From: Actinomycetota bacterium
Lineage (GTDB): Bacteria > Actinomycetota > Actinomycetes > Actinomycetales > Dermatophilaceae
Direction of reading: 5' to 3'
Length of the DNA: 64,000 nt
Assembly (NCBI GenBank): GCA_020161845.1
Contig: JAIUNK010000005.1
Coordinates: forward strand, 1 to 64,000
Shown: piece after piece, positions 1 through 64,000 of the stretch
Layout: the number at the start of each line of letters is the position of its first letter
Numbering within the stretch: position 1 is the first letter of the stretch
Program-made: the position numbers and the translations under genes
The notes under the pieces: model-generated
Database searches by the model: none
Told to the model about the DNA's origin: nothing
Seen by the model: the letters and a program-made list of their open reading frames with translations, nothing else

Positions 1-123
1 CCAGCGCGAACCTGCTGATGCGGGCCCGTGCCGTCGCCCTGGCCGGGTGATGACAGGGCGGTAGCCTGCCCGAAAACGGCCACAACGGCCCGAAAGAGCA
101 GATCAGAGGGGCCACCAGCAGCC

Positions 124-894
124 TCATCGGCACCGGATCCGCCAACCCCGGCGCCGCACCCACGAGTTGGCCCATAGATCAGCGCTTCCCAAGAACTCGT
201 CCCCGCCGAATCGGCCGCTGATGAGGTCCGGTTCATCGACATCGAGGATGCGCCGACCCGTCTCGCGGAGCACCTCGTCGGCATCCAGATGTCCCAGCCG
301 GGTATTGATGGCCTTGAAGTGGTCCAGGTCCAGGAAGGCCACCGCCCAGCCCGACTCGGCGGGCAGCCCGCTGACCAGCTCATGCAGGTCGGTCAGAAAC
401 CGGGGGAAGGTGGCCAACCCGGTCAAGGCGTCGGTGACGGCGTGTTGCCGAATGGCTGCCTCGCGAAGCGCCGCCGTGCGGGAGGCTTCCGCCAGCGCGA
501 TCAGGGCGGCCAGCACCGTCCGGTCCTGGCTGCCGTAGCGGCCGTGCGTCGCGGGACGGGACACGTGGAGCCGGGCGTGGACGCCCCAGTCGACCGTGAG
601 CTGGTGTCCGCCGAGCGGGCCTCCGACGCCGGTGTCGTGGGCCACAGCGGGGGCCTCCGCGGCGGCCCGATGAATCGCCGCCCTGCTCGAGCGGGTCGCC
701 TCGACGGCGTACCGGCACAATGCCGCATCGATCTCCTCCGGCGGCCACGGCACGGCTGCCGCGGCAGCACCGACGGACCGTACGCCGTGGCGCAGCGCAA
801 CCCACCGCGCGGTGGTCGCCGCCGCGTAGCACAGCAGCGCCCCTGCGCCGACGGTGAGCCCCACCACAGCGGACCGGTGCGGTTCAGTGCGCAT
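124..894 (-). CDS. Membrane-anchored GGDEF-domain protein, truncated and degenerate
   Basis: 256 residues. One N-terminal membrane segment (about 8-30), a middle region of no clear family (about 50-145), then the front half of a diguanylate cyclase domain from about 154. The GGDEF signature itself is intact at 230-234 and the metal-binding LDLD lies at 188-191, but only 22 residues follow GGDEF, where a complete domain needs about 70 more. Other positions are off-consensus: LTGL is followed by ATFPRF instead of NR, KAIN is followed by T instead of D, and GHxxGD reads GHLDAD. No RxxD inhibitory site is seen. It is last in the exopolysaccharide operon, overlapping the GT2 gene by 11 bases, so it is the obvious c-di-GMP partner of the MshEN module there. 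Activity is doubtful; it may be decaying or end at a rearrangement. Neither other frame restores the missing half. Confidence 0.8.
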   Translation of the reverse strand: MRTEPHRSAVVGLTVGAGALLCYAAATTARWVALRHGVRSVGAAAAAVPWPPEEIDAALCRYAVEATRSSRAAIHRAAAEAPAVAHDTGVGGPLGGHQLTVDWGVHARLHVSRPATHGRYGSQDRTVLAALIALAEASRTAALREAAIRQHAVTDALTGLATFPRFLTDLHELVSGLPAESGWAVAFLDLDHFKAINTRLGHLDADEVLRETGRRILDVDEPDLISGRFGGDEFLGSADLWANSWVRRRGWRIRCR

Positions 895-2857
895 CGGACT
901 CGTAGTCCTCGCTGATCCCGTGCGGGGTCTTCTCCCAGTGGTGCGGGCTGACCACCGTCTGCACCAGGGCCCGCCAGGCGGCGATCGCGTGCAGGGTCCA
1001 ATACAGCGGATTGAGCAGCCCGAAGACCCCGATCCGCCAGGAGTACCGGCGGGTGCCCGCCACCACCGCCGTCGCGATGACGAGGACGTTGCCGAACACC
1101 ATGCCCGCGATCGACATCCCGACCAGCCACACCGGCAGCTCCAGCCCGAACGTTCGGGTCCCCACGAAGGTGACGATCGTGAACAGGGTCACCACGGGAT
1201 AGAGCAGGAACGCCAACGGTGTGCCGAGGATCAGGCCCAGCATGCCCACCATCCCCGCGAAGCCCACCCGGCGGGCGAAGCGCACCGGGTGGCGCAGGTT
1301 GACGGCCGAGGTGATCAGATACCCCTTGATCCAGCGGGTTCGCTGTCGGATCCAGGCCGGGGTGGCCGCGCAGGCCTCCTCCCCGGTGGACGAGTCGATC
1401 ACGGTGACGCGATAACCCTCCACGGAGACCCGCAACCCCAGATCGGCGTCCTCGGTCACGTTGTAGGGGTCCCAGGCACCGAGCCGGCGCAGCACCTCGG
1501 TGTCGAAGTGATTGGAGGTGCCCCCCAGGGGCAGCGGGATGCCGGTACCCTCCAGCCCCGGCAGCATCGCGTCGAACCAGTGCGCGTACTCCACGGCGAA
1601 CATCCGGGTCAGGATGTTGTAGTCGGCGTTGAAGTAGCTCAGCGACGCCTGAGCCACGGCCAACGGCGGTTGATCGACGCCGAGGATCTCGCGTTCGAAG
1701 CGGTCCCGCTCGAAGGCCGCCACCGACCTGCGCAGCTGGTCGGGTTCCGGCCGGTCCTCGGCGTCGTAGATCACGACGTACTGGCCTCGCGCGAAGGCCA
1801 GGCCGTAATTGCAGGCGCGTGGTTTGGTCTTGGGGAACCCCTCGGGGACGACGAGCAGACGCACGTACTCCGGGGGCGCCGCGGCCTTGGCGGCGGCGAT
1901 CGTCTCGACGTCGTCCTCCTCCAGCAGGACCAGCACCTCCAGGCGGGACTTGGGCCAATCCAGGGCACCGAGGTTGTCGAGCAGCTTGTGCACGATATTG
2001 GCCTCGCGATACACGGGCACCAAGACCGTGTAGAAGGGCAGGTCCGCCTCATCGCGGGCCGGCGGGCGCCACACCGGGGGCAATCCGCGGGCGAGGCGTT
2101 CGCGCATCTCGGCGAGGCGACGGCCGTCACTGACGGCCCGGGCGTGGGGTTCCCGCAGCGCGGCCATCGCCTTGAACACCATGCTGAACGAGAACGCCGC
2201 GTTGGCAGCGACCAGCAGTCCGACGAACGTCCGCCGGAGATCGATGACGGCAGCCACGATCAGGACCGCCAGCGCCACGAACGGCAGAGCCGCCTGCCAC
2301 CAGGTCAGCCCGGGCAGGGCGGACCGGTCCGGCTTCGAGGTCGCCAGCGAGTCCTGGGCCAGGTGCAACAGTTGGGTGCGATGCGCCGCGGAGGCTGCGT
2401 GGCGCAGGTCCCAGGGCGTCGTGAGCAGGTGCTCGACCGGCATCCCGGCGAACCACCGCGCGATGGCGGCCGCCTGCGCGGCGTCCGGGCGGTACGTCGT
2501 GGCGACCCGCAGGGTGCCCTCTGGCGTGCGGTCCAGGGCGATCCAGCCGCCGGCGAGGAGATCTTCGAACGGCACCTGGCGAGCGAGGGCCGGGTCCGGG
2601 GGGGTGTCCAACAGGTCCACGACCGGCATGGCCCACTGCTCGCCGAGGGCATCGAACAGGGCTCGCCGGCTGACGGCACCCATCAGCAACAAGTGCTCCC
2701 CGAGCAGCCCGCCCTCGCGGCGTTGCCGCAGCAGCGCCGCGTCGATGTCCGCTGGGCTGACCGCGCCGCGGCGCAGCAGGACGTCGCCGATGCGCGGCGG
2801 CGACCCGGTGATGTCTGGGGGCAGGCCCCTCGGGGGGGCTATTCCGGAGCTACTCAT
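884..2857 (-). CDS. GT2 polysaccharide synthase with N-terminal MshEN c-di-GMP-binding module
   Basis: 657 residues. The N-terminus carries two consecutive 24-residue MshEN-type repeats (22-45 and 51-74) separated by exactly five residues; both have the R/L-x-G, LL, G and final LxxQ pattern known to bind cyclic di-GMP. Two membrane segments follow (about 188-206 and 210-228). The cytosolic GT2 domain runs from about 274 to 515, with DAED at 365-368, TED at 468-470 and the processive-synthase motif QRTRW at 505-509; several membrane helices close the protein. It probably polymerises and exports a beta-linked glycan under c-di-GMP control, comparable in principle to E. coli NfrB, a GT2 with an MshEN domain. 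The ATG at 2857 overlaps the stop of the upstream GT-C gene (ATGA). The sugar is unknown. Confidence 0.9.
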   Translation of the reverse strand: MSSSGIAPPRGLPPDITGSPPRIGDVLLRRGAVSPADIDAALLRQRREGGLLGEHLLLMGAVSRRALFDALGEQWAMPVVDLLDTPPDPALARQVPFEDLLAGGWIALDRTPEGTLRVATTYRPDAAQAAAIARWFAGMPVEHLLTTPWDLRHAASAAHRTQLLHLAQDSLATSKPDRSALPGLTWWQAALPFVALAVLIVAAVIDLRRTFVGLLVAANAAFSFSMVFKAMAALREPHARAVSDGRRLAEMRERLARGLPPVWRPPARDEADLPFYTVLVPVYREANIVHKLLDNLGALDWPKSRLEVLVLLEEDDVETIAAAKAAAPPEYVRLLVVPEGFPKTKPRACNYGLAFARGQYVVIYDAEDRPEPDQLRRSVAAFERDRFEREILGVDQPPLAVAQASLSYFNADYNILTRMFAVEYAHWFDAMLPGLEGTGIPLPLGGTSNHFDTEVLRRLGAWDPYNVTEDADLGLRVSVEGYRVTVIDSSTGEEACAATPAWIRQRTRWIKGYLITSAVNLRHPVRFARRVGFAGMVGMLGLILGTPLAFLLYPVVTLFTIVTFVGTRTFGLELPVWLVGMSIAGMVFGNVLVIATAVVAGTRRYSWRIGVFGLLNPLYWTLHAIAAWRALVQTVVSPHHWEKTPHGISEDYESDAH

Positions 2858-4560
2858 GGCGCCTCGATCCGCCGCAGGATCACCAGCGAGCCGGCCCGAT
2901 GGACCTCCCGGAAGGCCTGGATCCGTGGGGGGTCCGCGCCCAGGGTCGCTCCGACCAGGTCCTGCTGAGTGCCGGGCTGGTCCGAGCTGGTGTGGTGCAT
3001 GAAGATCCAGCGCACGTGCTCGGCCGGTCGGGTCAGCGCGGCCCGAAACAGGTCCCCGTCGCTGCGGTTGATCTGTTGCCTGAGGGGGATCCCCACGATC
3101 GGGGAGGCCGGGATGGCCGCCTCGTCCAGCAGCAGCAGCCCGCCGTCGTAGTGGCTGCCCAGCCAGCTGGCGGCCGCCGTCCGGTCCGCTTCCGTCGCCC
3201 GGTTGTTGACCGCCTCGGTGAGCACACTGGCCCGGCCCGGGTAGTCCGCGGCCCACCAGAGTTGCTGCACGGTCAGCACGCCGATCAGCAGCGTCAGCGT
3301 GCCGGCCGCCCGCCAGTGGCCCGCCGTGGGCAGCCGCTTCGGCGCGGCAGCGGGCCTCCGCCAGTGCTGGGTGACCGCCAGGGAGGTGCCCACCCCGACG
3401 AGCATCGCCAGCCACGGCAGCGTGGACAGGGCCTGTCGGTTGTTGAAGGCGCCCACCGGCAGGGACGCCTCGTTCATCATGATGTGCTGCCCGCTGTACA
3501 GGCCGTAGACCAGGAAGGCGGTGGGTGCCGCGGCAACCCAGACGGCCAGGGCGCGCCGGTCCAGGCCCCAGCGCAGGCACATCAGCAGCAGGCCCAACGT
3601 CGCCAGCAGCAGGGTGGATACCCCGGCGATGCCCCGCACCCCGGCGGCATAGGTGTCCAGGGTCAGGCCGAGGCTGCCGTCCGTGGTCATCAGGCCCTCG
3701 GCGCGATAGACGGCGTTGAAGGCGCTGGCCGAATAGGCCCCGCGGGCGAAGTCCAGCGGGTCGCCGTACATCGCGAAGTTGTAGGCCAGCCAGGCCAGGA
3801 TCGCGGCGATGGACGGCGCCACGAACGACCCCGCCAGCACCACGCTCCGGCGCAGCGGGTTCCCGCGCTGGAGCGCGACGATCAGCACGTACGCGGTCGC
3901 AGCGGCGGCCGTGGCCCACCCCTCATAACGAGTCAGGCAACCGGCGGCGGCCGGCAGCCCAGCGAAGACCGCCAGCTCCCCACCGCTGAGGTGCCGGGTC
4001 GAGGTGGCCCACCGGGCCAGGGCCGCGATGGTCAGCATCGCCGTAGCCACCAGCACGGGTTCGGTCAGGGCGGTGCTGCTCAGATAGAGGAAGCTGGGAT
4101 TGACGGCCAACACCAGGACCGCGGCAACGCGCCCCGCCCAGTGGACCGAGAGCCGAGCCAGCGCCCGGTACAGCGCAGCGGCGGCCGCCGCCAGGCTCCC
4201 CGTGCCGACGATCGCCCCGGCCGCGCCGGTGCTCCACAACCACAACGACTGGGCCCACGGCATGAGCAGCAGGTGCGGGACCGGCGGCCAGACGGTGCCC
4301 AGCTGTTGTGATCCGGGGCTGGCGGAGTCGAGGACCCGTCGTGCGATCGTCAGGTGCGAGAGCGAATCGTTGTAATCGAAGACGTGACCGGTGCGCACGC
4401 TGTACGTCGAGACGGCCGCCCCGAGGGCCGCGACCAGAAGAAAGACGATGGTGGTGCCGGGCACCGCCCGGCTGGCCACGACCCGGGTGGCGGCCTTGCC
4501 GGCTGGGGTGACGGCGGCAACCGCGTGGGTCGGCAGCGGCCGCAGGTCCGAAGCGGTCAT
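2854..4560 (-). CDS. GT-C fold multi-pass glycosyltransferase (ArnT/PMT-like)
   Basis: 568 residues with about ten to twelve hydrophobic segments from residue 35 to about 440 and a soluble C-terminal tail of roughly 100 residues. An acidic loop motif (DYNDS at 62-66) just after the first helix is where GT-C enzymes place catalytic acidic residues. Such enzymes move a sugar from a polyprenyl-phosphate donor to an acceptor on the outer face of the membrane. It lies three bases after the BcsB-like gene and overlaps the GT2 gene by four, so it belongs to the same operon and may decorate the secreted polymer or a lipid anchor. The family assignment is by topology and the acidic motif; the acceptor is unknown. 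Confidence 0.75.
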   Translation of the reverse strand: MTASDLRPLPTHAVAAVTPAGKAATRVVASRAVPGTTIVFLLVAALGAAVSTYSVRTGHVFDYNDSLSHLTIARRVLDSASPGSQQLGTVWPPVPHLLLMPWAQSLWLWSTGAAGAIVGTGSLAAAAAALYRALARLSVHWAGRVAAVLVLAVNPSFLYLSSTALTEPVLVATAMLTIAALARWATSTRHLSGGELAVFAGLPAAAGCLTRYEGWATAAAATAYVLIVALQRGNPLRRSVVLAGSFVAPSIAAILAWLAYNFAMYGDPLDFARGAYSASAFNAVYRAEGLMTTDGSLGLTLDTYAAGVRGIAGVSTLLLATLGLLLMCLRWGLDRRALAVWVAAAPTAFLVYGLYSGQHIMMNEASLPVGAFNNRQALSTLPWLAMLVGVGTSLAVTQHWRRPAAAPKRLPTAGHWRAAGTLTLLIGVLTVQQLWWAADYPGRASVLTEAVNNRATEADRTAAASWLGSHYDGGLLLLDEAAIPASPIVGIPLRQQINRSDGDLFRAALTRPAEHVRWIFMHHTSSDQPGTQQDLVGATLGADPPRIQAFREVHRAGSLVILRRIEAP

Positions 4561-4563
4561 CGG

Positions 4564-6636
4564 TCAGCCCGCGTCGGACGGCGGCCTCGTGGTGGCGCGT
4601 TCCTGCTCCTCCTGCGCGTTGACGTATCGGTCGATCTCGCGGCGGCGGCGACGCGACACGAGGGATCGGCCGAGCAGCAGCACGAGGACAACGGCGCCGC
4701 CGACCGCGAACCACCAGGCGGGCCAGTCCCGCTCCTGGACCGCGGCGGCCTGCGGGAAGATGTCCTGGGCGGTGATCGAGAACGGCTTGGTGGTGCCGTT
4801 GGCGAGGAACACATCGCCGGACAGCGCGGCCCAGGACTGCCCGGCGACGGCCTGCGCGAGCCGATTCACCTGGGGTGCCGCCTGATCGGACTGGCTGGCC
4901 CACCCGCCGAGCAACAGCAGGTCCCGGCCGCCGGACGAGGCGGCCACGAGGGCGCCGTACGGGGCGTCGGTGCCGACCGCGAGGCGTTCGGTGCGGGTAT
5001 AGAGCAGGCGCATCCCATACAGCCGCAGCGGGGCCCCGACTCGATCGCTGTCGTCCCCGGTGGCGCCGATCAAGAGACCGGACTGGCCACCGGAAAGCAG
5101 GGCCTGCGGGCTGATCAGCCGCGGCGTCAGAGCCCCGCGGTTGGCCTGCTGCAAGGAACTGACCAGCGCGGCGGCCTGCTGCAGACCGCGGTCGCGGTCC
5201 GGACCGCTACCCCGGATGGCGATGGGCAGCGTGCCTCCGAGCACCTGCGGGAAGCGGGCGAAACCGGTGAGTCGGCCGGTGCCCGGGTCCGCGGTGATGC
5301 TGCTGGTGCCGCCGTCGATGTCGACGGAAAGCGGGATTCCGGTCAGATCCCGTTCACAGCGGCCGCCCGCGGGGACGGCGTGCACCGAGACGCTCAGGCC
5401 GTTGTCGGCCTGGATGGCCGAGGTCGGAGCCTGCGCCTCGACGGTGAAGGTGTCCCGTGTCGTGGTCAGATCCAGCGAGGCGATCAAGAGATCATTCCAG
5501 CGCACATCGAGCGTGGCGGCGGTGTCCTTCGGGAGCGCCGAATGGGTGCCGCTCAGGACTATCCGGGCCCCGGCGACGGGGCGCCCGAAGGCCGACTGCG
5601 GAGCACCGACATAGGCGGTTGAGGTGCCATAGCCGCCGAGGCTGAGTCGAGCGGTGCCGAGCTCAGCCAGGGTCCGCTGCATCGGGTCCGGCGACCCGGA
5701 CGGCGCCGCGGTCGCCGCCGGGGTCGCGGATGACCCGGCGATGGTGGTCGCGGACAACCCGGTCGAGATCGCCCCGCCCAGCTCGACGGCAGCCGAGTTC
5801 AAGGCGGCGGCGGCATCCGTCAGCTCCGGGCCCCGACCGGTCAAGGTCAGCGTCGGAATCCCCTCGGGGGCGGTGACTTGCGCCTGGACGGCGTCCGTCC
5901 CGGATCGCAGGATCACGATCCGGCGTCCCGGGGTGGAGGTGCGGGGCGGCACGTCCGTCAGGGCGACCGGGCTGCCCGGGTAGCGGCGGCTCAACGCGGC
6001 GACCGCCGTCAGTCCCGCCGCGGCCAGGTCATCGTCGGCGCCTGGCGGGACCACGACGGTCAGGCCGGGGCTGGCCGGGGGGAAGAAGGTCGCCAGGCTG
6101 GTCGGCACCACCTCGTGACCGCTCAGCTGCACCGTGGGATCGGCCAGCGTGATCGTGCTGATGGACCGGGAGCACACCGAGGTGTCGGAGAGCGGTTGGC
6201 GCACCCGCAGCGTGATGGCGCGACTCGTGGTCAGGTCGGTCGGCTCCAGCGGGATGGTGACGGTACGCCGACCCGAGGCGGGCAGTCCGACGTCGGCCAG
6301 CGCCACCCGGTCCCCGACGAGGATCGAGGCGGTCCCCCGATCACCGGTCAGGGTGGCCGTGATCCCGGTGGCCTTGGTGCCCTCGGGAATCGGCAGGACC
6401 AGCGCCTGCGAGGTCGCGCCCGCCCCGGCGCTGACTTGGCTGCGGAACCCCAGGGTCAACGGAGGGACGCTGACATTGCTGTCACCGGGTCCGGGGGTGG
6501 GAGCCTCCGCGGTGCTCTGGACGCTGCGGGTCGAACTCGTCACCGCGGCCGCCCCAGTCGTGCCCAGCAGGGCGCCGCCGATACAGGTCACCGCGAGCGT
6601 CGACATCAGCCGCCGACGTGTCGTCCGCAGGTGCAT
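4564..6636 (-). CDS. BcsB-like cellulose synthase accessory protein
   Basis: 690 residues: a signal peptide (about 1-32), a large extracytoplasmic part made of two repeated carbohydrate-binding plus flavodoxin-like units (about 50-620), one C-terminal membrane helix (about 632-652) and a short basic cytoplasmic tail. This matches the BcsB family, which guides the nascent glucan away from the synthase and contributes a helix to the channel. It is first in the four-gene operon, with a good ribosome site (GGAGAGG) before the ATG at 6636. BcsB in this context argues that the GT2 enzyme makes a cellulose-like or other beta-glycan. Its single C-terminal anchor fits a Gram-positive envelope without an outer-membrane porin; no BcsC-like gene is present. 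Confidence 0.82.
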   Translation of the reverse strand: MHLRTTRRRLMSTLAVTCIGGALLGTTGAAAVTSSTRSVQSTAEAPTPGPGDSNVSVPPLTLGFRSQVSAGAGATSQALVLPIPEGTKATGITATLTGDRGTASILVGDRVALADVGLPASGRRTVTIPLEPTDLTTSRAITLRVRQPLSDTSVCSRSISTITLADPTVQLSGHEVVPTSLATFFPPASPGLTVVVPPGADDDLAAAGLTAVAALSRRYPGSPVALTDVPPRTSTPGRRIVILRSGTDAVQAQVTAPEGIPTLTLTGRGPELTDAAAALNSAAVELGGAISTGLSATTIAGSSATPAATAAPSGSPDPMQRTLAELGTARLSLGGYGTSTAYVGAPQSAFGRPVAGARIVLSGTHSALPKDTAATLDVRWNDLLIASLDLTTTRDTFTVEAQAPTSAIQADNGLSVSVHAVPAGGRCERDLTGIPLSVDIDGGTSSITADPGTGRLTGFARFPQVLGGTLPIAIRGSGPDRDRGLQQAAALVSSLQQANRGALTPRLISPQALLSGGQSGLLIGATGDDSDRVGAPLRLYGMRLLYTRTERLAVGTDAPYGALVAASSGGRDLLLLGGWASQSDQAAPQVNRLAQAVAGQSWAALSGDVFLANGTTKPFSITAQDIFPQAAAVQERDWPAWWFAVGGAVVLVLLLGRSLVSRRRRREIDRYVNAQEEQERATTRPPSDAG

Positions 6637-6724
6637 CGCACCTCTCCATCTGGTCTGTCCTCAGGCGCACGGTTGCGCACCCACCCCGCGTGCTATTCGT
6701 CAATGCCGGGGCTGACCTGATGCG
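6637..6724. promoter_or_regulatory. Upstream region of the exopolysaccharide operon
   Basis: This 88-base gap between the minus-strand operon and the end of the upstream oxidoreductase gene must hold any operon-specific promoter. A TTGACG hexamer on the minus strand (6698-6703) is a possible -35 element, but I find no convincing -10 at the right distance. A GTGCGC direct repeat and a short GCGCA/TGCGC inverted repeat lie between it and the start codon. Confidence 0.25.
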
Positions 6725-7840
6725 TTACGGGCGGCCGGCGCTGCCGCCGATGACCACCTCGCGGGACTCGACGGCGCTGATCCGGGCTGCATCCAGGACC
6801 GCCAGGGTGTGCACCGCGTCCGCCGGGTCGACCGGCAACGTCGCCTGCCGCACCGGGTACGTCTGGGCCGACGTCTGGGCCGACGTCTGCGCCGACGTCT
6901 TCGCGGCCGGTCGGGCCTCAAGCGCCGCGGCCACCACCCGGTAGAAGTCCTCCGCCCCGCCGGGCGGCAGTGGCGCGGGCCGCCGCGCCGTACCGGCCAC
7001 CACCCATCCCGCGCAGCCCGGCGCGTTGCGCAGGTCCGGATACCAGGACTCGTCCTCGAACTCGTCCCAGACGTACGCCGCGCGCGAGCCGACCACCCGC
7101 AGCCGCGGGCCGGGCGCCGGCTGCACCGAGGACACCCACAGCATCGAGGTCGACCCGGGCGGCGCACCGGCCAGGCCCCCACCGGCGTGCCGGCAGAACA
7201 GCACCGCGTCGTCGTCGGCGGGGGTGCTCAGCGCCGCCACGGTGGCCGTGACCCCGGTGACGCGGCCCAAGACCTGCACGGCCAGGTCGACTACGTGGCT
7301 GCCCAGGTCCAGCAGCACCCCGCCGCCGGCCTGCCAGGGGGTGTCCTCGCGCCAGCGGTGCAGCGGTTCGGGCCGCCACCGCTCGTAGCGCATCTCCAGG
7401 CGCCGGACCTCCCCCAGTTCGCCGTTCGCCAACAGCGCCGACAGCGCCCGCGGGCCCTCGTCGTACCGGCGGTTCTGATACACCGTCAGCGGCACCGCAG
7501 CGGCCGCCGCCTCCGCCACCACCGCCGCGGCCGTCGCCGCGTCGCAGGCCAACGGCTTGTCGACGACGCAGGGCAGCCCCGCCGCCACCACCTGCCGCAC
7601 GTGGTCGGGGTGCGCACCGGTCGGGGTGGCCAGCACCACCACGTCGATCGCCAGGTCTGTGGCGCTCGCCAGCAGCGCGCTCAGGTCGGGCACGACCACC
7701 ACCCCCGGCCAGTCCGCCCGGGCCTGGGCGCCGCGGTCCGGATCGCCGGTCGCGACGGCGGCGACCACGGCGCCGGCGGCCCGTAGAAACGGGACGTGGA
7801 TGGTTCGGGCGTAGGCATATCCGGCCAGGGCGACGCGCAT
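6725..7840 (-). CDS. Gfo/Idh/MocA-family NAD(P)-dependent oxidoreductase
   Basis: 371 residues. The N-terminus is a Rossmann fold starting at residue 1 (VALAGYAYAR in place of the usual GxGxxG), followed by the family's conserved EKP-type loop, here VDKPL at about 94-98, and a C-terminal alpha/beta substrate domain with the GGGVLLDLGSHVVDL motif. These enzymes oxidise or reduce hydroxyls on sugars and inositols. I chose the ATG at 7840, preceded by a purine-rich AGGGTGGG; an in-frame start 63 bases further out adds only low-complexity residues. It diverges from the NdvB-like gene. A run of SAQT repeats near the C-terminus is encoded by a 12-base tandem array. Substrate unknown. Confidence 0.85.
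   Translation of the reverse strand: MRVALAGYAYARTIHVPFLRAAGAVVAAVATGDPDRGAQARADWPGVVVVPDLSALLASATDLAIDVVVLATPTGAHPDHVRQVVAAGLPCVVDKPLACDAATAAAVVAEAAAAAVPLTVYQNRRYDEGPRALSALLANGELGEVRRLEMRYERWRPEPLHRWREDTPWQAGGGVLLDLGSHVVDLAVQVLGRVTGVTATVAALSTPADDDAVLFCRHAGGGLAGAPPGSTSMLWVSSVQPAPGPRLRVVGSRAAYVWDEFEDESWYPDLRNAPGCAGWVVAGTARRPAPLPPGGAEDFYRVVAAALEARPAAKTSAQTSAQTSAQTYPVRQATLPVDPADAVHTLAVLDAARISAVESREVVIGGSAGRP
6861..6908. repeat. 12-bp tandem repeat inside the oxidoreductase gene
   Basis: Four consecutive units of GTCTGGGCCGAC (the last two diverged) that add a SAQT tetrapeptide run to the protein. The length is a multiple of three, so unit gain or loss keeps the frame. Confidence 0.8.
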
Positions 7841-7976
7841 GGACCCACCCTGCCTCGTCGGCGGTCCGGCCGCCACGCCCACCCGCCAGGCCGCCACGCC
7901 CACCCCGCCACGCCCACTCGCATCCCGGGGGCCGGCTCACCCGGCCGAGGCCGGGCACTTCGGGCAGACTGAGCCG

Positions 7977-10900
7977 GTGGAGAACACGGTGGTCCTTTCG
8001 CGCAGCAGTGGGGTGACGACCGTCCCGTGGCAGGAGGACGCTCCGATCCGCGCCGACCTCTTCAGCCCGGAGAGGTTCGAGGAACACGCGGTCTCCCTGG
8101 CGGATGGGCACACCACCGGCCGCCGCCCACCCCGGGTCAAGACGCTGCTCGCCCGGCTGAACGACGACGCGCTGGCGCTGACCAAGGCCTACGACGCGCT
8201 CAACCAGGACATCGTCGAGCGGCGCACCCTCACGCCGGCCGGGGAGTGGCTGGTCGACAACTTCCACCTGGTGGACCGGCACATCCGGGAGATCCGGCTG
8301 GGCATGCTCGGCGACGGGCAGCAGCGCCTGCCGCGGCTGGGCACCGGCTTCCTGGAGGGCTATCCGCGGGTGTTCGCGATCGCGTGGGCGTACGTCGCGC
8401 ACAGCGATTCGGTGTTCGACCCGGTGCTGCTCGCCCGGTTCGTGCGGGCGTATGAGTCCCGCAAGGCGTTGACCGTCGCGGAGCTGAGCGCCCTGCCGTT
8501 GATGCTGCGCATCGTCCTCATCGAGAACATGCGCCGGGTCTCCGACGGCCTCGCCGACAGCTCGCGGCAGCTGCGCTCCGCGGACGCCGCGGCGGACCGG
8601 CTGCTCGGCCTCGGCCCCGACGCCTCCGGCCCCACCGAGGCGGCGCAGGTGCTGCCGGACGGGCTCAAGGGCGAGGGCCGCTCGTTCGTGGTGCAGCTGA
8701 TGCGCCGGCTCACCGGCACCAACCTCGATGACACCCTGGCGTGGCTCGACCACGACCTGGACTCGCGCGGCCTGCATCCGACGGCGCTGGTCCAGGAGGA
8801 ACACCAGAGCGTGGCCCGCGACTCGGTGACCATGCGCAACATCTTCCAGAGCCTGCGGCTCATTGCCGACGTCTCCTGGAGCGAGTGGTTCGAGTCGGTC
8901 TCCCTGATCGAGCGGGAGCTGCGCACCAACCCCGACTACGCCGCGCTCGACCCGGCCTCCCGTGGGCTCTACCGCCAGGCCGTCGAGGAGCTGGCCAAGG
9001 GCTCGGGCCAGAACGAGATCGACGTGACCCGCGCGGCGCTGCAACGCAGTGCCTATTCCTCGGACGAGATCCGCCGGGACGTCGGCTACTGGCTGCTCGA
9101 CGAGGGCCGCCGCGACTTCGAGGCCACGCTCGGCTACCGGCCGGACGCCCGCAAGCGCCTCGTGCGGATCATGCGCGGTGCCGGGCTGCCCGGCTATCTG
9201 GGGGCGCTGACGCTGCTGACCCTGGCGCTGTCGGTGCTGGCCAGCTACCTGATGTGGCGCCTGGTGGACCCCGCCGTGGGCGTCCCCGGGCTCGGCACGC
9301 ACCGATTCGGGCCGTTGCCCCCGACGTGGACGCTGATCGCGGCGGTCCTGCTCGGCCTGCCCGCCAGCGACCTGGCCCTGGCCCTGCTCAACTACTGGTC
9401 CACCCGGCTGATCCCGGAGAGCCCGCTGCCCGGTCTCGCGCTGCTGCACGGCGTACCGGAACGGCTGCGCACGCTCGTCGTCATCCCGACGATGATCACC
9501 TCACCCGAGGGCGTGGACGAGCTGATCGCCGACCTCGAGGTGCACCATCTGGCTAACAAGGACCAGCAGATCTACATCGGCGCGGCGACCGACTGGAAGG
9601 ACGCCGACGCGGAAGTCCTCGACGGCGACGAGGCCCTGCTGCTGCGGGCGATCGACGGGATCAACCGGCTCAACGCGCACTACGGCGATCGGTTCCTGCT
9701 GTTCCATCGGCCCCGCCGGTGGAACCCCGGCGAGGGCAAGTGGATGGGCTGGGAGCGCAAGCGCGGAAAGCTGGAGCAGCTCAACCACCTGCTGCAGGGC
9801 GATCAGGACCACGAGATGGAGGTCAAGGCAGGCCGGCTGCCGGGGCCGTTCCGCTATGTCGTGACCCTCGACAGCGACACCCGGCTGCCGCGCGAATCGG
9901 TGCGCCAGCTCGTCGGCAAGATGGCCCACCCGCTCAACATGGCCCGGCTGCACCCCTCCGGCCAGGTGCTGCGCGGCTACGGCATCCTGCAGCCGCGGGT
10001 CAGCCCGTCGCTGCCATTGGCCGAGGAGAGCTCGACGTACCAGCGGATCTTCTCCACCCCGGCCGGGACCAACCCCTACGCGACGACGGTCTCCGACGTC
10101 TACCAGGACCTTTTCGAAGAGGGCTCGTTCTCCGGCAAGGGCATCTACGACCTCGCGGCCGTCACCGCCGCCTGGGAGGGCAAGATCCCGGAGAACACGA
10201 TCCTGTCCCACGACCTGTTGGAGGGCAATTACGCCCGGTCCGGCATGGCCACCGACGTCGAGGTCGTCGAGGCCTACCCGACCAGCTACTACGTCGCCTC
10301 CCGGCGCGACCATCGATGGATCCGCGGCGACTGGCAGTTGCTGCCCTGGATCCTGTTCCGACGCCAGGGCATCCACGGCCTGGGCCTGTGGAAGATGATC
10401 GACAACCTGCGTCGGTCGCTGGTCCCGATCGCGGTCGTCGTCGGCATCATCACCCTCGTTGCGCTGCTGCCCCCGCTGGCCGCCTGCGTCGCGATCTTCG
10501 CCCTGCTCGCGGCGTACTTCATCCCGCCGCTGTTCTCGCTGCCCGCCGCCCTGTCCCGCCGCGAACGCGGGGTCATCCGGTCCAGCTACCTCGGCGCGGT
10601 CCTGGAGGACGCCCGGGACGGCATCATCCTCGGCCTGACCAACACCGTGCTGCTCGCGCACCGGGCCGCGCTCTGTCTCGACGCCATCGGCCGCACGCTG
10701 TTCCGCCTGCTCGTCTCCCGCAAGCACCTACTGGAGTGGACGACGGCGGCGGCGTCCGCGGCGGCCACCCGCAACACCGCGGGGTTCTACGTGCGGGCGA
10801 TGGCGGCCGGGCTGATCCCGCCGGCGCTGCTGCTGCTTGTCGCGGCCCTGCGCGGCCCGTGGTCGCTGCTCGTCGCCGCGCCGCTGGTGCTGGGCTGGTT

Positions 10901-13900
10901 CCTCGCGCCGGTGCTGGCCTACTCCATCAGCCGCCCGCTGGCGACCACCGATCTGCACGCTTCGCCGGAGGATCTGCGCGAGCTGCGCCTCATCGCCCGG
11001 CGGACCTGGCACTTCTTCGAGACGTTCGTGGGACCCGGCGAGAATCACCTGCCCCCGGACAACTTCCAGGAGAGCCCCACCCCGGTTGTCGCGCACCGCA
11101 CCTCCCCGACGAACATCGGGCTCTACATGCTCGTCTGCGTCGCCGCGGCCGACAACGGCTGGATCAGCGCCGAGGAGGCGGCCACCCGCATCGAGGGCAC
11201 CCTGGGCACCATCGACCGGCTGGAGAAGCACAAGGGGCACCTGCTCAACTGGTACGAGACGCAGACCCTCGCGCCGCTTCCGCCCGCCTACGTCTCCTCG
11301 GTGGACTCCGGCAACTTCGCCGGCCACCTCATCGCGCTGCGGCAGGCCGTGCTCGACTGGGTCGGCGGGATCCGCACCCCGGGCGTGGACCGGATCGACG
11401 GCGCGCGGGACACCTTGGGCGTGCTGCAGCAAGTGCTCGCGGAGCCCGAGACGGTACGGCGACTGGGGGCGCCCGGCCTGGCCCGCGTCACCGAGGCGGC
11501 GGCGACCCTGCAGCAGGCCCTGGCCCCCGGCAGCGACGGCGAGGTCGACCTGCCCAGGGCCGCGGACATGGCCGCCGCGCTGGTCCAGGTGCTCGACCAG
11601 GAAGATCCGCAGCACAGCACGGCCGACCCGCACGATCCGGCCAGCGCCGGATCGCCGCGCACCTGGGCGCTGGCGGTGGGCCGGGCGATCGCCGGCCTGC
11701 GGACCGACCGCTCCGTCGCGGATGGCCAACTGGCCGCCCTGGACGGGCGGCTGCTGGACATCGCGCGCCGCTGCACCGACCTGGCCGCCGCCCACGACTT
11801 CACCTTCCTGGTGGATCCGCGCCGTGGCCTGCTCTCCATCGGCTATCACGTGCCGGATGCCCAGCTCGACGACAGCTGTTATGACCTGCTCGCCTCCGAG
11901 GCGCGGCTGGCCAGCTTCTTCGCCATCGCCAAGGGCGACGTGCGCACCCGGCACTGGGCGACCCTCGGTCGACCGCTGTGCGCGGCCGGCGGCGGCGCGG
12001 CCCTGGCGTCCTGGTCGGGCTCGATGTTCGAATACCTGATGCCCGGCCTGGTGATGCGGCAACCCTCGACCGGCCTGCTCGCCAAGACCATGCGGCTGGT
12101 GGTGCGCGCCCAGATGGCCTACGCGGCCCGGTTCGACATCCCGTGGGGCATCTCCGAGTCGGCGTACAACGCCCGCGACCCGCAGCACACCTATCAATAC
12201 GGTCCGTTCGGCGTCCCCGACCTCGGCCTGGTCCGGGGTCTGTCGGACAACCTGGTCATCGCGCCGTATGCGACGGGGCTGGCGGCCATGGTCGACCCGG
12301 GGGAGGCCGCGGCCAACTACGACCGGTTGCGCGCCCTGGGCGCCCGCGGCGCCTTCGGCTTCTACGAGGCCGTCGACTTCACCGGCACCCGGCTGCCGCA
12401 GGACGAGAAGTACGCCGTGGTCCGCTGCTACATGGCCCACCACCACGGGATGACGCTGCTGGCCATCCACAACGCCGTCCACGACGGGCTGATGCGCGAG
12501 CGGTTCCACACCGAGCCGATGATCGCGGCGTGCGAACTGCTGCTGCAGGAGCGCGCGCCCCGCTACGTCCCGGTCTCCCCCCGCAAGACCCGCGAGCAGG
12601 GCATGCGGGTCGGCCGGGACGCGCTGGCGGCGCCGAGCGAGCGGCTCTTCACGGGCAACGCCGCCTTTGCGCCGGCCGTGCACCACCTGTCCAACGGCCG
12701 CCTCTCGCTCACCCTCACCCCGGCCGGCGGGGGCCAGTTGCGCTGGAACGGCAACGCGCTCACCCGCTGGCGGGTGGACCGCAGCACCGAGCAGCTGGGC
12801 GACTTCGTCTACCTGCGCGACGACGAGACCGGGCAGTACTGGTCCGCCACCGGGATGCCGGTGCGCGGCTCCGCGGCGGGCTACGAGGTCCGGTTCACCC
12901 AGGACAGCGCCACCTATCGGCGGCATCACCGCACGATCGCCTCGACGGTGGATTGGCGGGTCTCGCCCGAGGCGGACGTGGCTGTCCGCCGGGTCACGCT
13001 GATCAACGAGGGCACCGACGCGCGGACGATCACCCTGGCGTCGTACGGCGAGCTCGTGCTCGGTCGCGCCGCCGACGACGACGCGCACCCGGTGTTCAGC
13101 CGGATGTTCGTGCACACGGAGTACGACGAGAGCCTCGGCGCGCTCATCGCCTACCGGCGGCCCCGCACCAGCGGCGCCCCGGACGTCTGGCTGGGGCACA
13201 TGCTGGTCGTGGACACCCCCGCGGCTAGGCGTGGCGCGCCGGACTCCGCGGTCGTCATCGAGAACCCCGAGGTCGGGCCGATCGTGCCGCAGACGAACCG
13301 GCGGACGTTCCTCGGCCGGGGCGGGAGCACCCGCCGACCGGCGGCGATGGAGTCGGGCTGGCCGTTGCCGTCCAGTGGCGCGGACGACCCCGAGGCCCTG
13401 GGATACACGCTCGACCCGATCGCCTCGCTGGCGCAGCGGGTCTCGGTGCCCGCCGGCGGCCGGGCCCGGGTGTTCCTGTGGACGGTCGCGGCCTCGACCC
13501 GGGAGGACCTGGTGCGGCTGCTCGATCAGCACCGGCAGACCTCGGCGTACGAGCGGATCGCCTCCCTGGGCTGGACCGAGGCCCAGATCCAGCTGCGCTA
13601 TCTCGGCATCTCCGCCGACGAGGCCAACCAGTTCCAGACCCTGGCCGGTCACGTGCTCTATCCGCACCCGGTGCTGCGACCGGACGAGTCGCTGCTGTTG
13701 CGCTCGGCGGCGCCGCAGAGCGGGCTGTGGCCGCTCGGCATCTCCGGCGACCTGCCCATCGTGCTGGTCAACATCGCCGACGGCGCCGAGCTGCCGCTGG
13801 TCCGCCAGATGGTGCGGGCGTTCGAGTTCTGGCGGCTGCGCCGCTTCGCGGTGGACCTCGTGGTCGTCAACCTGCACTCCACCAGCTATGCCGAGGACCT

Positions 13901-16769
13901 GCAGCAACGCCTGGAACACCTGGTGGTCTCGATCCAGCCGCGGACCGGTTCGCCGGACTCGACGGGCCGGATCTTCCTGCTGCGGGCCGACCAGACCGAC
14001 CCGCAGGTGCTGGCCTCGCTCACCGCCGCGGCCCGGGTCGTCCTGGACGCCCGCCGCGGCGACCTGGGCGCGCAACTGCCGCTGTCGGTGATCGCGGCGC
14101 TGCCGGACGACGCCGCGGCGGACCCGACCGCGCCGGCCGTCGGTGCGGGCGGCACGATCGCCGGCACCGTCGCCGGCAGCACGGTCGCCGGCACCCGTGG
14201 CCGGGCGGTGTCGCGCCCTGCCACGGATTCGGCGACCCGGACCGGCCGCGCGCCGGCGCGGGCCACCCGCCCGCCGGCCCCGGAGATCCCGCCGACCCCG
14301 GTGCCCACCCCGCTGCTGTTCTTCAACTCCTTCGGCGGGTTCTCGATGGACGGCACGGAATATGTCACCGTGCTCGACGAGGGCCGCAGCACGCCGGCGC
14401 CGTGGATGAACGTCGTGGCCAACCCCACCTTCGGGTTCCACGCGACGGCCGAGGGCGCCGGCTACACGTGGTGGCGCAACAGCCGCGACAACCAGATCAC
14501 CCCGTGGGGCAACGATCCGGTGACGGCGCCGCTGTGCGAGGTCGTCTATGTCCGCGACGACGAGTCCGGCACGGTGCTCTCGCCGATGGCGGGCGCGATC
14601 GGCGAGGGCCGCCATGTCACCCATCACGGGTTCGGCTACACCCGCTTCCGGCACCACCGCGCCGGCCTGGAGTTGGACCTGACCCAGTTCGTCGCCGGCG
14701 ATGACCCGGTGAAGGTGTCCTGGCTCAAGGTGCGCAATGCCACCAGTACGGCGCGCACGGTGACGGTGACCTCGTACGCCGACCTGGTCCTGGGGTTCAA
14801 GCGCGACGAGGAGCCGCGCCACCTCATCACCGAGGTGGACCCGGACACCAAGGCGCTGTTCGTCCGCAACCCGTGGAGCACCGGGTTCGCCGATCAGGTG
14901 ATCGCGTTCGACATGGGCGGCCGGCAGACCTCGTTGACGGCGGCCCGGCGCGAGGTGCTCGGCCTGCACGGCAACCTCTCGGATCCGCGGGCGATCATGT
15001 TGGGCGAGAAACTCGCCGGTCGGGTCGGGGCGGGTTTCGACCCGTGCGCGGCCCTGCAACTGACCGTGCGCATCGGCCCGGGCGAGACCGTCACGGTGCC
15101 GATGACGATGGCTGCCGCCACCGATCGCGAGGGCGCTCGGGAGTTGGTGCAGCGCTACCGTGCCGCCGATCTCGAGGCGACCCTGGCGCAGGTCCGCGAG
15201 ACCTGGCGGGAGCGGCTGGGCAAGGTCACGGTGCGCACCCCGGACCGCGCCTTCGACCTGATGATGAACGGCTGGCTGCTCTACCAGACGCTGGCCTGCC
15301 GGCTCTTCGCGCGCTCGGGCTATTACCAGACCTCGGGGGCCTACGGCTTCCGGGACCAGCTGCAGGACTCGATGGCGACGCTGCTCGTCGATCCCGCGCC
15401 CGCCCGGGAGCACCTGCTGCGGGCCGCGTCTCGGCAGTTCGTCGAGGGTGACGTGCAGCACTGGTGGCTGCCCGCGACGGGGGCCGGGGTGCGCACCCGG
15501 ATCTCCGACGACGTGGTCTGGCTGGTGCACGCGACGGCCCACTACCTGCGCGTCACCGACGACACCTCGGTGTTGGACGAGCAGGTCCCCTTCCTCATCG
15601 GGCCCACCCTGGAGGACGACCAGCACGAGAACTTCTTCACCCCGGAACGGTCCCGGCGCACCGCATCGCTGCAGGACCACGTGATCCTCGCGCTGCAGCG
15701 GGCGTTCACGGCGGGCGTGCACGGGCTGCCGCTGATGGGCGGCGGGGACTGGAACGACGGCATGAACCGCGTCGGCGAGCGCGGCAAGGGCGAGAGCGTG
15801 TGGCTCGGCTGGTTCCTGCACAAGACGATCTCCGACATCATGCCGACGCTGGCCGATCGGGCTCCACAGCTCGCCGAGCACGCCAAGGCCTATCAGCGCA
15901 AGCTGCTGGAGGCGCTGGAGGGCCACGGCTGGGACGGCGAGTGGTACAGGCGGGGCTACTTCGACGACGGCACCCCGCTGGGGTCCCAGGGGCGCACCGA
16001 ATGTCGGATCGACGCGATCGCGCAGAGCTGGGCGGCGCTGTCCGGTGCGGCCCGGCCGGAGCGGGCGCTCAGCGCGATGCGCTGTGTCGACGAGCACCTG
16101 ATCATGACGTCGGAGAAGGTGGCGCGGCTGTTCACGCCGCCGTTCGAGACCTCGGATCCCGACCCGGGCTATGTGCGCGCCTACCCGCCGGGCGTTCGCG
16201 AGAACGGTGGGCAATACACCCACGGCGCGCTCTGGTCGATCTTCGCCAACGCGGCGCTCGGCCGGCAGGATCGGGCGGGCGAGCTGTTCTCGCTGATCAA
16301 CCCGATCAACCACGCGCTGACGTCGGAGGCGGCGCAGGCCTATCGCACGGAGCCCTATGTCATCGCCGCGGACGTCTACTCCGTGGAACCGTACGTCGGG
16401 CGGGGCGGCTGGACCTGGTACACCGGGTCCTCCGGCTGGATGTTCCGCGCCGGGCTGGAAGGCATCCTCGGGGTGCGGCGGATGGCCGACCGGCTCGTGC
16501 TGGACCCCAGCCTGCCCGGTTCCTGGAACAGCGCCACGGTGACCTACCGACATGGCGCCGCGACGTACGAGATCACCCTCGATGCCCAGGGCGAGGCCCC
16601 ACGGCGGGTGACCGCCATCGAGGTGGATGGGGTGCGGCGGACCGGGTCGCGCACCGTCCCCCTCATCGACGACGGCAAGATCCATCAGGTGACGGTGCGG
16701 CTGGAGCACGCCCCCGAGCTGGACGCGGTGCTGCGGCGGCTGGCGGAGGGGCCGGCGGCCGACGAGTGA
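7977..16769 (+). CDS. ndvB: Cyclic beta-1,2-glucan synthase-like protein (NdvB family; GT84 + glucoamylase-like + GH94)
   Basis: About 2930 residues, the usual length for NdvB/ChvB. Order: a soluble N-terminal region (1-400), two helices (about 410-470), a cytosolic GT domain with LDSDTRLP near 628 and HRWIRGDWQ near 780, further helices (about 812-860 and 940-985), a glucoamylase-like domain (about 1240-1510) and two GH94-type phosphorylase regions (from about 1555 and 2110 onward) containing GGGDWNDGMNR near 2588, which holds the catalytic Asp. A proline/alanine-rich linker lies near 2040-2110. In Proteobacteria this enzyme builds periplasmic cyclic beta-1,2-glucans. The start is uncertain: GTG 7977 is in frame and avoids the repetitive leader; ATG 7839 would overlap the divergent oxidoreductase gene. 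Family assignment is strong; the product in this host is inference. Confidence 0.88.
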   Translation: MENTVVLSRSSGVTTVPWQEDAPIRADLFSPERFEEHAVSLADGHTTGRRPPRVKTLLARLNDDALALTKAYDALNQDIVERRTLTPAGEWLVDNFHLVDRHIREIRLGMLGDGQQRLPRLGTGFLEGYPRVFAIAWAYVAHSDSVFDPVLLARFVRAYESRKALTVAELSALPLMLRIVLIENMRRVSDGLADSSRQLRSADAAADRLLGLGPDASGPTEAAQVLPDGLKGEGRSFVVQLMRRLTGTNLDDTLAWLDHDLDSRGLHPTALVQEEHQSVARDSVTMRNIFQSLRLIADVSWSEWFESVSLIERELRTNPDYAALDPASRGLYRQAVEELAKGSGQNEIDVTRAALQRSAYSSDEIRRDVGYWLLDEGRRDFEATLGYRPDARKRLVRIMRGAGLPGYLGALTLLTLALSVLASYLMWRLVDPAVGVPGLGTHRFGPLPPTWTLIAAVLLGLPASDLALALLNYWSTRLIPESPLPGLALLHGVPERLRTLVVIPTMITSPEGVDELIADLEVHHLANKDQQIYIGAATDWKDADAEVLDGDEALLLRAIDGINRLNAHYGDRFLLFHRPRRWNPGEGKWMGWERKRGKLEQLNHLLQGDQDHEMEVKAGRLPGPFRYVVTLDSDTRLPRESVRQLVGKMAHPLNMARLHPSGQVLRGYGILQPRVSPSLPLAEESSTYQRIFSTPAGTNPYATTVSDVYQDLFEEGSFSGKGIYDLAAVTAAWEGKIPENTILSHDLLEGNYARSGMATDVEVVEAYPTSYYVASRRDHRWIRGDWQLLPWILFRRQGIHGLGLWKMIDNLRRSLVPIAVVVGIITLVALLPPLAACVAIFALLAAYFIPPLFSLPAALSRRERGVIRSSYLGAVLEDARDGIILGLTNTVLLAHRAALCLDAIGRTLFRLLVSRKHLLEWTTAAASAAATRNTAGFYVRAMAAGLIPPALLLLVAALRGPWSLLVAAPLVLGWFLAPVLAYSISRPLATTDLHASPEDLRELRLIARRTWHFFETFVGPGENHLPPDNFQESPTPVVAHRTSPTNIGLYMLVCVAAADNGWISAEEAATRIEGTLGTIDRLEKHKGHLLNWYETQTLAPLPPAYVSSVDSGNFAGHLIALRQAVLDWVGGIRTPGVDRIDGARDTLGVLQQVLAEPETVRRLGAPGLARVTEAAATLQQALAPGSDGEVDLPRAADMAAALVQVLDQEDPQHSTADPHDPASAGSPRTWALAVGRAIAGLRTDRSVADGQLAALDGRLLDIARRCTDLAAAHDFTFLVDPRRGLLSIGYHVPDAQLDDSCYDLLASEARLASFFAIAKGDVRTRHWATLGRPLCAAGGGAALASWSGSMFEYLMPGLVMRQPSTGLLAKTMRLVVRAQMAYAARFDIPWGISESAYNARDPQHTYQYGPFGVPDLGLVRGLSDNLVIAPYATGLAAMVDPGEAAANYDRLRALGARGAFGFYEAVDFTGTRLPQDEKYAVVRCYMAHHHGMTLLAIHNAVHDGLMRERFHTEPMIAACELLLQERAPRYVPVSPRKTREQGMRVGRDALAAPSERLFTGNAAFAPAVHHLSNGRLSLTLTPAGGGQLRWNGNALTRWRVDRSTEQLGDFVYLRDDETGQYWSATGMPVRGSAAGYEVRFTQDSATYRRHHRTIASTVDWRVSPEADVAVRRVTLINEGTDARTITLASYGELVLGRAADDDAHPVFSRMFVHTEYDESLGALIAYRRPRTSGAPDVWLGHMLVVDTPAARRGAPDSAVVIENPEVGPIVPQTNRRTFLGRGGSTRRPAAMESGWPLPSSGADDPEALGYTLDPIASLAQRVSVPAGGRARVFLWTVAASTREDLVRLLDQHRQTSAYERIASLGWTEAQIQLRYLGISADEANQFQTLAGHVLYPHPVLRPDESLLLRSAAPQSGLWPLGISGDLPIVLVNIADGAELPLVRQMVRAFEFWRLRRFAVDLVVVNLHSTSYAEDLQQRLEHLVVSIQPRTGSPDSTGRIFLLRADQTDPQVLASLTAAARVVLDARRGDLGAQLPLSVIAALPDDAAADPTAPAVGAGGTIAGTVAGSTVAGTRGRAVSRPATDSATRTGRAPARATRPPAPEIPPTPVPTPLLFFNSFGGFSMDGTEYVTVLDEGRSTPAPWMNVVANPTFGFHATAEGAGYTWWRNSRDNQITPWGNDPVTAPLCEVVYVRDDESGTVLSPMAGAIGEGRHVTHHGFGYTRFRHHRAGLELDLTQFVAGDDPVKVSWLKVRNATSTARTVTVTSYADLVLGFKRDEEPRHLITEVDPDTKALFVRNPWSTGFADQVIAFDMGGRQTSLTAARREVLGLHGNLSDPRAIMLGEKLAGRVGAGFDPCAALQLTVRIGPGETVTVPMTMAAATDREGARELVQRYRAADLEATLAQVRETWRERLGKVTVRTPDRAFDLMMNGWLLYQTLACRLFARSGYYQTSGAYGFRDQLQDSMATLLVDPAPAREHLLRAASRQFVEGDVQHWWLPATGAGVRTRISDDVVWLVHATAHYLRVTDDTSVLDEQVPFLIGPTLEDDQHENFFTPERSRRTASLQDHVILALQRAFTAGVHGLPLMGGGDWNDGMNRVGERGKGESVWLGWFLHKTISDIMPTLADRAPQLAEHAKAYQRKLLEALEGHGWDGEWYRRGYFDDGTPLGSQGRTECRIDAIAQSWAALSGAARPERALSAMRCVDEHLIMTSEKVARLFTPPFETSDPDPGYVRAYPPGVRENGGQYTHGALWSIFANAALGRQDRAGELFSLINPINHALTSEAAQAYRTEPYVIAADVYSVEPYVGRGGWTWYTGSSGWMFRAGLEGILGVRRMADRLVLDPSLPGSWNSATVTYRHGAATYEITLDAQGEAPRRVTAIEVDGVRRTGSRTVPLIDDGKIHQVTVRLEHAPELDAVLRRLAEGPAADE

Positions 16770-16824
16770 CTCGAGCTGTCCTGGCATCGGTCGGCGCCGG
16801 GTGCCGGTCTGCGATGATCCGGCC

Positions 16825-17418
16825 ATGAGCGCAGACCGGCACGAGTACGACGTGGTCGTGACCTGGACCGGGAACCGGGGGCGCGGCACCGCGACGTACG
16901 GCGCCTACGGTCGCGAGCACGAGGTGACGTACGGCGGGAGCCGGCGCGGGGATTCGGTCGGTGAGCCGACCCAGGGTTGGGTCGGCGACCCGCCGGCCAT
17001 TGCGGGGAGCGCGGACCCGGCGTTCCGCGGGGACCCGACCCGCTGGAACCCCGAGCAGCTGCTGGTCGCGGCGGTCTCGCAGTGCCACATGCTGTGGTTT
17101 CTGCACCTGGCCGTCGAGGCGGGGGTAGTCGTCACGGCGTACCAGGATCGCGCCCACGGGGTGATGGTCGTCGATGGGACCGGTGGGCCGGGCGGCGGCC
17201 GGTTCGATCGCGTGGTGCTGCGGCCGGTGGTCGCCCTGGCCGGGGGCACCGAGGGCAGCGCGAGCGACACCGGCCACGGCGCCGACGAGGGCGACGCGGC
17301 GACCCGACGCTTGCACGAGCAAGCACTCTCGGCGCACCACGAGGCACATGCGCGCTGCTTCATCGCGAACTCGCTGAGCATCCCGGTGGAGGTCGAACCG
17401 GAGATCCGCACCGCCTGA
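16825..17418 (+). CDS. OsmC/Ohr-family peroxiredoxin-like protein
   Basis: 197 residues. The family's two cysteines are present: one in SQCHMLWFL (about residue 89) and one in ARCFIANS (about 180), the latter in the form typical of actinobacterial OsmC-like proteins. OsmC/Ohr proteins reduce organic hydroperoxides with this pair. The N-terminal EYDVVVTWTGNRGRGT and the central PEQLLVAAVSQCH stretch are also characteristic. A glycine-rich insertion precedes the second cysteine. I chose ATG 16825 over an in-frame GTG 24 bases upstream. It follows the NdvB-like gene by 55 bases and may share its transcript. Confidence 0.85.
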   Translation: MSADRHEYDVVVTWTGNRGRGTATYGAYGREHEVTYGGSRRGDSVGEPTQGWVGDPPAIAGSADPAFRGDPTRWNPEQLLVAAVSQCHMLWFLHLAVEAGVVVTAYQDRAHGVMVVDGTGGPGGGRFDRVVLRPVVALAGGTEGSASDTGHGADEGDAATRRLHEQALSAHHEAHARCFIANSLSIPVEVEPEIRTA

Positions 17419-17489
17419 ACCCCTGAACCCACCCCTGGCGAGTCGGCGGGGTGGTTCGCGGCGGTCGGCACAGGCCGACGCGTTGTGGC

Positions 17490-17559
17490 TGCAGGCGTCC
17501 GCGCAGGGTTGGGGTCGCTATAGCAGCCCCAACCCTGCGTCGCTGGCTGCATTCTCGGC
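17490..17559 (+). repeat. Palindromic intergenic repeat, family 1, copy A
   Basis: A 36-bp dyad (17503-17538) with 12-base arms GCAGGGTTGGGG / CCCCAACCCTGC. The flanks TGCAGGC on the left and CTGCATTCTCGG on the right match copies B (18808-18877) and C (42998-43067, inverted). It is the most diverged of the three copies. The same-side edge continues into a tandem array. Confidence 0.85.
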
Positions 17560-17560
17560 C

Positions 17561-17650
17561 GCATCGCCACCGGCCGCATCGCCGCCGGCCGTGTCGCCGC
17601 CGGCCGTGTCGCCGCCGGCCGTGTCGCCGCCGGCCGTGTCGCCGCCGGCC
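17561..17650 (+). repeat. 15-bp tandem array attached to repeat copy A
   Basis: Six contiguous units: two beginning GCATCGCC and four identical GTGTCGCCGCCGGCC. The unit ends in CGGCC, the same bases that close the palindromic element just before the array, as if the array was copied out from the element's edge. Confidence 0.9.
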
Positions 17651-17721
17651 GGCGTGACGGCCAACCCCCGACGTGGGCGAACCCCCCGAAGTCGTACTCC
17701 ACAGCCGTGGGTGCCGGGCGA

Positions 17722-17730
17722 GTTATCCAC
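17722..17730 (+). other. Perfect DnaA-box-like sequence TTATCCACA
   Basis: TTATCCACA is identical to the E. coli consensus DnaA box and AT-rich against its surroundings. It lies 54 bases before the AbiEi-like gene. Similar sites occur at 47348 and 61915, both next to the second palindromic repeat family. DnaA binding is inference. Confidence 0.45.
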
Positions 17731-17783
17731 AACTGCGCGCCTCGGGCCGGCACAGGCCGAGCGGTTGCGCTGGGGTGGGCGTT

Positions 17784-18749
17784 GTGGATCTCCCGAGCGA
17801 CCTCGAAGCCCTTGTCCAGGCCCAGTACGGCGTCTTCACCCGGCGCCAGGCCATGGCGTGCGGACTGACCGTCGGCGATATCAAGTGGGCCCTGGGTCGA
17901 CGCTGGATCAGCGTGCTGCCCGGGGTGTACCTGGCGCACCGGGGATCGCCGCAGCGGGCGCAGCTGCTCATGGCGGGGCAGCTCTACGCGGGCGAGGAGG
18001 CGGTGCTGTCCGGGCCGGCCGCATGTCGGTGGCGCGGCCTGGAGCAGGCCAGCCGGACGGGCGTGGTGCACGTGATCGTGCCCACCTCTCGATCGAGCCG
18101 GCAGATCCGCTGGCTGCACATCCGACGCTCGTCGCTGCCGGCGGGGCTGCACCCCTCGGGGCCGTTACGCCTGGCCACGGTGGAGCGCGCCGTGGTCGAT
18201 GCGGCCCGGCTTGCGCCAGGGCTGGAGGACGCCACGGCGCTGGTCATCGAGGCGCTCCAGCGCCGACTCACGACGCTAGAACGCCTGGCCCACACCAATG
18301 ACGCCCTCGGCCGACCAGGCTCGGCCCTCACCAGTCGGGCCCTGCGCGCCGCAGCGGGGGGTGCCTGGTCCATCCCGGAACTCGCGCTCGGCCGACTCGT
18401 CCGGTCTTCCCGCGTGCTGCCGGAGATGTGGTGCAATCCGCGGCTCACGACGGCCGAGAGTCGACTCCTGGTCATGCCCGACGGCTGGTTCGACGATGTC
18501 GGGATGGCCGTGATGGTGCATTCCCGGCGGTGGCACGACGGCAGCCGTTCGGAGCTCACGGTCGAGCGCGACGGCGAACTCACGGCGTACGGCGTTGTCG
18601 TCTGCGCCATCACTCCGCGCTCCATCGAGCGGGAGCCGGCGCGGGTGCTGGACTTCCTCGAGAGAACGTACGCCGCGACGCGCGCCACCCGGACCCGAAC
18701 CCCGGCGGTGACGGCCACTCAGTGGGATCCCTACCACCTCACTGCGTAG
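17784..18749 (+). CDS. AbiEi-like N-terminal domain protein (actinobacterial type IV antitoxin-like)
   Basis: 321 residues. The N-terminal part (FTRRQAMACGLTVGDIKWALGRRWISVLPGVYL pattern, about 13-50) is the winged-helix AbiEi_4-like module: a GxFTRxQA-type start and a short helix-turn-helix ending in PGVYL. The rest (about 190-300), with two acidic positions in WFDDVGMAVMVHSR and a late ER-rich helix, resembles the degenerate endonuclease-fold tail seen in many actinobacterial proteins of this group, but I cannot confirm catalytic residues. No AbiEii nucleotidyltransferase toxin is adjacent, so this is an orphan and the antitoxin label may not describe its function. Flanked by direct copies A and B of a palindromic repeat. 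GTG 17784 is the likely start. Confidence 0.6.
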   Translation: MDLPSDLEALVQAQYGVFTRRQAMACGLTVGDIKWALGRRWISVLPGVYLAHRGSPQRAQLLMAGQLYAGEEAVLSGPAACRWRGLEQASRTGVVHVIVPTSRSSRQIRWLHIRRSSLPAGLHPSGPLRLATVERAVVDAARLAPGLEDATALVIEALQRRLTTLERLAHTNDALGRPGSALTSRALRAAAGGAWSIPELALGRLVRSSRVLPEMWCNPRLTTAESRLLVMPDGWFDDVGMAVMVHSRRWHDGSRSELTVERDGELTAYGVVVCAITPRSIEREPARVLDFLERTYAATRATRTRTPAVTATQWDPYHLTA

Positions 18750-18807
18750 GCCCACGGCCTTGGTCTGTGCCGCCAGCCGCCAGCCGCCAGCCGGCACGCT
18801 CGATGGC

Positions 18808-18877
18808 TGCAGGCATGGATGCAGGGTTGGGGTCGTGGGAGCGACCCCAACCCTGCAACGCCGGATGCAATCTCGAC
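18808..18877 (+). repeat. Palindromic intergenic repeat, family 1, copy B
   Basis: A 36-bp dyad (18821-18856), arms GCAGGGTTGGGGTCG / CGACCCCAACCCTGC, inside a 70-bp core that is almost identical to the reverse complement of copy C at 43 kb. It has the same orientation as copy A, so the two form direct repeats bracketing the AbiEi-like gene. Its right edge ends in CTCGAC. Confidence 0.9.
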
Positions 18878-18960
18878 GGGCGGGGGTTCGACGGGCGGGC
18901 GGGCCGGCTTGCGGCGATACAACCGGCGGCGGTTCGACGGGCGGGGGGTTCGACGAAACT
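18871..18960 (+). repeat. Irregular TTCGACGGGCGGG repeats attached to copy B
   Basis: From the CTCGAC edge of copy B the sequence runs into imperfect reiterations of TTCGACGGGCGGG, at about 18885, 18932 and 18950, mixed with GGCGG runs. They are less regular than the arrays next to copies A and C but sit on the same side. Confidence 0.6.
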
Positions 18961-18967
18961 GGCCGGG

Positions 18968-19438
18968 TCAGTCTTCGACGAGGCCCGCGAGCCGGGCCAG
19001 GGTGGCGTGCATGCCCTTGTCGTACCAGCCGGTCATGCCGGTCCGCGCGGCGATCGGGGCGAGCAGACCTGTGGGGCCCAAGTCGTGCGTCTCCCGCACC
19101 AGCGTCCCGCCCTCAACGGGTTCCAGCTCGTAGCGCCAGATCTGGCCGCCGGCGACCCGCCGACCACGGAACTCGCTGCTGGTGGCCCAGGCGATCCGGC
19201 GGCCCTCCTCGAACTCGACGACGTCGTTGATCGAGCGGTAAGGGATCGGGCCGACTTGCTGGCCCATCGTGAACCGGACGCCGGAAGCCAGTCGGCCCGG
19301 GCCGTGCGGGGCGCCCTTGACCATCCCCGACCCGTCGATGAGGTGATGCTTGAACGGGTCGGCCAGGATGTCGAAGATCGTGGCCGCGTCGGCCCGGATG
19401 AAGCGTTCGACGCTGCGGGACGACGATTGCGTGCTCAT
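18968..19438 (-). CDS. SRPBCC / polyketide-cyclase-like START-fold protein
   Basis: 156 residues. The pattern SVERFIRADAATIFDILADPFKH at the N-terminus, the central GVRFTMGQQVGPIPYRSINDVVEFEEGRRIAWAT strands and the long C-terminal helix (GWYDKGMHATLARLAGLVE) are typical of the SRPBCC hydrophobic-ligand-binding fold. No catalytic assignment is possible. The ATG at 19438 is 60 bases from the divergent EamA transporter start, so the two share a promoter region. A TAGCGT hexamer lies eight bases before the start codon. Confidence 0.8.
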   Translation of the reverse strand: MSTQSSSRSVERFIRADAATIFDILADPFKHHLIDGSGMVKGAPHGPGRLASGVRFTMGQQVGPIPYRSINDVVEFEEGRRIAWATSSEFRGRRVAGGQIWRYELEPVEGGTLVRETHDLGPTGLLAPIAARTGMTGWYDKGMHATLARLAGLVED

Positions 19439-19498
19439 GGGTCCCGACGCTACCCGAGCACGGCGTACGGTTCGCGGCGCCGGATAACCTTGCCGTTC

Positions 19499-20407
19499 GT
19501 GACCCCATCCCCGGTGCAGCGGCTGTATTCGTCCGCACCCCTCCTGCTGTGCCTGGCGGTGCTCGGCTGGTCGGGCAACTTCGTGGTGGGGCGGCTCGTC
19601 GGCGGCTCCGTCCCGCCGACCCAGCTGGCGTTCCTGCGCTGGGTCGGAGCGAGTCTGGTCATCGTTCCGATCGCGTGGCGGCACGTGCGGGTGGATGCCG
19701 CGGAGCTGCGGCGCCGCTGGGTCTCGGTGCTGGTCCTGTCGGTCACCGGGGTGGCGATCTTCAACTCGTTCGTCTACCACGGGCTGCAGACCACGACCGC
19801 GGTGAACGGGCTGCTGCTGCAGTCGGTGTGTCCCGTGTTGATCGTGCTGATCACGTTCGCGGCGCACCGCGAGGTGCCGCATGTGGCTCAGCTGGCCGGG
19901 CTGGTCGTTTCGCTGGTCGGGGTGTGGCTGGTGGTGTCGCGCGGGCAGGTGTGGGGCGGCGCCGGCCTGGCCGCCACGGTGGGCGACGCCTGGATCCTGG
20001 CCGCCGTGGCGTCGTACGCGGTCTACACCGTCGCCCTGCGTACCAAGCCCTCAGTGCACCCGTTCACCCTGCTCGCGGTCACCTTTGTGTTGGGTGCGCT
20101 CTGTATCGCGCCGTTCGCGGCGGCCGAGTGGGCCGGGGGCCGGTCCATGCCGACGACGGCCGGGGCCGCGGCGGCGGTGGTCTACGTGGCGCTGGTGCCG
20201 TCGATCGTGTCGTACTTCTGCTTCAACCGCGGCGTCGAGCTTGCCGGGGGCGCCCGGGCCGGGCAGTTCATCCATCTGATGCCGGTCTTCGGGGCGGTGC
20301 TGGCGTTCGTGTTCATCGGGGAGCGGCTGGCCTGGTACCACCTCGTCGGAGCCGCGGTCATCGCCTGCGGCATCTGGCTGTCGGGCCGCCAAGCCGAGTC
20401 CGCCTGA
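19499..20407 (+). CDS. EamA (DMT superfamily) transporter
   Basis: 302 residues with ten predicted membrane helices in two homologous EamA halves (about 8-140 and 150-290). The first half contains WSGNFVVGRL and the TQLAFLRW loop, the second the YTVALRTKPSVHP and PIFG-like MPVFGAVLAFVFIGERL motif, both standard in drug/metabolite exporters. Substrate cannot be inferred. Start is GTG 19499; the open frame continues far upstream but those residues have no family character and overlap the SRPBCC gene antisense. Confidence 0.85.
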   Translation: MTPSPVQRLYSSAPLLLCLAVLGWSGNFVVGRLVGGSVPPTQLAFLRWVGASLVIVPIAWRHVRVDAAELRRRWVSVLVLSVTGVAIFNSFVYHGLQTTTAVNGLLLQSVCPVLIVLITFAAHREVPHVAQLAGLVVSLVGVWLVVSRGQVWGGAGLAATVGDAWILAAVASYAVYTVALRTKPSVHPFTLLAVTFVLGALCIAPFAAAEWAGGRSMPTTAGAAAAVVYVALVPSIVSYFCFNRGVELAGGARAGQFIHLMPVFGAVLAFVFIGERLAWYHLVGAAVIACGIWLSGRQAESA

Positions 20408-20463
20408 CGCCCGCCGGCCACCCCTGGTGCCGACCGGTCGGGCGCGCCGAGCGGTCGCCCCTC

Positions 20464-20477
20464 CATACCGTGGTATG
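20464..20477. promoter_or_regulatory. Palindrome CATACC-GT-GGTATG upstream of the thioredoxin gene
   Basis: A perfect 6-base inverted repeat with a two-base centre, flanked on both sides by GCGCCGAGCGG copies (about 20444, 20487, 20505). Being AT-richer than its surroundings and 60 bases before a start codon, it looks like an operator. No regulator is assigned. Confidence 0.3.
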
Positions 20478-20538
20478 TGGGCGGGTGCGCCGAGCGGGCG
20501 GGCGCGCCGAGCGGTTCTGGTCCGGGCATGCTTGGGGC

Positions 20539-20856
20539 GTGACGGATTACGCAACCGAACAGCCGCTGCGCGCGGACGTCGACGCCCTGACCGGCCCGGC
20601 CGTGGTGGCCTTCGGCACCGACTGGTGCGGCTACTGCCTGGCGGCGGAGCGGCACATCGCCCCCGCGCTCGCCGCGCATCCCGACGTGCGGGTCCTCGCC
20701 GTCGAGGACGGGCCGGGGCGGCCGCTCGGACGGTCGTACCGCGTCAAGCTGTGGCCGACCCTGATCTTCCTGCGCGACGGGGTCGAGGTCGCGCGGGTGG
20801 TCCGCCCGAGCAACCGCGAGGCCGTCGACGAGGCCCTGGCCGCCATCACCGGCTAG
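20539..20856 (+). CDS. Thioredoxin-family protein
   Basis: 105 residues, a single thioredoxin domain with the active-site motif WCGYC (about 31-35), cis-proline region KLWPTLIFLRDG and no signal peptide, so a cytosolic thiol-disulphide protein. The active site differs from the classical WCGPC, which usually changes redox potential. GTG 20539 is the start; an upstream ATG at 20528 is out of frame. The 3' end overlaps the convergent lysR-type gene by 11 bases. Confidence 0.85.
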   Translation: MTDYATEQPLRADVDALTGPAVVAFGTDWCGYCLAAERHIAPALAAHPDVRVLAVEDGPGRPLGRSYRVKLWPTLIFLRDGVEVARVVRPSNREAVDEALAAITG

Positions 20857-21871
20857 CGGCGTCGGTCACGCATGGCGCCGGGGAGTCAGCTGTGGCTCGG
20901 ACGTGGGCCCGCAGCGCCGCGAGGACGACCCGGATGGCCGGGCTGTCCTGCGAGCTGCGCCGCCAGGCCGCCTCGACCGTGCGGGTCGGGGCCGGGCTGA
21001 CCGGCAGGGCGACCAGCCCCGCCGGGAGCGCCGGGCGGGCCAGCCGCGGGACCAGCGCGATGCCCCCGCCCGCGGCGACCAGCGCGATCTGGGTCGAGAA
21101 GTCGTCGATGCGGTGGCGTACCTCGGGCTGCGGCGAGCGGGCGAACAGCCGCCGGAACCAGTCGTGGCAGGCCGTGCCCGGCGGGCTGGTCACCCACGCG
21201 TCGCCGCGCAGGTCGGCGGCGGTCACGGCGGGTCTGCCCGCCAGCGGATGGTCGGCCCGGACGATGACGTCGCCCACGTCGACGGACAGCTGTTCGGTGC
21301 GCACCACTCGCCGTACCGTTGACCCCCCGGACGATCCTCGGGCCGTCCCGCGGGGCCCGGCGGCCCCCGCCCCGATCGCCGTTTCCCGCACCGACCCCCC
21401 GGACCAGGCCGGTAGCGCGGCCGAGTCGTGCAGCAGGGCCAGGTCGGCGGCGCCGGTGGCGAGCGCCGCCGCGGCCTCCGCGGGGTCCTGCTCGCGCACC
21501 TCCAGGGTCAGCGCCGGATGCCGTACGCCGAGAGCGGGCAGACACGGCACCAGCAGGCCGCGGATCGCCGTCGAGAAGGCGACGACCCGGAGCGTGCCGA
21601 GGGGTTCGGCCGATCGCGCCACGGCCGCCTGAGCGGCGCGCTCCATCGCGGCGAACACCTCGGGGGCCGCGTCGCACAGGGACTCGCCCGCCGAGGTGAG
21701 CACCACGCCGCGCCCCGCACGCGCGAGCAGCGCCACGCCCACCTGCGCCTCGAGCCGCTTGACCTGCTGAGAGACGGCCGACGGAGTGAACCCCAACGCC
21801 TCGGCAGCGGCGGCGACCGACCCGGTGTCGGCGATGAGGGTCAGCGCCCGGAGGGCCGCGGCGTCGATCAT
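20846..21871 (-). CDS. LysR-family transcriptional regulator
   Basis: 341 residues. N-terminal winged helix-turn-helix (about 3-62, with GSVAAAAEALGFTPSAVSQQVKRLE) and a periplasmic-binding-like effector domain (about 88-320). A glycine/arginine-rich insert near residues 165-190 lies in the effector domain. It diverges from dapA across 72 bases, the usual layout for a LysR regulator and its target, so control of a lysine or diaminopimelate step is plausible but inferred. Its own transcript looks leaderless: TAGCGT ends exactly six bases before the ATG. LysR proteins of this type commonly repress themselves from the same intergenic site. Confidence 0.88.
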   Translation of the reverse strand: MIDAAALRALTLIADTGSVAAAAEALGFTPSAVSQQVKRLEAQVGVALLARAGRGVVLTSAGESLCDAAPEVFAAMERAAQAAVARSAEPLGTLRVVAFSTAIRGLLVPCLPALGVRHPALTLEVREQDPAEAAAALATGAADLALLHDSAALPAWSGGSVRETAIGAGAAGPRGTARGSSGGSTVRRVVRTEQLSVDVGDVIVRADHPLAGRPAVTAADLRGDAWVTSPPGTACHDWFRRLFARSPQPEVRHRIDDFSTQIALVAAGGGIALVPRLARPALPAGLVALPVSPAPTRTVEAAWRRSSQDSPAIRVVLAALRAHVRATADSPAPCVTDAASR

Positions 21872-21877
21872 AAAGCA

Positions 21878-21883
21878 ACGCTA
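21878..21883 (-). promoter_or_regulatory. Leaderless -10 of the lysR-type gene
   Basis: TAGCGT on the minus strand followed by six bases and ATG. A TTGATT lies 15 bases upstream as a weak -35. Confidence 0.45.
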
Positions 21884-21943
21884 CCGAATAACACGAGTAA
21901 TCAATCGCTAGACCTGAGGTATCCCGCGAGGCACCCTGGGTAC

Positions 21944-22855
21944 ATGACACACACTCCCGCCCGTCCGTTCGGTTCCGTGCTCACGGCGATGGTCACCCCG
22001 TTCAAGCCCGACGGCTCGCTGGATCTGGACGGCGCCCGCGCGGTCGTCGAGCACCTGCTCGCCAACGGCCACGACGGCATCGTCGTCAACGGCACGACGG
22101 GGGAGTCGGCGACGTTGTCCGACGACGAGAGCGTCACGATGATGCGCGTCGTCGCCGAGGCCGTGGCCGGGCGCGCCCAGGTGGTGGCCGGGGTAGGCAG
22201 CAACGACACCCGGCATGTCGTCGAGATGGTCGCACGCGCGCGGGACGCGGGGGCGACGGGCCTGCTGCTCGTGTCGCCGTACTACAACAAGCCCACGCAG
22301 CGCGGCCTGATCGCGCACTGCCGGGCGGTCGCCGAGGCGAGCGAGCTGCCGATCTTGCTCTACGACATCCCGGGCCGCACGGGCATCCCGTTCACCACGG
22401 CGACGCTGCTGGAGCTGGCCAGCCTGCCCACCATCCAGGGCGTCAAGGACGCCAAGGGCGACCAGTGGGAAGCGACCCGGCTGATGGCCGAGACCAACCT
22501 GGCCTGGTACTCCGGTGCCGACGAGGACAACCTCGCGTTCCTGGCGCTGGGTGCCTCGGGCGTGGTCAGCGTGGTCGGGCACGTGGCTGGAGCGCACTAC
22601 CGGGCGATGATCGATGCGGTCGACGCCGGCGACCTGGTCACGGCGCGGGAGATCCATCGGCGCCTGATCCCGGTGGTGAACGCGATCATGAAGACCTCCC
22701 AGGGCGCGATCATGGCCAAGGCTGCCCTGGTCGAGCTGGGTGTCATCGAGCACGCGACCGTCCGGTTGCCGCTGGTGGAGTCCACCGGGGACGAGCTGCA
22801 GATCCTGCGCGACGGCCTGCGCCGGTCCGGCATCTCGAATCCCGAAGGCGTCTGA
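21944..22855 (+). CDS. dapA: 4-hydroxy-tetrahydrodipicolinate synthase (DapA)
   Basis: 303 residues, full length for the family. The protein condenses pyruvate with aspartate semialdehyde in lysine and diaminopimelate synthesis. Visible hallmarks: VVNGTTGESATLS (about 42-54, the TTGE substrate loop), SPYYNKPTQ (about 108-116, catalytic Tyr), YDIPGRTG (about 138-145, Arg) and the Schiff-base lysine in GVKDAKGD (about 166-173). Cytosolic tetrameric TIM barrel by family. It stands apart from other lysine genes but is paired with a divergent LysR regulator. DapA-like paralogues of other function exist, yet the key residues here all match true DapA. Confidence 0.9.
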   Translation: MTHTPARPFGSVLTAMVTPFKPDGSLDLDGARAVVEHLLANGHDGIVVNGTTGESATLSDDESVTMMRVVAEAVAGRAQVVAGVGSNDTRHVVEMVARARDAGATGLLLVSPYYNKPTQRGLIAHCRAVAEASELPILLYDIPGRTGIPFTTATLLELASLPTIQGVKDAKGDQWEATRLMAETNLAWYSGADEDNLAFLALGASGVVSVVGHVAGAHYRAMIDAVDAGDLVTAREIHRRLIPVVNAIMKTSQGAIMAKAALVELGVIEHATVRLPLVESTGDELQILRDGLRRSGISNPEGV

Positions 22856-22993
22856 CGTTCGCTCGTGCTGACGATCCGATTCGACCAGCGCGGTTGGAAG
22901 CTGAAGTGGGACGGGGGTGAGCCCCTGGGTGGCCTCCCCTCGGGTTCGTGCGCGGGCAACGATCTCCCGGCGTTCTGGTCGGGGATGCGGTGG

Positions 22994-24688
22994 TCACCCG
23001 TCATCCCCGACGGCAGGGCGGCGCTCTGGTGCCTCGCGGACTGGGGGATCGCAGATCGCTGTATCGCAGATTGGTGGATCGGACGCCCCGGGGTGGCCGG
23101 TATGGGAAGCGGTCGACGTCGCGCTGCGCCGCCGGGTGTCCTCGCCGCCGGCCGTCGCCGTCGCCGGCCGTGCTGCGGCGTAGTCGGCGTTGCTCCGGAA
23201 GTGAACCCATCTGACGTGGAGGGGCTCGCCGGTGGGACCGCCATAGGGCTCGGTGCGCACCAGTCGCAACGCGGGAGGCTGGGCGCTCATCGGTGCGGCG
23301 GCGGACGGGGGCGTCTCTTCCTGCGACTGTGCCGTCCCGGAAGATGACGTCGGCCTCGCGGCGTCGGGGGTGGGTGCGGACGACCGTGCGCCGGCGGTGA
23401 TCGGTGTGCCGGTGGGCGTGGTGAAGTGCAAGCTGCCGGGGGCGTGCTCGGGGAGGTCGGGGTTGCCCAGGATGAGGAAGTCCCCGTCGTGGTGGCGGTC
23501 GTGGTGCCACGGGCAGAGGCAGACGAGGTTGTCGGTGTCGGTGCGTCCACCGGCCAGCCAGTGCCGGATGTGGTGGGCCTCGATGTAACCGGCGGTGGAG
23601 CCGGCCTGGGGGCAGCCGGGGAAGCGGCAGCCGCGGTCGCGGTCGCGAAGCAGGGCCTTGGTGCGGTAGGGCACGACCCGATGGGTGCGGCCGACGTTAA
23701 CGGGAGCGCCTTCGGTCTCCCACACTGGGCGCAGGACGCCGTCGCACGTGAGTCCGTTCACGATGTGTTGGGGAAGACGAGGTCCCCCGGACAGCCACGC
23801 GCCGTCGGTGCCCAGGTGGATCAGCGCCCGGTAGCGCTCCCGGCGGTCCGGGGCGCCTTGCGAGGCCAAGGCGGCGGCACAGAGCTCGGCCAGGGCGTCG
23901 CCCAGCGTGACCTGGTGCGTGTAGGTGGTGATCACCTCGGGCGTCGTGGTGGAGTCGCCGTGTCGGTCGCGGAAAAGCCGGTCCTTGGCCTCCCGGAGCG
24001 CTGCCTCGACCAAGGCCCCGAGGTGCGCCGGGGCTTCGTAGCGCAGCCGGAATCGGCCGTCGGCGTCGGTGCTCATGTGCAGGCTGGCAGGCCGCGCAGA
24101 CTCGGGTTCGACCGCGTCGGAGTCGGGAGGGGTGCCGACGCTCTCGGCGGGCGGAGTGTCGATGGGGGACGGGGATGCAGGGTTGTCGGGCTCGCCGTTC
24201 GCGATCGCCGCATCGGAAGTGTCTGATCCGTTCTCAGTGCCGGAGTTGTTCGTGTTAAACGAGTAACGCGCCGTCGCCCGGACAATCTGGGGGACCGTGG
24301 CGTTCAGGGCGAACTCCGTCACGGCGCGCTCGTGGTCGGCCGGGGTATGGCGGGCCACGGCGGACGTCTGCTCCAGGGACAACTGCCCGGCGCTCAGCGC
24401 GGCGGCCGCAGTCGGCAACTCGGTCAGTCGGCGGGCCAATCGGACGATCATGCAGGCCCGGCCACGGTCGAGTCCAGCGCGCAGAATCAGCCAATGTTCG
24501 GGGGACTTGATCCCCTCCCCGAACCAGTGCTTCGTCTCCAGCGCTTTCGCGGTGATCGTGACCAACCGATAGTGGGCCCTGTTCAGCTCTCCGGCAGCGT
24601 CGGCGAGCTCCGCCCACACGCCTTCCATCGGATCCGGTTCGGGCGCGCGGCCACCTCTCCGGTCGGAAAGGGTCGCCGTCGCGGTCAC
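22994..24688 (-). CDS. DUF222 / HNH endonuclease-domain protein (13E12 repeat family)
   Basis: 564 residues. The N-terminal DUF222 helical region (about 20-300) is followed by an HNH nuclease module with RDRGCRFPGC (near 350) and IEAHHIRHW / CLCPWHHDRHH (near 365-395), the Cys and His metal positions being complete. A disordered acidic/proline stretch interrupts DUF222 near residue 150-190. Members are abundant and variable in actinobacterial genomes; their function is not established. I prefer GTG 24688, which has GATACT seven bases before it; an in-frame ATG at 24736 would add 16 residues of no family character. Confidence 0.85.
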   Translation of the reverse strand: MTATATLSDRRGGRAPEPDPMEGVWAELADAAGELNRAHYRLVTITAKALETKHWFGEGIKSPEHWLILRAGLDRGRACMIVRLARRLTELPTAAAALSAGQLSLEQTSAVARHTPADHERAVTEFALNATVPQIVRATARYSFNTNNSGTENGSDTSDAAIANGEPDNPASPSPIDTPPAESVGTPPDSDAVEPESARPASLHMSTDADGRFRLRYEAPAHLGALVEAALREAKDRLFRDRHGDSTTTPEVITTYTHQVTLGDALAELCAAALASQGAPDRRERYRALIHLGTDGAWLSGGPRLPQHIVNGLTCDGVLRPVWETEGAPVNVGRTHRVVPYRTKALLRDRDRGCRFPGCPQAGSTAGYIEAHHIRHWLAGGRTDTDNLVCLCPWHHDRHHDGDFLILGNPDLPEHAPGSLHFTTPTGTPITAGARSSAPTPDAARPTSSSGTAQSQEETPPSAAAPMSAQPPALRLVRTEPYGGPTGEPLHVRWVHFRSNADYAAARPATATAGGEDTRRRSATSTASHTGHPGASDPPICDTAICDPPVREAPERRPAVGDDG

Positions 24689-24993
24689 GACACCAAGTAT
24701 CGCATACAGTTTCGATGAGGGCAAGCGCCACGGCATCGAACACGAGAAGGATCAAGGGAACCACCGAAGCTGGCGGACGTGCACGAGGACGGCATCGGCG
24801 CGCACCGTTCGTGATGCTGATGCCTCGGGGGCAGGCATCGTCGCGGGGACCGAAAGACCGGATGCGCTTTCGTCGACGCCGGCAGCGTGCCCGGGAGGGT
24901 CGTCCGGTCACGCGGCGACCTGCCTCGCCGGGAACGACCTCCGCGCCGAGCGACCTCCGCGCCGAGCGACCCCCGCGCCGAGCGACCCCCAAG
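24689..24993. other. 305-bp intergenic region with a tandem array
   Basis: Holds the start region of the DUF222 gene on its left and a 16-base tandem array on its right (24934-24990). Frames across it have no protein character. I see no RNA gene. Confidence 0.5.
24934..24990. repeat. 16-bp tandem array with GCGCCGAGCG core
   Basis: About three and a half units of CGACCTCCGCGCCGAG. The internal GCGCCGAGCG also recurs three times before the thioredoxin gene (20440-20515). It sits just downstream of the SRPBCC gene. Confidence 0.8.
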
Positions 24994-25494
24994 TCAGACG
25001 CGGACCACTCCGCCGGCGTGCTCGACGATGTTCGTCATCACCGCGGGCAGGCCGGAGACGATCGAGCGGCCGAGCACCGCGCCCCACACCGCCGCGGCCG
25101 GGCCGCTGAACCGGACCCGGTGAACGAGGTCGTACGTTCCCGCTGCGGCGCCCTGCGTCGGGGTGAGGCGGTGTTCGACGTGCATGGTCGACCCCGGGTA
25201 CCGCGACTGGATATCGAAACGCCCCTCGTCGCGGTTGACCCGGATGACCGTGAAGTGGCTCATCGGGCTTTTGGCGGGCTTGATCCACCCGGTCGTGCCG
25301 GGTGGCGGCGCAGCACTGCGGCCCGCCCCGGCGGACGGCGTCGGGCGATCGGGCGAATGCTCCCGTGGGGTGGCGTCGTATCCCGCCGCGCGGACGTCGA
25401 CGTCGTCCTGCGGCCAGTACGTCGGGTCGACCCAGCGCAGCCATACGGCATCGGGATCCACCCGCGCCGTCAGGCAGTGCTCAGCCGTCCACAT
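24994..25494 (-). CDS. SRPBCC family polyketide-cyclase/dehydrase-like protein
   Basis: 166 residues. The C-terminal half reads like a START-fold protein: strands FTVIRVNRDEGRFDIQSRYPGS, HVEHRLTP and YDLVHRVRFSGPAAAVWGAVLGRSIVSGL, then a final helix. The N-terminal WTAEHCLTARVDPDAVWLRWVDPTYWPQ is the typical first strand and helix with the DPxxVW pattern. Ligand unknown. It lies in the same direction as, and downstream of, the AmmeMemoRadiSam operon (96 bases after amrS), so it could be read through from there. Start at ATG 25494 with a moderate purine-rich site. Confidence 0.75.
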   Translation of the reverse strand: MWTAEHCLTARVDPDAVWLRWVDPTYWPQDDVDVRAAGYDATPREHSPDRPTPSAGAGRSAAPPPGTTGWIKPAKSPMSHFTVIRVNRDEGRFDIQSRYPGSTMHVEHRLTPTQGAAAGTYDLVHRVRFSGPAAAVWGAVLGRSIVSGLPAVMTNIVEHAGGVVRV

Positions 25495-25590
25495 GTGGCC
25501 ACCATCTCACGCCCCGGTCGCGCGATCTCATTGGGCGGCAGCGATGCTCGGGTCGCATGGATGCAACGGGCCAGTGCCGACCCGACCGGC

Positions 25591-26676
25591 TCACCCCGGC
25601 CAGCGCAGCGGGATGCGTCGCGCACCGAAGGAGCCGGCCGCGGCGTCGTACCGCCCCGGGAGCTGCGCGTCGCACCGGGGGCACCGTCCGGTCGCGGTGA
25701 GCCGGTAGGAACGGATCTCATACCAATCCCGCACGATCAGGTCCGTGCCGCACCCCGGGCAGCACGTCGTGTCCCCGTCGCGGTGATGCACGTTGCCGGT
25801 GTAGACGAACCGGACCCCCTCGGCCCGGGCGATGTCGCGGGCCGCCACGAGCGTCTCCAGCGGCGTACGCCGTACCTCCCGCATCCGGTGATCCGGGTGG
25901 AATGCGGAGAAGTGCAGCGGCACGTCGGGTCCCAGTTCGGTGGCCACCCAACGGGAGAGGGCGCGCAGCTGCGCCGGGTCGTCGTTGTGCCCGGGGATCA
26001 CCAGGGTGGTGATCTCCACCCACACCGAGGTCTCGTGCACGAGATAGCTCAGCGTCTCCAGCACGGTGGACAGTCGGGCGCCGGTCAGCCGTTGATAGAA
26101 GTCCTCGGTGAAGCCCTTGAGGTCGACGTTGGCGGCGTCCATCACCGAGAAGAAGTCCCGCCGGGCCTGGCCCTGCACGTATCCCGCCGTCACCGCCACA
26201 TTGCGCAGCCCCCGCGCCCGGCATGCGCCCGCCACGTCGATCGCGTACTCGGTGAAGATCACCGGATCGTTGTACGTGTAGGCCACACTGCGGCAACCCA
26301 TCTCGGCCGCGGCCCGGGCAATGTCGTCGGGACCGGCGGCGTCCTGCAGCCGGTCCATCTCGCGGGCCTTGGAGATGTCGTGGTTCTGGCAGAACCTGCA
26401 GCCGAGATTGCAGCCCGCCGTGCCGAACGAGAGCACCGACGTGCCGGGATAGAAATGGTTGAGCGGCTTCTTCTCGATCGGGTCGATACAGAAACCAGAA
26501 GATCGGCCGTACGTCGTGAGCTGCAGCGCCCCACCGGAATTGGCCCGCACGAAGCAAAACCCGCGCTGGCCCTCGCGCAGCCGACACTCGCGCGGGCACA
26601 GGTCGCACTGGATCCGACCGTCGTCGAGAGGGTGCCAATAGCGAGCCGGAAAGGAGGGCCCGACGCCGAGGCTCAT
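25591..26676 (-). CDS. amrS: AmmeMemoRadiSam system radical SAM enzyme
   Basis: 361 residues. A radical SAM core with the [4Fe-4S] motif CxxxCxxC at C89, C93, C96 (CNLGCRFC). Four extra N-terminal cysteines (C24, C27, C31, C41) and a C-terminal zinc-ribbon-like pair (CCPGC and CPRC, about 313-345) are features of the PflA-like AmrS family. It starts by ATGA overlap with amrA, which in turn overlaps amrB: the three genes are translationally coupled. The system is widespread in bacteria and archaea, always as this trio; its substrate has not been established, and oxidation or modification of a small molecule or nucleobase-like compound has only been predicted. Confidence 0.92.
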   Translation of the reverse strand: MSLGVGPSFPARYWHPLDDGRIQCDLCPRECRLREGQRGFCFVRANSGGALQLTTYGRSSGFCIDPIEKKPLNHFYPGTSVLSFGTAGCNLGCRFCQNHDISKAREMDRLQDAAGPDDIARAAAEMGCRSVAYTYNDPVIFTEYAIDVAGACRARGLRNVAVTAGYVQGQARRDFFSVMDAANVDLKGFTEDFYQRLTGARLSTVLETLSYLVHETSVWVEITTLVIPGHNDDPAQLRALSRWVATELGPDVPLHFSAFHPDHRMREVRRTPLETLVAARDIARAEGVRFVYTGNVHHRDGDTTCCPGCGTDLIVRDWYEIRSYRLTATGRCPRCDAQLPGRYDAAAGSFGARRIPLRWPG

Positions 26677-27287
26677 CGGGCGCCGCCGGGGTGCGGGGGC
26701 GCCGGGTACGCCGTGACGGTGTACCGCGAGATCGCGATGTCATCCGACCAAAACCCTTGCGGCAGGTGGGCTTTCATCACCAAGGACGCAAGGAAGTCGG
26801 CGGGGTCGGGGATCTGGTCCCACACCTGGGGCAGATAGGTGCCGCGCCGCCCGCCGTACTCCAGCACGAGCCCGTCGACGAACGGCCGCAGCTTGGCGAC
26901 GAGGTCCGCGCGGTCGACGTACGGCAGTGCCTCCCGCGGCGAGAGCACCGACACCTCGATCGCCACATCGGGGAACTCCGCCGGCGTCAGCGGCGGGAAC
27001 CGGGGATCGCGGAAGGACGCCGACCGGGCGTTGCCCTCGACGTCCTCGCGCAGCGACCGATACGGCTCGATGGTCCCGATGCAGCCGCGCAGCCTGGGCC
27101 GCCCACCGCCCGCGGCCACATGCAGCGTCACGAAGGCTGCGCCCACTTCGTCGAGCCACGGTGCGGCACAGGGGGGTCCGCCAGCCAGGTCGGGCAGGCC
27201 CAGCCCGGACCGGATCGCCCGCTCGGCCAGGTCGAGCAGGATCGGCCCGCGATCTGCGGTGGCCTCGGGCGTGCGGGAGACGGTCAC
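26673..27287 (-). CDS. amrA: AmmeMemoRadiSam system protein A (AMMECR1 domain)
   Basis: 204 residues, one AMMECR1 domain: AFVTLHVAAGGGRPRLRGCIGTIEPYRSL (about 50-80) contains the conserved LRGCIG motif whose cysteine is invariant, and EVSVLSPREAL and GRRGTYLPQVW follow in family order. The fold is known from structures, the activity is not. GTG 27287 overlaps the stop of amrB (GTGA) and its own stop overlaps the ATG of amrS. Confidence 0.92.
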   Translation of the reverse strand: MTVSRTPEATADRGPILLDLAERAIRSGLGLPDLAGGPPCAAPWLDEVGAAFVTLHVAAGGGRPRLRGCIGTIEPYRSLREDVEGNARSASFRDPRFPPLTPAEFPDVAIEVSVLSPREALPYVDRADLVAKLRPFVDGLVLEYGGRRGTYLPQVWDQIPDPADFLASLVMKAHLPQGFWSDDIAISRYTVTAYPAPPHPGGAR

Positions 27288-28105
27288 GGCGCCACGCCCG
27301 CCAGCTCGGGCGCCAGCGCGAACGAGGCGTAGCCGACGACCCGGTCCCGATCCCCGGCGGTATCGCCGGAGTTGCACGCCCCGAGCAGCCGGGGCTCCAG
27401 GCCGCGCCGCCGCGCCGCGAGCATTACGCCGTTGACCGGCGTTGCGCCACAGGCCTGCTGGTGATCCAGCGGAGCTTTCCCGGCGAGCAGTTGCGCGATG
27501 CTGTCCTGGTCGACGGTGCGGGCCCGCTGGTAGGGCAGGTAGTGCGACAGGTCCGAACTGGCCACGATCAGCGTCTCCGGCCCGCCCCAGAGCGCGTCGA
27601 CCACCTCGGCGACCTCCTCGGGCGTGGCCCGGCCCACCGCGAGCGGCAGCAGGGTGAAGCGATCGAGCACCGTCTGCAGGAACGGCAGGTGCACTTCCAG
27701 CGAGTGTTCTGCCGCGTGCGCGTCGATGCTGGTCGTGACCTGGGGCAGCGCGGCGATCGTGGCGACCGCCGCGGGATCCACCGGGATCCGCCCCAGCGGG
27801 GTGTCGAACGCGTCGGTACCGGGCAGCGCGAGCCCGTGCACCGCGAGGCGATGGCAGGGCCCGAGCAGCACGACCCGGCGTACGACGTCCCGCGCCGACT
27901 CCACCCGCGCGTAGGCAAGCGCAGCCGTGGAACCCGAATAGACGTAGCCCGCATGCGGAGCCACGACCGCCTTGGGCGCGGGCATGGGATCGCGGGCGAG
28001 CGCCGCCCGGGCGGGGGCGAGCAGCTCGCTCAGCATCGCAGCGAGCTGCCGGGCGTTCCCCGGATAGAAGGTGCCGGCCACGGCCGGCGGACGCGCGGCG
28101 GTCAT
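27284..28105 (-). CDS. amrB: AmmeMemoRadiSam system protein B (MEMO1 family)
   Basis: 273 residues. MEMO fold, related to class III non-haem iron extradiol dioxygenases. The N-terminal PAVAGTFYPG, the VVAPHAGYVYSG loop (about 47-58), LLGPCHRL (about 80) and SSDLSHYLP (about 188-196) are family hallmarks, with histidines at the metal-site positions. It is first in the operon. ATG 28105 is chosen over an upstream in-frame ATG at 28156 because the extra residues are unlike the family; TACGGT lies seven bases before it, compatible with a leaderless transcript. Confidence 0.92.
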   Translation of the reverse strand: MTAARPPAVAGTFYPGNARQLAAMLSELLAPARAALARDPMPAPKAVVAPHAGYVYSGSTAALAYARVESARDVVRRVVLLGPCHRLAVHGLALPGTDAFDTPLGRIPVDPAAVATIAALPQVTTSIDAHAAEHSLEVHLPFLQTVLDRFTLLPLAVGRATPEEVAEVVDALWGGPETLIVASSDLSHYLPYQRARTVDQDSIAQLLAGKAPLDHQQACGATPVNGVMLAARRRGLEPRLLGACNSGDTAGDRDRVVGYASFALAPELAGVAP

Positions 28106-28374
28106 GCCCTCAACCGTAGTTCGCCGCCCCGGGCCCGCAACCGAGCGCGCAACCATGGGCGCTAGGGCGACGCCCGCGCACGGTGGGGCATGGTCGCGAT
28201 CGCCGTGGCCGAACCGTGACCAAGGCGACCGGGTGCAGGCCGCTGAGCTGCGACGACGGGTTGTTATCGGGACGTGACGTCACGTTTGCGCGCCGGGGGT
28301 AACGGTTGTCGGACCCATCGCGTATTCCATAGGGAGAAGGTCCGACCCGAATCGCGCCCATCCAAGGAATCCCC

Positions 28375-29577
28375 ATGCGTGGCACCGCCGTACGACCCCC
28401 ACTCCGCCGCCGCACCGGCCCGTTCGCGGGTGTGGCGGCCGGCGTGGTCGCTCTCGGCGTCCTGGCGGGTTGCGGCGGTGCGCCGGACCCGGGCGCCGCG
28501 GTGGGTGCCACCCCGCTGGCCGCCTCGGCGGCATCGTCCGCCACTGGCGCGTCGGAGCGCGCGGCCACGTCCGGTGCGACGAGCCCCGGCGCGTCGGACG
28601 CCGGTACGACGAGCCCCGGTACGACGAGCCCCGGCACGACGAGCCGCCCCGGCGCCGCCTCCGTCGTCGAGGGCCCGGGTTCGAGCCCCGCGGGGGTGAC
28701 CGGATCGCCGGCTCCCAGCGCGCTGCCGCCGGGAGCGCTCGGCGGGGTGCTCGCCGGACTGGACTGTCGCGCCCGGGTGCACAGCGCCGTCGGGCGGTCC
28801 TTGTTCGCCCACGAGATCGCCGGTAGCACCACGCGATTGGTCGAACAGCAGGGTCTGCTGGAGTTCGCTCCGGTGCGTCTGGGGTCCGGCGGTGGCGTCG
28901 GCGACATCGCCAGTGGGCTGGAGTCGTTCGTCGCGACGGATGCCCAGGGGCGGCTGCACTACCTGCTCGTCGAGCTGCTGCGGGAGAACACCGACGGCCC
29001 GGTGGTCGCCGACGTCGCCACCGACGCGGTGCTCGGGGAGGGGTTCGGGTCGGTTCGGGCGGTGGGGGCCTCGATCGTCGGCCACGCGTACGGCGACCCG
29101 GAGGTGTTCATCGTCGACGCCGACGGCCGGCTGCTGCGGCACACCATGAGTGCGCAGGGTGGCACCGTGACCATGTCTGAGCCGACCGTGCTCGCCACCG
29201 GATTGACCCAGGTCACGGCGCTGTCGGTGGATATCTTCGACCTGGACGGCGACCTCGCCCAGGAGCGCGCCGCGGCCAGTCGCGTGGTGGTCGTCGACGG
29301 GGGCGTGCTGCGCCAGACGATCGTGCGGCGGGACGGTGCCGCCGAGCCCCTCACGGTCGTGGCCGGTCCGCGGGCCGAGGCGGGCGGGGGCGCCGCGGTG
29401 ACGCGGATGTGGTGTGCCGCCCCGGGCGGGCGGATGGTCGAGCAGGGCGCGCTCGTCGTGTTCGACCGCGGCGGGTCCGGCCGGGTGTTCGCCGGCGGCT
29501 ACACCCCCGCGGTCCGCGAGCCCAGCCTGGCCGAGGTCGGCGCGACGGACCCGATCCCCGGGCTCATCGCCGGCTGA
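28375..29577 (+). CDS. Secreted lipoprotein of unknown function
   Basis: 400 residues. The signal peptide ends in the lipobox LAGC with Cys33 as the lipidation site. A long Ala/Ser/Thr/Gly/Pro spacer (about 36-120) includes a GTTSP tandem run, typical of a cell-wall-spanning linker. The remaining 280 residues form a repetitive beta-rich region with DAQGRLHYLLVELLREN, VFIVDADGRLLRH and DIFDLDGDLAQERAAA, which has the look of FG-GAP/beta-propeller-like blades containing Asp-rich loops, but I do not recognise the family. Two late cysteines are C126 and about C345. No operon partners. Confidence 0.75.
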   Translation: MRGTAVRPPLRRRTGPFAGVAAGVVALGVLAGCGGAPDPGAAVGATPLAASAASSATGASERAATSGATSPGASDAGTTSPGTTSPGTTSRPGAASVVEGPGSSPAGVTGSPAPSALPPGALGGVLAGLDCRARVHSAVGRSLFAHEIAGSTTRLVEQQGLLEFAPVRLGSGGGVGDIASGLESFVATDAQGRLHYLLVELLRENTDGPVVADVATDAVLGEGFGSVRAVGASIVGHAYGDPEVFIVDADGRLLRHTMSAQGGTVTMSEPTVLATGLTQVTALSVDIFDLDGDLAQERAAASRVVVVDGGVLRQTIVRRDGAAEPLTVVAGPRAEAGGGAAVTRMWCAAPGGRMVEQGALVVFDRGGSGRVFAGGYTPAVREPSLAEVGATDPIPGLIAG

Positions 29578-29622
29578 GCGCGTCTCGGCCGGCGGCGGGG
29601 TCCACGCCCGGTTCGGCGCGGA

Positions 29623-30432
29623 TCAGCGCAACGGGTGGCGGCGCAGGAAGGACAGCACCGCCTCGTTCGCCTCGCGACCGCCCGCGTAGTAGACATGTCG
29701 GCCGTCGTCGAGCAGGTGCAGCTCTGCATCGGGGATGGCCTGGGTCAACAGGCGGGCGTTCTCGCTCGGGCAGATCTCGTCGTCCAGGGCGTGCACGACC
29801 AGCGTCGGGGCGGCGATGGTGCCCAGCACGTCCCACGCGTGGTGGGACTGGCTCGCCGCGAAGTGGGCGCGGCGGGCCACCGCCGACGTCGTACGCATCG
29901 GCACGTCGGCATACTCCGGATGCTCGGCCAACCACGACGCCCGGAAGAACAGCGGCCCCAGGACAGCAGGGTCCCCACCGGCAAGGGCCGCGGAGATCGC
30001 CTCGCGGCGCGGTACGCCGTGGGAATCGCCCCCGGTGGTCCCCCCGAGGATCAGCGCGGCCACCCGGTGCGGTGCCTCCGCGGCCAGCCACTGCGCGATC
30101 CGGCCGCCCATCGAGTGACCGTAGACGTGCGCCCGGGCCACCCCAAGTCGGTCGAGCACCGCGATCGCGTCGCGGGCGGCCGCCCGGGTGCTCCACTGCA
30201 GGGGCTCGCCGGGAAACGCGACCTCCGAACCGCCCGTGCCCCGATGGTCGTAGGTGATGACCCGGTAGCGGGCCGCGAATCCGTCCGCGGCCGGGTCCCA
30301 GGCGGCGCCGGACAGGCCCTGACCGGCGATGAGGAGCAGTGGCTCCGCTGCGGGGGCGCCGCGCAGCTGGACGGCGAGCGTGGCCCCGTCGTACGTCGTG
30401 ATCGTCGTGCATGTGCTCAGCGAGGTCGGCAC
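29623..30432 (-). CDS. Alpha/beta hydrolase
   Basis: 269 residues. Canonical fold with oxyanion-region LIAGQGLSG, the YDHRGTGGS strand-loop, nucleophile elbow GHSMGG (about 105-110, Ser107), late Asp in VHALDDEICP and His in DDGRHVYYAG. Resembles pimeloyl-ACP/3-oxoadipate enol-lactone-type esterases; substrate unknown. GTG 30432 is preceded by TAACCT with exactly six bases between, suggesting a leaderless mRNA. Confidence 0.85.
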   Translation of the reverse strand: MPTSLSTCTTITTYDGATLAVQLRGAPAAEPLLLIAGQGLSGAAWDPAADGFAARYRVITYDHRGTGGSEVAFPGEPLQWSTRAAARDAIAVLDRLGVARAHVYGHSMGGRIAQWLAAEAPHRVAALILGGTTGGDSHGVPRREAISAALAGGDPAVLGPLFFRASWLAEHPEYADVPMRTTSAVARRAHFAASQSHHAWDVLGTIAAPTLVVHALDDEICPSENARLLTQAIPDAELHLLDDGRHVYYAGGREANEAVLSFLRRHPLR

Positions 30433-30438
30433 GCCAGC

Positions 30439-30444
30439 AGGTTA
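30439..30444 (-). promoter_or_regulatory. Leaderless -10 of the alpha/beta hydrolase gene
   Basis: TAACCT, six bases, then GTG. No Shine-Dalgarno can fit. Confidence 0.45.
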
Positions 30445-30464
30445 ACGCGAGGACCCCTGCCCCG

Positions 30465-30938
30465 TCAGCGGGCAGAAGGGCCCGAAGCGCCCGGCCAGCG
30501 TCGGGCGCCGGAGCCCTCGTGCCCCATCACGTCCTGCGGGTTGTCGATCGGGCAATTCTTCGTCGACAGGCAGCCGCAGCCGATGCACTGGTTGGTCGTG
30601 TCGCGCAGCGCCACCAGCTCGTCGATGCGCGCCTGCAGGGCGTCGTGCCAGGACTTCGACAGCCGCTTCCAGTCCTTCCTGGTCGGCGCCTGGTTGCGCG
30701 GGAGCCCATCCAGCGCCGACCGGATCTCGGCCAGGGACAGGCCAAACCGTTGGGCGGCCTTTACATACGCCAGCCGCCGCAGCACATGCCGCGGGTATCG
30801 ACGTTGATTGCCCGCCGTCCGCTCGGGAGCCAGCAGGCCCGCCTCCTCGTAGAAGCGCAGCGTCGGCACAGAGATCCCGGCGCGCTCGGCGACGGTTCCG
30901 ATGGGCAGCAGATCGTTGGCGGAGCGCCGAAGAACCAT
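30465..30938 (-). CDS. soxR: Redox-sensitive transcriptional activator SoxR
   Basis: 157 residues. MerR-type winged helix (IGTVAERAGISVPTLRFYEEAGLL, about 13-36), dimerisation helix (about 85-115) and the four cysteines of the [2Fe-2S] cluster at C118, C121, C123 and C129 (CIGCGC then KNC), the diagnostic CxxCxCx5C of SoxR. In actinobacteria SoxR responds to redox-active metabolites such as quinones and phenazines rather than superoxide. A near-perfect SoxR box lies in its own promoter (30958-30975). The TAGACT hexamer sits exactly six bases before the ATG, so the message is probably leaderless. No obvious target other than itself and the divergent channel unit is adjacent. Confidence 0.93.
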   Translation of the reverse strand: MVLRRSANDLLPIGTVAERAGISVPTLRFYEEAGLLAPERTAGNQRRYPRHVLRRLAYVKAAQRFGLSLAEIRSALDGLPRNQAPTRKDWKRLSKSWHDALQARIDELVALRDTTNQCIGCGCLSTKNCPIDNPQDVMGHEGSGARRWPGASGPSAR

Positions 30939-30944
30939 GCCGCC

Positions 30945-30950
30945 AGTCTA
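30945..30950 (-). promoter_or_regulatory. Leaderless -10 of soxR
   Basis: TAGACT on the minus strand, six bases before ATG. The SoxR box fills the spacer and -35 region upstream of it, as expected for MerR-family control. Confidence 0.5.
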
Positions 30951-30957
30951 GGGCCGA

Positions 30958-30975
30958 CCTCACCTGGACTTGAGC
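30958..30975. promoter_or_regulatory. SoxR operator
   Basis: CCTCACCTGGACTTGAGC matches the consensus CCTCA-N7-TTGAGG with correct spacing and one mismatch (final G to C). It lies between soxR and the divergent channel operon, so it may serve both. Confidence 0.6.
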
Positions 30976-31033
30976 TTGATCGATCGGGGGCGGTCGCGCG
31001 GCGTGGGTCGGCCGACCGCCACGTGAATCAGAC

Positions 31034-31039
31034 TAGGAT
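31034..31039 (+). promoter_or_regulatory. Leaderless -10 of the channel operon
   Basis: TAGGAT, six bases, then GTG at 31046; no room for a ribosome-binding site. Confidence 0.5.
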
Positions 31040-31045
31040 GCTGGC

Positions 31046-31432
31046 GTGAATCTTGAAAAGGTCGTCTTCGGTTTTTTCATTCTGTCGGCAGCCACGCTCA
31101 ACTTCGGATTTGTCATGGGCGACATCGCCGATGCCCGGGTCCACAACGTCTACGAACTTTTCCTGGCGGTGTTCGTCAACCTCATCGCAATGATTCTCAA
31201 GTTCGGGGATCGCACGCAATTGGGTGCCGTGCACCTGGCCACGAGTTTGGTGGCCGTGCTCCAGTTGGTGGCCGCCACCACGGTGTGGGTGTGGGCCACG
31301 CACGTCTCGGGGTCCGGCCTGGACGCCGAGGCCACGTCCAGCATGGTCTCGCTCTCCGCGGGGGCGCTGCTCGCCAACATCGTCTCCGTCGTCCTGCTCA
31401 CCGTCGAGACCCTGTCGTTCCGCCGTCGGTGA
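31046..31432 (+). CDS. Small multi-pass membrane protein paired with K+ channel
   Basis: 128 residues with four hydrophobic segments (about 5-24, 35-53, 62-88, 98-122). The start NLEKVVFGFFILSAATLNFGFVMGDI and the loop KFGDRTQLGAVHLATSLVA are highly patterned and I recognise them from a small conserved family (DUF6394, from memory) that commonly precedes TrkA-domain channels. It ends 13 bases before the channel gene, so the two are an operon; an accessory or auxiliary channel subunit is the natural inference. No enzymatic motif. Leaderless GTG start. Confidence 0.75.
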   Translation: MNLEKVVFGFFILSAATLNFGFVMGDIADARVHNVYELFLAVFVNLIAMILKFGDRTQLGAVHLATSLVAVLQLVAATTVWVWATHVSGSGLDAEATSSMVSLSAGALLANIVSVVLLTVETLSFRRR

Positions 31433-31445
31433 CCACGGGCCGACC

Positions 31446-33185
31446 ATGGTGAACCCGCTGCACCTGTTGAACTTCCGCACCCGCCGGGTCCCCACCCGGC
31501 GGCGCAGGGACGTGCCGATCCCGACCGCGCAGCCCTCGACCGACGCGATCTTCCTCGTGTTGCGGCGCATGCGCTGGCCGTTCGTCCTCGTCGTCGTCGT
31601 GTTCAGCATCGCCACGGCGGGCATGACGCTGATCCCTGGTGTGGACGACCAGGGAAATCTGTATTACATGACCTTTTTCGATTCCTTCTATCACATGAGC
31701 ATCACGCTCACGACGGTCGGTTTTAGCGAGACCCCCTACATGTTCAGTTATCCGCAGCGTATGTGGATCACCTTCTCGATCTTTATGCTCGTCATCAGCT
31801 GGGCGTATGCGATCGGTGTGATGTTTGCGATGCTGCAGGAACCCTCCTTCCAAGATGCCTGGGCGATGCAACGGTTCCGGCGCAAGGTCGCCCGGATGCG
31901 GGAGCCCTTCTTGCTGCTCGCGGGCTACGGCCAAACTGGTCGGTCAGTCGGCATGGAGCTGGATGAACGGCGCAAGCGCTTCGTCGTCCTGGATCACGAC
32001 CGCGCGCGGATCGACCTCCTCGAGACGGACCAGCTCACCGCCGACGTGCCGGCGTTGGAGGCGGACGCGCGCATTCCGGCGGTGCTGGGTCTGGCCGGCC
32101 TGGGGCACCCGGACTGTTCCGGTGTGCTCGCCCTCACGGACGACGACGAGGTCAACCTGGCGGTGGTCATGTGCGTCTCCGCGTTGCGACCGGATGTGCC
32201 CGTCGTCGTCCGGTGCACGAACCGGCGGATCCAGGCGCGGATCGAGGATTTCTCGCCGCGGGCCCTGATCAATCCCGACGACCGGTATGGGGGCTACCTG
32301 GCGCTGGCCCTGCTCCGACCCGTCACCTATCAGCTCCTGCAGTGGCTGATGGACAACGACGAACACGAGTTGCCGGAATTGCGTGCCGGGCTGCGCGAGG
32401 GACGCTGGTTGATCTGCGGTGACGGTGCCTTTGCAGAGCAAGTCACGGCGGATCTGAGTGCGTCCGGGCTGGACGTGGAACAGGTGGGCGCCGACAGCGA
32501 GCCGGACCTGAGCGACGTCGTCGGCTTCGTGGCGGGCACCGACAATGACACGACGAATATCGCACTCGCCGAGCGTGCGAGCCTGGCCAATCCGGCGGCG
32601 TACGTTTGCGTGCGTCAGGCCACCAACGCCAATCTGCCGCTGCTTCGGGCGCTGGATATCGACTCCATCTATGTGGCGACGGACCTGGTGGCTCGCGAGC
32701 TGTTGGCCCGGGTGCTGACGCCCCGGTTCTTCAGCTTCGTCGAGAGCGTGGTGGAAGGGGATGAGGAGCAGGCCGTCCGGCTGCGCGACGAGTTGCTGCA
32801 GCGCTGTGGCCGCGCGGTGCCGGAGCGGGAAGTACTCACGATCAACGCCGCCGAGGCGCCGGCCGTCGCGCGATGGCTGACCAGACACGAACTCACCATC
32901 GGCAACCTCCTGCGGCACCCCGACGACCGGGAGGTCCAGCTCGCGGCGTTACCCCTGCTGCTCATTCGGGACGGCGTCAAGACCCTCGCGCCGGACCCGG
33001 AGACCGCCCTGGCCGTCGGCGACCAACTTCTGGTCGCCGGGAGCCCACACGGCCTGGCCGACCTGCGCGACGCGCTGTTCTACGTCTCGACCGTGGAATA
33101 CCTCGCGACCGGTCAGGTGGTGCCGCAGACCTGGGTCTGGCGCCGAATCACGCATCGCCGCAGGCGGGCCCAACACGCCGGCTGA
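31446..33185 (+). CDS. Potassium channel-like protein with tandem RCK/TrkA domains and TVGFS filter
   Basis: 579 residues. Two membrane helices (about 43-63 and 106-130) enclose a pore loop with T89-T90-V91-G92-F93-S94 where K+ channels have TVGYG or TVGFG; the second glycine is Ser, followed by Glu. The cytosolic part has an RCK Rossmann domain (AGYGQTGRSVG, 159-169, and VLDHD), a second Rossmann-like domain (ICGDGAFAEQ, about 318) and a TrkA_C-like end (about 490-545). A ligand-gated K+ (or less selective cation) channel is likely. ATG 31446 follows the small membrane protein closely. The unusual filter means selectivity should not be assumed. Confidence 0.85.
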   Translation: MVNPLHLLNFRTRRVPTRRRRDVPIPTAQPSTDAIFLVLRRMRWPFVLVVVVFSIATAGMTLIPGVDDQGNLYYMTFFDSFYHMSITLTTVGFSETPYMFSYPQRMWITFSIFMLVISWAYAIGVMFAMLQEPSFQDAWAMQRFRRKVARMREPFLLLAGYGQTGRSVGMELDERRKRFVVLDHDRARIDLLETDQLTADVPALEADARIPAVLGLAGLGHPDCSGVLALTDDDEVNLAVVMCVSALRPDVPVVVRCTNRRIQARIEDFSPRALINPDDRYGGYLALALLRPVTYQLLQWLMDNDEHELPELRAGLREGRWLICGDGAFAEQVTADLSASGLDVEQVGADSEPDLSDVVGFVAGTDNDTTNIALAERASLANPAAYVCVRQATNANLPLLRALDIDSIYVATDLVARELLARVLTPRFFSFVESVVEGDEEQAVRLRDELLQRCGRAVPEREVLTINAAEAPAVARWLTRHELTIGNLLRHPDDREVQLAALPLLLIRDGVKTLAPDPETALAVGDQLLVAGSPHGLADLRDALFYVSTVEYLATGQVVPQTWVWRRITHRRRRAQHAG

Positions 33186-33233
33186 ATCTCCCGTCGCACC
33201 CCGCCGGTCAGCGTCGCCCCCGCCAGGAGCTGA

Positions 33234-34820
33234 TCAGCGGCTGACCAGCTCCTGGCGGCGTTGCAGCAGCAGGTCGAGCTCGGCACGCATGGCGTCGGTG
33301 AGGCGCCTGGGGTCGGGCACGATCTGTTTCACCGACAGCACCCCCATTTCGACCTTGCCGTCGTAGGTGATCGCGTGGACGAACAGGTGTACCGGCGGGC
33401 AGATGATGGTGCGAGCGTAGAAGTGCTCCACCCGGCGGCCACACAGATAGAGCGGCTGCGCCGAGGCCCGCAGCGTCGAGGTGGACAGATTCAGCGTCGG
33501 CGGGAACCACTGGAACGGCTTCGACCCGGCGAATTCCATCGCGGCCGATACCAGGCTCGGTAGCAGCAGATCGCCCACGTCGGAGAGCAGGTCCCAGGAT
33601 GCGCGGGAGTTCTTCAGCCCGCTCTTGGCGCGCGAGGAGCCGGCGTGCACGAAGGCGAGCCGATCGACCGGGTCGTCGAGGTGCACGGGCAACTCGATCC
33701 AGATCGCCGTGAAAGCGTTGCCGGAGGTGGCCGACGTCTCCCGGCCCGGGTCGCGCCGAACGTTGACCGGGCAGGTGGTAACCAGCGGTTTCGCGGGGAC
33801 CTCGGCGTACGGTTCGAGGTAGCTGCGCAAGGCCCCGGCGAGGATCGTCAGGATCACGTCGTTGACCGTGGCGCCCGGAACGACCGCGCGAGCCGCCTCG
33901 ACATCGGCCAGCTTCAACGAGAGCACCGCCATCGACTTGGCCGGGTCGGCGACATGCTGGTTGAACCGGGTCACCGGCGGGTGCGAGGTGAACGAGGGGA
34001 TGAATCGGGGCAGCCGCGGCAGGCGCGGCAGGGTGCCCTGGTGCCCGGGCCGGGGCAGTCCGGTGACGCGTCGTACGACGTCTCGCTGCAGCTTCACCGC
34101 GGCCGCCGGCGCGCCCTGCGCCACGGTCCGCGCGATCCGCAGGCCGGTGAGCGTGTTGACGAGCATCCGCTCGGGCACCTCGGCCGCGGCGCGGAACAGG
34201 GCGTTCGGCTCCCGCTCGCCGGGCACAGCGCCGGGCACGGCGCCGGCCACCGCGCCGGCCACCGCGCCGGCGTCCACGGCGGCCGCGGGCACCTCGTCCT
34301 CGAGGACCTCCGCGTCGTCGAGTGGGACCACCGGCAGGCCGGCGGTCGGATCGGTGTCGAACAGCGACTGGTAGAGCTTCATGAACCCGATGCCATCGGT
34401 CAACGCATGGTGGCCGCGCAGCACCACGGCGGTGCGGTCGCCCGTCAGTCCCTCGACATACCAGGTCTCCCACAGCGGGCGAGCCCGGTCCAGCGGGTCC
34501 TTGGTCAGCTCCAGGATGTGGTCGAGCATGGCCTGCTCGTCGCCGGGCGCGGGGCAGGTGGTGCGGTGCACGTGCTCGTCGAGGTCGACGGTCTCGCCCC
34601 AGATCCAGTGGTCCTCACCGATGCCCAGCGGCGCGCGCGACACCCGCCGCCGCAGGTAGGGCGCCTCGACGATGCTGCGCGCCATCGTCTCCCGGACGGC
34701 CTCGAAGGGCACCGGGCCGAGCACCCCGGACTCCAGGACGGTGATGCCGACGACGTCGATGGGGAATCCGTCGCGCTCCAGACGCAAGAAGATGCGTTCC
34801 GTGCTCGTCATCGGTTCCAT
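33234..34820 (-). CDS. Wax ester synthase / diacylglycerol acyltransferase (WS/DGAT)
   Basis: 528 residues, normal for the bacterial WS/DGAT family that makes triacylglycerol or wax ester from acyl-CoA. The catalytic HHxxxDG motif is HHALTDG (about 143-149); the PLWETW motif (about 117), NDVILTILAGALR and the C-terminal CNVxGP-equivalent region are also seen, the last poorly conserved. An Ala-Gly-Val-Pro run (AGAVAGAVPGAVPG) near 190-206 is encoded by 15-base repeats and forms the interdomain linker. The start could be ATG 34820 or ATG 34811. With 3-hydroxybutyrate dehydrogenase nearby, it suggests carbon storage metabolism. Confidence 0.88.
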   Translation of the reverse strand: MEPMTSTERIFLRLERDGFPIDVVGITVLESGVLGPVPFEAVRETMARSIVEAPYLRRRVSRAPLGIGEDHWIWGETVDLDEHVHRTTCPAPGDEQAMLDHILELTKDPLDRARPLWETWYVEGLTGDRTAVVLRGHHALTDGIGFMKLYQSLFDTDPTAGLPVVPLDDAEVLEDEVPAAAVDAGAVAGAVAGAVPGAVPGEREPNALFRAAAEVPERMLVNTLTGLRIARTVAQGAPAAAVKLQRDVVRRVTGLPRPGHQGTLPRLPRLPRFIPSFTSHPPVTRFNQHVADPAKSMAVLSLKLADVEAARAVVPGATVNDVILTILAGALRSYLEPYAEVPAKPLVTTCPVNVRRDPGRETSATSGNAFTAIWIELPVHLDDPVDRLAFVHAGSSRAKSGLKNSRASWDLLSDVGDLLLPSLVSAAMEFAGSKPFQWFPPTLNLSTSTLRASAQPLYLCGRRVEHFYARTIICPPVHLFVHAITYDGKVEMGVLSVKQIVPDPRRLTDAMRAELDLLLQRRQELVSR

Positions 34821-34930
34821 CCGCTGCCCCTGGCTAACTGAGTGGTAACTACAGCCTCGAACCCCACGGTAGCGCCGTCGTGGACGATCGTGCAGTGGTG
34901 TCCGCGTGAACGGCCAGGGCCCGGCGTCGG

Positions 34931-36265
34931 TCAGCGCACATCCTGCCACGCCGGCTCCGGCACCTCGGCGACGGCGAGCACCTCGGAGGTGGGCTCGTCG
35001 GGCAGGTCCCGCCGTCCCCGCAGCGGGCTGACGGGGGCGGTGAACGACACGGCCGCGACGATGCCACCCATCACGGCGACCGCCGGCACGAGCCCGAATT
35101 CCTGCCCCAGCCAGCCGGCGCTGACCGCGGCGATGGGCATCAGCGAGGAGTTCACGGTCTGGGCCGCCGTGCTGGTGCGGGCCATCAGCTCCAGCGGCAC
35201 ATAGGACTGCCGCCAGGCGCCGCGGATGACGTTGGCGCAGACCACGCAGGCGCCGATGAGGAACATGCCCGCCAGCAGGAGGCCGGTGCGCCAGCCGGGG
35301 GCGCCCCAAGGCAGCAGCAGGGCCCCCACCCCGACGCCGCAGAACAGCCACACGGTCGCCCGCGCCGAGCCCAGCCGCCGCCCGACCATCGGGGCGACCA
35401 CCGCGCCGATCAGGGTGCCGGCCCCCTGCACCGCGACCGCCATCCCGGCCTCCGGCCCCGACATCCCGAGCTCGCGCACGAGAAACAGCACGAGCAGGGC
35501 CTGGAACCCCGTCAGGCCGGTGTTGCTCAGGGCGCCTTGGATCGTGAAATAGCGCAGGTAGCGGTCGGCGAACGTGAACCGCCAGCCGGTCGCGATCCGG
35601 TCGCGCAGCGGCGCGGTGGAGCCGGCCGGTGGTCGCCAGCGCTGCGCCGATCGGGGGATGACCATGAGAAAGACGGCGGAGACGAGGTAGGAGACCGCAT
35701 CGAGCAGGACCGCCAGCGCCGGGGCCAGCAGGGCGGCCAGAGCCCCTCCGACCGGCGGCCCGCCGACCTGCGCGACCGACTCGCTGCCGGTCAGGTAGGA
35801 GTTGGCGGTCGGCAGATCCTCGCGGCGCACCAGGGTGGCGACCAGCTTGGGATAGGCGGACCGGAAGAACACATTGGTGGTGCCGACCGCGAAGGTGACC
35901 ACGGCCAGATGCTGCAGCGTCAGCAGCTCCAGCAGCCACGCGATCGGGATGCTCAGCAGCGCCGCCGCGGCCACCAGGTCGCTGACGACCATGACCGCCC
36001 GGGGGGTCCGCTGGTCGACCCACGCGCCGGTCGGCAGCCCGATGACAACCCAGGGCAGCCACAGCATCGCGTTGATCAGGCCCACCCAGACCGGCGGCGC
36101 GTCGAGCACCACCACCGCCAGCAGGCTGAGCAACAGCGAGGTCACCTCGGTGCCGAAGACGCTGATGGTCTCGCCGGTCCAGAACAGCCAGAACGGCCGG
36201 CTGCGCCGCAGCGGCAGCGGCGGGTCCACGGCCGGGTCCAGGGTGACGGGGCGGCCGTCGGTCAC
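34931..36265 (-). CDS. MFS transporter (EntS/DHA3-like)
   Basis: 444 residues, twelve membrane helices. Motifs of the MFS_3/DHA3 group are visible: FWLFWTGETISVFGTEVTSL in helix 1, the loop GAWVDQRTPRAVMVVSDL between helices 2 and 3, and NSYLTGSESVAQVGGPPVGG in helix 5. This group exports siderophores or macrolides; the substrate here is unknown. GTG 36265 gives the usual length. The open frame runs to a TTG at 36502 but those 79 residues are proline/glycine repeats. Confidence 0.82.
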   Translation of the reverse strand: MTDGRPVTLDPAVDPPLPLRRSRPFWLFWTGETISVFGTEVTSLLLSLLAVVVLDAPPVWVGLINAMLWLPWVVIGLPTGAWVDQRTPRAVMVVSDLVAAAALLSIPIAWLLELLTLQHLAVVTFAVGTTNVFFRSAYPKLVATLVRREDLPTANSYLTGSESVAQVGGPPVGGALAALLAPALAVLLDAVSYLVSAVFLMVIPRSAQRWRPPAGSTAPLRDRIATGWRFTFADRYLRYFTIQGALSNTGLTGFQALLVLFLVRELGMSGPEAGMAVAVQGAGTLIGAVVAPMVGRRLGSARATVWLFCGVGVGALLLPWGAPGWRTGLLLAGMFLIGACVVCANVIRGAWRQSYVPLELMARTSTAAQTVNSSLMPIAAVSAGWLGQEFGLVPAVAVMGGIVAAVSFTAPVSPLRGRRDLPDEPTSEVLAVAEVPEPAWQDVR

Positions 36266-36560
36266 GTCGTACGTCGAGGGCCGCCGGCGCCGTTGATCCG
36301 CGGCCGGCTCACGGCGTACCGGGTGGGCACCCTCCGTCGCGGCGGCCGGACGCAATGGAGGCGGGGCAGCGGCCAGCCCGACCCCGCGGATCCCAGGCCC
36401 AGGCCCGGGCCCGGGCCCGGGCGTCCTGGTGCGGCGCAACCCCTCGCCACCGACGTTCGGATCCACGCAGGCTACGGTAAAAGAGGCTCTCACCAGGGAC
36501 AACGGTCCATGTATCTGTCATCGACCGTCCCGAACGGCCGACCCGTGCGCGGTCAGTGAC
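36266..36560. other. 295-bp region upstream of the MFS gene with CCCGGG reiteration
   Basis: Contains about five hexamers related to CCCGGG/CCCAGG at 36384-36420 and no recognisable gene. The MFS promoter must be here, but I see no clear -10/-35 pair. Confidence 0.4.
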
Positions 36561-37571
36561 TCAGCAGGGCCGGCTCTTCGGGGCGTTCTCGGCCGTCTTG
36601 TCCGGGTCCCGCTCCACGACCGCACCCAGGGCCTCGTCGATGGCGACCATGGTGGCCTGGTCGAGCCGTACGCCGGCGGCAGCCACGCTATCCGCGAGCT
36701 GCTCCGGACGGGAGGCGCCGACCAGCGCCGCCGCGACATTGTCGTTCTGCAGCACCCAGGCGATGGCCAGGGTCGCCATCGACAGTCCGGCCGCCTGCGC
36801 GACGGGCCGCAGGCGTTGCACGGCGGTCAGTACGTCGTCGCGCATCCATCGCGCGATCATCGCCTGACCACCCGAGCTGTCGGTGGCGCGGCTGCCCTGC
36901 GGCGCGGGACTGCCGGGGGCGTATTTGCCCGAGAGCACGCCCTGCGCCATCGGCGACCAGACGATCTGGGAGATGCCCAGCTCCCGGCAGGTGGGGACCA
37001 CCTCGTCCTCGATGACCCGCCAGAGCATCGAATACTGCGGCTGGCTGGAGATGATCGAGAAGCCGGCCTGGTGCGCGAGGGCCTGACCGGCGCGGATCTG
37101 CTCGGCGGTCCACTCGCTCACCCCGATGTAGAGGGCCTTGCCCGAGCGCACCACGTCGCCGAAGGCCGCGATCGTCTCCTCCAGCGGCGTCTCGGTGTCA
37201 TAGCGATGAGCCTGGTAGAGATCGACGTAGTCGGTCTGCAGCCGGCGTAGCGACCCGTTGATCGACTCCATGATGTGCTTGCGGGACAGCCCGCAGTCGT
37301 TCGGCCCGCCCGGACCGGTCGGCCAGTAGACCTTGGTGAAGATCTCCAGCGACTCGCGACGCTGCCCCTGCAGGGCCGCGCCGAGGACCGTCTCGGCCGC
37401 GGTGTTGGCGTAGACGTCCGCCGTGTCGAACGAGGTGATCCCCGCCTCCAGGGCCGCGCGCACGCAGGCGGTGGCGGCATCGTTCTCGATCTGCGATCCG
37501 TGGGTGAGCCAGTTGCCGTAGGTGATCGCGCTGATCTTCAGGCCGCTGGCGCCGAGATACCTGTGCTCCAT
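36561..37571 (-). CDS. Aldo/keto reductase (Kv-beta/YghZ-like)
   Basis: 336 residues. Full TIM-barrel AKR with catalytic Asp and Tyr in FDTADVYANTAAE, Lys in FTKVYWP and His in YQAHRYDTETPLEET; the C-terminal NADPH site is GASRPEQL. Closest in feel to the potassium-channel beta-subunit-like AKRs. Physiological substrate unknown. ATG 37571 is preceded by TAGCGT at exactly six bases, so it is probably leaderless. It is divergent from the amidase gene. Confidence 0.9.
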   Translation of the reverse strand: MEHRYLGASGLKISAITYGNWLTHGSQIENDAATACVRAALEAGITSFDTADVYANTAAETVLGAALQGQRRESLEIFTKVYWPTGPGGPNDCGLSRKHIMESINGSLRRLQTDYVDLYQAHRYDTETPLEETIAAFGDVVRSGKALYIGVSEWTAEQIRAGQALAHQAGFSIISSQPQYSMLWRVIEDEVVPTCRELGISQIVWSPMAQGVLSGKYAPGSPAPQGSRATDSSGGQAMIARWMRDDVLTAVQRLRPVAQAAGLSMATLAIAWVLQNDNVAAALVGASRPEQLADSVAAAGVRLDQATMVAIDEALGAVVERDPDKTAENAPKSRPC

Positions 37572-37577
37572 GGCGGC

Positions 37578-37583
37578 ACGCTA
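37578..37583 (-). promoter_or_regulatory. Leaderless -10 of the aldo/keto reductase gene
   Basis: TAGCGT, six bases, ATG. Same hexamer as before the lysR-type gene and bdhA. Confidence 0.45.
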
Positions 37584-37687
37584 TCGGCCCGCCCGGACGC
37601 CGGCGCACCCGGGGCGGGCGCCTCGGGTTCCTGGCTCTCCGGGTGCGGCGCCTCCAGGGCCGCGGCCGATCTGCCAGGATGCGGGTC

Positions 37688-39181
37688 ATGGCAGCGCTTG
37701 CGCCGTACCCGGGCCGCCCGGGTCCGAGCGGGGAACCCGACCTGACCACCGCCCTGGGGACCGCCGCGGCGCTGCGGGTCGGCGCGACCACGGCCAGCGC
37801 CGTGGTGGAGGCGACGCTGCGGCGGATCGCCGACGTCGGGCCGCGGGTCGGCGCCTTCGTGCACGTCGCGACCGAGCAGGCGATGCAGGCGGCCGCCGAG
37901 GCCGACCGGCGCCTCGCCGAGGTGCCGAACCGTGCGGACCGCGAGCGCGACCTGCCGCCGCTGCTCGGCGTGCCCTGCCCGGTCAAGGACCTCAATCCGG
38001 TCGCGGGAATGCCGTACGTCGCAGGCTCGCGCGCCCTGCTCGGCAACGTCGCGGACGTCGACGACGGGGTGGTGCACCGGTTGCGGGACGCCGGCGCCAT
38101 CGTGGTGGGCAAGACCACCACCCCCGAGTTCGGCTTCCCCTGCTACACCGAACCCGACGTGGCCCCACCGGCCCGCACCCCCTGGGATCTCACCCGCTCG
38201 GCCGGGGGCTCCTCCGGCGGGGCCGCGGCCGCCGTCGCCGCGGGACTGGTCCCCATCGCGCACGGCAGCGACGGCGGTGGGTCCATCCGGATCCCCGCGG
38301 CCGCCTGCGGGCTCGTCGGGCTGAAGACGTCGCGCGGCCGGATCAGCCCCGGGCCGTTGGGGGTCGACGGGCCGGGACTGGCCACGAACGGCGTCCTGAC
38401 CCGGACCGTGCGCGACACGGCCCTCGGTCTCGACGTGCTGACCATCGGTTGGCCGGGCGACGGCTATCGGTTGCCCCCGCCGGCCACGACGTACCTGCAG
38501 GCTTGCGACCGCCCCCCCGGCCCCCTGCGGGTGGGGGTTCTGCGGGAGCCGATCATCGCCGATTGCGCGGTGGCGCCGGCGGCGCTGCGGGCCGTTGAGC
38601 GCGCCGAGGCGGTGCTCCGCGGCCTGGGCCACGACGTCACGGAGGCGCCCCGACCGTTCCCCGCCGACCGGTGGGCGGCTTTCGCGGCCCTGTGGTCCGT
38701 CCTGGCCCTGTCGATCCCGTTGCCGCCGCAGGCTGAGGACCTGCTCACGCCCCTGACGCGGTGGCTGCGCGAGCGCGGCCGGGCGGTGAGCGGGATCGAG
38801 TACGCCGTGGCGGTCGCCGCCACCCAGCAGCTCGCGCGGGCGACGGCCGTCGCCTGGGACTCCTACGACGTGATCCTGACCCCCACCCTGGCCCAGCCGC
38901 CGGCCCCGATCGGCTCGCTGCGCGACGACGCCGACCCGGCCGCCGACTTCGACGCCCAGTGCGCGTTCACGCCGTGGACCAGCACCTATAACCTCACCGG
39001 GCGACCCGCGATCTCGCTGCCGCTGCACCGGGAGGTCACCGGCGCGGGGGAGGCGGCGGTCGAACTGCCGTATGGCGTGATGCTCGGCGCCCGCCTCGGC
39101 GAGGACGAGACGCTGCTGTCGTTGGCTGCGCAGCTGGAAGCGGCCGACCCGTGGGTCGGCACGATCCCCACGGTGGGGTGA
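37688..39181 (+). CDS. Amidase (amidase signature family)
   Basis: 497 residues. The Ser-cisSer-Lys triad is visible: Lys in PCPVKDLN (about 99-106), the signature SAGGSSGGAAAAVAAGLVPI with the cis-Ser and nucleophile region (about 174-195), and SDGGGSIRIPAA (about 198-209). Hydrolyses an amide bond of an unknown substrate; GatA is less likely because no gatB/gatC is near. I prefer ATG 37688 over an upstream in-frame ATG. It ends six bases before the convergent bdhA. Confidence 0.9.
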   Translation: MAALAPYPGRPGPSGEPDLTTALGTAAALRVGATTASAVVEATLRRIADVGPRVGAFVHVATEQAMQAAAEADRRLAEVPNRADRERDLPPLLGVPCPVKDLNPVAGMPYVAGSRALLGNVADVDDGVVHRLRDAGAIVVGKTTTPEFGFPCYTEPDVAPPARTPWDLTRSAGGSSGGAAAAVAAGLVPIAHGSDGGGSIRIPAAACGLVGLKTSRGRISPGPLGVDGPGLATNGVLTRTVRDTALGLDVLTIGWPGDGYRLPPPATTYLQACDRPPGPLRVGVLREPIIADCAVAPAALRAVERAEAVLRGLGHDVTEAPRPFPADRWAAFAALWSVLALSIPLPPQAEDLLTPLTRWLRERGRAVSGIEYAVAVAATQQLARATAVAWDSYDVILTPTLAQPPAPIGSLRDDADPAADFDAQCAFTPWTSTYNLTGRPAISLPLHREVTGAGEAAVELPYGVMLGARLGEDETLLSLAAQLEAADPWVGTIPTVG

Positions 39182-39187
39182 GCGGCG

Positions 39188-39964
39188 TCAGTACGCGGTC
39201 CAGCCGCCCTCGATCGGGTAGCTGCACCCGGTCATCGACGCGCTCGACGGGCCGGTGAGGAAGGCGCACAGGTCGGCGACCTCCTCGGGCTCGATGAGCC
39301 GCTTCACGAAGACCCGCTCCAGCATGATCTTCTCGATGACCTCGGACTCGGGGATGCCGTGGGCCTTGGCCTGGTCGGCGATCTGCTTCTCGACGAGGGC
39401 GGTGCGCACGTAGGCCGGGTTGACGGTGTTCGAGGTGACCCCGTGCGGCGCCCCCTCCAGGGCGATGACCTTGCTGAGGCCCTCCAGACCATGCTTGGCC
39501 GTGACGTAGGCGCTCTTGAACGGGCTGGCCGACAGGCCGTGCGCCGAGGAGAGGTTGACGATGCGGCCCCAACCCCGGGCGTACATGTGCGGCAGGCTCT
39601 GCCGCACGATGTAGAACGGCGCGTGCAGCATCACCGTCATGATCAGCTCGAACTTCTCCAGCGGGAACTCTTCGATCGGGGCGACCTGCTGGATCCCCGC
39701 GTTGTTCACGATGATGTCCACGTCATGGGGCAGCGCCTCGGCCAGGGCGTCGAGGTTGGACAGGTCGCACGGGGTGGGCACGATGCCCTCGACGCGGTCG
39801 GCCAGGGCGGTGAGCCCTTCGGCGTTCACGTCGACCGCGATGACCTGCGCGCCGAGCGCCGCGAACTTCTCCGCGCAGGCCAGGCCGATGCCGCTGGCCG
39901 CGCCGGTGACGAGGGCCTTGCGGCCGCGGTGGTAGTCGGGAGAGGGGAATGCCGGCTGCGTCAT
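39188..39964 (-). CDS. bdhA: 3-hydroxybutyrate dehydrogenase (SDR family)
   Basis: 258 residues. Classical SDR: nucleotide motif TGAASGIG (about 20-27), NNAGIQ (about 87-92), Ser in VNLSSAHG and active-site YVTAK (about 153-157). The NNAGIQ and the C-terminal CAFLTGPSSASMTGCSYPIEGGWTAY patterns are those of D-3-hydroxybutyrate dehydrogenase, which interconverts 3-hydroxybutyrate and acetoacetate in polyhydroxybutyrate or ketone-body use. No phaC or phaZ in the window. ATG 39964 follows TAGCGT by six bases (leaderless). Confidence 0.85.
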   Translation of the reverse strand: MTQPAFPSPDYHRGRKALVTGAASGIGLACAEKFAALGAQVIAVDVNAEGLTALADRVEGIVPTPCDLSNLDALAEALPHDVDIIVNNAGIQQVAPIEEFPLEKFELIMTVMLHAPFYIVRQSLPHMYARGWGRIVNLSSAHGLSASPFKSAYVTAKHGLEGLSKVIALEGAPHGVTSNTVNPAYVRTALVEKQIADQAKAHGIPESEVIEKIMLERVFVKRLIEPEEVADLCAFLTGPSSASMTGCSYPIEGGWTAY

Positions 39965-39970
39965 GTCAGA

Positions 39971-39976
39971 ACGCTA
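39971..39976 (-). promoter_or_regulatory. Leaderless -10 of bdhA
   Basis: TAGCGT on the minus strand, six bases before the ATG. Confidence 0.45.
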
Positions 39977-40058
39977 GCGGTACGCCGCACGGGGTGGGCC
40001 GCTTCGCGGTGCCCACCGCCCGGCGCCCACCGCCCGGCGCCCTTGCCGCGCACGTCGG

Positions 40059-40142
40059 GTGATCCCGTGCAATCACGTCTGGGCGGGTGATCCCGCGCGG
40101 GCACGTCTGGCCGGAGGCTCCCGTGCGGGCACGTCTGGTCGG
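40059..40142. repeat. 28-bp tandem array
   Basis: Three exact-length units at 40059-40086, 40087-40114 and 40115-40142, each containing TCCCGYGCRRKCACGTCTGG; a partial fourth follows. No spacers, so not CRISPR. Confidence 0.85.
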
Positions 40143-40183
40143 AGGCTTCGCTCATCCGCCGTCGTCCCGGCCTTGACAGACCT

Positions 40184-40239
40184 CGTGACAGCCTCGCTGC
40201 TGCCCCAGCGACAGCGACCCTGTCGCGACGGCTGTCACG
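40184..40239. other. Nested stem-loop with perfect 10-bp outer stem
   Basis: Outer arms CGTGACAGCC (40184-40193) and GGCTGTCACG (40230-40239) pair perfectly; inside, GCGACAG (40208-40214) pairs with CTGTCGC (40220-40226). There is no following T-tract, so not an intrinsic terminator. It could be a structured leader RNA, a DNA-binding site or a repeat remnant. Confidence 0.5.
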
Positions 40240-40590
40240 GTCCGCAGGGCCGGCGCCCCGAGGCGACCTGAGGTGGCGTGTCTCGGAATGCGGGCGGGGT
40301 CGTGCGTCGATGGATAATGGCGCCTTATTGTTCCTATAACGCAACGACGGGCTGCCGATGAGAACGGTGGCCCCTCGCCCCGCTTGTTTCTCCACTCTGA
40401 AGGGCTACATCGTGCAGCGAATGCAGGTCAGCCGGGTTCGGCGCCGCTGGATCGACGCGTGTCGCGTCGCCGCGTCGCTCTGTCGCTGATCCCGGCTCCC
40501 GACGGCAGCGCCCGCTCCGTCACCTGCCCCGCGGCCCGCTCTCTTCCACGGAGAGCTGCGCCGCCCCGCCTGCTCGAAGGGGAAAACCCG

Positions 40591-41499
40591 ATGCCCACCC
40601 CGATCTCCGTCGCCCAGTCCGCGGTTGCCCAGCCCGAGGTTGACCGGTCCGCCGTCGCCCAGCCCGAGGTTGGCCGGTCCGCGGTTGCCCAGTCCACCCT
40701 TGGCCAGCCTGCCGCTGTGGAGCCGCCGGCCGCGCGCATCCTCGCCGACGACGCGGTCGACCGCGTCGCCCCTGATCTTGCCCAGCCCGTGGAGGTGCTG
40801 CTCGCCGGCGTGCTGCGCGGTCTGCGCGCCCGGGCCGCGGCCGCACCGATCGACCCGGTTGCCGCTCTGTTGGCCGACCTCGCGGAGGCTGGGCTGCTGG
40901 ACGTCGGCGTCGACGCGGCGCGGGCCCGGGTGCATGGCTACGGCGCGGCCGGCTCGGACTCGCCGCCCCACGGATCCGCCGTCACGCCCGATGCCGTGGT
41001 GGCCGTGCTCGCGCAGGTCTGCCGGGTCGGCGCCGCTGCGGTGTTGGTGCAGCGGGCGGCCATCGACGTGCTCACCCACGCCCGACGTACCCCCGCGAAC
41101 GAGCGGCTCCTCAACGCGCTGCGCCGTGGGTCGGTCGGCGCCGCGCTGCCCGCGCCGGGCGAGGCGCCCCTCGACGGCGAACTCCTGGTGGACGGATCGG
41201 TGCTGGTCACCGGCACGAGCGTGCGGCTGCTGGGGGTCCGTCCCGGCGTGGCCTTGCTGGTGCGTGTGCGGGTGGGCGAGCGGGTCCGGTGGGCCTGGGC
41301 AACCCGTGGTACGGCGGGGATCACGGTGTGCGATGGGGGCCCCGCCGGCACGCCGGGTTCGGCCCATGGTGGGGTCGAGGTGCTGCTGGATCGCGTGATC
41401 CTGCGGGCGGACGCCCTGATCGACACCGACATCGAGCCCACGACGGGCCCCGGCGCGGAGCTGCTGAACGGCCCGGACCAGGAGGCGCAGGCCGCCTGA
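40591..41499 (+). CDS. Acyl-CoA dehydrogenase-like protein lacking the C-terminal domain
   Basis: 302 residues. After a repetitive N-terminus (AVAQPEV units of 10 residues, encoded by 30-base repeats), residues about 60-290 follow the layout of acyl-CoA dehydrogenases: an alpha-helical part (LADLAEAGLLDVGVD, VVAVLAQVCRVGAAAVLVQ) then the beta-domain pattern where LVDGSVLVTGTSVRLLGVRPG stands for the usual DGDxYVLNGxKxWItNa. The FAD-contacting Thr/Ser-rich and substrate-binding motifs are eroded, and the C-terminal helical domain with the catalytic Glu is absent. It may be a non-catalytic relic or a divergent protein; family assignment is inference from pattern only. ATG 40591 has a GAAGGGG site. 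Confidence 0.5.
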   Translation: MPTPISVAQSAVAQPEVDRSAVAQPEVGRSAVAQSTLGQPAAVEPPAARILADDAVDRVAPDLAQPVEVLLAGVLRGLRARAAAAPIDPVAALLADLAEAGLLDVGVDAARARVHGYGAAGSDSPPHGSAVTPDAVVAVLAQVCRVGAAAVLVQRAAIDVLTHARRTPANERLLNALRRGSVGAALPAPGEAPLDGELLVDGSVLVTGTSVRLLGVRPGVALLVRVRVGERVRWAWATRGTAGITVCDGGPAGTPGSAHGGVEVLLDRVILRADALIDTDIEPTTGPGAELLNGPDQEAQAA

Positions 41500-41508
41500 C
41501 ACTCCTAG

Positions 41509-41547
41509 CGATATATCGTTGACATATCGCGATAGTCGTTGCATGCT
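41509..41547 (+). promoter_or_regulatory. Operator-promoter of the PadR gene
   Basis: Two perfect 10-bp palindromes, CGATATATCG (41509-41518) and TATCGCGATA (41525-41534), sandwich a perfect -35 TTGACA (41519-41524). A CATGCT lies 17 bases downstream as -10 (41542-41547). The arrangement fits autorepression by the PadR protein encoded about 220 bases downstream, leaving a long 5' leader. Confidence 0.6.
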
Positions 41548-41769
41548 GGTGGTGCGGGCGCGATCGGCGCCCAGGCGGGGTCCGGATCGCCGCGCGGAGT
41601 GCCAGCGCGGGCCGACCGACCCGACGGCGCGAGCGGCGCCGCGCGAGCAGATCGCGCGAGGACGACCCGCGCCCTCCCTTCGACAAGGGACACCGGCACC
41701 ACACCACGGGAAGATCGGCCGAGCGCCGCCGCGATGACGCGCGCGCCGGCCACGAAAGGACACTCATTC

Positions 41770-42876
41770 ATGCATGGCGACAACAACGACAACTGGAACT
41801 GCGGCCCCGGCTGGGGTCGCGACGAGCGACGCTGGGACGACCGCCGGGGCGGCGACGCCCGCGGCCCGCGCGGCGGTGGACCGCGGCGACCCCAGGCCCC
41901 CCGCGGTGACTACCCGGGACGCGGCCCGCGCGAGGAGTTCGGCGGGCGCGGCCCGCGTGAGCGCGACCGCCGCGACCAGCAGGACCGAGGCGGCCCCTGG
42001 GGGCGTGGGGGACCGGCCGAATTCGGCGGCATCGGCGCGTTCTTCGGACCCGACGGGCCCTTCGGCGCCCACGGACCATTCGGACCCAACGGGCCGTTCG
42101 GCGCCAACGGGCCGTTCGGCGAAGAGGGTCCCTTCGGGCCCCGCGGGCCGTTCGGCGGCCCGGGCCGGGCCGGCTCCGTGGCGCCAGGGCCCGGCGAGCC
42201 CGGCGGTCCCATGGGGCCCGGCGGTCGGCGCGGACACCGCGGACACCGGGGCGGGTCGCGCGGACAGCGCGGGCGGGCTCGTCGCGGCGACGTACGGCTG
42301 GCCATCCTCGGCCTCCTCGCCGAGGGCGACCTCAACGGCTACCAGGTGATCCGGACGCTCGACGAGCGCACCGGCGGCGCCTGGCGTCCGAGCCCGGGCG
42401 CGATCTACCCGGCGCTGGCCCAACTGGAGGACGAGGGTCTCATCGTCCCCGCCGATGGCGGCGGGAAGGTCTTCACGCTCACCGACGCCGGCCGGGCCGA
42501 GGTCGAGCAGATCGGCGACCGGGCCCGCCCCTGGGAGGGTGTGGCCGAGGACGTCACGGCGGAGGCCGAGCAGGGCCTCGGCGGTACGGCGGAGCTGTGG
42601 GTCGCACTGGGCAAGCTCGGCCTGGCGACGCGCGCCGTGGGCCAGGCCGGCGATCCGGACGTGACCCGGGCCGCGACCGAGCTGCTGGAAGAGAGCCGCC
42701 GCGGCCTCTACCGGTTGCTGGCTCAGGAGCGGGCCGACGACCTGGAGGACGACGATCTCGACGACGAGGACCCGCAGGACGTCGTCGTCGGTGAGTCCGA
42801 CGATCCGCATGCTCCGGACGACGTCGTCGACGGCGAGGTCATCGACGAGGGCCGACCCGACCACCGGACCGAGTAA
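41770..42876 (+). CDS. PadR-family regulator with long GPFG-repeat N-terminal extension
   Basis: 368 residues. The winged-helix PadR domain is at about 173-245 (DVRLAILGLLAEGDLNGYQVIRTLDER, RPSPGAIYPALAQLEDEGLI, FTLTDAGRAEVE). It is preceded by about 170 disordered residues rich in Gly, Arg and Pro, including seven consecutive variants of GPFGxx (about 94-135), and followed by an acidic tail (about 320-368). Long Gly-rich leaders are seen in some actinobacterial PadR proteins; they may mediate assembly or partner binding. A good ribosome site, GAAAGGA, precedes ATG 41770. A palindromic operator around a -35 box lies upstream, implying autoregulation. Confidence 0.88.
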   Translation: MHGDNNDNWNCGPGWGRDERRWDDRRGGDARGPRGGGPRRPQAPRGDYPGRGPREEFGGRGPRERDRRDQQDRGGPWGRGGPAEFGGIGAFFGPDGPFGAHGPFGPNGPFGANGPFGEEGPFGPRGPFGGPGRAGSVAPGPGEPGGPMGPGGRRGHRGHRGGSRGQRGRARRGDVRLAILGLLAEGDLNGYQVIRTLDERTGGAWRPSPGAIYPALAQLEDEGLIVPADGGGKVFTLTDAGRAEVEQIGDRARPWEGVAEDVTAEAEQGLGGTAELWVALGKLGLATRAVGQAGDPDVTRAATELLEESRRGLYRLLAQERADDLEDDDLDDEDPQDVVVGESDDPHAPDDVVDGEVIDEGRPDHRTE

Positions 42877-42927
42877 CGTCGCCGGGCCGAGCGGCGTCGG
42901 GAGGAAGGCCACGGGGAGAACGGCTGA

Positions 42928-43003
42928 GCCGGCTGATCGCGTCGAGCCCGGCTGATCGCGTCGAGCCCGGCTGATCGCGTCGAGGCCGACTGATCGCGTC
43001 GAG
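42928..43003 (-). repeat. 19-bp tandem array attached to repeat copy C
   Basis: Four units of CCCGGCTGATCGCGTCGAG with one or two changes (42928, 42947, 42966, 42985). The last GTCGAG is shared with the edge of palindromic copy C, so in the orientation of copies A and B the array again lies on the right side. Confidence 0.9.
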
Positions 43004-43067
43004 ATTGCATCCGGCGCTGCAGGGTTGGGGTTGCTCCCACGACCCCAACCCTGCATCCATGCCTGCA
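42998..43067 (-). repeat. Palindromic intergenic repeat, family 1, copy C
   Basis: A 36-bp dyad (43019-43054) within a 70-bp core. Read on the minus strand it matches copy B at nearly every position. Located between the PadR gene and the deaminase gene. Confidence 0.9.
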
Positions 43068-43141
43068 ACCTCGGGTTTGCGATCCGGGTCGGCCGGGCCT
43101 GCGCCACCATGGGGGTGCACCCGACCCCGCTGGAGGACACC

Positions 43142-44509
43142 ATGACCGCCGACCTGTTGATCCACGATGCCCGGCTGCTGGTCACGATGGACTCCGCCCG
43201 GCGCGAGATCCCCGGCGGCTGGGTGGCGATCCGCGCCGGGATGGTCGCCGCGGTCGGTGGGGCGGGCGACCCGCCGCCGCCGGCCACGCACCGGCTGGAC
43301 GCCACCGGCTGCCTGGTCACGCCGGGGCTGGTCAACACGCATCATCACCTCTACCAGAACCTCACCCGCGCCTATCCGCCGATGACCGGAGCGCCGCTGT
43401 TCGGCTGGCTGCGCACGCTGTATCCGTTGTGGGCCGCCATCGACACCGAGGCGGTGAACGTCTCGGCCTGGGTGGGTCTGGCGGAGCTGGCCCTGTCGGG
43501 GTGTACCACCAGCACCGACCACCTCTACCTGCACCCCCGCGGCGCCGGCGACCTGTTGACCGCCGAGATCGAGGCCGCCCGGGACCTGGGCGTGCGATTC
43601 CACCCGACCCGCGGCTCGATGTCGCTGTCTGTCAAGGACGGTGGGCTGCCGCCGGACGACGTCGTCCAGGACGACGACGAGATCCTGGCCGCCTGCGAGG
43701 ACGCCGTACGGCGCCATCACGACCCCGAGCCCGGGGCGATGGTGCGGATCGCGCTCGCGCCGTGCTCGCCGTTTTCGGTGACGCGCGAGCTGATGGTTCG
43801 TACGGCGGAGCTGGCGGAACGCCTCGACGTCCGCCTGCACACCCACTTCGCGGAGAACGCCGAGGACGACGCCTACTCGCTGGAGCGGTTCGGCGCCCGG
43901 CCGTACGACTACCTGCGCGAGGTCGGCTGGGCCGGCGACCGCACCTGGGTGGCGCACTGCGTGCGACCCAACGACGAGGAGGTCCGGCGCCTCGGGGCGG
44001 CGGGGGTGGGCGTCGCGCACTGTCCATCGAGCAACCTCATCCTGGCCTCGGGCATCGCGCCGGTGGCCGACCTGGTCGCGGCGGGCTGCCCGGTCGGACT
44101 GGGGGTCGACGGTTCGTCGTCGGCCGATGCCGGCAGCCTGTGGCTGGAGGCCCGCGAGGCGCTGCTGCTGGCCAAGCTGCGCGGTGGCGCCGACAGCGTC
44201 GATGCGCGGTTCGTGCTGGAGCGGGCCACCCGGGGTGGCGCCGGGTGTCTGGGGCGCGTCGGGGAGATCGGCGAGGTCAGCGTCGGGGCCTGCGGCGACC
44301 TGGCCGTCTGGGATCTGAGCGGTCCGACCTTCGCCGGCGCCCTCGCCGACCCGGTCGAGGCGTGGCTGCGGTGCGGTCCGGTCGCCGCACGGGACACCGT
44401 GGTGGCCGGACGCCACGTCGTACGGTCGGGGCAGCTCGTCTCGTCGCGGCTGGCCGACTACCTCACGGCGCACGACCGCATCGCCCGCCGCATCCAACGC
44501 CTGGCGTGA
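43142..44509 (+). CDS. 8-oxoguanine deaminase (amidohydrolase superfamily)
   Basis: 455 residues. Metal-dependent amidohydrolase: NTHHHLYQNLTRAYPP (about 65-80) gives the first two metal histidines in the form typical of 8-oxoguanine deaminases, HTHFAENAEDD (about 238-248) gives the third His and the catalytic Glu region, and GLGVDGSSSAD (about 319-329) supplies the metal Asp. The enzyme converts 8-oxoguanine to urate, clearing oxidised guanine. ATZ/TRZ relatives are the alternative. Alone in its direction between the PadR gene and a TetR gene. Confidence 0.85.
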   Translation: MTADLLIHDARLLVTMDSARREIPGGWVAIRAGMVAAVGGAGDPPPPATHRLDATGCLVTPGLVNTHHHLYQNLTRAYPPMTGAPLFGWLRTLYPLWAAIDTEAVNVSAWVGLAELALSGCTTSTDHLYLHPRGAGDLLTAEIEAARDLGVRFHPTRGSMSLSVKDGGLPPDDVVQDDDEILAACEDAVRRHHDPEPGAMVRIALAPCSPFSVTRELMVRTAELAERLDVRLHTHFAENAEDDAYSLERFGARPYDYLREVGWAGDRTWVAHCVRPNDEEVRRLGAAGVGVAHCPSSNLILASGIAPVADLVAAGCPVGLGVDGSSSADAGSLWLEAREALLLAKLRGGADSVDARFVLERATRGGAGCLGRVGEIGEVSVGACGDLAVWDLSGPTFAGALADPVEAWLRCGPVAARDTVVAGRHVVRSGQLVSSRLADYLTAHDRIARRIQRLA

Positions 44510-44607
44510 GCGTTGCGGCGCCGGCCCTCGGGTCGCTCTCAGGAGGTTCGCTCGACCCCGCCTGCCGGCCGGCGAGCGTGGTGCGGCGCAACACCATTCA
44601 TCGCCCC

Positions 44608-44619
44608 GACCAAACGGTC
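44608..44619. promoter_or_regulatory. Possible TetR operator GACC-AAAC-GGTC
   Basis: A short inverted repeat 48 bases before the TetR-family start codon, of the GACCNNNNGGTC type often bound by TetR regulators. The arms are only four bases, so chance is possible. Confidence 0.3.
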
Positions 44620-44666
44620 AGAGCGCGGCCCGCCGAGGCGTCCCCGGAGCTGAAACAATCGCACGC

Positions 44667-45299
44667 ATGACCAAGATCGCCAGCACCGCGGCACCGGGTT
44701 CGGCGCGCCGGAGGCGGCCCGGCTATGACGGGGAGTCGATCCTGGCGGTGGCGGTCGAGGTCTTCAACCGGCACGGCTATGAGGGCACGTCGATGGGGCT
44801 GCTCGCGGAGTACCTCGGGATCTCCAAGGCCGGCATCTACTACCACGTGCCCAGCAAGGAGGATCTGCTGCAGCGGGCGTGCGACCGGGCCCTGCGGGCG
44901 CTGGAGTCGGCGCTGGAGGAGGAGCAGGCGCCGGGGTTGACGGCGCGGCAGCGGCTGGAGGGCATGGTGCGGCACGCGGTGCTGGTGCTCGACGAGGAGC
45001 TGCCCTACGTCACGCTGCTGCTACGGGTGCGCGGCAACACCGAGGTGGAGCGGGCCGCGTTGGAGCGACGGCGGGCCTTCGACCAGCGGTTCTCCGCTCT
45101 GGTGGAGGACGCCTGCGCCGAGGGTGCGCTGCGCGCGGACATCGACGCGAGGACCATCACGCGCTTCATCTACGGCACCATCAACTCGCTGGTGGAGTGG
45201 TATCGCCCCGGTGGACCGATCGCCGCGCGGGCCCTCGCGGACAGCCTGGTCACCGTGCTCTTCCACGGCCTGGACGCGCCGGCGCCCCCCACCGCCTGA
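44667..45299 (+). CDS. TetR/AcrR-family transcriptional regulator
   Basis: 210 residues. Helix-turn-helix about 22-68 (ILAVAVEVFNRHGYEGTSMGLLAEYLGISKAGIYYHVPSKEDL pattern), then an all-helical ligand-binding domain of the TetR_C type with EVERAALERRRAFDQRFSALVEDA and FIYGTINSLVEWYRPGG, the latter common in regulators of fatty-acid or phenylacetate catabolism. Ligand and targets are unknown; no catabolic operon is adjacent. Confidence 0.88.
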   Translation: MTKIASTAAPGSARRRRPGYDGESILAVAVEVFNRHGYEGTSMGLLAEYLGISKAGIYYHVPSKEDLLQRACDRALRALESALEEEQAPGLTARQRLEGMVRHAVLVLDEELPYVTLLLRVRGNTEVERAALERRRAFDQRFSALVEDACAEGALRADIDARTITRFIYGTINSLVEWYRPGGPIAARALADSLVTVLFHGLDAPAPPTA

Positions 45300-45357
45300 G
45301 CTGGCAGCGGCGGCGAGTGGCACACCCGGCTGTGGGGGCCGCCGGCCGAGGGCGGGG

Positions 45358-46314
45358 TCAGCGCCGGCCGGCCACCGGCTGCACGGTCCAGGACTCGGTC
45401 TCGTCGTCGTAGTAGGCCGCACCGGGCGGGAGCACCCGCTCGATCGAACCGCGCGCCGCCAGCAACCCCATCGTGAACACGATGGCCACGGCAGTCAGCG
45501 AATAGACCGCGGCGCCGAGCATGCTGATCCGTTGTCCCCCCATCGCGAGACCCACGGCGAGTTCGAGGACCCACAACGCGACCAGCGCGGCGGCCACCGG
45601 ACGCAGGTCGGGGCGGCCCCAGGCCGCGTGCGCGGCCGCGACGATCAGGCCCGTCGCCAGGACGGCGAGTCCGATCCGGACCCACTGCAGCGCCGGCGCC
45701 TGATCGGAGTCGATGATCCGCCAGATCGGCCATCCCATGCACCGGGTGTAGGAACCGGGGCCGGCCGTGAGGATGCCCAGGACGTGCATGAAGATCAGCG
45801 TGCCCACCCCGCTCCAGGCCAGCCGGGAGACGCGGCTGGGTGCGTGCGCGTACGGCGTACGGGAGAGCGCGACCGCCGCCGTCGTGATCGCGACCATGGC
45901 GACGAGGGACAGCCCCAGATCAAGCACCCCGAGGGCCGGCGGCAGGCCGTAGAGCACCACCTGGCGGCCGAATACGGCTGCGGCGAACGCGCCGAGCAGG
46001 GCAAGCCAGGGCAGGTAGCGGACCAGCCGCTCCGCGCGCGGCCGGCGCAGCGCCAGGACCGCCGAGGCCAGCAGTAGCGGACCGGTGGTCACCGAGACCA
46101 CCCGGTGGACGAATTCGATGACCGGGTTGACGTCCGGATGCGGCTGGATCTGGCCCACGTAACAGCCCGGCCAGGTGGGGCAGGCCATCCCCGATTCCGT
46201 GGCGCAGACCAAGGAACCCATCGCGACGGCGCCCAGCGTGAAGATCATGGCGAGTCGGAACACGGTGGCCGTCGCGCCCGGCGCGGGGGTCGGTCCGGAC
46301 GACAGATTGCTCAT
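45358..46314 (-). CDS. ctaA: Haem A synthase (CtaA/COX15 family)
   Basis: 318 residues, eight membrane helices in two four-helix halves. The first half has the extracellular cysteine pair C45/C51 (CPTWPGC) and EFVHR (E67, H70); the second half has the paired haem ligand region LIFMHVLGILTAGPGS. The enzyme oxidises the haem O methyl group to give haem A for aa3 cytochrome oxidase. It is alone here, without ctaB or oxidase subunits. ATG 46314 with a CAGGAG ribosome site. Confidence 0.88.
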   Translation of the reverse strand: MSNLSSGPTPAPGATATVFRLAMIFTLGAVAMGSLVCATESGMACPTWPGCYVGQIQPHPDVNPVIEFVHRVVSVTTGPLLLASAVLALRRPRAERLVRYLPWLALLGAFAAAVFGRQVVLYGLPPALGVLDLGLSLVAMVAITTAAVALSRTPYAHAPSRVSRLAWSGVGTLIFMHVLGILTAGPGSYTRCMGWPIWRIIDSDQAPALQWVRIGLAVLATGLIVAAAHAAWGRPDLRPVAAALVALWVLELAVGLAMGGQRISMLGAAVYSLTAVAIVFTMGLLAARGSIERVLPPGAAYYDDETESWTVQPVAGRR

Positions 46315-46434
46315 CGGGTGCTCCTGGGACGAGGGGATCGGTGCACTTGGGCCGACGCTAGGACCGACATCGGCGGTGACTAGTGACTAAGGGCCTTGGT
46401 GAAGCCGACAATCGCCGGGCGGTTATCCGTGGGT

Positions 46435-47130
46435 TCAGTCGCCGGGGCGGTCAACCGGTGGCTCGGCCTGACTGCGGGCCGCCGCGCCGGCCGCGAACCA
46501 GGTCCAGGGGCGCAGCGGCGCGGTTGGCGCGGCGTAGCCGCGGTGGAGTGGGGCGGGGTCGAAGCCCGCCGCGCGCAGCAGGGCGGGGATGTCCCGGTCC
46601 AGGTGGCAGCCGCCGGCCAGGCGACCCCAGGTCGGCTGGATGCGCCGCTGCACCGCGGCCACCCGGGGCGAGGGGGCCAGCCCGTGTTCGGCCAGGTGGA
46701 GCCGGCCGCCGGGGGCCAGCAGGCGGCCGGCCTGGGCGAGGGCCGCCGCCGGGTCGGGGATCGAGCACAGCGACCAGGTGCTGACCACCGCGTCGGCGGC
46801 GTGGTCGGGGAGGTCGACCGACTGCGCGTCGAGCCCCACCCGGCGTACGGCGTCCTGCGGGTCCTGCCCGCGGGCCGCGGCGAACGCGTCGATCCGTCCC
46901 GATTGGAAGGCCGCGTCCCAGGCCTCGTCGTCGGGCTCGACGGCGAGAACCGTGTGAACTTGGGGTGGGTAGTGCGGCAGGTTCAGCCCCGACCCGAAGC
47001 CGAACTCGACGACCGTGCCGTGGGTGGCGCGGGTCGCCAGGCGGCGCCATCGGCCGACGAATCGGTCGGACAGGACGACGTCGACGGCGCGGGGTAGATG
47101 GGGCAGGTGGGGCAGATAGGGCCAGGCCAT
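46435..47130 (-). CDS. Class I SAM-dependent methyltransferase
   Basis: 231 residues. Motif I VVEFGFGSGLNL (about 40-51), acidic LAVEPDD loop (about 62), post-motif VSTWSLCSIPDPAAAL (about 113-128) and RLLAPGGRLHLAEHG (about 133-147). It resembles the small phospholipid/thiol-type methyltransferases of actinobacteria; substrate unknown. ATG 47130 is preceded by TACCGT at exactly six bases, so probably leaderless. Confidence 0.85.
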   Translation of the reverse strand: MAWPYLPHLPHLPRAVDVVLSDRFVGRWRRLATRATHGTVVEFGFGSGLNLPHYPPQVHTVLAVEPDDEAWDAAFQSGRIDAFAAARGQDPQDAVRRVGLDAQSVDLPDHAADAVVSTWSLCSIPDPAAALAQAGRLLAPGGRLHLAEHGLAPSPRVAAVQRRIQPTWGRLAGGCHLDRDIPALLRAAGFDPAPLHRGYAAPTAPLRPWTWFAAGAAARSQAEPPVDRPGD

Positions 47131-47136
47131 GGCCTC

Positions 47137-47142
47137 ACGGTA
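47137..47142 (-). promoter_or_regulatory. Leaderless -10 of the methyltransferase gene
   Basis: TACCGT, six bases, ATG. Confidence 0.45.
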
Positions 47143-47220
47143 GGGCCCGGGCAACCTGCGGGGGTCGTAGGAGGCGGTGCGGTGATCTCTTTCGGCGCTG
47201 CCGCCCGGCCCGGCGTACCT

Positions 47221-47280
47221 GCGGGGCAACGCGCGGCAACGCGCGGCAACGCGCGGCGACCCCCGGCAACTAGCGGCAAC
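47221..47280. repeat. 10-bp tandem array
   Basis: Six units of GCGCGGCAAC, three perfect and three with one to three changes, ending where the family 2 palindrome begins. Confidence 0.9.
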
Positions 47281-47282
47281 CA

Positions 47283-47356
47283 CGACCGTTCGCGACCTGC
47301 CCTTTTGGCACCATGGTGCTATCGGTGCAGGTGATGAACGGTCGACCTGTGGATAA
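47283..47356 (-). repeat. Palindromic repeat, family 2, copy 1, with DnaA-box-like sequence
   Basis: Shares 27 identical bases, 47294-47320, with copy 2 at 61938-61964, centred on GGCACCATGGTGC. Outer arms GACCGTTC / GAACGGTC are also shared. The right arm is eroded. Its minus-strand edge carries TTATCCACA (47348-47356), a perfect DnaA-box consensus. Confidence 0.8.
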
Positions 47357-47384
47357 GTGCCTTGGTAGCTGGATCAATGCCGTG

Positions 47385-47481
47385 GGGGCGGCTTGGGCGC
47401 ACGGCTCTGGGGCGGCTTGGGCGGACGGCTCTGGGGCGGCTTGGGCGGACGGCTCTGCGGGCGGCTTGGGCGCGCGGCTGT
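47385..47481. repeat. 24-bp tandem array
   Basis: Four units, the first three exactly 24 bases, each with GGGGCGGCTTGGGCG then ACGGCTCT. The unit is a multiple of three, but I do not think it is translated. Confidence 0.85.
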
Positions 47482-47540
47482 GGGGAGTGATTGCTCCCGG
47501 ATTCGGTACGAAAGTCTCCCCGGAGTGGATCGGGCGGCCG

Positions 47541-48833
47541 CTACATGAGGGCGTCGGTGAGCGCCTCGCGGTCGAGCTCGACTCCAACGGCCTGGGCCGC
47601 GGCCGCGCAGGCGCCGACGACCGGCAGGGGCGCGAAGACGCAGCCCCGGTGGGCCGCCTCCACGCGGGCCCGCAACGGTCCGGACGCCAGCAGGCCACCG
47701 GCGAAGACGATGTCGCCCCCGCCGCCACGCCCGTCGGCGCCCCCTACCCCACCGCGGACCGCCGCGAGCGTGGCCAAGAGGGCCCCACCGGCCTCCTCCA
47801 CGAGCCGCCCGGCGACGGCATCGGTCTTGGCCGCGTTGAGGGCGATGCCGGCGAACCGGGCCCAGTCCGCGGGGGCCAATGGGTCGACCACCCGCACGAG
47901 GTCCTGGGCGTCGACGTCGAGGCGCGGTGGCAGCTCGGGGCCCGACGAGGCAGTGCTGCTGTTCTCGGCCGGGTCCGGCGTATCGGCCTGTTCCGGCGCG
48001 TCGGGGCTGAAACGGCTGTCCTCAAGCGGATCGGGAAGCGGCTCGTCAAGCGAGGCTGGAAGCGGGTCCTCGTGCGGGTCCGCATGCGGGTCTGCGACCG
48101 GGTCCGGCGCGATGGCGTCCCTCGGCTCCGGCCGCGGGTAGGCAGCCGAGGCCGCCGTCCGGGCGCTGGTCAGCGACACCATGGCCAGGACGTGCGGCGT
48201 CATGGCCGTGGGCGGACCGTTGCGGTCCAGATCCGCGGCCACCGCGCGCAGGACGCGACGCCCCAGCCAGACCCCCGAACCTGTATCGCCCAGGAGCCAG
48301 CCCAGGCCATCCCGTCGCGAGGTCTGGCGCCAGTCGCGGTACGTCGCGGCCACCGCGCCGGTCCCGGCGAGCAGCAGCGCACCGTCCGGCCCCGGCGCCG
48401 CGGACCGGTAGGCGATGTCCAGATCCGTGAGCAGGCGCGCCCGTCCGTCGGCGCCGTCCAGGTCGCCGGTGCCGGCCGCCTGGAGCGCGTCCCCCAACGA
48501 CGCGTCTCCCAGCCGCGCGTCACCCAGCGTCGCGTCCCCCGCGGCCGAGCGCAGCGCGCGTCGTACCAGGTCGGCGACGTCCGCGTGCCGGACCCGGCCG
48601 GCGCCCGCGACGCCCAGGCAGACCGCCTCGAGCCGGCCACCGTCGGCGGTGTCCGACGCGGCGGCACCGCCCAACGCGGTCCGAACGGCCCCAGCGATGC
48701 TCGCCGCCGCGTCACCCGGCGAGGACCGCAGGTTGCCGCCCCTGCTGGAACCGCGGCCGAGCACTCGCCCGTCCGGCGTGCAGGCCACGGCGCGAACCGA
48801 CGTGCCGCCGACGTCTACCCCCAGCAGCACCAT
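47541..48833 (-). CDS. BadF/BadG-type sugar kinase (N-acetylglucosamine/MurNAc kinase-like)
   Basis: 430 residues. ASKHA fold: phosphate-1 motif LGVDVGGTSVRAVAC (3-17), adenosine/phosphate-2 LLAGTGAVAATY (about 157-168) with WLLGDTGSGVWLG (about 183-195) and GGDIVFAGGLLASGP near 375. This family contains GlcNAc kinases and the MurNAc/GlcNAc kinase MurK. Its divergent position to a GlcNAc-MurNAc import and recycling operon fits that role. A roughly 75-residue acidic, proline-rich insertion (about 228-302), absent from typical members, probably forms a surface loop. Strong ribosome site GGAGG before ATG 48833. Confidence 0.82.
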   Translation of the reverse strand: MVLLGVDVGGTSVRAVACTPDGRVLGRGSSRGGNLRSSPGDAAASIAGAVRTALGGAAASDTADGGRLEAVCLGVAGAGRVRHADVADLVRRALRSAAGDATLGDARLGDASLGDALQAAGTGDLDGADGRARLLTDLDIAYRSAAPGPDGALLLAGTGAVAATYRDWRQTSRRDGLGWLLGDTGSGVWLGRRVLRAVAADLDRNGPPTAMTPHVLAMVSLTSARTAASAAYPRPEPRDAIAPDPVADPHADPHEDPLPASLDEPLPDPLEDSRFSPDAPEQADTPDPAENSSTASSGPELPPRLDVDAQDLVRVVDPLAPADWARFAGIALNAAKTDAVAGRLVEEAGGALLATLAAVRGGVGGADGRGGGGDIVFAGGLLASGPLRARVEAAHRGCVFAPLPVVGACAAAAQAVGVELDREALTDALM

Positions 48834-48949
48834 GCCGACCTCCAGAATCTGTGTCCCGCAACGGGTTCCGTGAATCGTGACATAGGCCACTCTCGTCCGG
48901 CCAACCCGGGTACGGCGCGGCGGGGGTGTCCCTGTGCCGCTGGTGGTGA

Positions 48950-48983
48950 TAAGTTCCATCCTCAACCGGAGATCTGAAACTTA
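48950..48983. promoter_or_regulatory. Inverted repeat TAAGTT-N22-AACTTA in the kinase/transporter divergent promoter
   Basis: The only AT-rich symmetric element in the 188-base divergent region. It is a candidate site for the RpiR regulator encoded at the end of the operon. Arms are six bases and widely spaced, so support is weak. Confidence 0.25.
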
Positions 48984-49021
48984 GTGTCACACCGGTCCGG
49001 GGTACTCGACGAGGAGGACTA

Positions 49022-50365
49022 ATGGGCAATCGGCGAAGCGACGGTCACCGCATGGCGGCGAACCGCAAGGGCGTCGCGGCGGGGCTCGCGACCGGGGTGC
49101 TGGTCGCCTCGATGGCCGCGTGCGGCAACTCCGGCGGCGGCTCGACCGCGACCGGCGGCGGGGGTACGGCGGCCGGGGCGGGCAAGAAGCTCACCGTCTG
49201 GATCATGGAGGGCACCAACCCCGACTCCAGCGCCTATTTCGACAAGGTCAAGAAGGCGTTCAAGGACAAGACCCAGGCCGACCTCGACGTACAGATGGTT
49301 CCGTGGACCGCCGCCAAGGACAAGTTCACGACCTCGATCGCCGGCAACACGACCCCGGATGTCGCCGAGGTCGGCACCACCTGGACCCCGGAGTTCGCCG
49401 ACGCGGGCGCGCTGGCCGATCTCACCGCCAAGGTCAAGGCCGCGAACCTCGACGGCGACCTCGTCGCGGGCCTCAAGGACGCCGGGACCGTCGACGGCAA
49501 GCTCTATGGGATGCCCTGGTACGCCGGGATCCGCAGCTTCCTCTACAACAAGGACATCTTCGCCAAGGCCGGCATCACCACGCCGCCCGCCACCTGGGCC
49601 GAACTCAAGGACGCGGTCGCCAAGATCAAGAAGGCCGACCCGGCGGTCACGCCGTTCTTCATCCCCGGCAACAGCGAGTTCACCGCGACGCCGTTCATCT
49701 GGGGGGCCGGCGGCGAGACCGCCGCCAAAGAGGGCGACAAGTGGGTCAGCAAGATCGACGACGCCAAGGCGGTCGAAGGCATCCAGTTCGTCGCCGACCT
49801 GGCCCTCAAGGACGGCGCCAGCACGCCGGCCGCCGCGACCGGCACCGAGAAGGACGCCCTCACGGCGTACGGCAAGGGCAACGTCGGCATGATCGTCTCC
49901 GGTTCCTGGACGCCGAGCACCCTGGCCAAGCAGGCCCCGGACGTCGCCAAGAAGACCGGTGCCTTCGTCTTCCCGGGCAAGGACGGGATGGCCCCGTCGT
50001 TCACCGGCGGCAGCCACCTGGCCGTCTTCGAGAAGTCGCCGAACAAGGACCTGGCGTTCGAGCTGGTCAAGCTGATGACCACCGGTGACCTGGCCAAGGA
50101 GTGGGGCAAGCAGTCCAACTACTTCCCCGGCCAGAAGAGCCTGCTGGACGAGCAACTGAAGTCCGGGGATGAGCTGACCAAGGTCTTCGCCAAGCAGTTC
50201 ACGCAGGGCGGCAAGACCGTGCCGGTGACCCCGTTGTGGGGCAAGGTGCAGGCCAAGAAGGTCATCCCGACGATGACGCAGGCCGTCTTGTCCGGCAAGG
50301 CCGATGCCAAGGCCGGCGCGCAGACCGCGGCCAAGGACATGAACGACGTCTTCGCCGGGAAGTGA
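49022..50365 (+). CDS. ABC transporter sugar-binding lipoprotein (family 1, amino-sugar type)
   Basis: 447 residues. Signal peptide with a lipobox-like MAAC (Cys34), Gly/Ser/Thr spacer, then a full carbohydrate-binding SBP_bac_1 fold (about 56-440). It captures the saccharide outside the cell and delivers it to the two permeases that follow. Family members of this type bind chitobiose, GlcNAc or similar; muropeptide sugar is inferred from the downstream genes. Strong AGGAGG site five bases before ATG 49022 decides the start against ATG 49052. First gene of the recycling operon; its stop overlaps the next start. Confidence 0.9.
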   Translation: MGNRRSDGHRMAANRKGVAAGLATGVLVASMAACGNSGGGSTATGGGGTAAGAGKKLTVWIMEGTNPDSSAYFDKVKKAFKDKTQADLDVQMVPWTAAKDKFTTSIAGNTTPDVAEVGTTWTPEFADAGALADLTAKVKAANLDGDLVAGLKDAGTVDGKLYGMPWYAGIRSFLYNKDIFAKAGITTPPATWAELKDAVAKIKKADPAVTPFFIPGNSEFTATPFIWGAGGETAAKEGDKWVSKIDDAKAVEGIQFVADLALKDGASTPAAATGTEKDALTAYGKGNVGMIVSGSWTPSTLAKQAPDVAKKTGAFVFPGKDGMAPSFTGGSHLAVFEKSPNKDLAFELVKLMTTGDLAKEWGKQSNYFPGQKSLLDEQLKSGDELTKVFAKQFTQGGKTVPVTPLWGKVQAKKVIPTMTQAVLSGKADAKAGAQTAAKDMNDVFAGK

Positions 50366-51264
50366 GCTTCCACGCCGCCCAGCGCCGCCGGCCCTGGCGG
50401 CTCCTGACGCCGACCCTGGCGGTCATGGCGCTGCTCATGGCCTGGCCGCTGGGGCGGGTGGTGTGGCTGTCGTTCCAGAACTACGGCCTGCGGGAAATCA
50501 ATCGCGGCACGACGAACTTCACGGGCGTCGAGAACTACCGCGATGTCCTCGGGGACGGCTACCTGTGGCGTACGGTCCTGCCCAACACGGTCCTGTTCGC
50601 GCTCGCCTGCGTCGCCGCGACGGTCGCCCTCGGCACCCTCGTGGCGCTGTTCCTGAAGACGCTGCCGACCGGCGTGCGGTACGTCGCAGCCAGCGCGATC
50701 ATGGTGGCTTGGGCGGTGCCGGCCATCACCGGCACCTACGTCTGGGTGTTTCTCTTCGACGCCGGCGACGGCCTGGTGACCAACCTGCTGGGTGCCCTCG
50801 GGATTATCGAGACGGGCCAGGTCAACTGGTTCCTCGACCGGTTCAGCTTCTTCGCCATCGCCTGGCTCAACGTCGTCCATCACGGCTTCCCGTTCGTCGC
50901 GGTGACCGTGCTGGCCGGCCTGCTGACGGTGCCCGAGGAGCTCTACGAGGCCGCCACCATCGACGGCGCCGGCGCGTGGCGGCGGTTCTGGAGCGTCACC
51001 GTGCCGGTGCTCAAACCGGTCTTCGCGGTCGTCACGATCCTGTCGACGATCTGGGACTTCAAGGTGTTCACGCAGGTCTACCTGATGCCCGGCGGCGGAG
51101 GCACCAACCCGGAGGTCTTCAACCTGGGCGTCTGGAGCTACATCAGCAGTTTCGCCCAGGGCAAGTACGGCCTGGGTTCGGCCATCGCCGTGCTGCTGAC
51201 GCTCCTGCTGCTGGGCATCACCGCGATCTATCTGCGGACGCTGTTCGCCGAGGAGGACCTGTGA
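50362..51264 (+). CDS. ABC sugar transporter permease 1 (MalF-like)
   Basis: 300 residues, six membrane helices. The EAA loop that docks the ATPase reads EELYEAATIDGAGAWRRFW (about 192-210). GTG 50362 overlaps the solute-binding protein stop (GTGA). No ATP-binding subunit gene is present in the operon; in actinobacteria such importers usually share the housekeeping ATPase MsiK. Confidence 0.9.
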   Translation: MSFHAAQRRRPWRLLTPTLAVMALLMAWPLGRVVWLSFQNYGLREINRGTTNFTGVENYRDVLGDGYLWRTVLPNTVLFALACVAATVALGTLVALFLKTLPTGVRYVAASAIMVAWAVPAITGTYVWVFLFDAGDGLVTNLLGALGIIETGQVNWFLDRFSFFAIAWLNVVHHGFPFVAVTVLAGLLTVPEELYEAATIDGAGAWRRFWSVTVPVLKPVFAVVTILSTIWDFKVFTQVYLMPGGGGTNPEVFNLGVWSYISSFAQGKYGLGSAIAVLLTLLLLGITAIYLRTLFAEEDL

Positions 51265-52118
51265 CCAGCCACGCCGTACGCCGTGCGCCACGCAGCGCCC
51301 GCCGGACCCGGCGCGTCCTGCTGCAAGCGGTCGGCGTCGTGGCGCTGGTGGGGTTCGCCCTGTTCCCGGCGTACTGGATGATCTCCTCCGGCCTCGACCT
51401 GCGGGCGGCGCAGCGCGGCGGCAGCCTGTTGCCGCTGGAGCCGAGCCTGGACAACTTCGCCTACGTGCTCGGCAAGGCGGGCTTCGCGCACTACCTGAAG
51501 AACTCAGCCATCGTCGCCCTGGTCACCGTCGCGATCAGCTCGCTGGTGGCGCTGTTCGCGGCGGTCGCGGTCGCGCGGTTCCGGTTCCGCTTCCGGACCG
51601 CGGTGCTGATGATGATCCTGGTGGCCCAGATGGTGCCGCTGGAGGCGCTGGTCATTCCGCTGTTCCTGCAGGCCCGCAGCATGGCGATGTTGAACAGCCT
51701 GCTGGGGCTCTCGATCGTCTACCTGGCGTTCTCGCTGCCGTTCGCGGTGTGGCAGCTGCGCGGCTTCGTCGCGGCGGTGCCGGTGGAGGTGGAGGAGGCC
51801 GCGTACGTCGACGGCTGCGGCTGGGGTCAGATGTTCTGGCGCATCCTGTTTCCGCTGGTGGCCCCAGGTCTCGTCGCGACCAGCGTGTTCAGCTTCATCA
51901 CCGCCTGGAACGAGTTCATCTTCGCGTTGACGTTTCTGCAGGATCAGGACAAATACACGGTCGCGATCGGCCTGCAGAAGTTCTTCGGCGAGAACACCGC
52001 CGACTGGGGCCCGATCATGGCCGCCTCGACGCTGCTGACGCTGCCGGTCGTGGTGTTCTTCCTGCTCATCCAGCGGCACATGGTCTCGGGCCTGTCCGCG
52101 GGCGCGGTGAAGGGGTGA
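51261..52118 (+). CDS. ABC sugar transporter permease 2 (MalG-like)
   Basis: 285 residues, six membrane helices, EAA loop VEVEEAAYVDGCGWGQMFW (about 175-193) followed by FPLVAPG, the hallmark of MalG-type permeases. GTG 51261 overlaps the stop of permease 1. With permease 1 it forms the heterodimeric channel. Confidence 0.9.
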   Translation: MTSHAVRRAPRSARRTRRVLLQAVGVVALVGFALFPAYWMISSGLDLRAAQRGGSLLPLEPSLDNFAYVLGKAGFAHYLKNSAIVALVTVAISSLVALFAAVAVARFRFRFRTAVLMMILVAQMVPLEALVIPLFLQARSMAMLNSLLGLSIVYLAFSLPFAVWQLRGFVAAVPVEVEEAAYVDGCGWGQMFWRILFPLVAPGLVATSVFSFITAWNEFIFALTFLQDQDKYTVAIGLQKFFGENTADWGPIMAASTLLTLPVVVFFLLIQRHMVSGLSAGAVKG

Positions 52119-52134
52119 GGGGGGTGCACCGGTC

Positions 52135-53796
52135 ATGAGCACGCTCGCGCACGGCGTCCTGTTGCCGGGTTTCCCCGGCACGCACGTCCCGCCCTGGTTG
52201 GCGTCCGCACTGGCCGACGGGCTGGCCGGGGTGTGCCTGTTCGCGGAGAACACCCCGGACCTGGTGACCACCCGGCAGCTCACCGACGCCCTGCGGGCCG
52301 CTCGGCTCGCGCCGCGGCGAGATCGCACCGCCGCCGCGGACCCCACGGCCGCCCGGCTGGTCGTCGCGATCGACGAGGAGGGCGGCGATGTCACCCGGCT
52401 CCAGGCGGCGGCGGGGTCGGCGCTGCCCGGAAATGCGGCGCTGGGCCAGGTGGACGACGTGGCCCTGACGACCCGCTGCGCCGCCCGGCTCGGCGACATC
52501 CTGGCCCTGGCGGGTATCGACCTCGACCTCGCGCCCTGTCTCGACGTGGCCTCCGAGCCGGCCAACCCCGTGATCGGCGTCCGCTCCTTCGGGGCCGATC
52601 CCGAGCTGGTGCTGCGGCACGGCCGCGCGTTCAGCGCCGGGCTGCGCAGCGCCGGTATCGCTTGCTGCGGCAAGCACTACCCCGGGCACGGCTCGACCCG
52701 GGTGGACAGCCACGCGGACCTGCCCCGGCTGCGGGTGTCCGAGCAGGTCCTGACGGAGCGCGACGAGGCGCCCTTCCTCGCCCTCGCCGCCGAGCTCGAC
52801 GCCGTGATGACCGGGCATCTCGTGGCGGTGGTGCGCGGCGCGGAGGCGGCCTCGCTGTCCGGCTGGGCGACCCGGCGGCTGCGGGCCGCGGGTTTCCTCG
52901 GCAGCATCGTCACCGACGCGCTGGGGATGCGCGCGATCACCGACCGGATCGGCCTCGGCGAGGCCTGCGTCCAGGCCCTGGCGGCCGGCGCCGACCTGCT
53001 CTGCCTCGACGCGCCGCACCAGCGCGACGCGGAGGCCGCCTTCGTCGAGGCGGTGGCGGCCGTCGACGCGGCCCTCGCCGCGGGCCGGCTGGACCCCGTT
53101 GCGCTGGCGACGTCGGCGGTCCGCAACCAGGCCCTGGCGCGGCGCGGCAACGCGGCGGCCGGCGGCGCCGACCCGGGGTCGGGCGAACTTGGGTCGGTCG
53201 AACATTGGCCGGGCGAACTCAGGCCCGGCGATCTCGGGTCGGTCGAACTGCGCGACGCCTTCGCGGCCGAGGTCGACGCGGCATGGGCGGGGTTGGCCGC
53301 CGTCGGGGCGGAGGCGGCCGATCGCGCGGTGCTGGTCCGCGGCGTGGTCGGACTCACCGCCCCGCCGCTGGTCATCGACGTGCGGGGGCGACGCTCGGAC
53401 GCCGCCGGGAGATCGTCGTCGGCCTATGAGTCGGCGGTACGGCGGATGTGGGTGAGCGCCGAAATGCTGGTGCCGCTCGAGGTGACCGAGATCGCCGAGG
53501 CCTTGGACGTCGCGCCCCTCGGTCACGAGATCGTGGTCCTGACCCGAGCAGCGGCGACCGTGTCCGCCGAGCGGGCCGCGCTGGACGCCGTGCTAGCGGC
53601 CCGGCCGGAGGCGGTGGTCGTGCACACCGGCGTGGTCGCCGCGGCACCCGACGTACGGCGGCTCGTCTGCTCCCTGGGCGACGGCGCCGCCAACGCCGAG
53701 GCGGTCGTGCGCGTGCTTGCCGGCACGGGCGGCGACGGACCGGCGGCGGAGCGCCCCGCGGCGCGCGCCGGGGACGAACCGGGCGGTGTGTCGTGA
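52135..53796 (+). CDS. nagZ: GH3 beta-N-acetylglucosaminidase (NagZ-type)
   Basis: 553 residues. GH3 barrel with the NagZ-specific acid/base loop KHYPGHGSTRVDSH (from K180; His and Asp act as the catalytic dyad) and the nucleophile in VTDALGM (D261). The C-terminal 200 residues (from about 345) form a second, less conserved alpha/beta domain, interrupted by a Gly/Pro-rich repeated stretch. No signal peptide, so it should cleave imported GlcNAc-(anhydro)MurNAc in the cytoplasm, releasing GlcNAc and (anhydro)MurNAc for the kinases. 16 bases after permease 2; stop overlaps the next start (GTGA). Confidence 0.88.
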   Translation: MSTLAHGVLLPGFPGTHVPPWLASALADGLAGVCLFAENTPDLVTTRQLTDALRAARLAPRRDRTAAADPTAARLVVAIDEEGGDVTRLQAAAGSALPGNAALGQVDDVALTTRCAARLGDILALAGIDLDLAPCLDVASEPANPVIGVRSFGADPELVLRHGRAFSAGLRSAGIACCGKHYPGHGSTRVDSHADLPRLRVSEQVLTERDEAPFLALAAELDAVMTGHLVAVVRGAEAASLSGWATRRLRAAGFLGSIVTDALGMRAITDRIGLGEACVQALAAGADLLCLDAPHQRDAEAAFVEAVAAVDAALAAGRLDPVALATSAVRNQALARRGNAAAGGADPGSGELGSVEHWPGELRPGDLGSVELRDAFAAEVDAAWAGLAAVGAEAADRAVLVRGVVGLTAPPLVIDVRGRRSDAAGRSSSAYESAVRRMWVSAEMLVPLEVTEIAEALDVAPLGHEIVVLTRAAATVSAERAALDAVLAARPEAVVVHTGVVAAAPDVRRLVCSLGDGAANAEAVVRVLAGTGGDGPAAERPAARAGDEPGGVS

Positions 53797-55049
53797 GAGT
53801 GCTGGGGGTGATGTCCGGGACGTCGGTGGATGCCATCGACGTCGCCCTGGCGCGGCTGACCCTGCGCGGTGTGGAGCTGACGCTGGAGCCGCTCGGCCAC
53901 CGCGAACTGCGCTGGCCAGCACCGTTGCAGCGGCGCCTGCTCGAGGTGGGCGCGAACCCCACCGAGGCGACCGGCGGCGTGGCCGACTGGTGTCGCCTGC
54001 ACGCCGAGGCGGGCCAGGCGCTCGGCGTGGCGTGCGCCCAGGCGCTGCAGCTGCTTGGCCCGGCCGACCTCGTGGCGTGCCACGGGCAGACCCTCTACCA
54101 CCTCGTCGAGGACGGCCAGGTCACCGGAACGCTGCAGGTGGGCGCGCCGGCGTATGTGCACGCCGCCACCGGCCTGCCCGTCGTCGCCGACCTGCGCACC
54201 GCCGACGTCGCCAGCGGCGGCCAGGGTGCGCCGCTGGCGAGCACGCTCGATGCACTGTGGCTCGGCGATGTTCCCAGCGCGGTGGTCAACCTCGGCGGCA
54301 TCGCGAACGTGACGCTGGTGGGTACGCCGGAGGGGGTGCTGACCGGCGACACCGGCCCGGCCAACGCGCTGCTCGACGCGGCCGCCGCGGAGCTCGGGCT
54401 GAGTTGCGACGACGGCGGCCGGTTGGCGGCCGCCGGTGAGGTGGACGACGTTGCGCTCGCGGTCCTGCTCGCGGACCCGTATTACGCCCGCCCCCTGCCG
54501 AAGACCACCGGCCGGGACCATTTCCACGCGGGCTATGTGCGGGCGCTGCTGGGGGACGCCGCCCCCAATGGTCCGGACCTGTTCGCGACCCTGACCGAAC
54601 TGACCGCGCGCACCGTCACGGCCGCGCTGGGCGGGGTCGAGGGCGGGGTCGAGCGCGGGGTCGAGCGCGTGGTCGTCTCCGGCGGCGGCGTGCGCAACCC
54701 CGTGCTGCTGGCGCGAATCCGGGAGCTGGCCGGGGTGCCGGTGCTGACCAGCGACGCCCTGGGGTTGCCCGCGGCCGCGAAGGAGGCCTATCTGATGGCG
54801 CTGCTGGGTTGGCTCGGGGTGCACGGCCTCCCGGGGATCGTCACCAGTCGGCGCGGGCCGGTCACCGGCGCGCGCCACGCGGCGGTGCTGGGGTCGCTGA
54901 CCCCGCCGTACGTGACCGGCGGGCTGGCCGCGGTGCTGCCCGCTTCGCGCCCCTCCGCCGCCCCGCGCCGCCTCGTCGTCGCGGCGACGCCCCTCGTCGC
55001 GGCGACGCCCCCCGTCGCGGCCACACCCCCCGTCGAGGACGCCCGGTGA
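53793..55049 (+). CDS. anmK: Anhydro-N-acetylmuramic acid kinase
   Basis: 418 residues. AnmK hydrolyses the 1,6-anhydro bond and phosphorylates C6 to give MurNAc-6-P. Visible motifs: GVMSGTSVDAIDVAL (5-19), VACHGQTLYH (about 90), VVADLRTADVASGGQGAPL (about 130-148), VNLGGIANVTL (about 166) and GDTGPANALLD (about 184). The C-terminal 50 residues are an Ala/Pro-rich tail with a repeated VAATPP unit, not part of the fold. GTG 53793 overlaps the nagZ stop. Confidence 0.93.
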   Translation: MRVLGVMSGTSVDAIDVALARLTLRGVELTLEPLGHRELRWPAPLQRRLLEVGANPTEATGGVADWCRLHAEAGQALGVACAQALQLLGPADLVACHGQTLYHLVEDGQVTGTLQVGAPAYVHAATGLPVVADLRTADVASGGQGAPLASTLDALWLGDVPSAVVNLGGIANVTLVGTPEGVLTGDTGPANALLDAAAAELGLSCDDGGRLAAAGEVDDVALAVLLADPYYARPLPKTTGRDHFHAGYVRALLGDAAPNGPDLFATLTELTARTVTAALGGVEGGVERGVERVVVSGGGVRNPVLLARIRELAGVPVLTSDALGLPAAAKEAYLMALLGWLGVHGLPGIVTSRRGPVTGARHAAVLGSLTPPYVTGGLAAVLPASRPSAAPRRLVVAATPLVAATPPVAATPPVEDAR

Positions 55050-56026
55050 GCGGCGGCCCGCCCGACCTGGGCTGGAGCACCGAGCAGCCGCTGCCGGCCT
55101 CCGCGCTGATCGACACCCTCGACACGGCCGGCGTCGTCGGCGTCATCCTGGACGCCGACGCGGCGGTCGCGGGCGCGGTCCGGGCGGTCGCCGCCGACCT
55201 CGCGCGCGCCACGGACCTGCTGGTCGAGACGTTGCACGCGGGTGGGGTGGTGCACTACGTCGGGTCCGGAACCTCGGGCCGCATGGGCGTCCTCGACGCC
55301 GTCGAGCTGCTGCCCACCTATCACGTCGGGCCGGAAGCCTTCCGGGCGCACCTGGCCGGCGGGGTCGAGGCGATGGTACGCGCGGCCGAGGGCGCGGAGG
55401 ACGACGCCGCCGCCGGCGCGGCGCTGGTCGACGGGTTCGGAGCCACGGACCTGGTGGTGGGGATCGCTGCCAGCGGACGCACGCCGTACGTTAGGGGCGC
55501 CCTCGACCGCGCCCGCCAGCGCGGGCTGGCCACCGTGCTGATCGCGGCGAACCCCTCCGCCCCGCTCGCGGCGCTCGCCGACGTCGCCGTGCTCCCGGAC
55601 ACCGGCCCCGAGGTGATCACCGGCTCGACGCGGATGAAGGCGGCCACCGCCCAGAAGCTCGTCCTCAACGCCATGTCCACGGCCGCGATGGTCCGACTCG
55701 GCAAGACCTATGGCAACTTGATGATCGACATGGTGCCGACCAATGCCAAGCTGCGGGCCCGCTCGGTGCGGATGCTTGCTCAAGGCAGCGGCCGGCCGGA
55801 AGCCGACGGCGCGGCGGCGTTGGTGGCGGCGGGGGGAGAGGTACGCCGTGCGCTGGTGACGCTCCTCGCGGGGTGGCCGCCCGGCGAGGCGGGCGGCGAG
55901 GCGGTCACCGCCGCGCTGGCCGCCTGCCCCCCCGATCCGGCCCGCCGCGGCGACCCGTCGGGGATCCGCGCGGCCGCCGCCACGTTGAGCCGCGCGACGC
56001 CCGGCGGTGGGGCGGCGGCGTCGTGA
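55046..56026 (+). CDS. murQ: N-acetylmuramic acid 6-phosphate etherase
   Basis: 326 residues, SIS-fold lyase that removes D-lactate from MurNAc-6-P to leave GlcNAc-6-P. Family motifs: VGSGTSGRMGVLDAVELLPTY (about 72-92, with the catalytic Glu), VVGIAASGRTPYV (about 140-152), GPEVITGSTRMKAATAQK (about 189-206) and NLMIDMVPTNAKL (about 226-238). GTG 55046 overlaps the anmK stop. Confidence 0.94.
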   Translation: MSGGPPDLGWSTEQPLPASALIDTLDTAGVVGVILDADAAVAGAVRAVAADLARATDLLVETLHAGGVVHYVGSGTSGRMGVLDAVELLPTYHVGPEAFRAHLAGGVEAMVRAAEGAEDDAAAGAALVDGFGATDLVVGIAASGRTPYVRGALDRARQRGLATVLIAANPSAPLAALADVAVLPDTGPEVITGSTRMKAATAQKLVLNAMSTAAMVRLGKTYGNLMIDMVPTNAKLRARSVRMLAQGSGRPEADGAAALVAAGGEVRRALVTLLAGWPPGEAGGEAVTAALAACPPDPARRGDPSGIRAAAATLSRATPGGGAAAS

Positions 56027-56895
56027 ACCCGACGACCCCGGTCACCGTGCGGCTGCGCGGCCGGCTGGACTACCTGGCGCCGGCGCTGCGGCGCGTCGCC
56101 GACGTCATCCTGGCCGATCCGGCGGGCGCGGCGGGGCGCTCCATCGCGGAGCTGGCCGCCAGCGCGGGTTCCTCGCCCAGTTCGGTGCTGCGGCTGGCGC
56201 ATGCGATGGGGCTGGACGGCTACCCGGAGCTGCGGCTGGCGCTGGCCCGCGACGCCGCCCGGACGGCGGCCCGGAGCGGCGCGACCGGCGTGGACCGGGA
56301 CATCGCCGAAGGTGACGACCTCGCCTCGGTCGTGGCCAAGATCGTGGCCGCCGACGTGCGTGCCGTGCAAGAGACCGCCGCCGCGCTCGACGTCGCCGTC
56401 CTGGAGCGGGTCATCGACGCGTTGGCGGCGGCCCGGCGGGTGGACCTCTACGGGGTGGGCGCCTCGGGCATCGTCGCGGCCGATCTGCAGCAGAAGCTCA
56501 CCAGGATCGGCCGGTTCGCGTCGGCGTACAGCGACGCCCACCTCGGGGTGACCTCCGCCGCGCTGCTCACCCCCGCCGATGTGGCCGTCGCGATCTCGCA
56601 CACCGGCGCCACCACCGATACCCTCGACGCCCTGCTGCTCGCGCGGCGCGGCGGGGCGGTCGCGGTCGCGGTGACCAACTCTCCGGTCTCGCCATTGGCC
56701 CGAGCCGCCGACCACGTGCTGCTGACCGCCGCGACCGAGACCACGTTCCGATCCGGCGCGACCGCCTCGCGGCTGGCCCAGCTCACCGTCGTCGATTGCC
56801 TCTTCGTCGGGCTCGCCCAGCGCACGTTCGAGGCGAGTCAGGCGGCGCTGGAGGCGACGTACGACGCGGTCCGGCATCGACCCACCGCCCGCTGA
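56023..56895 (+). CDS. RpiR/MurR-family transcriptional regulator
   Basis: 290 residues. N-terminal HTH_6 domain (about 15-85, SIAELAASAGSSPSSVLRLAHAMGLDGYPELRLAL pattern) and a C-terminal SIS domain (about 125-260, DLYGVGASGIVAADLQQKL and VAVAISHTGATTDTLDAL) that binds phosphosugars. As the last gene of the operon it is very probably its MurR-like regulator, sensing MurNAc-6-P or GlcNAc-6-P. GTG 56023 overlaps the murQ stop. Confidence 0.9.
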   Translation: MNPTTPVTVRLRGRLDYLAPALRRVADVILADPAGAAGRSIAELAASAGSSPSSVLRLAHAMGLDGYPELRLALARDAARTAARSGATGVDRDIAEGDDLASVVAKIVAADVRAVQETAAALDVAVLERVIDALAAARRVDLYGVGASGIVAADLQQKLTRIGRFASAYSDAHLGVTSAALLTPADVAVAISHTGATTDTLDALLLARRGGAVAVAVTNSPVSPLARAADHVLLTAATETTFRSGATASRLAQLTVVDCLFVGLAQRTFEASQAALEATYDAVRHRPTAR

Positions 56896-56973
56896 GCTCG
56901 CCCCTGCCCGCTGAACTCGTCCTGCCTGCCCCGCCCGGCTGGGCTCGCTGGGGCGGCTGGGTCAGGATGGGGC

Positions 56974-57450
56974 ATGACGTACGACCTGGATCGCTTCGTG
57001 ACCGCCCAGAACGCCGGCGGCAGCCACGACAGCGCCCTGGCCGAGCTGCGCCGGGGCCGCAAGACCAGCCACTGGATGTGGTTTGTCTTTCCGCAGGTCG
57101 CGGGGCTGGGCAGGAGCGCGATGGCGCAACGGTACGCCGTGGCCGGACTCGCGCAGGCCAGGGCCTATCTGCACCACCCGATCCTGGGGCCGCGGCTGGT
57201 CCAGGCGGCGCAGGCGGTCCTGGACTCGGGCGCACCCGACGCCACGACCCTGCTCGGCGGGGTGGACGCGCTCAAATTGCACAGCTCCATGACGCTCTTC
57301 GAGGCGGCCGCCAGCAGCGCCGCCGACTCGCCCGCCGACTCGCCTGCGGGGCCTGCTGCCGGGTCGGCAGACGGGGCCGAGGTGTTCACCGCGGTGCTGG
57401 CGCGGTACTACGCCGGCCAGCCTGACCCCGAGACCTTGCGCCGGCTCTAG
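56974..57450 (+). CDS. DUF1810 family protein
   Basis: 158 residues. The sequence follows the DUF1810 pattern closely: DLDRFVTAQN at the start, ALAELRRGRKTSHWMWFVFPQ, GLGRSAMAQRYA, then a helix with YLHHPILGPRLV and a final FTAVLARYYAGQPDPETL. Function has not been established; cytosolic. A Ser/Ala/Asp/Pro run near 112-130 is an insertion relative to the compact family core. Confidence 0.85.
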   Translation: MTYDLDRFVTAQNAGGSHDSALAELRRGRKTSHWMWFVFPQVAGLGRSAMAQRYAVAGLAQARAYLHHPILGPRLVQAAQAVLDSGAPDATTLLGGVDALKLHSSMTLFEAAASSAADSPADSPAGPAAGSADGAEVFTAVLARYYAGQPDPETLRRL

Positions 57451-57523
57451 ACCAGCCGACTAACCGGATTCTCGCGGGCCAGGCACAGCTTGCGCTCACC
57501 CGGGCGGCCTAGCGTCAGCTGCC

Positions 57524-58378
57524 ATGACGATGACTCCGCTGCTGATGGCCGTCGGGGCGGGACCCGCCCGGACGGTCCCGGATCGGGCGGTCGGCCGTGC
57601 CGACTGGGCGGCCTGGACCGACTATTTCGCCGAAAACCAGGCGACCCAACGCGTCCTCGAGGACCGGATCGACTGGGGCCTGCCCGTCGACCTCACCGAG
57701 CGCCAGCAACGTCGCTGGGTGCGCTCGCTGCAGCGGTTCCAGGTCGGGGAATCGGGCGACGGGGCCCACTTGCTCGGCGGCTTGCAGCGCGGCGGCGAAA
57801 GCGACCTGCTCCCCGCGGCGCGGGCGTTCATCGAGGAGGAACGCGGCCATGCGCGGCTGCTGCGGGTGTTGCTGGCCCGGTTCGGTGCGGCGCCCATCGA
57901 TGCGCACTGGAGCGACGCCGCCTTCGTGGTGGCCCGTCGCAGCATGGGGGTGGCCACCGAACTGGCCGTGATCGCCGTCGCCGAGGCAGTCGCCGTCGTC
58001 TACTACGGTCGCCTCGCCGACGCCGCGCCCGATCCGGTGATCCGGGGCGTGGCGAGTCGCATCCTTGCCGACGAACTCGGCCATCTGCCCTTCGTCGAGG
58101 CCCGGATCGCCCAGGACCTCGGGTCCTGGGGCCCGATCCGGCGCGTGCTTCTTCGCGCGCTGTGGTGGGCCGCCGGGGTCGGTGGCACCGCCGTGCTGGC
58201 GCTCGATCACGGCCGGGTGCTGGGTCAATGCGGGATCGCTCGGGGCGCTGCCGCCCGGGCCGCCTGGGCCAGCGTGCGCGACGTCCGGCACTCGACGTTC
58301 GCCCGCGCGTCCTCCGCCCGGTCGCTGGCCAGAGCGCCAAGGTCGGCGGTCGTCCGGTCCCGCGTGCCGCGCCGGTGA
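57524..58378 (+). CDS. Ferritin-like diiron domain protein
   Basis: 284 residues. A four-helix bundle with carboxylate/His ligands spaced as in ferritin-like proteins: E106-x-x-H109 (EERGH), E146 and/or E154 in the third helix, and E184-x-x-H187 (DELGH). The remaining C-terminal part (about 200-284) is basic and helical. Related proteins include soluble hydroxylases and desaturase-like enzymes of unknown substrate. A TAGCGT lies eight bases before the ATG, so it may be leaderless. Confidence 0.75.
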   Translation: MTMTPLLMAVGAGPARTVPDRAVGRADWAAWTDYFAENQATQRVLEDRIDWGLPVDLTERQQRRWVRSLQRFQVGESGDGAHLLGGLQRGGESDLLPAARAFIEEERGHARLLRVLLARFGAAPIDAHWSDAAFVVARRSMGVATELAVIAVAEAVAVVYYGRLADAAPDPVIRGVASRILADELGHLPFVEARIAQDLGSWGPIRRVLLRALWWAAGVGGTAVLALDHGRVLGQCGIARGAAARAAWASVRDVRHSTFARASSARSLARAPRSAVVRSRVPRR

Positions 58379-58424
58379 GATGTGCCCTGCCGACGGCGTA
58401 CGGCGTACGGGGTGGGCCGCGCGA

Positions 58425-58496
58425 GGCTCAGCCGCGGGGCACCCGCGCGATTCAGCCGCGGGGCACCCGCGCGATTCAGCCGCGGGGCACGCGCGA
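58425..58496. repeat. 24-bp tandem array
   Basis: Three units of 24 bases, each with TCAGCCGCGGGGCAC then CGCGC. It lies immediately after the stop of the small minus-strand gene. Confidence 0.85.
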
Positions 58497-58499
58497 GAG

Positions 58500-58634
58500 T
58501 TACCTGCGGGGGACCCGGGAGCGGCGCGGCCGCTCCGGCGGCGCGGGGATCTCGACCTGCCGGTCGGGCTTCTCCTCGCTGTCGCCGGCGTCCGTGCCCC
58601 GCGCGATGTCCCTGCTCCGGTGTTGCCCCGTCAT
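58500..58634 (-). CDS. Candidate 44-residue charged protein
   Basis: An unlisted small open frame between two larger genes. It has ATG 58634 with a GAGGGGG purine-rich site upstream, nearly every third base G or C (one exception), and a charged, low-hydrophobicity sequence containing RDIARGTDAGDSEEKPDRQ, then a Pro/Arg-rich end. The composition resembles the small basic-acidic proteins common in this phylum. I know no family; translation is inference. Confidence 0.4.
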   Translation of the reverse strand: MTGQHRSRDIARGTDAGDSEEKPDRQVEIPAPPERPRRSRVPRR

Positions 58635-58789
58635 GTCTTGGCCCCCTCGCCGCATGTGCTGACCCCCTCGTCGCGTCCGCCGACCGGCGCCACCCCCGGT
58701 GGCGCGTGTCGCGGCGGCTGCGCGGCGACCTCAAGGGTAGGACACTCGTCCAAGTCCCGCCACGACATCGTCGGAACCGGGCGCGTTGT

Positions 58790-58795
58790 TACGGT
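58790..58795 (+). promoter_or_regulatory. Leaderless -10 of the methyltransferase gene at 58.8 kb
   Basis: TACGGT, six bases, GTG. Confidence 0.45.
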
Positions 58796-58801
58796 GGCCC
58801 G

Positions 58802-59602
58802 GTGACCGACCCCCTGGTGCAGCGCGCCGCCCTCCCGGACGAGGCCCGCGCCGCGGCGGAGCGGGTGCGATTGGCCGAGGCGTTCAGGACCGGCGGCGCG
58901 GCGTACGCACGGCTCAGGCCGAGTTACCCCCGGGAGCTGGTCGACTGGCTCGTCGGTCCGCCGGCGCGGCTCGGGGCTCCCGTGGCGGACGTGGGTGCGG
59001 GCACCGGCAAGCTCACCGAGGTGCTGCTGGCGCTGGGTCACCAGGTCATCGCGATCGAGCCCAGCCCGGGCATGTTGGCCGAGCTGGTCGCCGCCTACCC
59101 AGCGGTCGCGGCCCGGCCCGGAACGGGTGAGGCGACCGGGTTGGCCGATGCGGCGGTGGGAGCGGTCTGCTATGCCCAGGCTTGGCACTGGGTCGACCCA
59201 GCGGCCGCGTCGGCCGAGGCGGCCCGGATCCTGCGCCCCGGCGGGACGCTCGGGCTGGTGTGGACCTACCTGGCCGGCGGGGACCCCGGGGTGGCCGCCG
59301 TCGAGGCGGCGATGCACGCGCTGCACGACGGGCCCGGGGAACACGACGAGAGCTTCGCCCGGGTGCGGGGGCCGTTCGGCGATCTGGATCGCCGCGAGGT
59401 CACCTGGTTCATGCCCAGCACCACCGCCGCGATGGCCCAGCTCGTCACCACCAGGTCCTACTATCTGGCCCGTCCGGAGCGCGAGCGCGCCTATCTGCGC
59501 CGCACCGTGGCCCAGGCCGTCGAGGCGCACTTCGGGCCGATCGGAGACGCCCCGATCGAGGTGCCCTACGCCACCGTGGCCTACCGCTACCGCCGAGAGT
59601 GA
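58802..59602 (+). CDS. Class I SAM-dependent methyltransferase
   Basis: 266 residues. Methyltransf_11 type: motif I VADVGAGTGKLTEVLLALG (about 61-79), acidic IAIEPSPGML (about 84), then QAWHWVDPAAASAEAARILRPGGTLGLVW (about 126-154). YARLRPSYPRELVDWLV near the N-terminus is typical of a group annotated as putative methyltransferases with unknown substrates. The GTG at 58802 follows TACGGT by exactly six bases, suggesting a leaderless transcript. Confidence 0.87.
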   Translation: MTDPLVQRAALPDEARAAAERVRLAEAFRTGGAAYARLRPSYPRELVDWLVGPPARLGAPVADVGAGTGKLTEVLLALGHQVIAIEPSPGMLAELVAAYPAVAARPGTGEATGLADAAVGAVCYAQAWHWVDPAAASAEAARILRPGGTLGLVWTYLAGGDPGVAAVEAAMHALHDGPGEHDESFARVRGPFGDLDRREVTWFMPSTTAAMAQLVTTRSYYLARPERERAYLRRTVAQAVEAHFGPIGDAPIEVPYATVAYRYRRE

Positions 59603-59757
59603 GAGGCCAGCCCCCAGTTCGCCACGAGCCGGGGGCAGCGGACGCGCAGTCGCTCGCCGGAATCACTCGGGAGCGGAGGGCGGCAGCCGATCAGAGATCC
59701 GGATAACCAGGCCGGCGAGGCGCTCGGGGCATCGGCCGGTGGACGTGAGGAGTAGTC

Positions 59758-60630
59758 ATGGCGCAGACCTTCGTCGAGGTGCCGGGGGGACGGATCGCGG
59801 TCCAGACCTACGGGGGCGCTGGCAGGGATGTGCTCTTCATCCACAGTGTCGGGCTGTGTGGTCCGCACTGGCGACCCTTCGCCGAGATCGTGGCGGATCG
59901 GTGCCGTCCCGTCACGATCGACCTGCCCGGGCATGGCCACACCACGGTGCCGATGAACTCCGCCGAGGACCAGTGGCGCCACCTCGCCGCGGTGGTGCGC
60001 GGCGTCGGCCTCGATCGACCGGTCATCGTCGCGCACGACACGGCGGTGTGGGCCGCGATGGCGGCCGCGCTCGACGACCCCGACGCGTTCTCTGCTGTCG
60101 TGCTCGTCGGCGGCACGATCACCCGCATTCTGCAGTCGCTGTCCCTGCTCGACGACCCGACCTTCCGCGACCTGATGCGTGACCGATTCGGGCTCGGCGA
60201 GACCGGCGTAGGACGAGAGAGCGCCGCCGCCTTCCAGCGGCAACTGTCCGAGTCGATCCAGAACGACTGGTTGCTCAACGAGATCGGTGCCCGACTGTGG
60301 GATGAGCTGGACCACTCGATCGTCTTCGGGCCTGGTGACACCTGGATCCACACCCCGACCGTGGACACCGTCATCCAGGGGTATCGGTTCGATCCCGCCA
60401 GCCCCTACTACCCCGACCTGGGGCTCTACGGGAAGCTGACCCTGCCGACCTGGATCGTCAGCCTCGAGCACGGCTCGGATGGCAACATCGGCCTGGAGAC
60501 GGGGCCGGCCGAGCAGCTGCCGCTGGTGCAGGTGCGGCGGCTGGCCACGGGGCAGTTCCCCGAATACACCGGTGCCGCCGAGCTGGCCGAGGTCCTCGAC
60601 GAGGTGCTGCAGACCCTCGAGCGCGCCTGA
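59758..60630 (+). CDS. Alpha/beta hydrolase with Asp at the nucleophile position
   Basis: 290 residues. The fold starts normally (IHSVGLCGPHW, then IDLPGHGHT), but at the nucleophile elbow the sequence is VAHDTAVWAAM (about 93-103): Asp replaces Ser, as in haloalkane dehalogenases and epoxide hydrolases (HDWG). There is no clear downstream catalytic His. It could be a dehalogenase/epoxide-hydrolase-type enzyme of altered chemistry or non-catalytic. Leadered: GAGGAG precedes ATG 59758. Confidence 0.75.
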   Translation: MAQTFVEVPGGRIAVQTYGGAGRDVLFIHSVGLCGPHWRPFAEIVADRCRPVTIDLPGHGHTTVPMNSAEDQWRHLAAVVRGVGLDRPVIVAHDTAVWAAMAAALDDPDAFSAVVLVGGTITRILQSLSLLDDPTFRDLMRDRFGLGETGVGRESAAAFQRQLSESIQNDWLLNEIGARLWDELDHSIVFGPGDTWIHTPTVDTVIQGYRFDPASPYYPDLGLYGKLTLPTWIVSLEHGSDGNIGLETGPAEQLPLVQVRRLATGQFPEYTGAAELAEVLDEVLQTLERA

Positions 60631-60822
60631 GCGCCCCCAGGGCTCGTGGACAGCGGCGAACGAGGTTGTCTGAATGTTCGCACAATAGGTTGACAGGGAT
60701 AGCACGCGCGGCTTGAATGGATCGCGTCGAGGCTGCGCTCTCCGGCGCCCTCGGCCGGCGTTCCCCACGGCGCCGCTGCCATCCGCTCGGTCAGCCGCCG
60801 AGCATTCGCCGAAAGGTCCAGC

Positions 60823-61896
60823 GTGAGCCCCGACGCCCGCCCGCTCAACACGATGACCGAGGCCGGACCCACGGTCCTCTGGAACGATTCCGCGGACCCG
60901 CGGGAGCTGCGGGAGTCGATCTCGTACGGCGCGGTCGGCGCGACCTGCAACCCCGTCATCGCCGTGACCTGCGTCAAGGCGGACATGCCGCGCTGGACCC
61001 GGCGGATCGCCGAGATCGCCGCCGAGCACCCGTCGATGAGCGCGGCCGCGATCGGCTGGCAGGTCGTCGAGGAGCTCTCGATCGAGGCGGCCCACCTGCT
61101 GGAACCGGCCTTCGAGAGGTACGCCGGGGTCAACGGGCGGCTGTCGATGCAGACCGACCCGCGCTTCCACCGCGACGCCAAGGCCCTGGCCGATCAAGCC
61201 GAGCACTTCCACTCCCTGGCGAAGAACATCATCGTCAAGATCCCGGCCACGGCGATCGGGCTGGAGGCCATCGAGGATGCGACGTACCGCGGGGTGTCCA
61301 TTAATGTCACCGTCTCGTTCACGGTGGCCCAGGCCGTCGCGGCGGGGGAGGCCGTCGAGCGCGGGCTGACGCGTCGCGAAGCCGACGGGCTGTCCGTGGC
61401 CGACATGGGCCCGGTGGTGACGATCATGGTCGGTCGCATCGACGACTGGCTCAAGGATTGCTACGCCGCCGAACAGCTGTGCTTCGACCCGGGCTACCTG
61501 GAATGGGCCGGCGTCGCGGTGATGAAGAAGGCTTACGCCGAGTTCAAGGCCCGGGGCCTGCGGTCCCGGCTGCTCGCCGCGGCCTACCGCAACGCGCTGC
61601 AGTGGACCGAGTTCGTCGGTGGCGAGGTCGTGCTGTCGCCGCCGTTCGCCTGGCAGCAGCGCTTCCAGGCCAGTGGCATCGAGCCCGAGCCGCGGATGGA
61701 CGTGCCGGTGGAGCCGCGGATCGTCGAGACGCTCTACGCCCAGATGCCGGAGTTCCGCAAGGCGTACGACGTGGACGGGATGACGCCGGCCGACTTCGCC
61801 GAGTTCGGCGCCACCCGCAAGACGCTGCGCCAGTTCCTGGCGGCCGACGCCGAATTGGAGCAGATCGTGGTCGACGTGCTGGTGCCCAAGCCCTGA
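60823..61896 (+). CDS. Transaldolase-family protein
   Basis: 357 residues. TIM-barrel aldolase with the Schiff-base lysine in IIVKIPAT (about 140-147), preceded by TCNPVI (about 45-50) and an RLSMQTDPRF strand (about 105), the same order as in transaldolases. It is longer than TalB-type enzymes and differs in the active-site loops, as in the group often found in polyol or inositol gene clusters. It lies directly upstream of iolD in the same direction. The start GTG 60823 has a GAAAGG site. Confidence 0.82.
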   Translation: MSPDARPLNTMTEAGPTVLWNDSADPRELRESISYGAVGATCNPVIAVTCVKADMPRWTRRIAEIAAEHPSMSAAAIGWQVVEELSIEAAHLLEPAFERYAGVNGRLSMQTDPRFHRDAKALADQAEHFHSLAKNIIVKIPATAIGLEAIEDATYRGVSINVTVSFTVAQAVAAGEAVERGLTRREADGLSVADMGPVVTIMVGRIDDWLKDCYAAEQLCFDPGYLEWAGVAVMKKAYAEFKARGLRSRLLAAAYRNALQWTEFVGGEVVLSPPFAWQQRFQASGIEPEPRMDVPVEPRIVETLYAQMPEFRKAYDVDGMTPADFAEFGATRKTLRQFLAADAELEQIVVDVLVPKP

Positions 61897-61914
61897 CGAT
61901 CCCGACACCGAGGT

Positions 61915-61985
61915 TTGTCCACAGGTGACCGTTCACCGACCTGCCCTTTTGGCACCATGGTGCTAAAAGGGCAGGTCACGAGCGG
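61915..61985 (+). repeat. Palindromic repeat, family 2, copy 2, with DnaA-box-like sequence
   Basis: A 40-bp dyad at 61938-61977 with one mismatch in 20 pairs (G opposite T), centred on GGCACCATGGTGC. Outer GACCGTTC / GAGCGGTC arms extend it. The left edge carries TTGTCCACA (61915-61923), the DnaA-box consensus of high-GC actinobacteria. Lies between the transaldolase-family gene and iolD. No T-tract follows. Confidence 0.8.
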
Positions 61986-62051
61986 TCGCTGCGCCACATG
62001 TGTCCCGACCGAGCCGCTCGACCCCGGCCCCGCCGACGAAGGAGTCCTCTG

Positions 62052-63983
62052 ATGTCGCCCGCCACCGTCCGCCTCACCGTCAGCCAAGCCGTGGTGCGAT
62101 TCCTCGCCAACCAATGGACCGAGCGGGACGGGGTGGAGCAGCGGCTGTTCGCGGGGGTCTACGGGATCTTCGGGCACGGAAACGTGTGCGGGGTCGGGCA
62201 GGCGTTGCTGCAGGCCCAGTTGGCCGCCGGCGCGCCGGACGACGGGTCGACGCAGGCGGACCTGCCCTATTACCTCATCCGCAACGAGCAGGCCGGGGTC
62301 CATGCGGCCGCGGCCTGGGCCAAGACCACGCAGCGGCTGCAGACGATTGCGATCACCACCTCGATCGGCCCGGGCGCGACCAATATGGTCACCGGCGCGG
62401 CGCTGGCCACCACCAACCGCCTGCCGGTGCTGCTGCTGCCCAGTGACACCTTCGCGACGCGCTACCCGGACCCGGTGCTGCAGCAGTTGGAGCAGCCCTA
62501 CGCGTACGACGTGACGGTCAACGACGCCTTCCGGCCGGTCTCGCGCTTCTTCGACCGGGTCAGCCGTCCCGAGCAGCTCATCCCGGCCCTGCTCGGGGCC
62601 TGCCGCGTGCTCACCGATCCGGTAGAGACGGGTGCGGCCACGGTGTCCCTGCCGCAGGACGTGCAGGCCGAGGCGTTCGACTTCCCGGTGGAGTTCTTCC
62701 GCAAGCGGGTCTGGCACGTGGGCCGGCCGGTGCCCGAGCCGGCGGCGCTGGCGCGTGCGGTCGAGGCGATCCGGTCGGCACGCCGGCCGCTCGTCGTCGC
62801 GGGCGGTGGCGTGATCTACTCCGGGGCGGCCGAGGCGCTGCGCGCGTTCGCGACGGCCACCGGGATTCCGGTCGCCGACACCCAGGCCGGCAAGGGCGCG
62901 ATCAACTGGGACCACGAGTGCGCCGTCGGCGGGGTCGGTTCCACGGGAAACAACGCCGCCAACACCCTGGCCCGGCAGGCCGATCTGGTCATCGGGATCG
63001 GCACCCGTTATAGCGACTTCACCACCGCCAGCCACACCGTCTTCGCCGACCCCGACGTACGCTTCGTCAACCTCAACGTGGGCAGCTTCGATGCGGCCAA
63101 GCACTCGGCGCAGATGCTGCTCGCCGACGCGCGCGAGGGTTTGCAGGCGCTGCAGCGGGAGCTGCGCGGGTGGCGCGCGGATGCTGCCTGGAGCAAGCAG
63201 GGGCAGGAGCTGTACGCCGCGTGGCAGCAGGTCGTCGACGAGTGCTACCACCGCGACCAGACCCCGCTGCCGGCTCAGACCGAGGTCTTCGGCGCGCTGA
63301 ACGAGCTGATGGGCGAGCGCGACGTGGTCATCAACGCGGCCGGCTCGATGCCCGGTGACCTGCAGACCCTGTGGCGGGCACGCACCCCGGAGCAGTACCA
63401 CCTCGAATACGCCTACTCCTGCATGGGCTATGAGATCCCCGCCGCGATCGGCGTACGGATGGCTCTCGATGAGGCCGGGCACACCGACCGCAACGTCGTC
63501 GCGATCGTCGGGGACGGCACCTATCAGATGCTGCCCGCCGAGATCGCCACCATGGTGCAGGAGGGCCTGAAGATCATCGTGGTGCTGCTGCAGAACCACG
63601 GGTTCGCCTCCATCGGCGCGCTCTCGGAGAGCCGGGGCAGTCAGCGGTTCGGCACCCGCTATCGGCGGCGCAACGCCGCCTCGGGCCGCCTGGACGGCGA
63701 GGAGGTGCCGTTCGACCTGGCCAAGAATGCTGAGAGCTGGGGCGCGCGGGTGCTGCGCTGCGACGGGATGGCCGCCTTCCGGGAGAACTTCGCACAGGCC
63801 GCGGCGGCGGGCCCGGATTCGGGGCCGGTCGTGCTCTACATCGAGACCGACCTGTTCGGCCCCAATCCGCCCGGCTGCGCCTGGTGGGACGTGCCGGTCG
63901 CGCAGGTCAGCGAGGTCGAGTCGACGGCGGCGGCGTACGCGGAGTACGTCGCCCAGAAGGCCGCCCAGCGCCACTACCTCTGA
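62052..63983 (+). CDS. iolD: 3D-(3,5/4)-trihydroxycyclohexane-1,2-dione acylhydrolase (IolD)
   Basis: 643 residues, full length. A ThDP-dependent enzyme that opens the inositol-derived ring in myo-inositol catabolism. The activating Glu is in RNEQAGVHAAAAWAK (about 78-92), the central Rossmann domain has VVAGGGVIYSGA (about 248), and the ThDP/Mg motif is GDGTYQ...N (about 491-520). IolD-type loops such as NVGSFDAAKHSAQ and the long C-terminal CAWWDVPVAQVS are present. A strong AAGGAG site precedes ATG 62052. The rest of an iol cluster, if any, lies beyond the window. Confidence 0.92.
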   Translation: MSPATVRLTVSQAVVRFLANQWTERDGVEQRLFAGVYGIFGHGNVCGVGQALLQAQLAAGAPDDGSTQADLPYYLIRNEQAGVHAAAAWAKTTQRLQTIAITTSIGPGATNMVTGAALATTNRLPVLLLPSDTFATRYPDPVLQQLEQPYAYDVTVNDAFRPVSRFFDRVSRPEQLIPALLGACRVLTDPVETGAATVSLPQDVQAEAFDFPVEFFRKRVWHVGRPVPEPAALARAVEAIRSARRPLVVAGGGVIYSGAAEALRAFATATGIPVADTQAGKGAINWDHECAVGGVGSTGNNAANTLARQADLVIGIGTRYSDFTTASHTVFADPDVRFVNLNVGSFDAAKHSAQMLLADAREGLQALQRELRGWRADAAWSKQGQELYAAWQQVVDECYHRDQTPLPAQTEVFGALNELMGERDVVINAAGSMPGDLQTLWRARTPEQYHLEYAYSCMGYEIPAAIGVRMALDEAGHTDRNVVAIVGDGTYQMLPAEIATMVQEGLKIIVVLLQNHGFASIGALSESRGSQRFGTRYRRRNAASGRLDGEEVPFDLAKNAESWGARVLRCDGMAAFRENFAQAAAAGPDSGPVVLYIETDLFGPNPPGCAWWDVPVAQVSEVESTAAAYAEYVAQKAAQRHYL

Positions 63984-64000
63984 GCGCCGCTATCTCTGCG

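Follow-up and report, generated by a model that had tools for sequence, protein, structure and literature searches.

The window, by which we mean the whole 64,000-nucleotide stretch of actinobacterial DNA analysed here, contains a gene whose predicted product combines an AbiEi-type and a Vsr-type domain. The gene lies between two copies of a palindrome to form a cassette; further palindromes lie at a distance from it, and tandem arrays abut three of the copies. The features are as follows.

17484..17557, plus strand: palindrome A, bounding the cassette on its upstream side (cmsearch model R1, 79.3 bits)
17556..17651, no strand: tandem array abutting A on the right, 15 bp × 6.4 (TRF)
17784..18749, plus strand: AbiEi–Vsr gene, GTG start, 321 amino acids, between palindromes A and B
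18802..18875, plus strand: palindrome B, bounding the cassette on its downstream side, 53 bp past the stop codon (R1, 70.7 bits)
18873..18955, no strand: irregular tandem array abutting B on the right, 15 bp × 5.4, 69% matches (TRF)
40169..40242, minus strand: solo palindrome of a second family, with GACAG boxes (R1, 35.6 bits)
42929..43003, no strand: tandem array abutting C on the right in minus-strand reading, 19 bp × 3.9 (TRF)
43000..43073, minus strand: palindrome C, a solo dispersed copy (R1, 83.3 bits)

Copy A was among the copies used in building model R1. It lies 66 bp from the preceding gene, and the AbiEi–Vsr gene starts 227 bp further on. The genes neighbouring the AbiEi–Vsr gene are OsmC-like and SRPBCC-like and those on either side of palindrome C are a PadR-type and an amidohydrolase-like gene, all named from reading of the open reading frames. 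The element carries four copies of a box, two per arm and 12 bp apart, around a core (TCGTGATAGC), and its consensus ends in CGAG...CTCG (by eye, in an alignment of 12 copies). A preliminary description of this DNA had reported three copies of 70 bp; all three exist, at slightly shifted coordinates and with a greater length of 74 bp, and the near-identity claimed for B and C is borne out (96% over 73 bases). The dyads are real, and none of 200 shuffles of each copy folds as well as A, B or C does as single-stranded DNA (z-scores of −5.5, −6.3 and −6.7).

The sequence family of the window palindromes has 11 copies in the genome; with other types the tally is about 21, excluding weak model matches on contigs C1 and C13. 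For one palindrome type, on contigs C27 and C65, no partner gene was found. Such numbers are low, as are those of two Mobilicoccus genomes, which have palindromes at 12 and 18 places. No match to the element was found in the three same-genus relatives (G001–G003), nor was the exact dyad found in GTDB or IMG/VR, where near genomes may be missing. Inspection by eye of the 11 copies in the source genome revealed neither a T-run after the element nor a target-site duplication.

A fold search assigned residues 1–191 of the window protein to the AbiEi antitoxin fold of the AbiE type IV toxin–antitoxin systems and residues 194–301 to the Vsr/EDxHD homing-endonuclease fold, both with high confidence, the latter with the conserved acidic and histidine residues of a Vsr-type nuclease. 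Sequence-level searches gave less: no relative was found in the PDB and no match in NCBIfam, the score against Pfam AbiEi_4 fell under its cut-off, and the MTES_1575 and DUF559 models matched weakly, and in distant relatives only. The usual DUF559-type nuclease motif is E-x-D; in the AbiEi–Vsr proteins its glutamate position is occupied by M, Q or L. The idea that loss of this motif had left the nuclease part dead was dropped once the fold search gave Vsr/EDxHD. Residues E199, D233 and H251 are invariant (40/40), and the D–H spacing of 18 equals that of Vsr D51 and H69, residues named in PMC11879112. A second AbiEi–Vsr gene is present in the same genome (G000:C55:60019-60963), with a palindrome pairing at 23/37 positions upstream and at only 20/37 downstream.

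Judged by sequence, many actinobacteria have the gene and its matching palindromes in this same arrangement, the letters being different. Three partial genes (L246–L248) were removed from 58 loci ahead of the flank, match and box-period counts. A palindrome with at least 25/37 positions paired is found upstream at 32/55 gene loci and downstream at 29/54, against 5/149 and 12/136, respectively, next to the remaining genes of those loci. We regard this as the fair control, an early control set (5/263) having been mostly intragenic. Counted by intergenic gap, palindromes occupy 57 of the 91 gaps adjoining the gene and 7 of 52 elsewhere (P = 5 × 10−9). Palindromes pairing at 24/37 positions or more occur on both sides in only 26 of 54 loci, and in 23 of these 26 the best match of the upstream copy is the downstream copy of the same locus, a result never equalled in 5000 permutations.

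The frame is constant among gene lineages, with two boxes per arm at 12 bp and a core of 12–14 bp; the letters are lineage-specific. Autocorrelation reaches 0.505 at a lag of 12, compared with 0.21–0.31 at the other lags tested, and 88 of 142 arms score best at that lag against 75 of 526 from control windows and 8 of 48 from palindromes beside other genes. Hairpins also accompany distant homologues of the gene (about 60–100 bits), at 7/19 upstream and 7/20 downstream positions against 1/58 control windows. These are not counted as the same system because one inspected example, a DUF559-type gene on contig C25 of the source genome, has two hairpins of a different build.

Most dispersed copies carry the letters of their own genome's gene. 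In a set of 63 scattered copies which, like the reference palindromes, was hand-picked from fetched loci rather than representing the full content of the genomes, 52 match the gene palindromes of their own genome best, compared with 38 at most in 2000 permutations; leaving out a cassette's own two copies gives 50/61. The 11 exceptions include all three copies in G188 and four of eight in M. caccae. Within the window, palindrome C best matches the palindrome of the window gene (score 65 vs 19 for other genomes), and the solo palindrome at 40169..40242 best matches that of the second gene, on contig C55 (39 vs 17), to which, on this match, it belongs. Genomes with model matches and genomes with the gene coincide (10/17 vs 22/396, P = 4 × 10−10), some of the matches among the 17 genomes having the look of plain hairpins (L049, L050, L054; one in the gene-bearing G178). 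In seven other genomes none of 52 copies lies inside a predicted gene, four overlapping a gene end by 2–4 bases. The nearest 3′ gene end lies at a median distance of 36 bp, and within 25 bp for 21 of 47 copies. Where both neighbours are known (49 copies), divergent gene pairs account for 3 copies, convergent pairs for 20 and same-strand pairs for 26.

Comparison of sites with near-identical flanks reveals presence, absence and change of type of the palindrome. At one Kineosporia site, with flanks 94% identical, one genome has a solo copy that the other lacks; the whole intergenic stretch differs, and neither a clean empty site nor a target-site duplication is seen. In the orthologous loci of G001–G003, not enough of the intergenic sequence is shared to look for empty sites. 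The gene is found at fixed sites and its tree groups by site, which rules out a fast-hopping gene; being resident at such sites, the gene itself therefore hardly moves. It is less alike than its flanks in 30 of 33 orthologous pairs (flanks at least 85% alike), with 66–77% identity in many, and the cassette is inverted in 21 of 94 pairs, which are not independent of each other.

Among the closest known systems are the REPIN–RAYT pairs, formed by a vertically kept gene and its own dispersed, intergenic, hairpin-forming repeats (as set out for RAYT in PMC8049555); here too, hairpins dispersed between genes match those that flank the gene in their own genome. The preliminary description had called the element a REP- or MITE-like dispersed palindrome and proposed a search for a partner transposase. 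The description was right in kind and the search proved the key step, but the partner is an AbiEi–Vsr fusion and no RAYT. No Y1 transposase (PF01797) was found in the source genome at E = 0.001, the same model detecting one in 5 of 14 controls, and membership of the REP–RAYT group is rejected for want of this HUH tyrosine transposase. Neither does the alignment of 12 copies show, by eye, an unpaired GTAG or CGTC tag adjoining the hairpin, of the sort reported to mark REP super-families (PMC3733652). The AbiEi–Vsr palindromes differ further in their four 12-bp-spaced boxes and in copy number, about 21 being fewer than the 69–235 REPINs given for E. coli (PMC8049555).

Three other known systems can be compared. 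Unlike AbiEi (6y8q) and Rv2827c (1zel), the window protein has an additional C-terminal nuclease fold; no gene for an AbiEii-like nucleotidyltransferase toxin was recognised next to the window gene on reading the open reading frames of that locus, and palindromes occur both on its two sides and dispersed. In contrast to EDxHD homing endonucleases (I-Bth0305I) and Vsr, the AbiEi–Vsr gene sits between two complete putative sites and is not inserted in one, and it adds a predicted AbiEi-type binding part and dispersed sites. MITEs are similarly short, gene-less inverted-repeat elements scattered in intergenic DNA; however, the AbiEi–Vsr partner is no known transposase, target-site duplications are not seen at the copies inspected, and repeat searches of the source genome found no longer element with matching ends.

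Sequence comparison shows the palindromes to be cognate to the AbiEi–Vsr gene. We lean towards reading gene and repeat as a replicator pair, resident and inherited vertically, which operates like REPIN–RAYT but uses an unrelated enzyme. The protein, we infer from sequence, would bind, cut and spread the palindromes. The AbiEi-type domain may bind the four boxes as a multimer, the nuclease domain would nick or cut at the palindrome or in an extruded hairpin, and repair would then copy palindromes into other intergenic sites, a process that could also keep the copies of one genome alike. More tentatively, and with rather less confidence, the AbiEi–Vsr nuclease family as a whole may be an independent and unrelated counterpart of REPIN–RAYT, each member having its own four-box code and both maintaining its palindromes and spreading them via 3′ gene ends in actinobacteria, with gene and code changing together, the architecture staying fixed and the cassette being flipped or exchanged at its resident site.

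To our knowledge, the spread of bacterial repetitive palindromes has been explained by an enzyme for one family only, RAYT. If the interpretation is correct, a second, unrelated protein has cognate palindromes and partnerships of gene and repeat arose more than once; a large class of orphan AbiEi- and Vsr-type genes would acquire a role; and many lineages with one architecture and different letters would provide a natural series of protein–DNA codes, from which DNA recognition and its evolution could be read directly. No description of a pairing of AbiEi–Vsr with palindromes was found in the accessible portions of the open-access literature consulted (including PMC3733652, PMC8049555, PMC7319586, PMC3710099, PMC3943268 and PMC11879112).

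Three other readings account for parts of these observations. The protein could be an AbiEi-type repressor, with the upstream palindrome as its operator, the solo copies as operators of a regulon and the nuclease fold dead or auxiliary. AbiEi proteins do bind inverted repeats, among them AbiEi-family antitoxins in their own promoter (PMC7319586), and the 32 upstream palindromes pairing at 25/37 positions or more have their centres 130–253 bp ahead of the point where the matched gene region begins. However, downstream copies are about as common as upstream ones, the three copies between divergent genes leave nearly all others in the wrong place for operators, and the Kineosporia copy is found in only one of two genomes with 94% identical flanks; we consider a regulatory system unlikely. 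Nor are the palindromes likely to be ordinary bidirectional transcription terminators, alike within a genome by chance, an explanation to which we give slightly less credence. Their strong hairpins and proximity to 3′ gene ends would suit terminators, as would the downstream palindromes at 12 of 136 other genes and the hairpins of other build beside the C25 gene. Set against this are the missing T-runs (terminators lacking them being still conceivable), the rarity of the four-box 12-bp frame in other hairpins and the letters common to a genome's copies and its gene's own palindromes. Pair covariation in the first alignment, moreover, is no higher than in shuffles, unlike that of a conserved RNA stem; an RNA element was rejected on this result and because no Rfam family reaches its gathering score within the window. 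A little less likely again, in our estimation, is a multi-allelic defence or conflict locus, where one allele of a phage-defence or toxin-like nuclease replaces another and the palindromes serve as addresses or immunity marks. The divergence of the gene relative to its flanks and the inversions of the cassette fit such a locus, and PADLOC lists AbiEi as a defence family, but no toxin gene was recognised beside the window gene on reading its neighbouring open reading frames, the gene has no phage homologue at E = 10−5, and a conflict locus would not by itself explain the dispersed solo copies.

The tandem arrays invite a further explanation, put forward in the preliminary description, namely that the element provokes duplication at one fixed edge. 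Arrays do abut the right edges of A, B and C, sharing two to four bases with the element's edge, although the unit at B is 15 bp by TRF and not about 13 bp as described. In the source genome, arrays occur at 8 of 16 right edges (6.7% expected from random intergenic 74-mers of that genome) and 3 of 16 left edges (6.3% expected), copies G and H on contig C38 being left out of the test. The excess on the right persists without the four window copies (5/12, P = 7 × 10−4) and when one duplicated pair is also counted once (4/11, P = 0.005). Of the nine copies tested from the window family, four have an array on the right (A, B, C and I) and one on the left (B). As a rule for the family, however, seeding at a fixed side fails: in seven other genomes, the proposed survey of same-side neighbours finds an array on the right of only 3 of 52 copies and on the left of 1 of 52, frequencies that do not exceed those of the controls, so array seeding is rejected as a family trait and fixed-edge provocation appears highly improbable. 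The intergenic DNA of the source genome is rich in arrays also where elements are lacking, with 101 in 86.2 kb (724 kb sampled), and at C28:217.4k, a place without a copy according to the element model, there is an array whose unit is nearly that of the array at copy A. In favour of fixed-edge seeding, the array on contig C78 (L159) is built from the element's own right half. The arrays are probably by-products of this array-rich DNA, their formation perhaps helped by replication stalling at hairpins; their frequency above chance at right edges may reflect a local effect in this genome.

The three palindromes A, B and C put forward in the preliminary description are present and, aligned with other copies, span 74 bp each, with consensus edges CGAG...CTCG:

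17484-17557, + strand: palindrome A, from alignment with other copies, 74 bp
18802-18875, + strand: palindrome B, from alignment with other copies, 74 bp
43000-43073, - strand: palindrome C, from alignment with other copies, 74 bp

B and C are 96% identical across 73 bases and, as single-stranded DNA, A, B and C each give a fold that beats all 200 of its own shuffles. A single AbiEi-Vsr gene (17784-18749) occupies the space from A to B. The host genome (4.39 Mb in 82 contigs, with the window on C49) is akin to Mobilicoccus caccae (82% over 1.2 kb), and in a gene tree the nearest genes to the window gene come from Mobilicoccus and from the genome itself. The window also has one ORF of 2976 aa at 7839-16769, which we take to resemble a cyclic beta-glucan synthase/GH94 protein.

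Eleven copies with GCAGGGTTGGGG-like arms (A-K) are found in the genome, four on C49, three on C38 and one each on C39, C32, C34 and C14. Searching with a covariance model trained on these plus one G051 copy added a twelfth, degenerate copy on C80, a second type whose boxes read GACAG (three copies on C55, one on C78 and one in the window at 40169-40242) and a third type with GTGGGTGCA boxes, for which no partner gene was found in this genome:

C27, 10264-10333: third-type palindrome
C27, 26804-26873: third-type palindrome
C65, 93220-93289: third-type palindrome
C65, 94360-94429: third-type palindrome

Read by eye, all three types have a common frame: two boxes 12 bp apart in each arm, then a TCGTGATAGC-like core. 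On C65 an ORF that reads as alpha/beta-hydrolase-like separates the two copies, which are 1.1 kb apart. Two of the C55 copies (138110-138182 and 139281-139354; locus L156) lie 1.17 kb apart on either side of a large ORF and have ~90 bp of right flank in common, a 20-bp array included; here the element and its flank have been duplicated locally. In genome G089, loci L060 and L067 (contigs C33 and C65) have nearly identical left flanks over ~70 bp and right flanks that differ, giving the look of a junction at the element.

Sequence comparison shows a chromosomal AbiEi-Vsr gene with cognate palindromes of conserved architecture, often at both its ends and scattered genome-wide. When the window protein was searched against fetched loci by tblastn, matches were immediate neighbours of palindromes in four further genomes (G057, G161, G051 and G099), that in G057 being a broken gene between two copies, and a match on C55 adjoined a GACAG copy. 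A gene profile from six sequences, run over 396 genomes of the order with at most five candidates scored per genome, identified 31 relatives of full length that score over 320 bits, spread across 22 genomes. The gene is held by 10 of the 17 genomes with hits to the element model (P = 4e-10), a list that is not clean, since in some of these genomes every hit resembles a plain hairpin; without the two model-source genomes, P is 5e-8.

A letter-blind palindrome scan often placed the best palindromes of the first 29 gene loci at the gene's two ends. Among 55 named loci out of 58 (Mobilicoccus, Terrabacter, Humibacillus, Phycicoccus, Kineosporia, Kineococcus, Cellulomonas and others), a palindrome of at least 25/37 pairs lies upstream of the gene in 32/55 and downstream in 29/54, against 5/149 and 12/136 beside other genes of these loci; for intergenic gaps of at least 100 bp the figures are 57/91 beside the gene and 7/52 elsewhere (P = 5e-9). 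The upstream copy's best match is its own downstream partner in 23 of 26 loci, and the observed mean within-locus resemblance was reached by none of 5000 permutations. The letters differ widely between lineages while the 12-bp box period is constant: arm autocorrelation is 0.505 at lag 12 and 0.21-0.31 at other lags, and lag 12 is best in 88/142 arms, compared with 75/526 control-window arms and 8/48 arms of palindromes beside other genes. This lineage-specific four-box code is the strongest evidence against a rival reading of the palindromes as plain terminators. Elsewhere in the window's genome, a DUF559-type gene with a VEIDG motif (L302, C25, ORF 6790-7815) stands beside two strong hairpins that are built differently (GGGGAGGGTTTGCTCCC, GGGGAGTGATAGCTAC); association with palindromes may extend beyond the AbiEi-Vsr subfamily.

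Solo copies, away from the gene, resemble those at their own genome's gene. When 63 scattered palindromes were compared with the gene-flanking palindromes of the same eight genomes, 52 matched their own genome best (50/61 without L251 and L270, both the L215 cassette's own copies), against a mean of 8.7 and a maximum of 38 in 2000 trials with genome labels permuted among genes. Within the window's genome, the palindromes of the window gene are the best match for nine GCAG solos and for the degenerate copy on C80; those of the C55 gene best match four GACAG copies, though only narrowly for the two that make up the C55 pair. The 11 misses comprise the three third-type copies tested, four copies in M. 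caccae, one in G057 and every one of the three in G188.

A regulator governing a regulon through the palindromes is a second rival, against which the position of solo copies at 3' gene ends and their turnover weigh most strongly. All 52 copies lie outside predicted genes, apart from an overlap of 2-4 bases with a gene end in four of them; where both neighbours are known (49 copies), 20 are convergent, 26 same-strand and 3 divergent, and the nearest 3' gene end is a median 36 bp away (47 copies). Two sites in Kineosporia-type genomes, where palindrome types were read by eye, show turnover. At one, A_224 has a solo copy, R_H_3 has none (a 27-bp gap, both flanks 94% identical) and a groundwater MAG carries another palindrome type, with only its right flank (94%) present on the contig. 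At the other, with coding flanks 93-97% alike, A_224 has one copy, R_H_3 two enclosing a third type, and the MAG another type. R_H_3 carries the same repeat either side of its C98 gene, and seven or more further contigs also match it. In two Mobilicoccus genomes the very end of one and the same gene carries a copy, with GCAG-like and GACAG-like letters: that of M. caccae overlaps the stop codon and that of a MAG lies 3 bases past it. The window's genome has none there. No target duplication was readable at palindrome sites.

A quick gene tree of 64 rows clusters according to site in the genome: of ten sites, six form a single clade each (15 site-label changes against 42.9 in shuffles). The gene is resident and does not hop. 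A defence locus is a further rival reading of the cassette (gene plus flanking palindromes). Of the 33 pairs whose flanks match at 85% or more, 30 show a lower match in the gene (mean 75.7%, flanks 89.4%; at the extreme, for example, 72.4 against 95.2); in other pairs gene and flank match equally well. The cassette is reversed in 21 of 94 pairs, which are not independent. Either allele exchange or inversion between the two palindromes would yield such gene divergence and flipped cassettes. At one site the cassettes of L203 and L236 lie opposite ways, with flanks 95% and the gene only 72% alike. We suggest that the AbiEi-Vsr protein binds and cuts the palindromes, and in this way spreads or homogenises the copies.

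The REPIN-RAYT pairing of repeat and transposase follows the same logic of gene and repeat partnership (PMC8049555). Its defining RAYT and REP tags are, however, absent from the AbiEi-Vsr system, which is therefore not a member. Our judgement of the novelty of the gene-palindrome pairing rests on searches of an open-access library.

The tandem arrays described at the right edges of A, B and C do exist, each overlapping the edge by two to four bases. The association of element and arrays exceeds chance in the window's genome and stays at control level in seven others. In a 724-kb survey (the window and 33 stretches of 20 kb, with genes called by codon usage and arrays by TRF) intergenic DNA proved array-rich (101 arrays in 86.2 kb): when 74-mers are placed at random in it, 6.7% of placements meet an array on the right edge and 6.3% on the left. 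Of the genome's own copies 16 were tested, with arrays adjoining 8 right edges and 3 left edges; leaving out the four copies in the window, the right-edge count is 5/12 (P = 7e-4), and with a duplicated pair counted once, 4/11 (P = 0.005). By contrast, 52 copies from seven other genomes have arrays at 3 right edges and 1 left, the same as controls. Array formation is no trait of the palindrome family. An array on C28 has nearly the unit of that at copy A, and the covariance model finds no element there. The clearest case of an element-derived array is at L159, a GACAG copy (C78, 62820-62891) whose right-hand array is the element's own right half, ~29 bp x 2.8.
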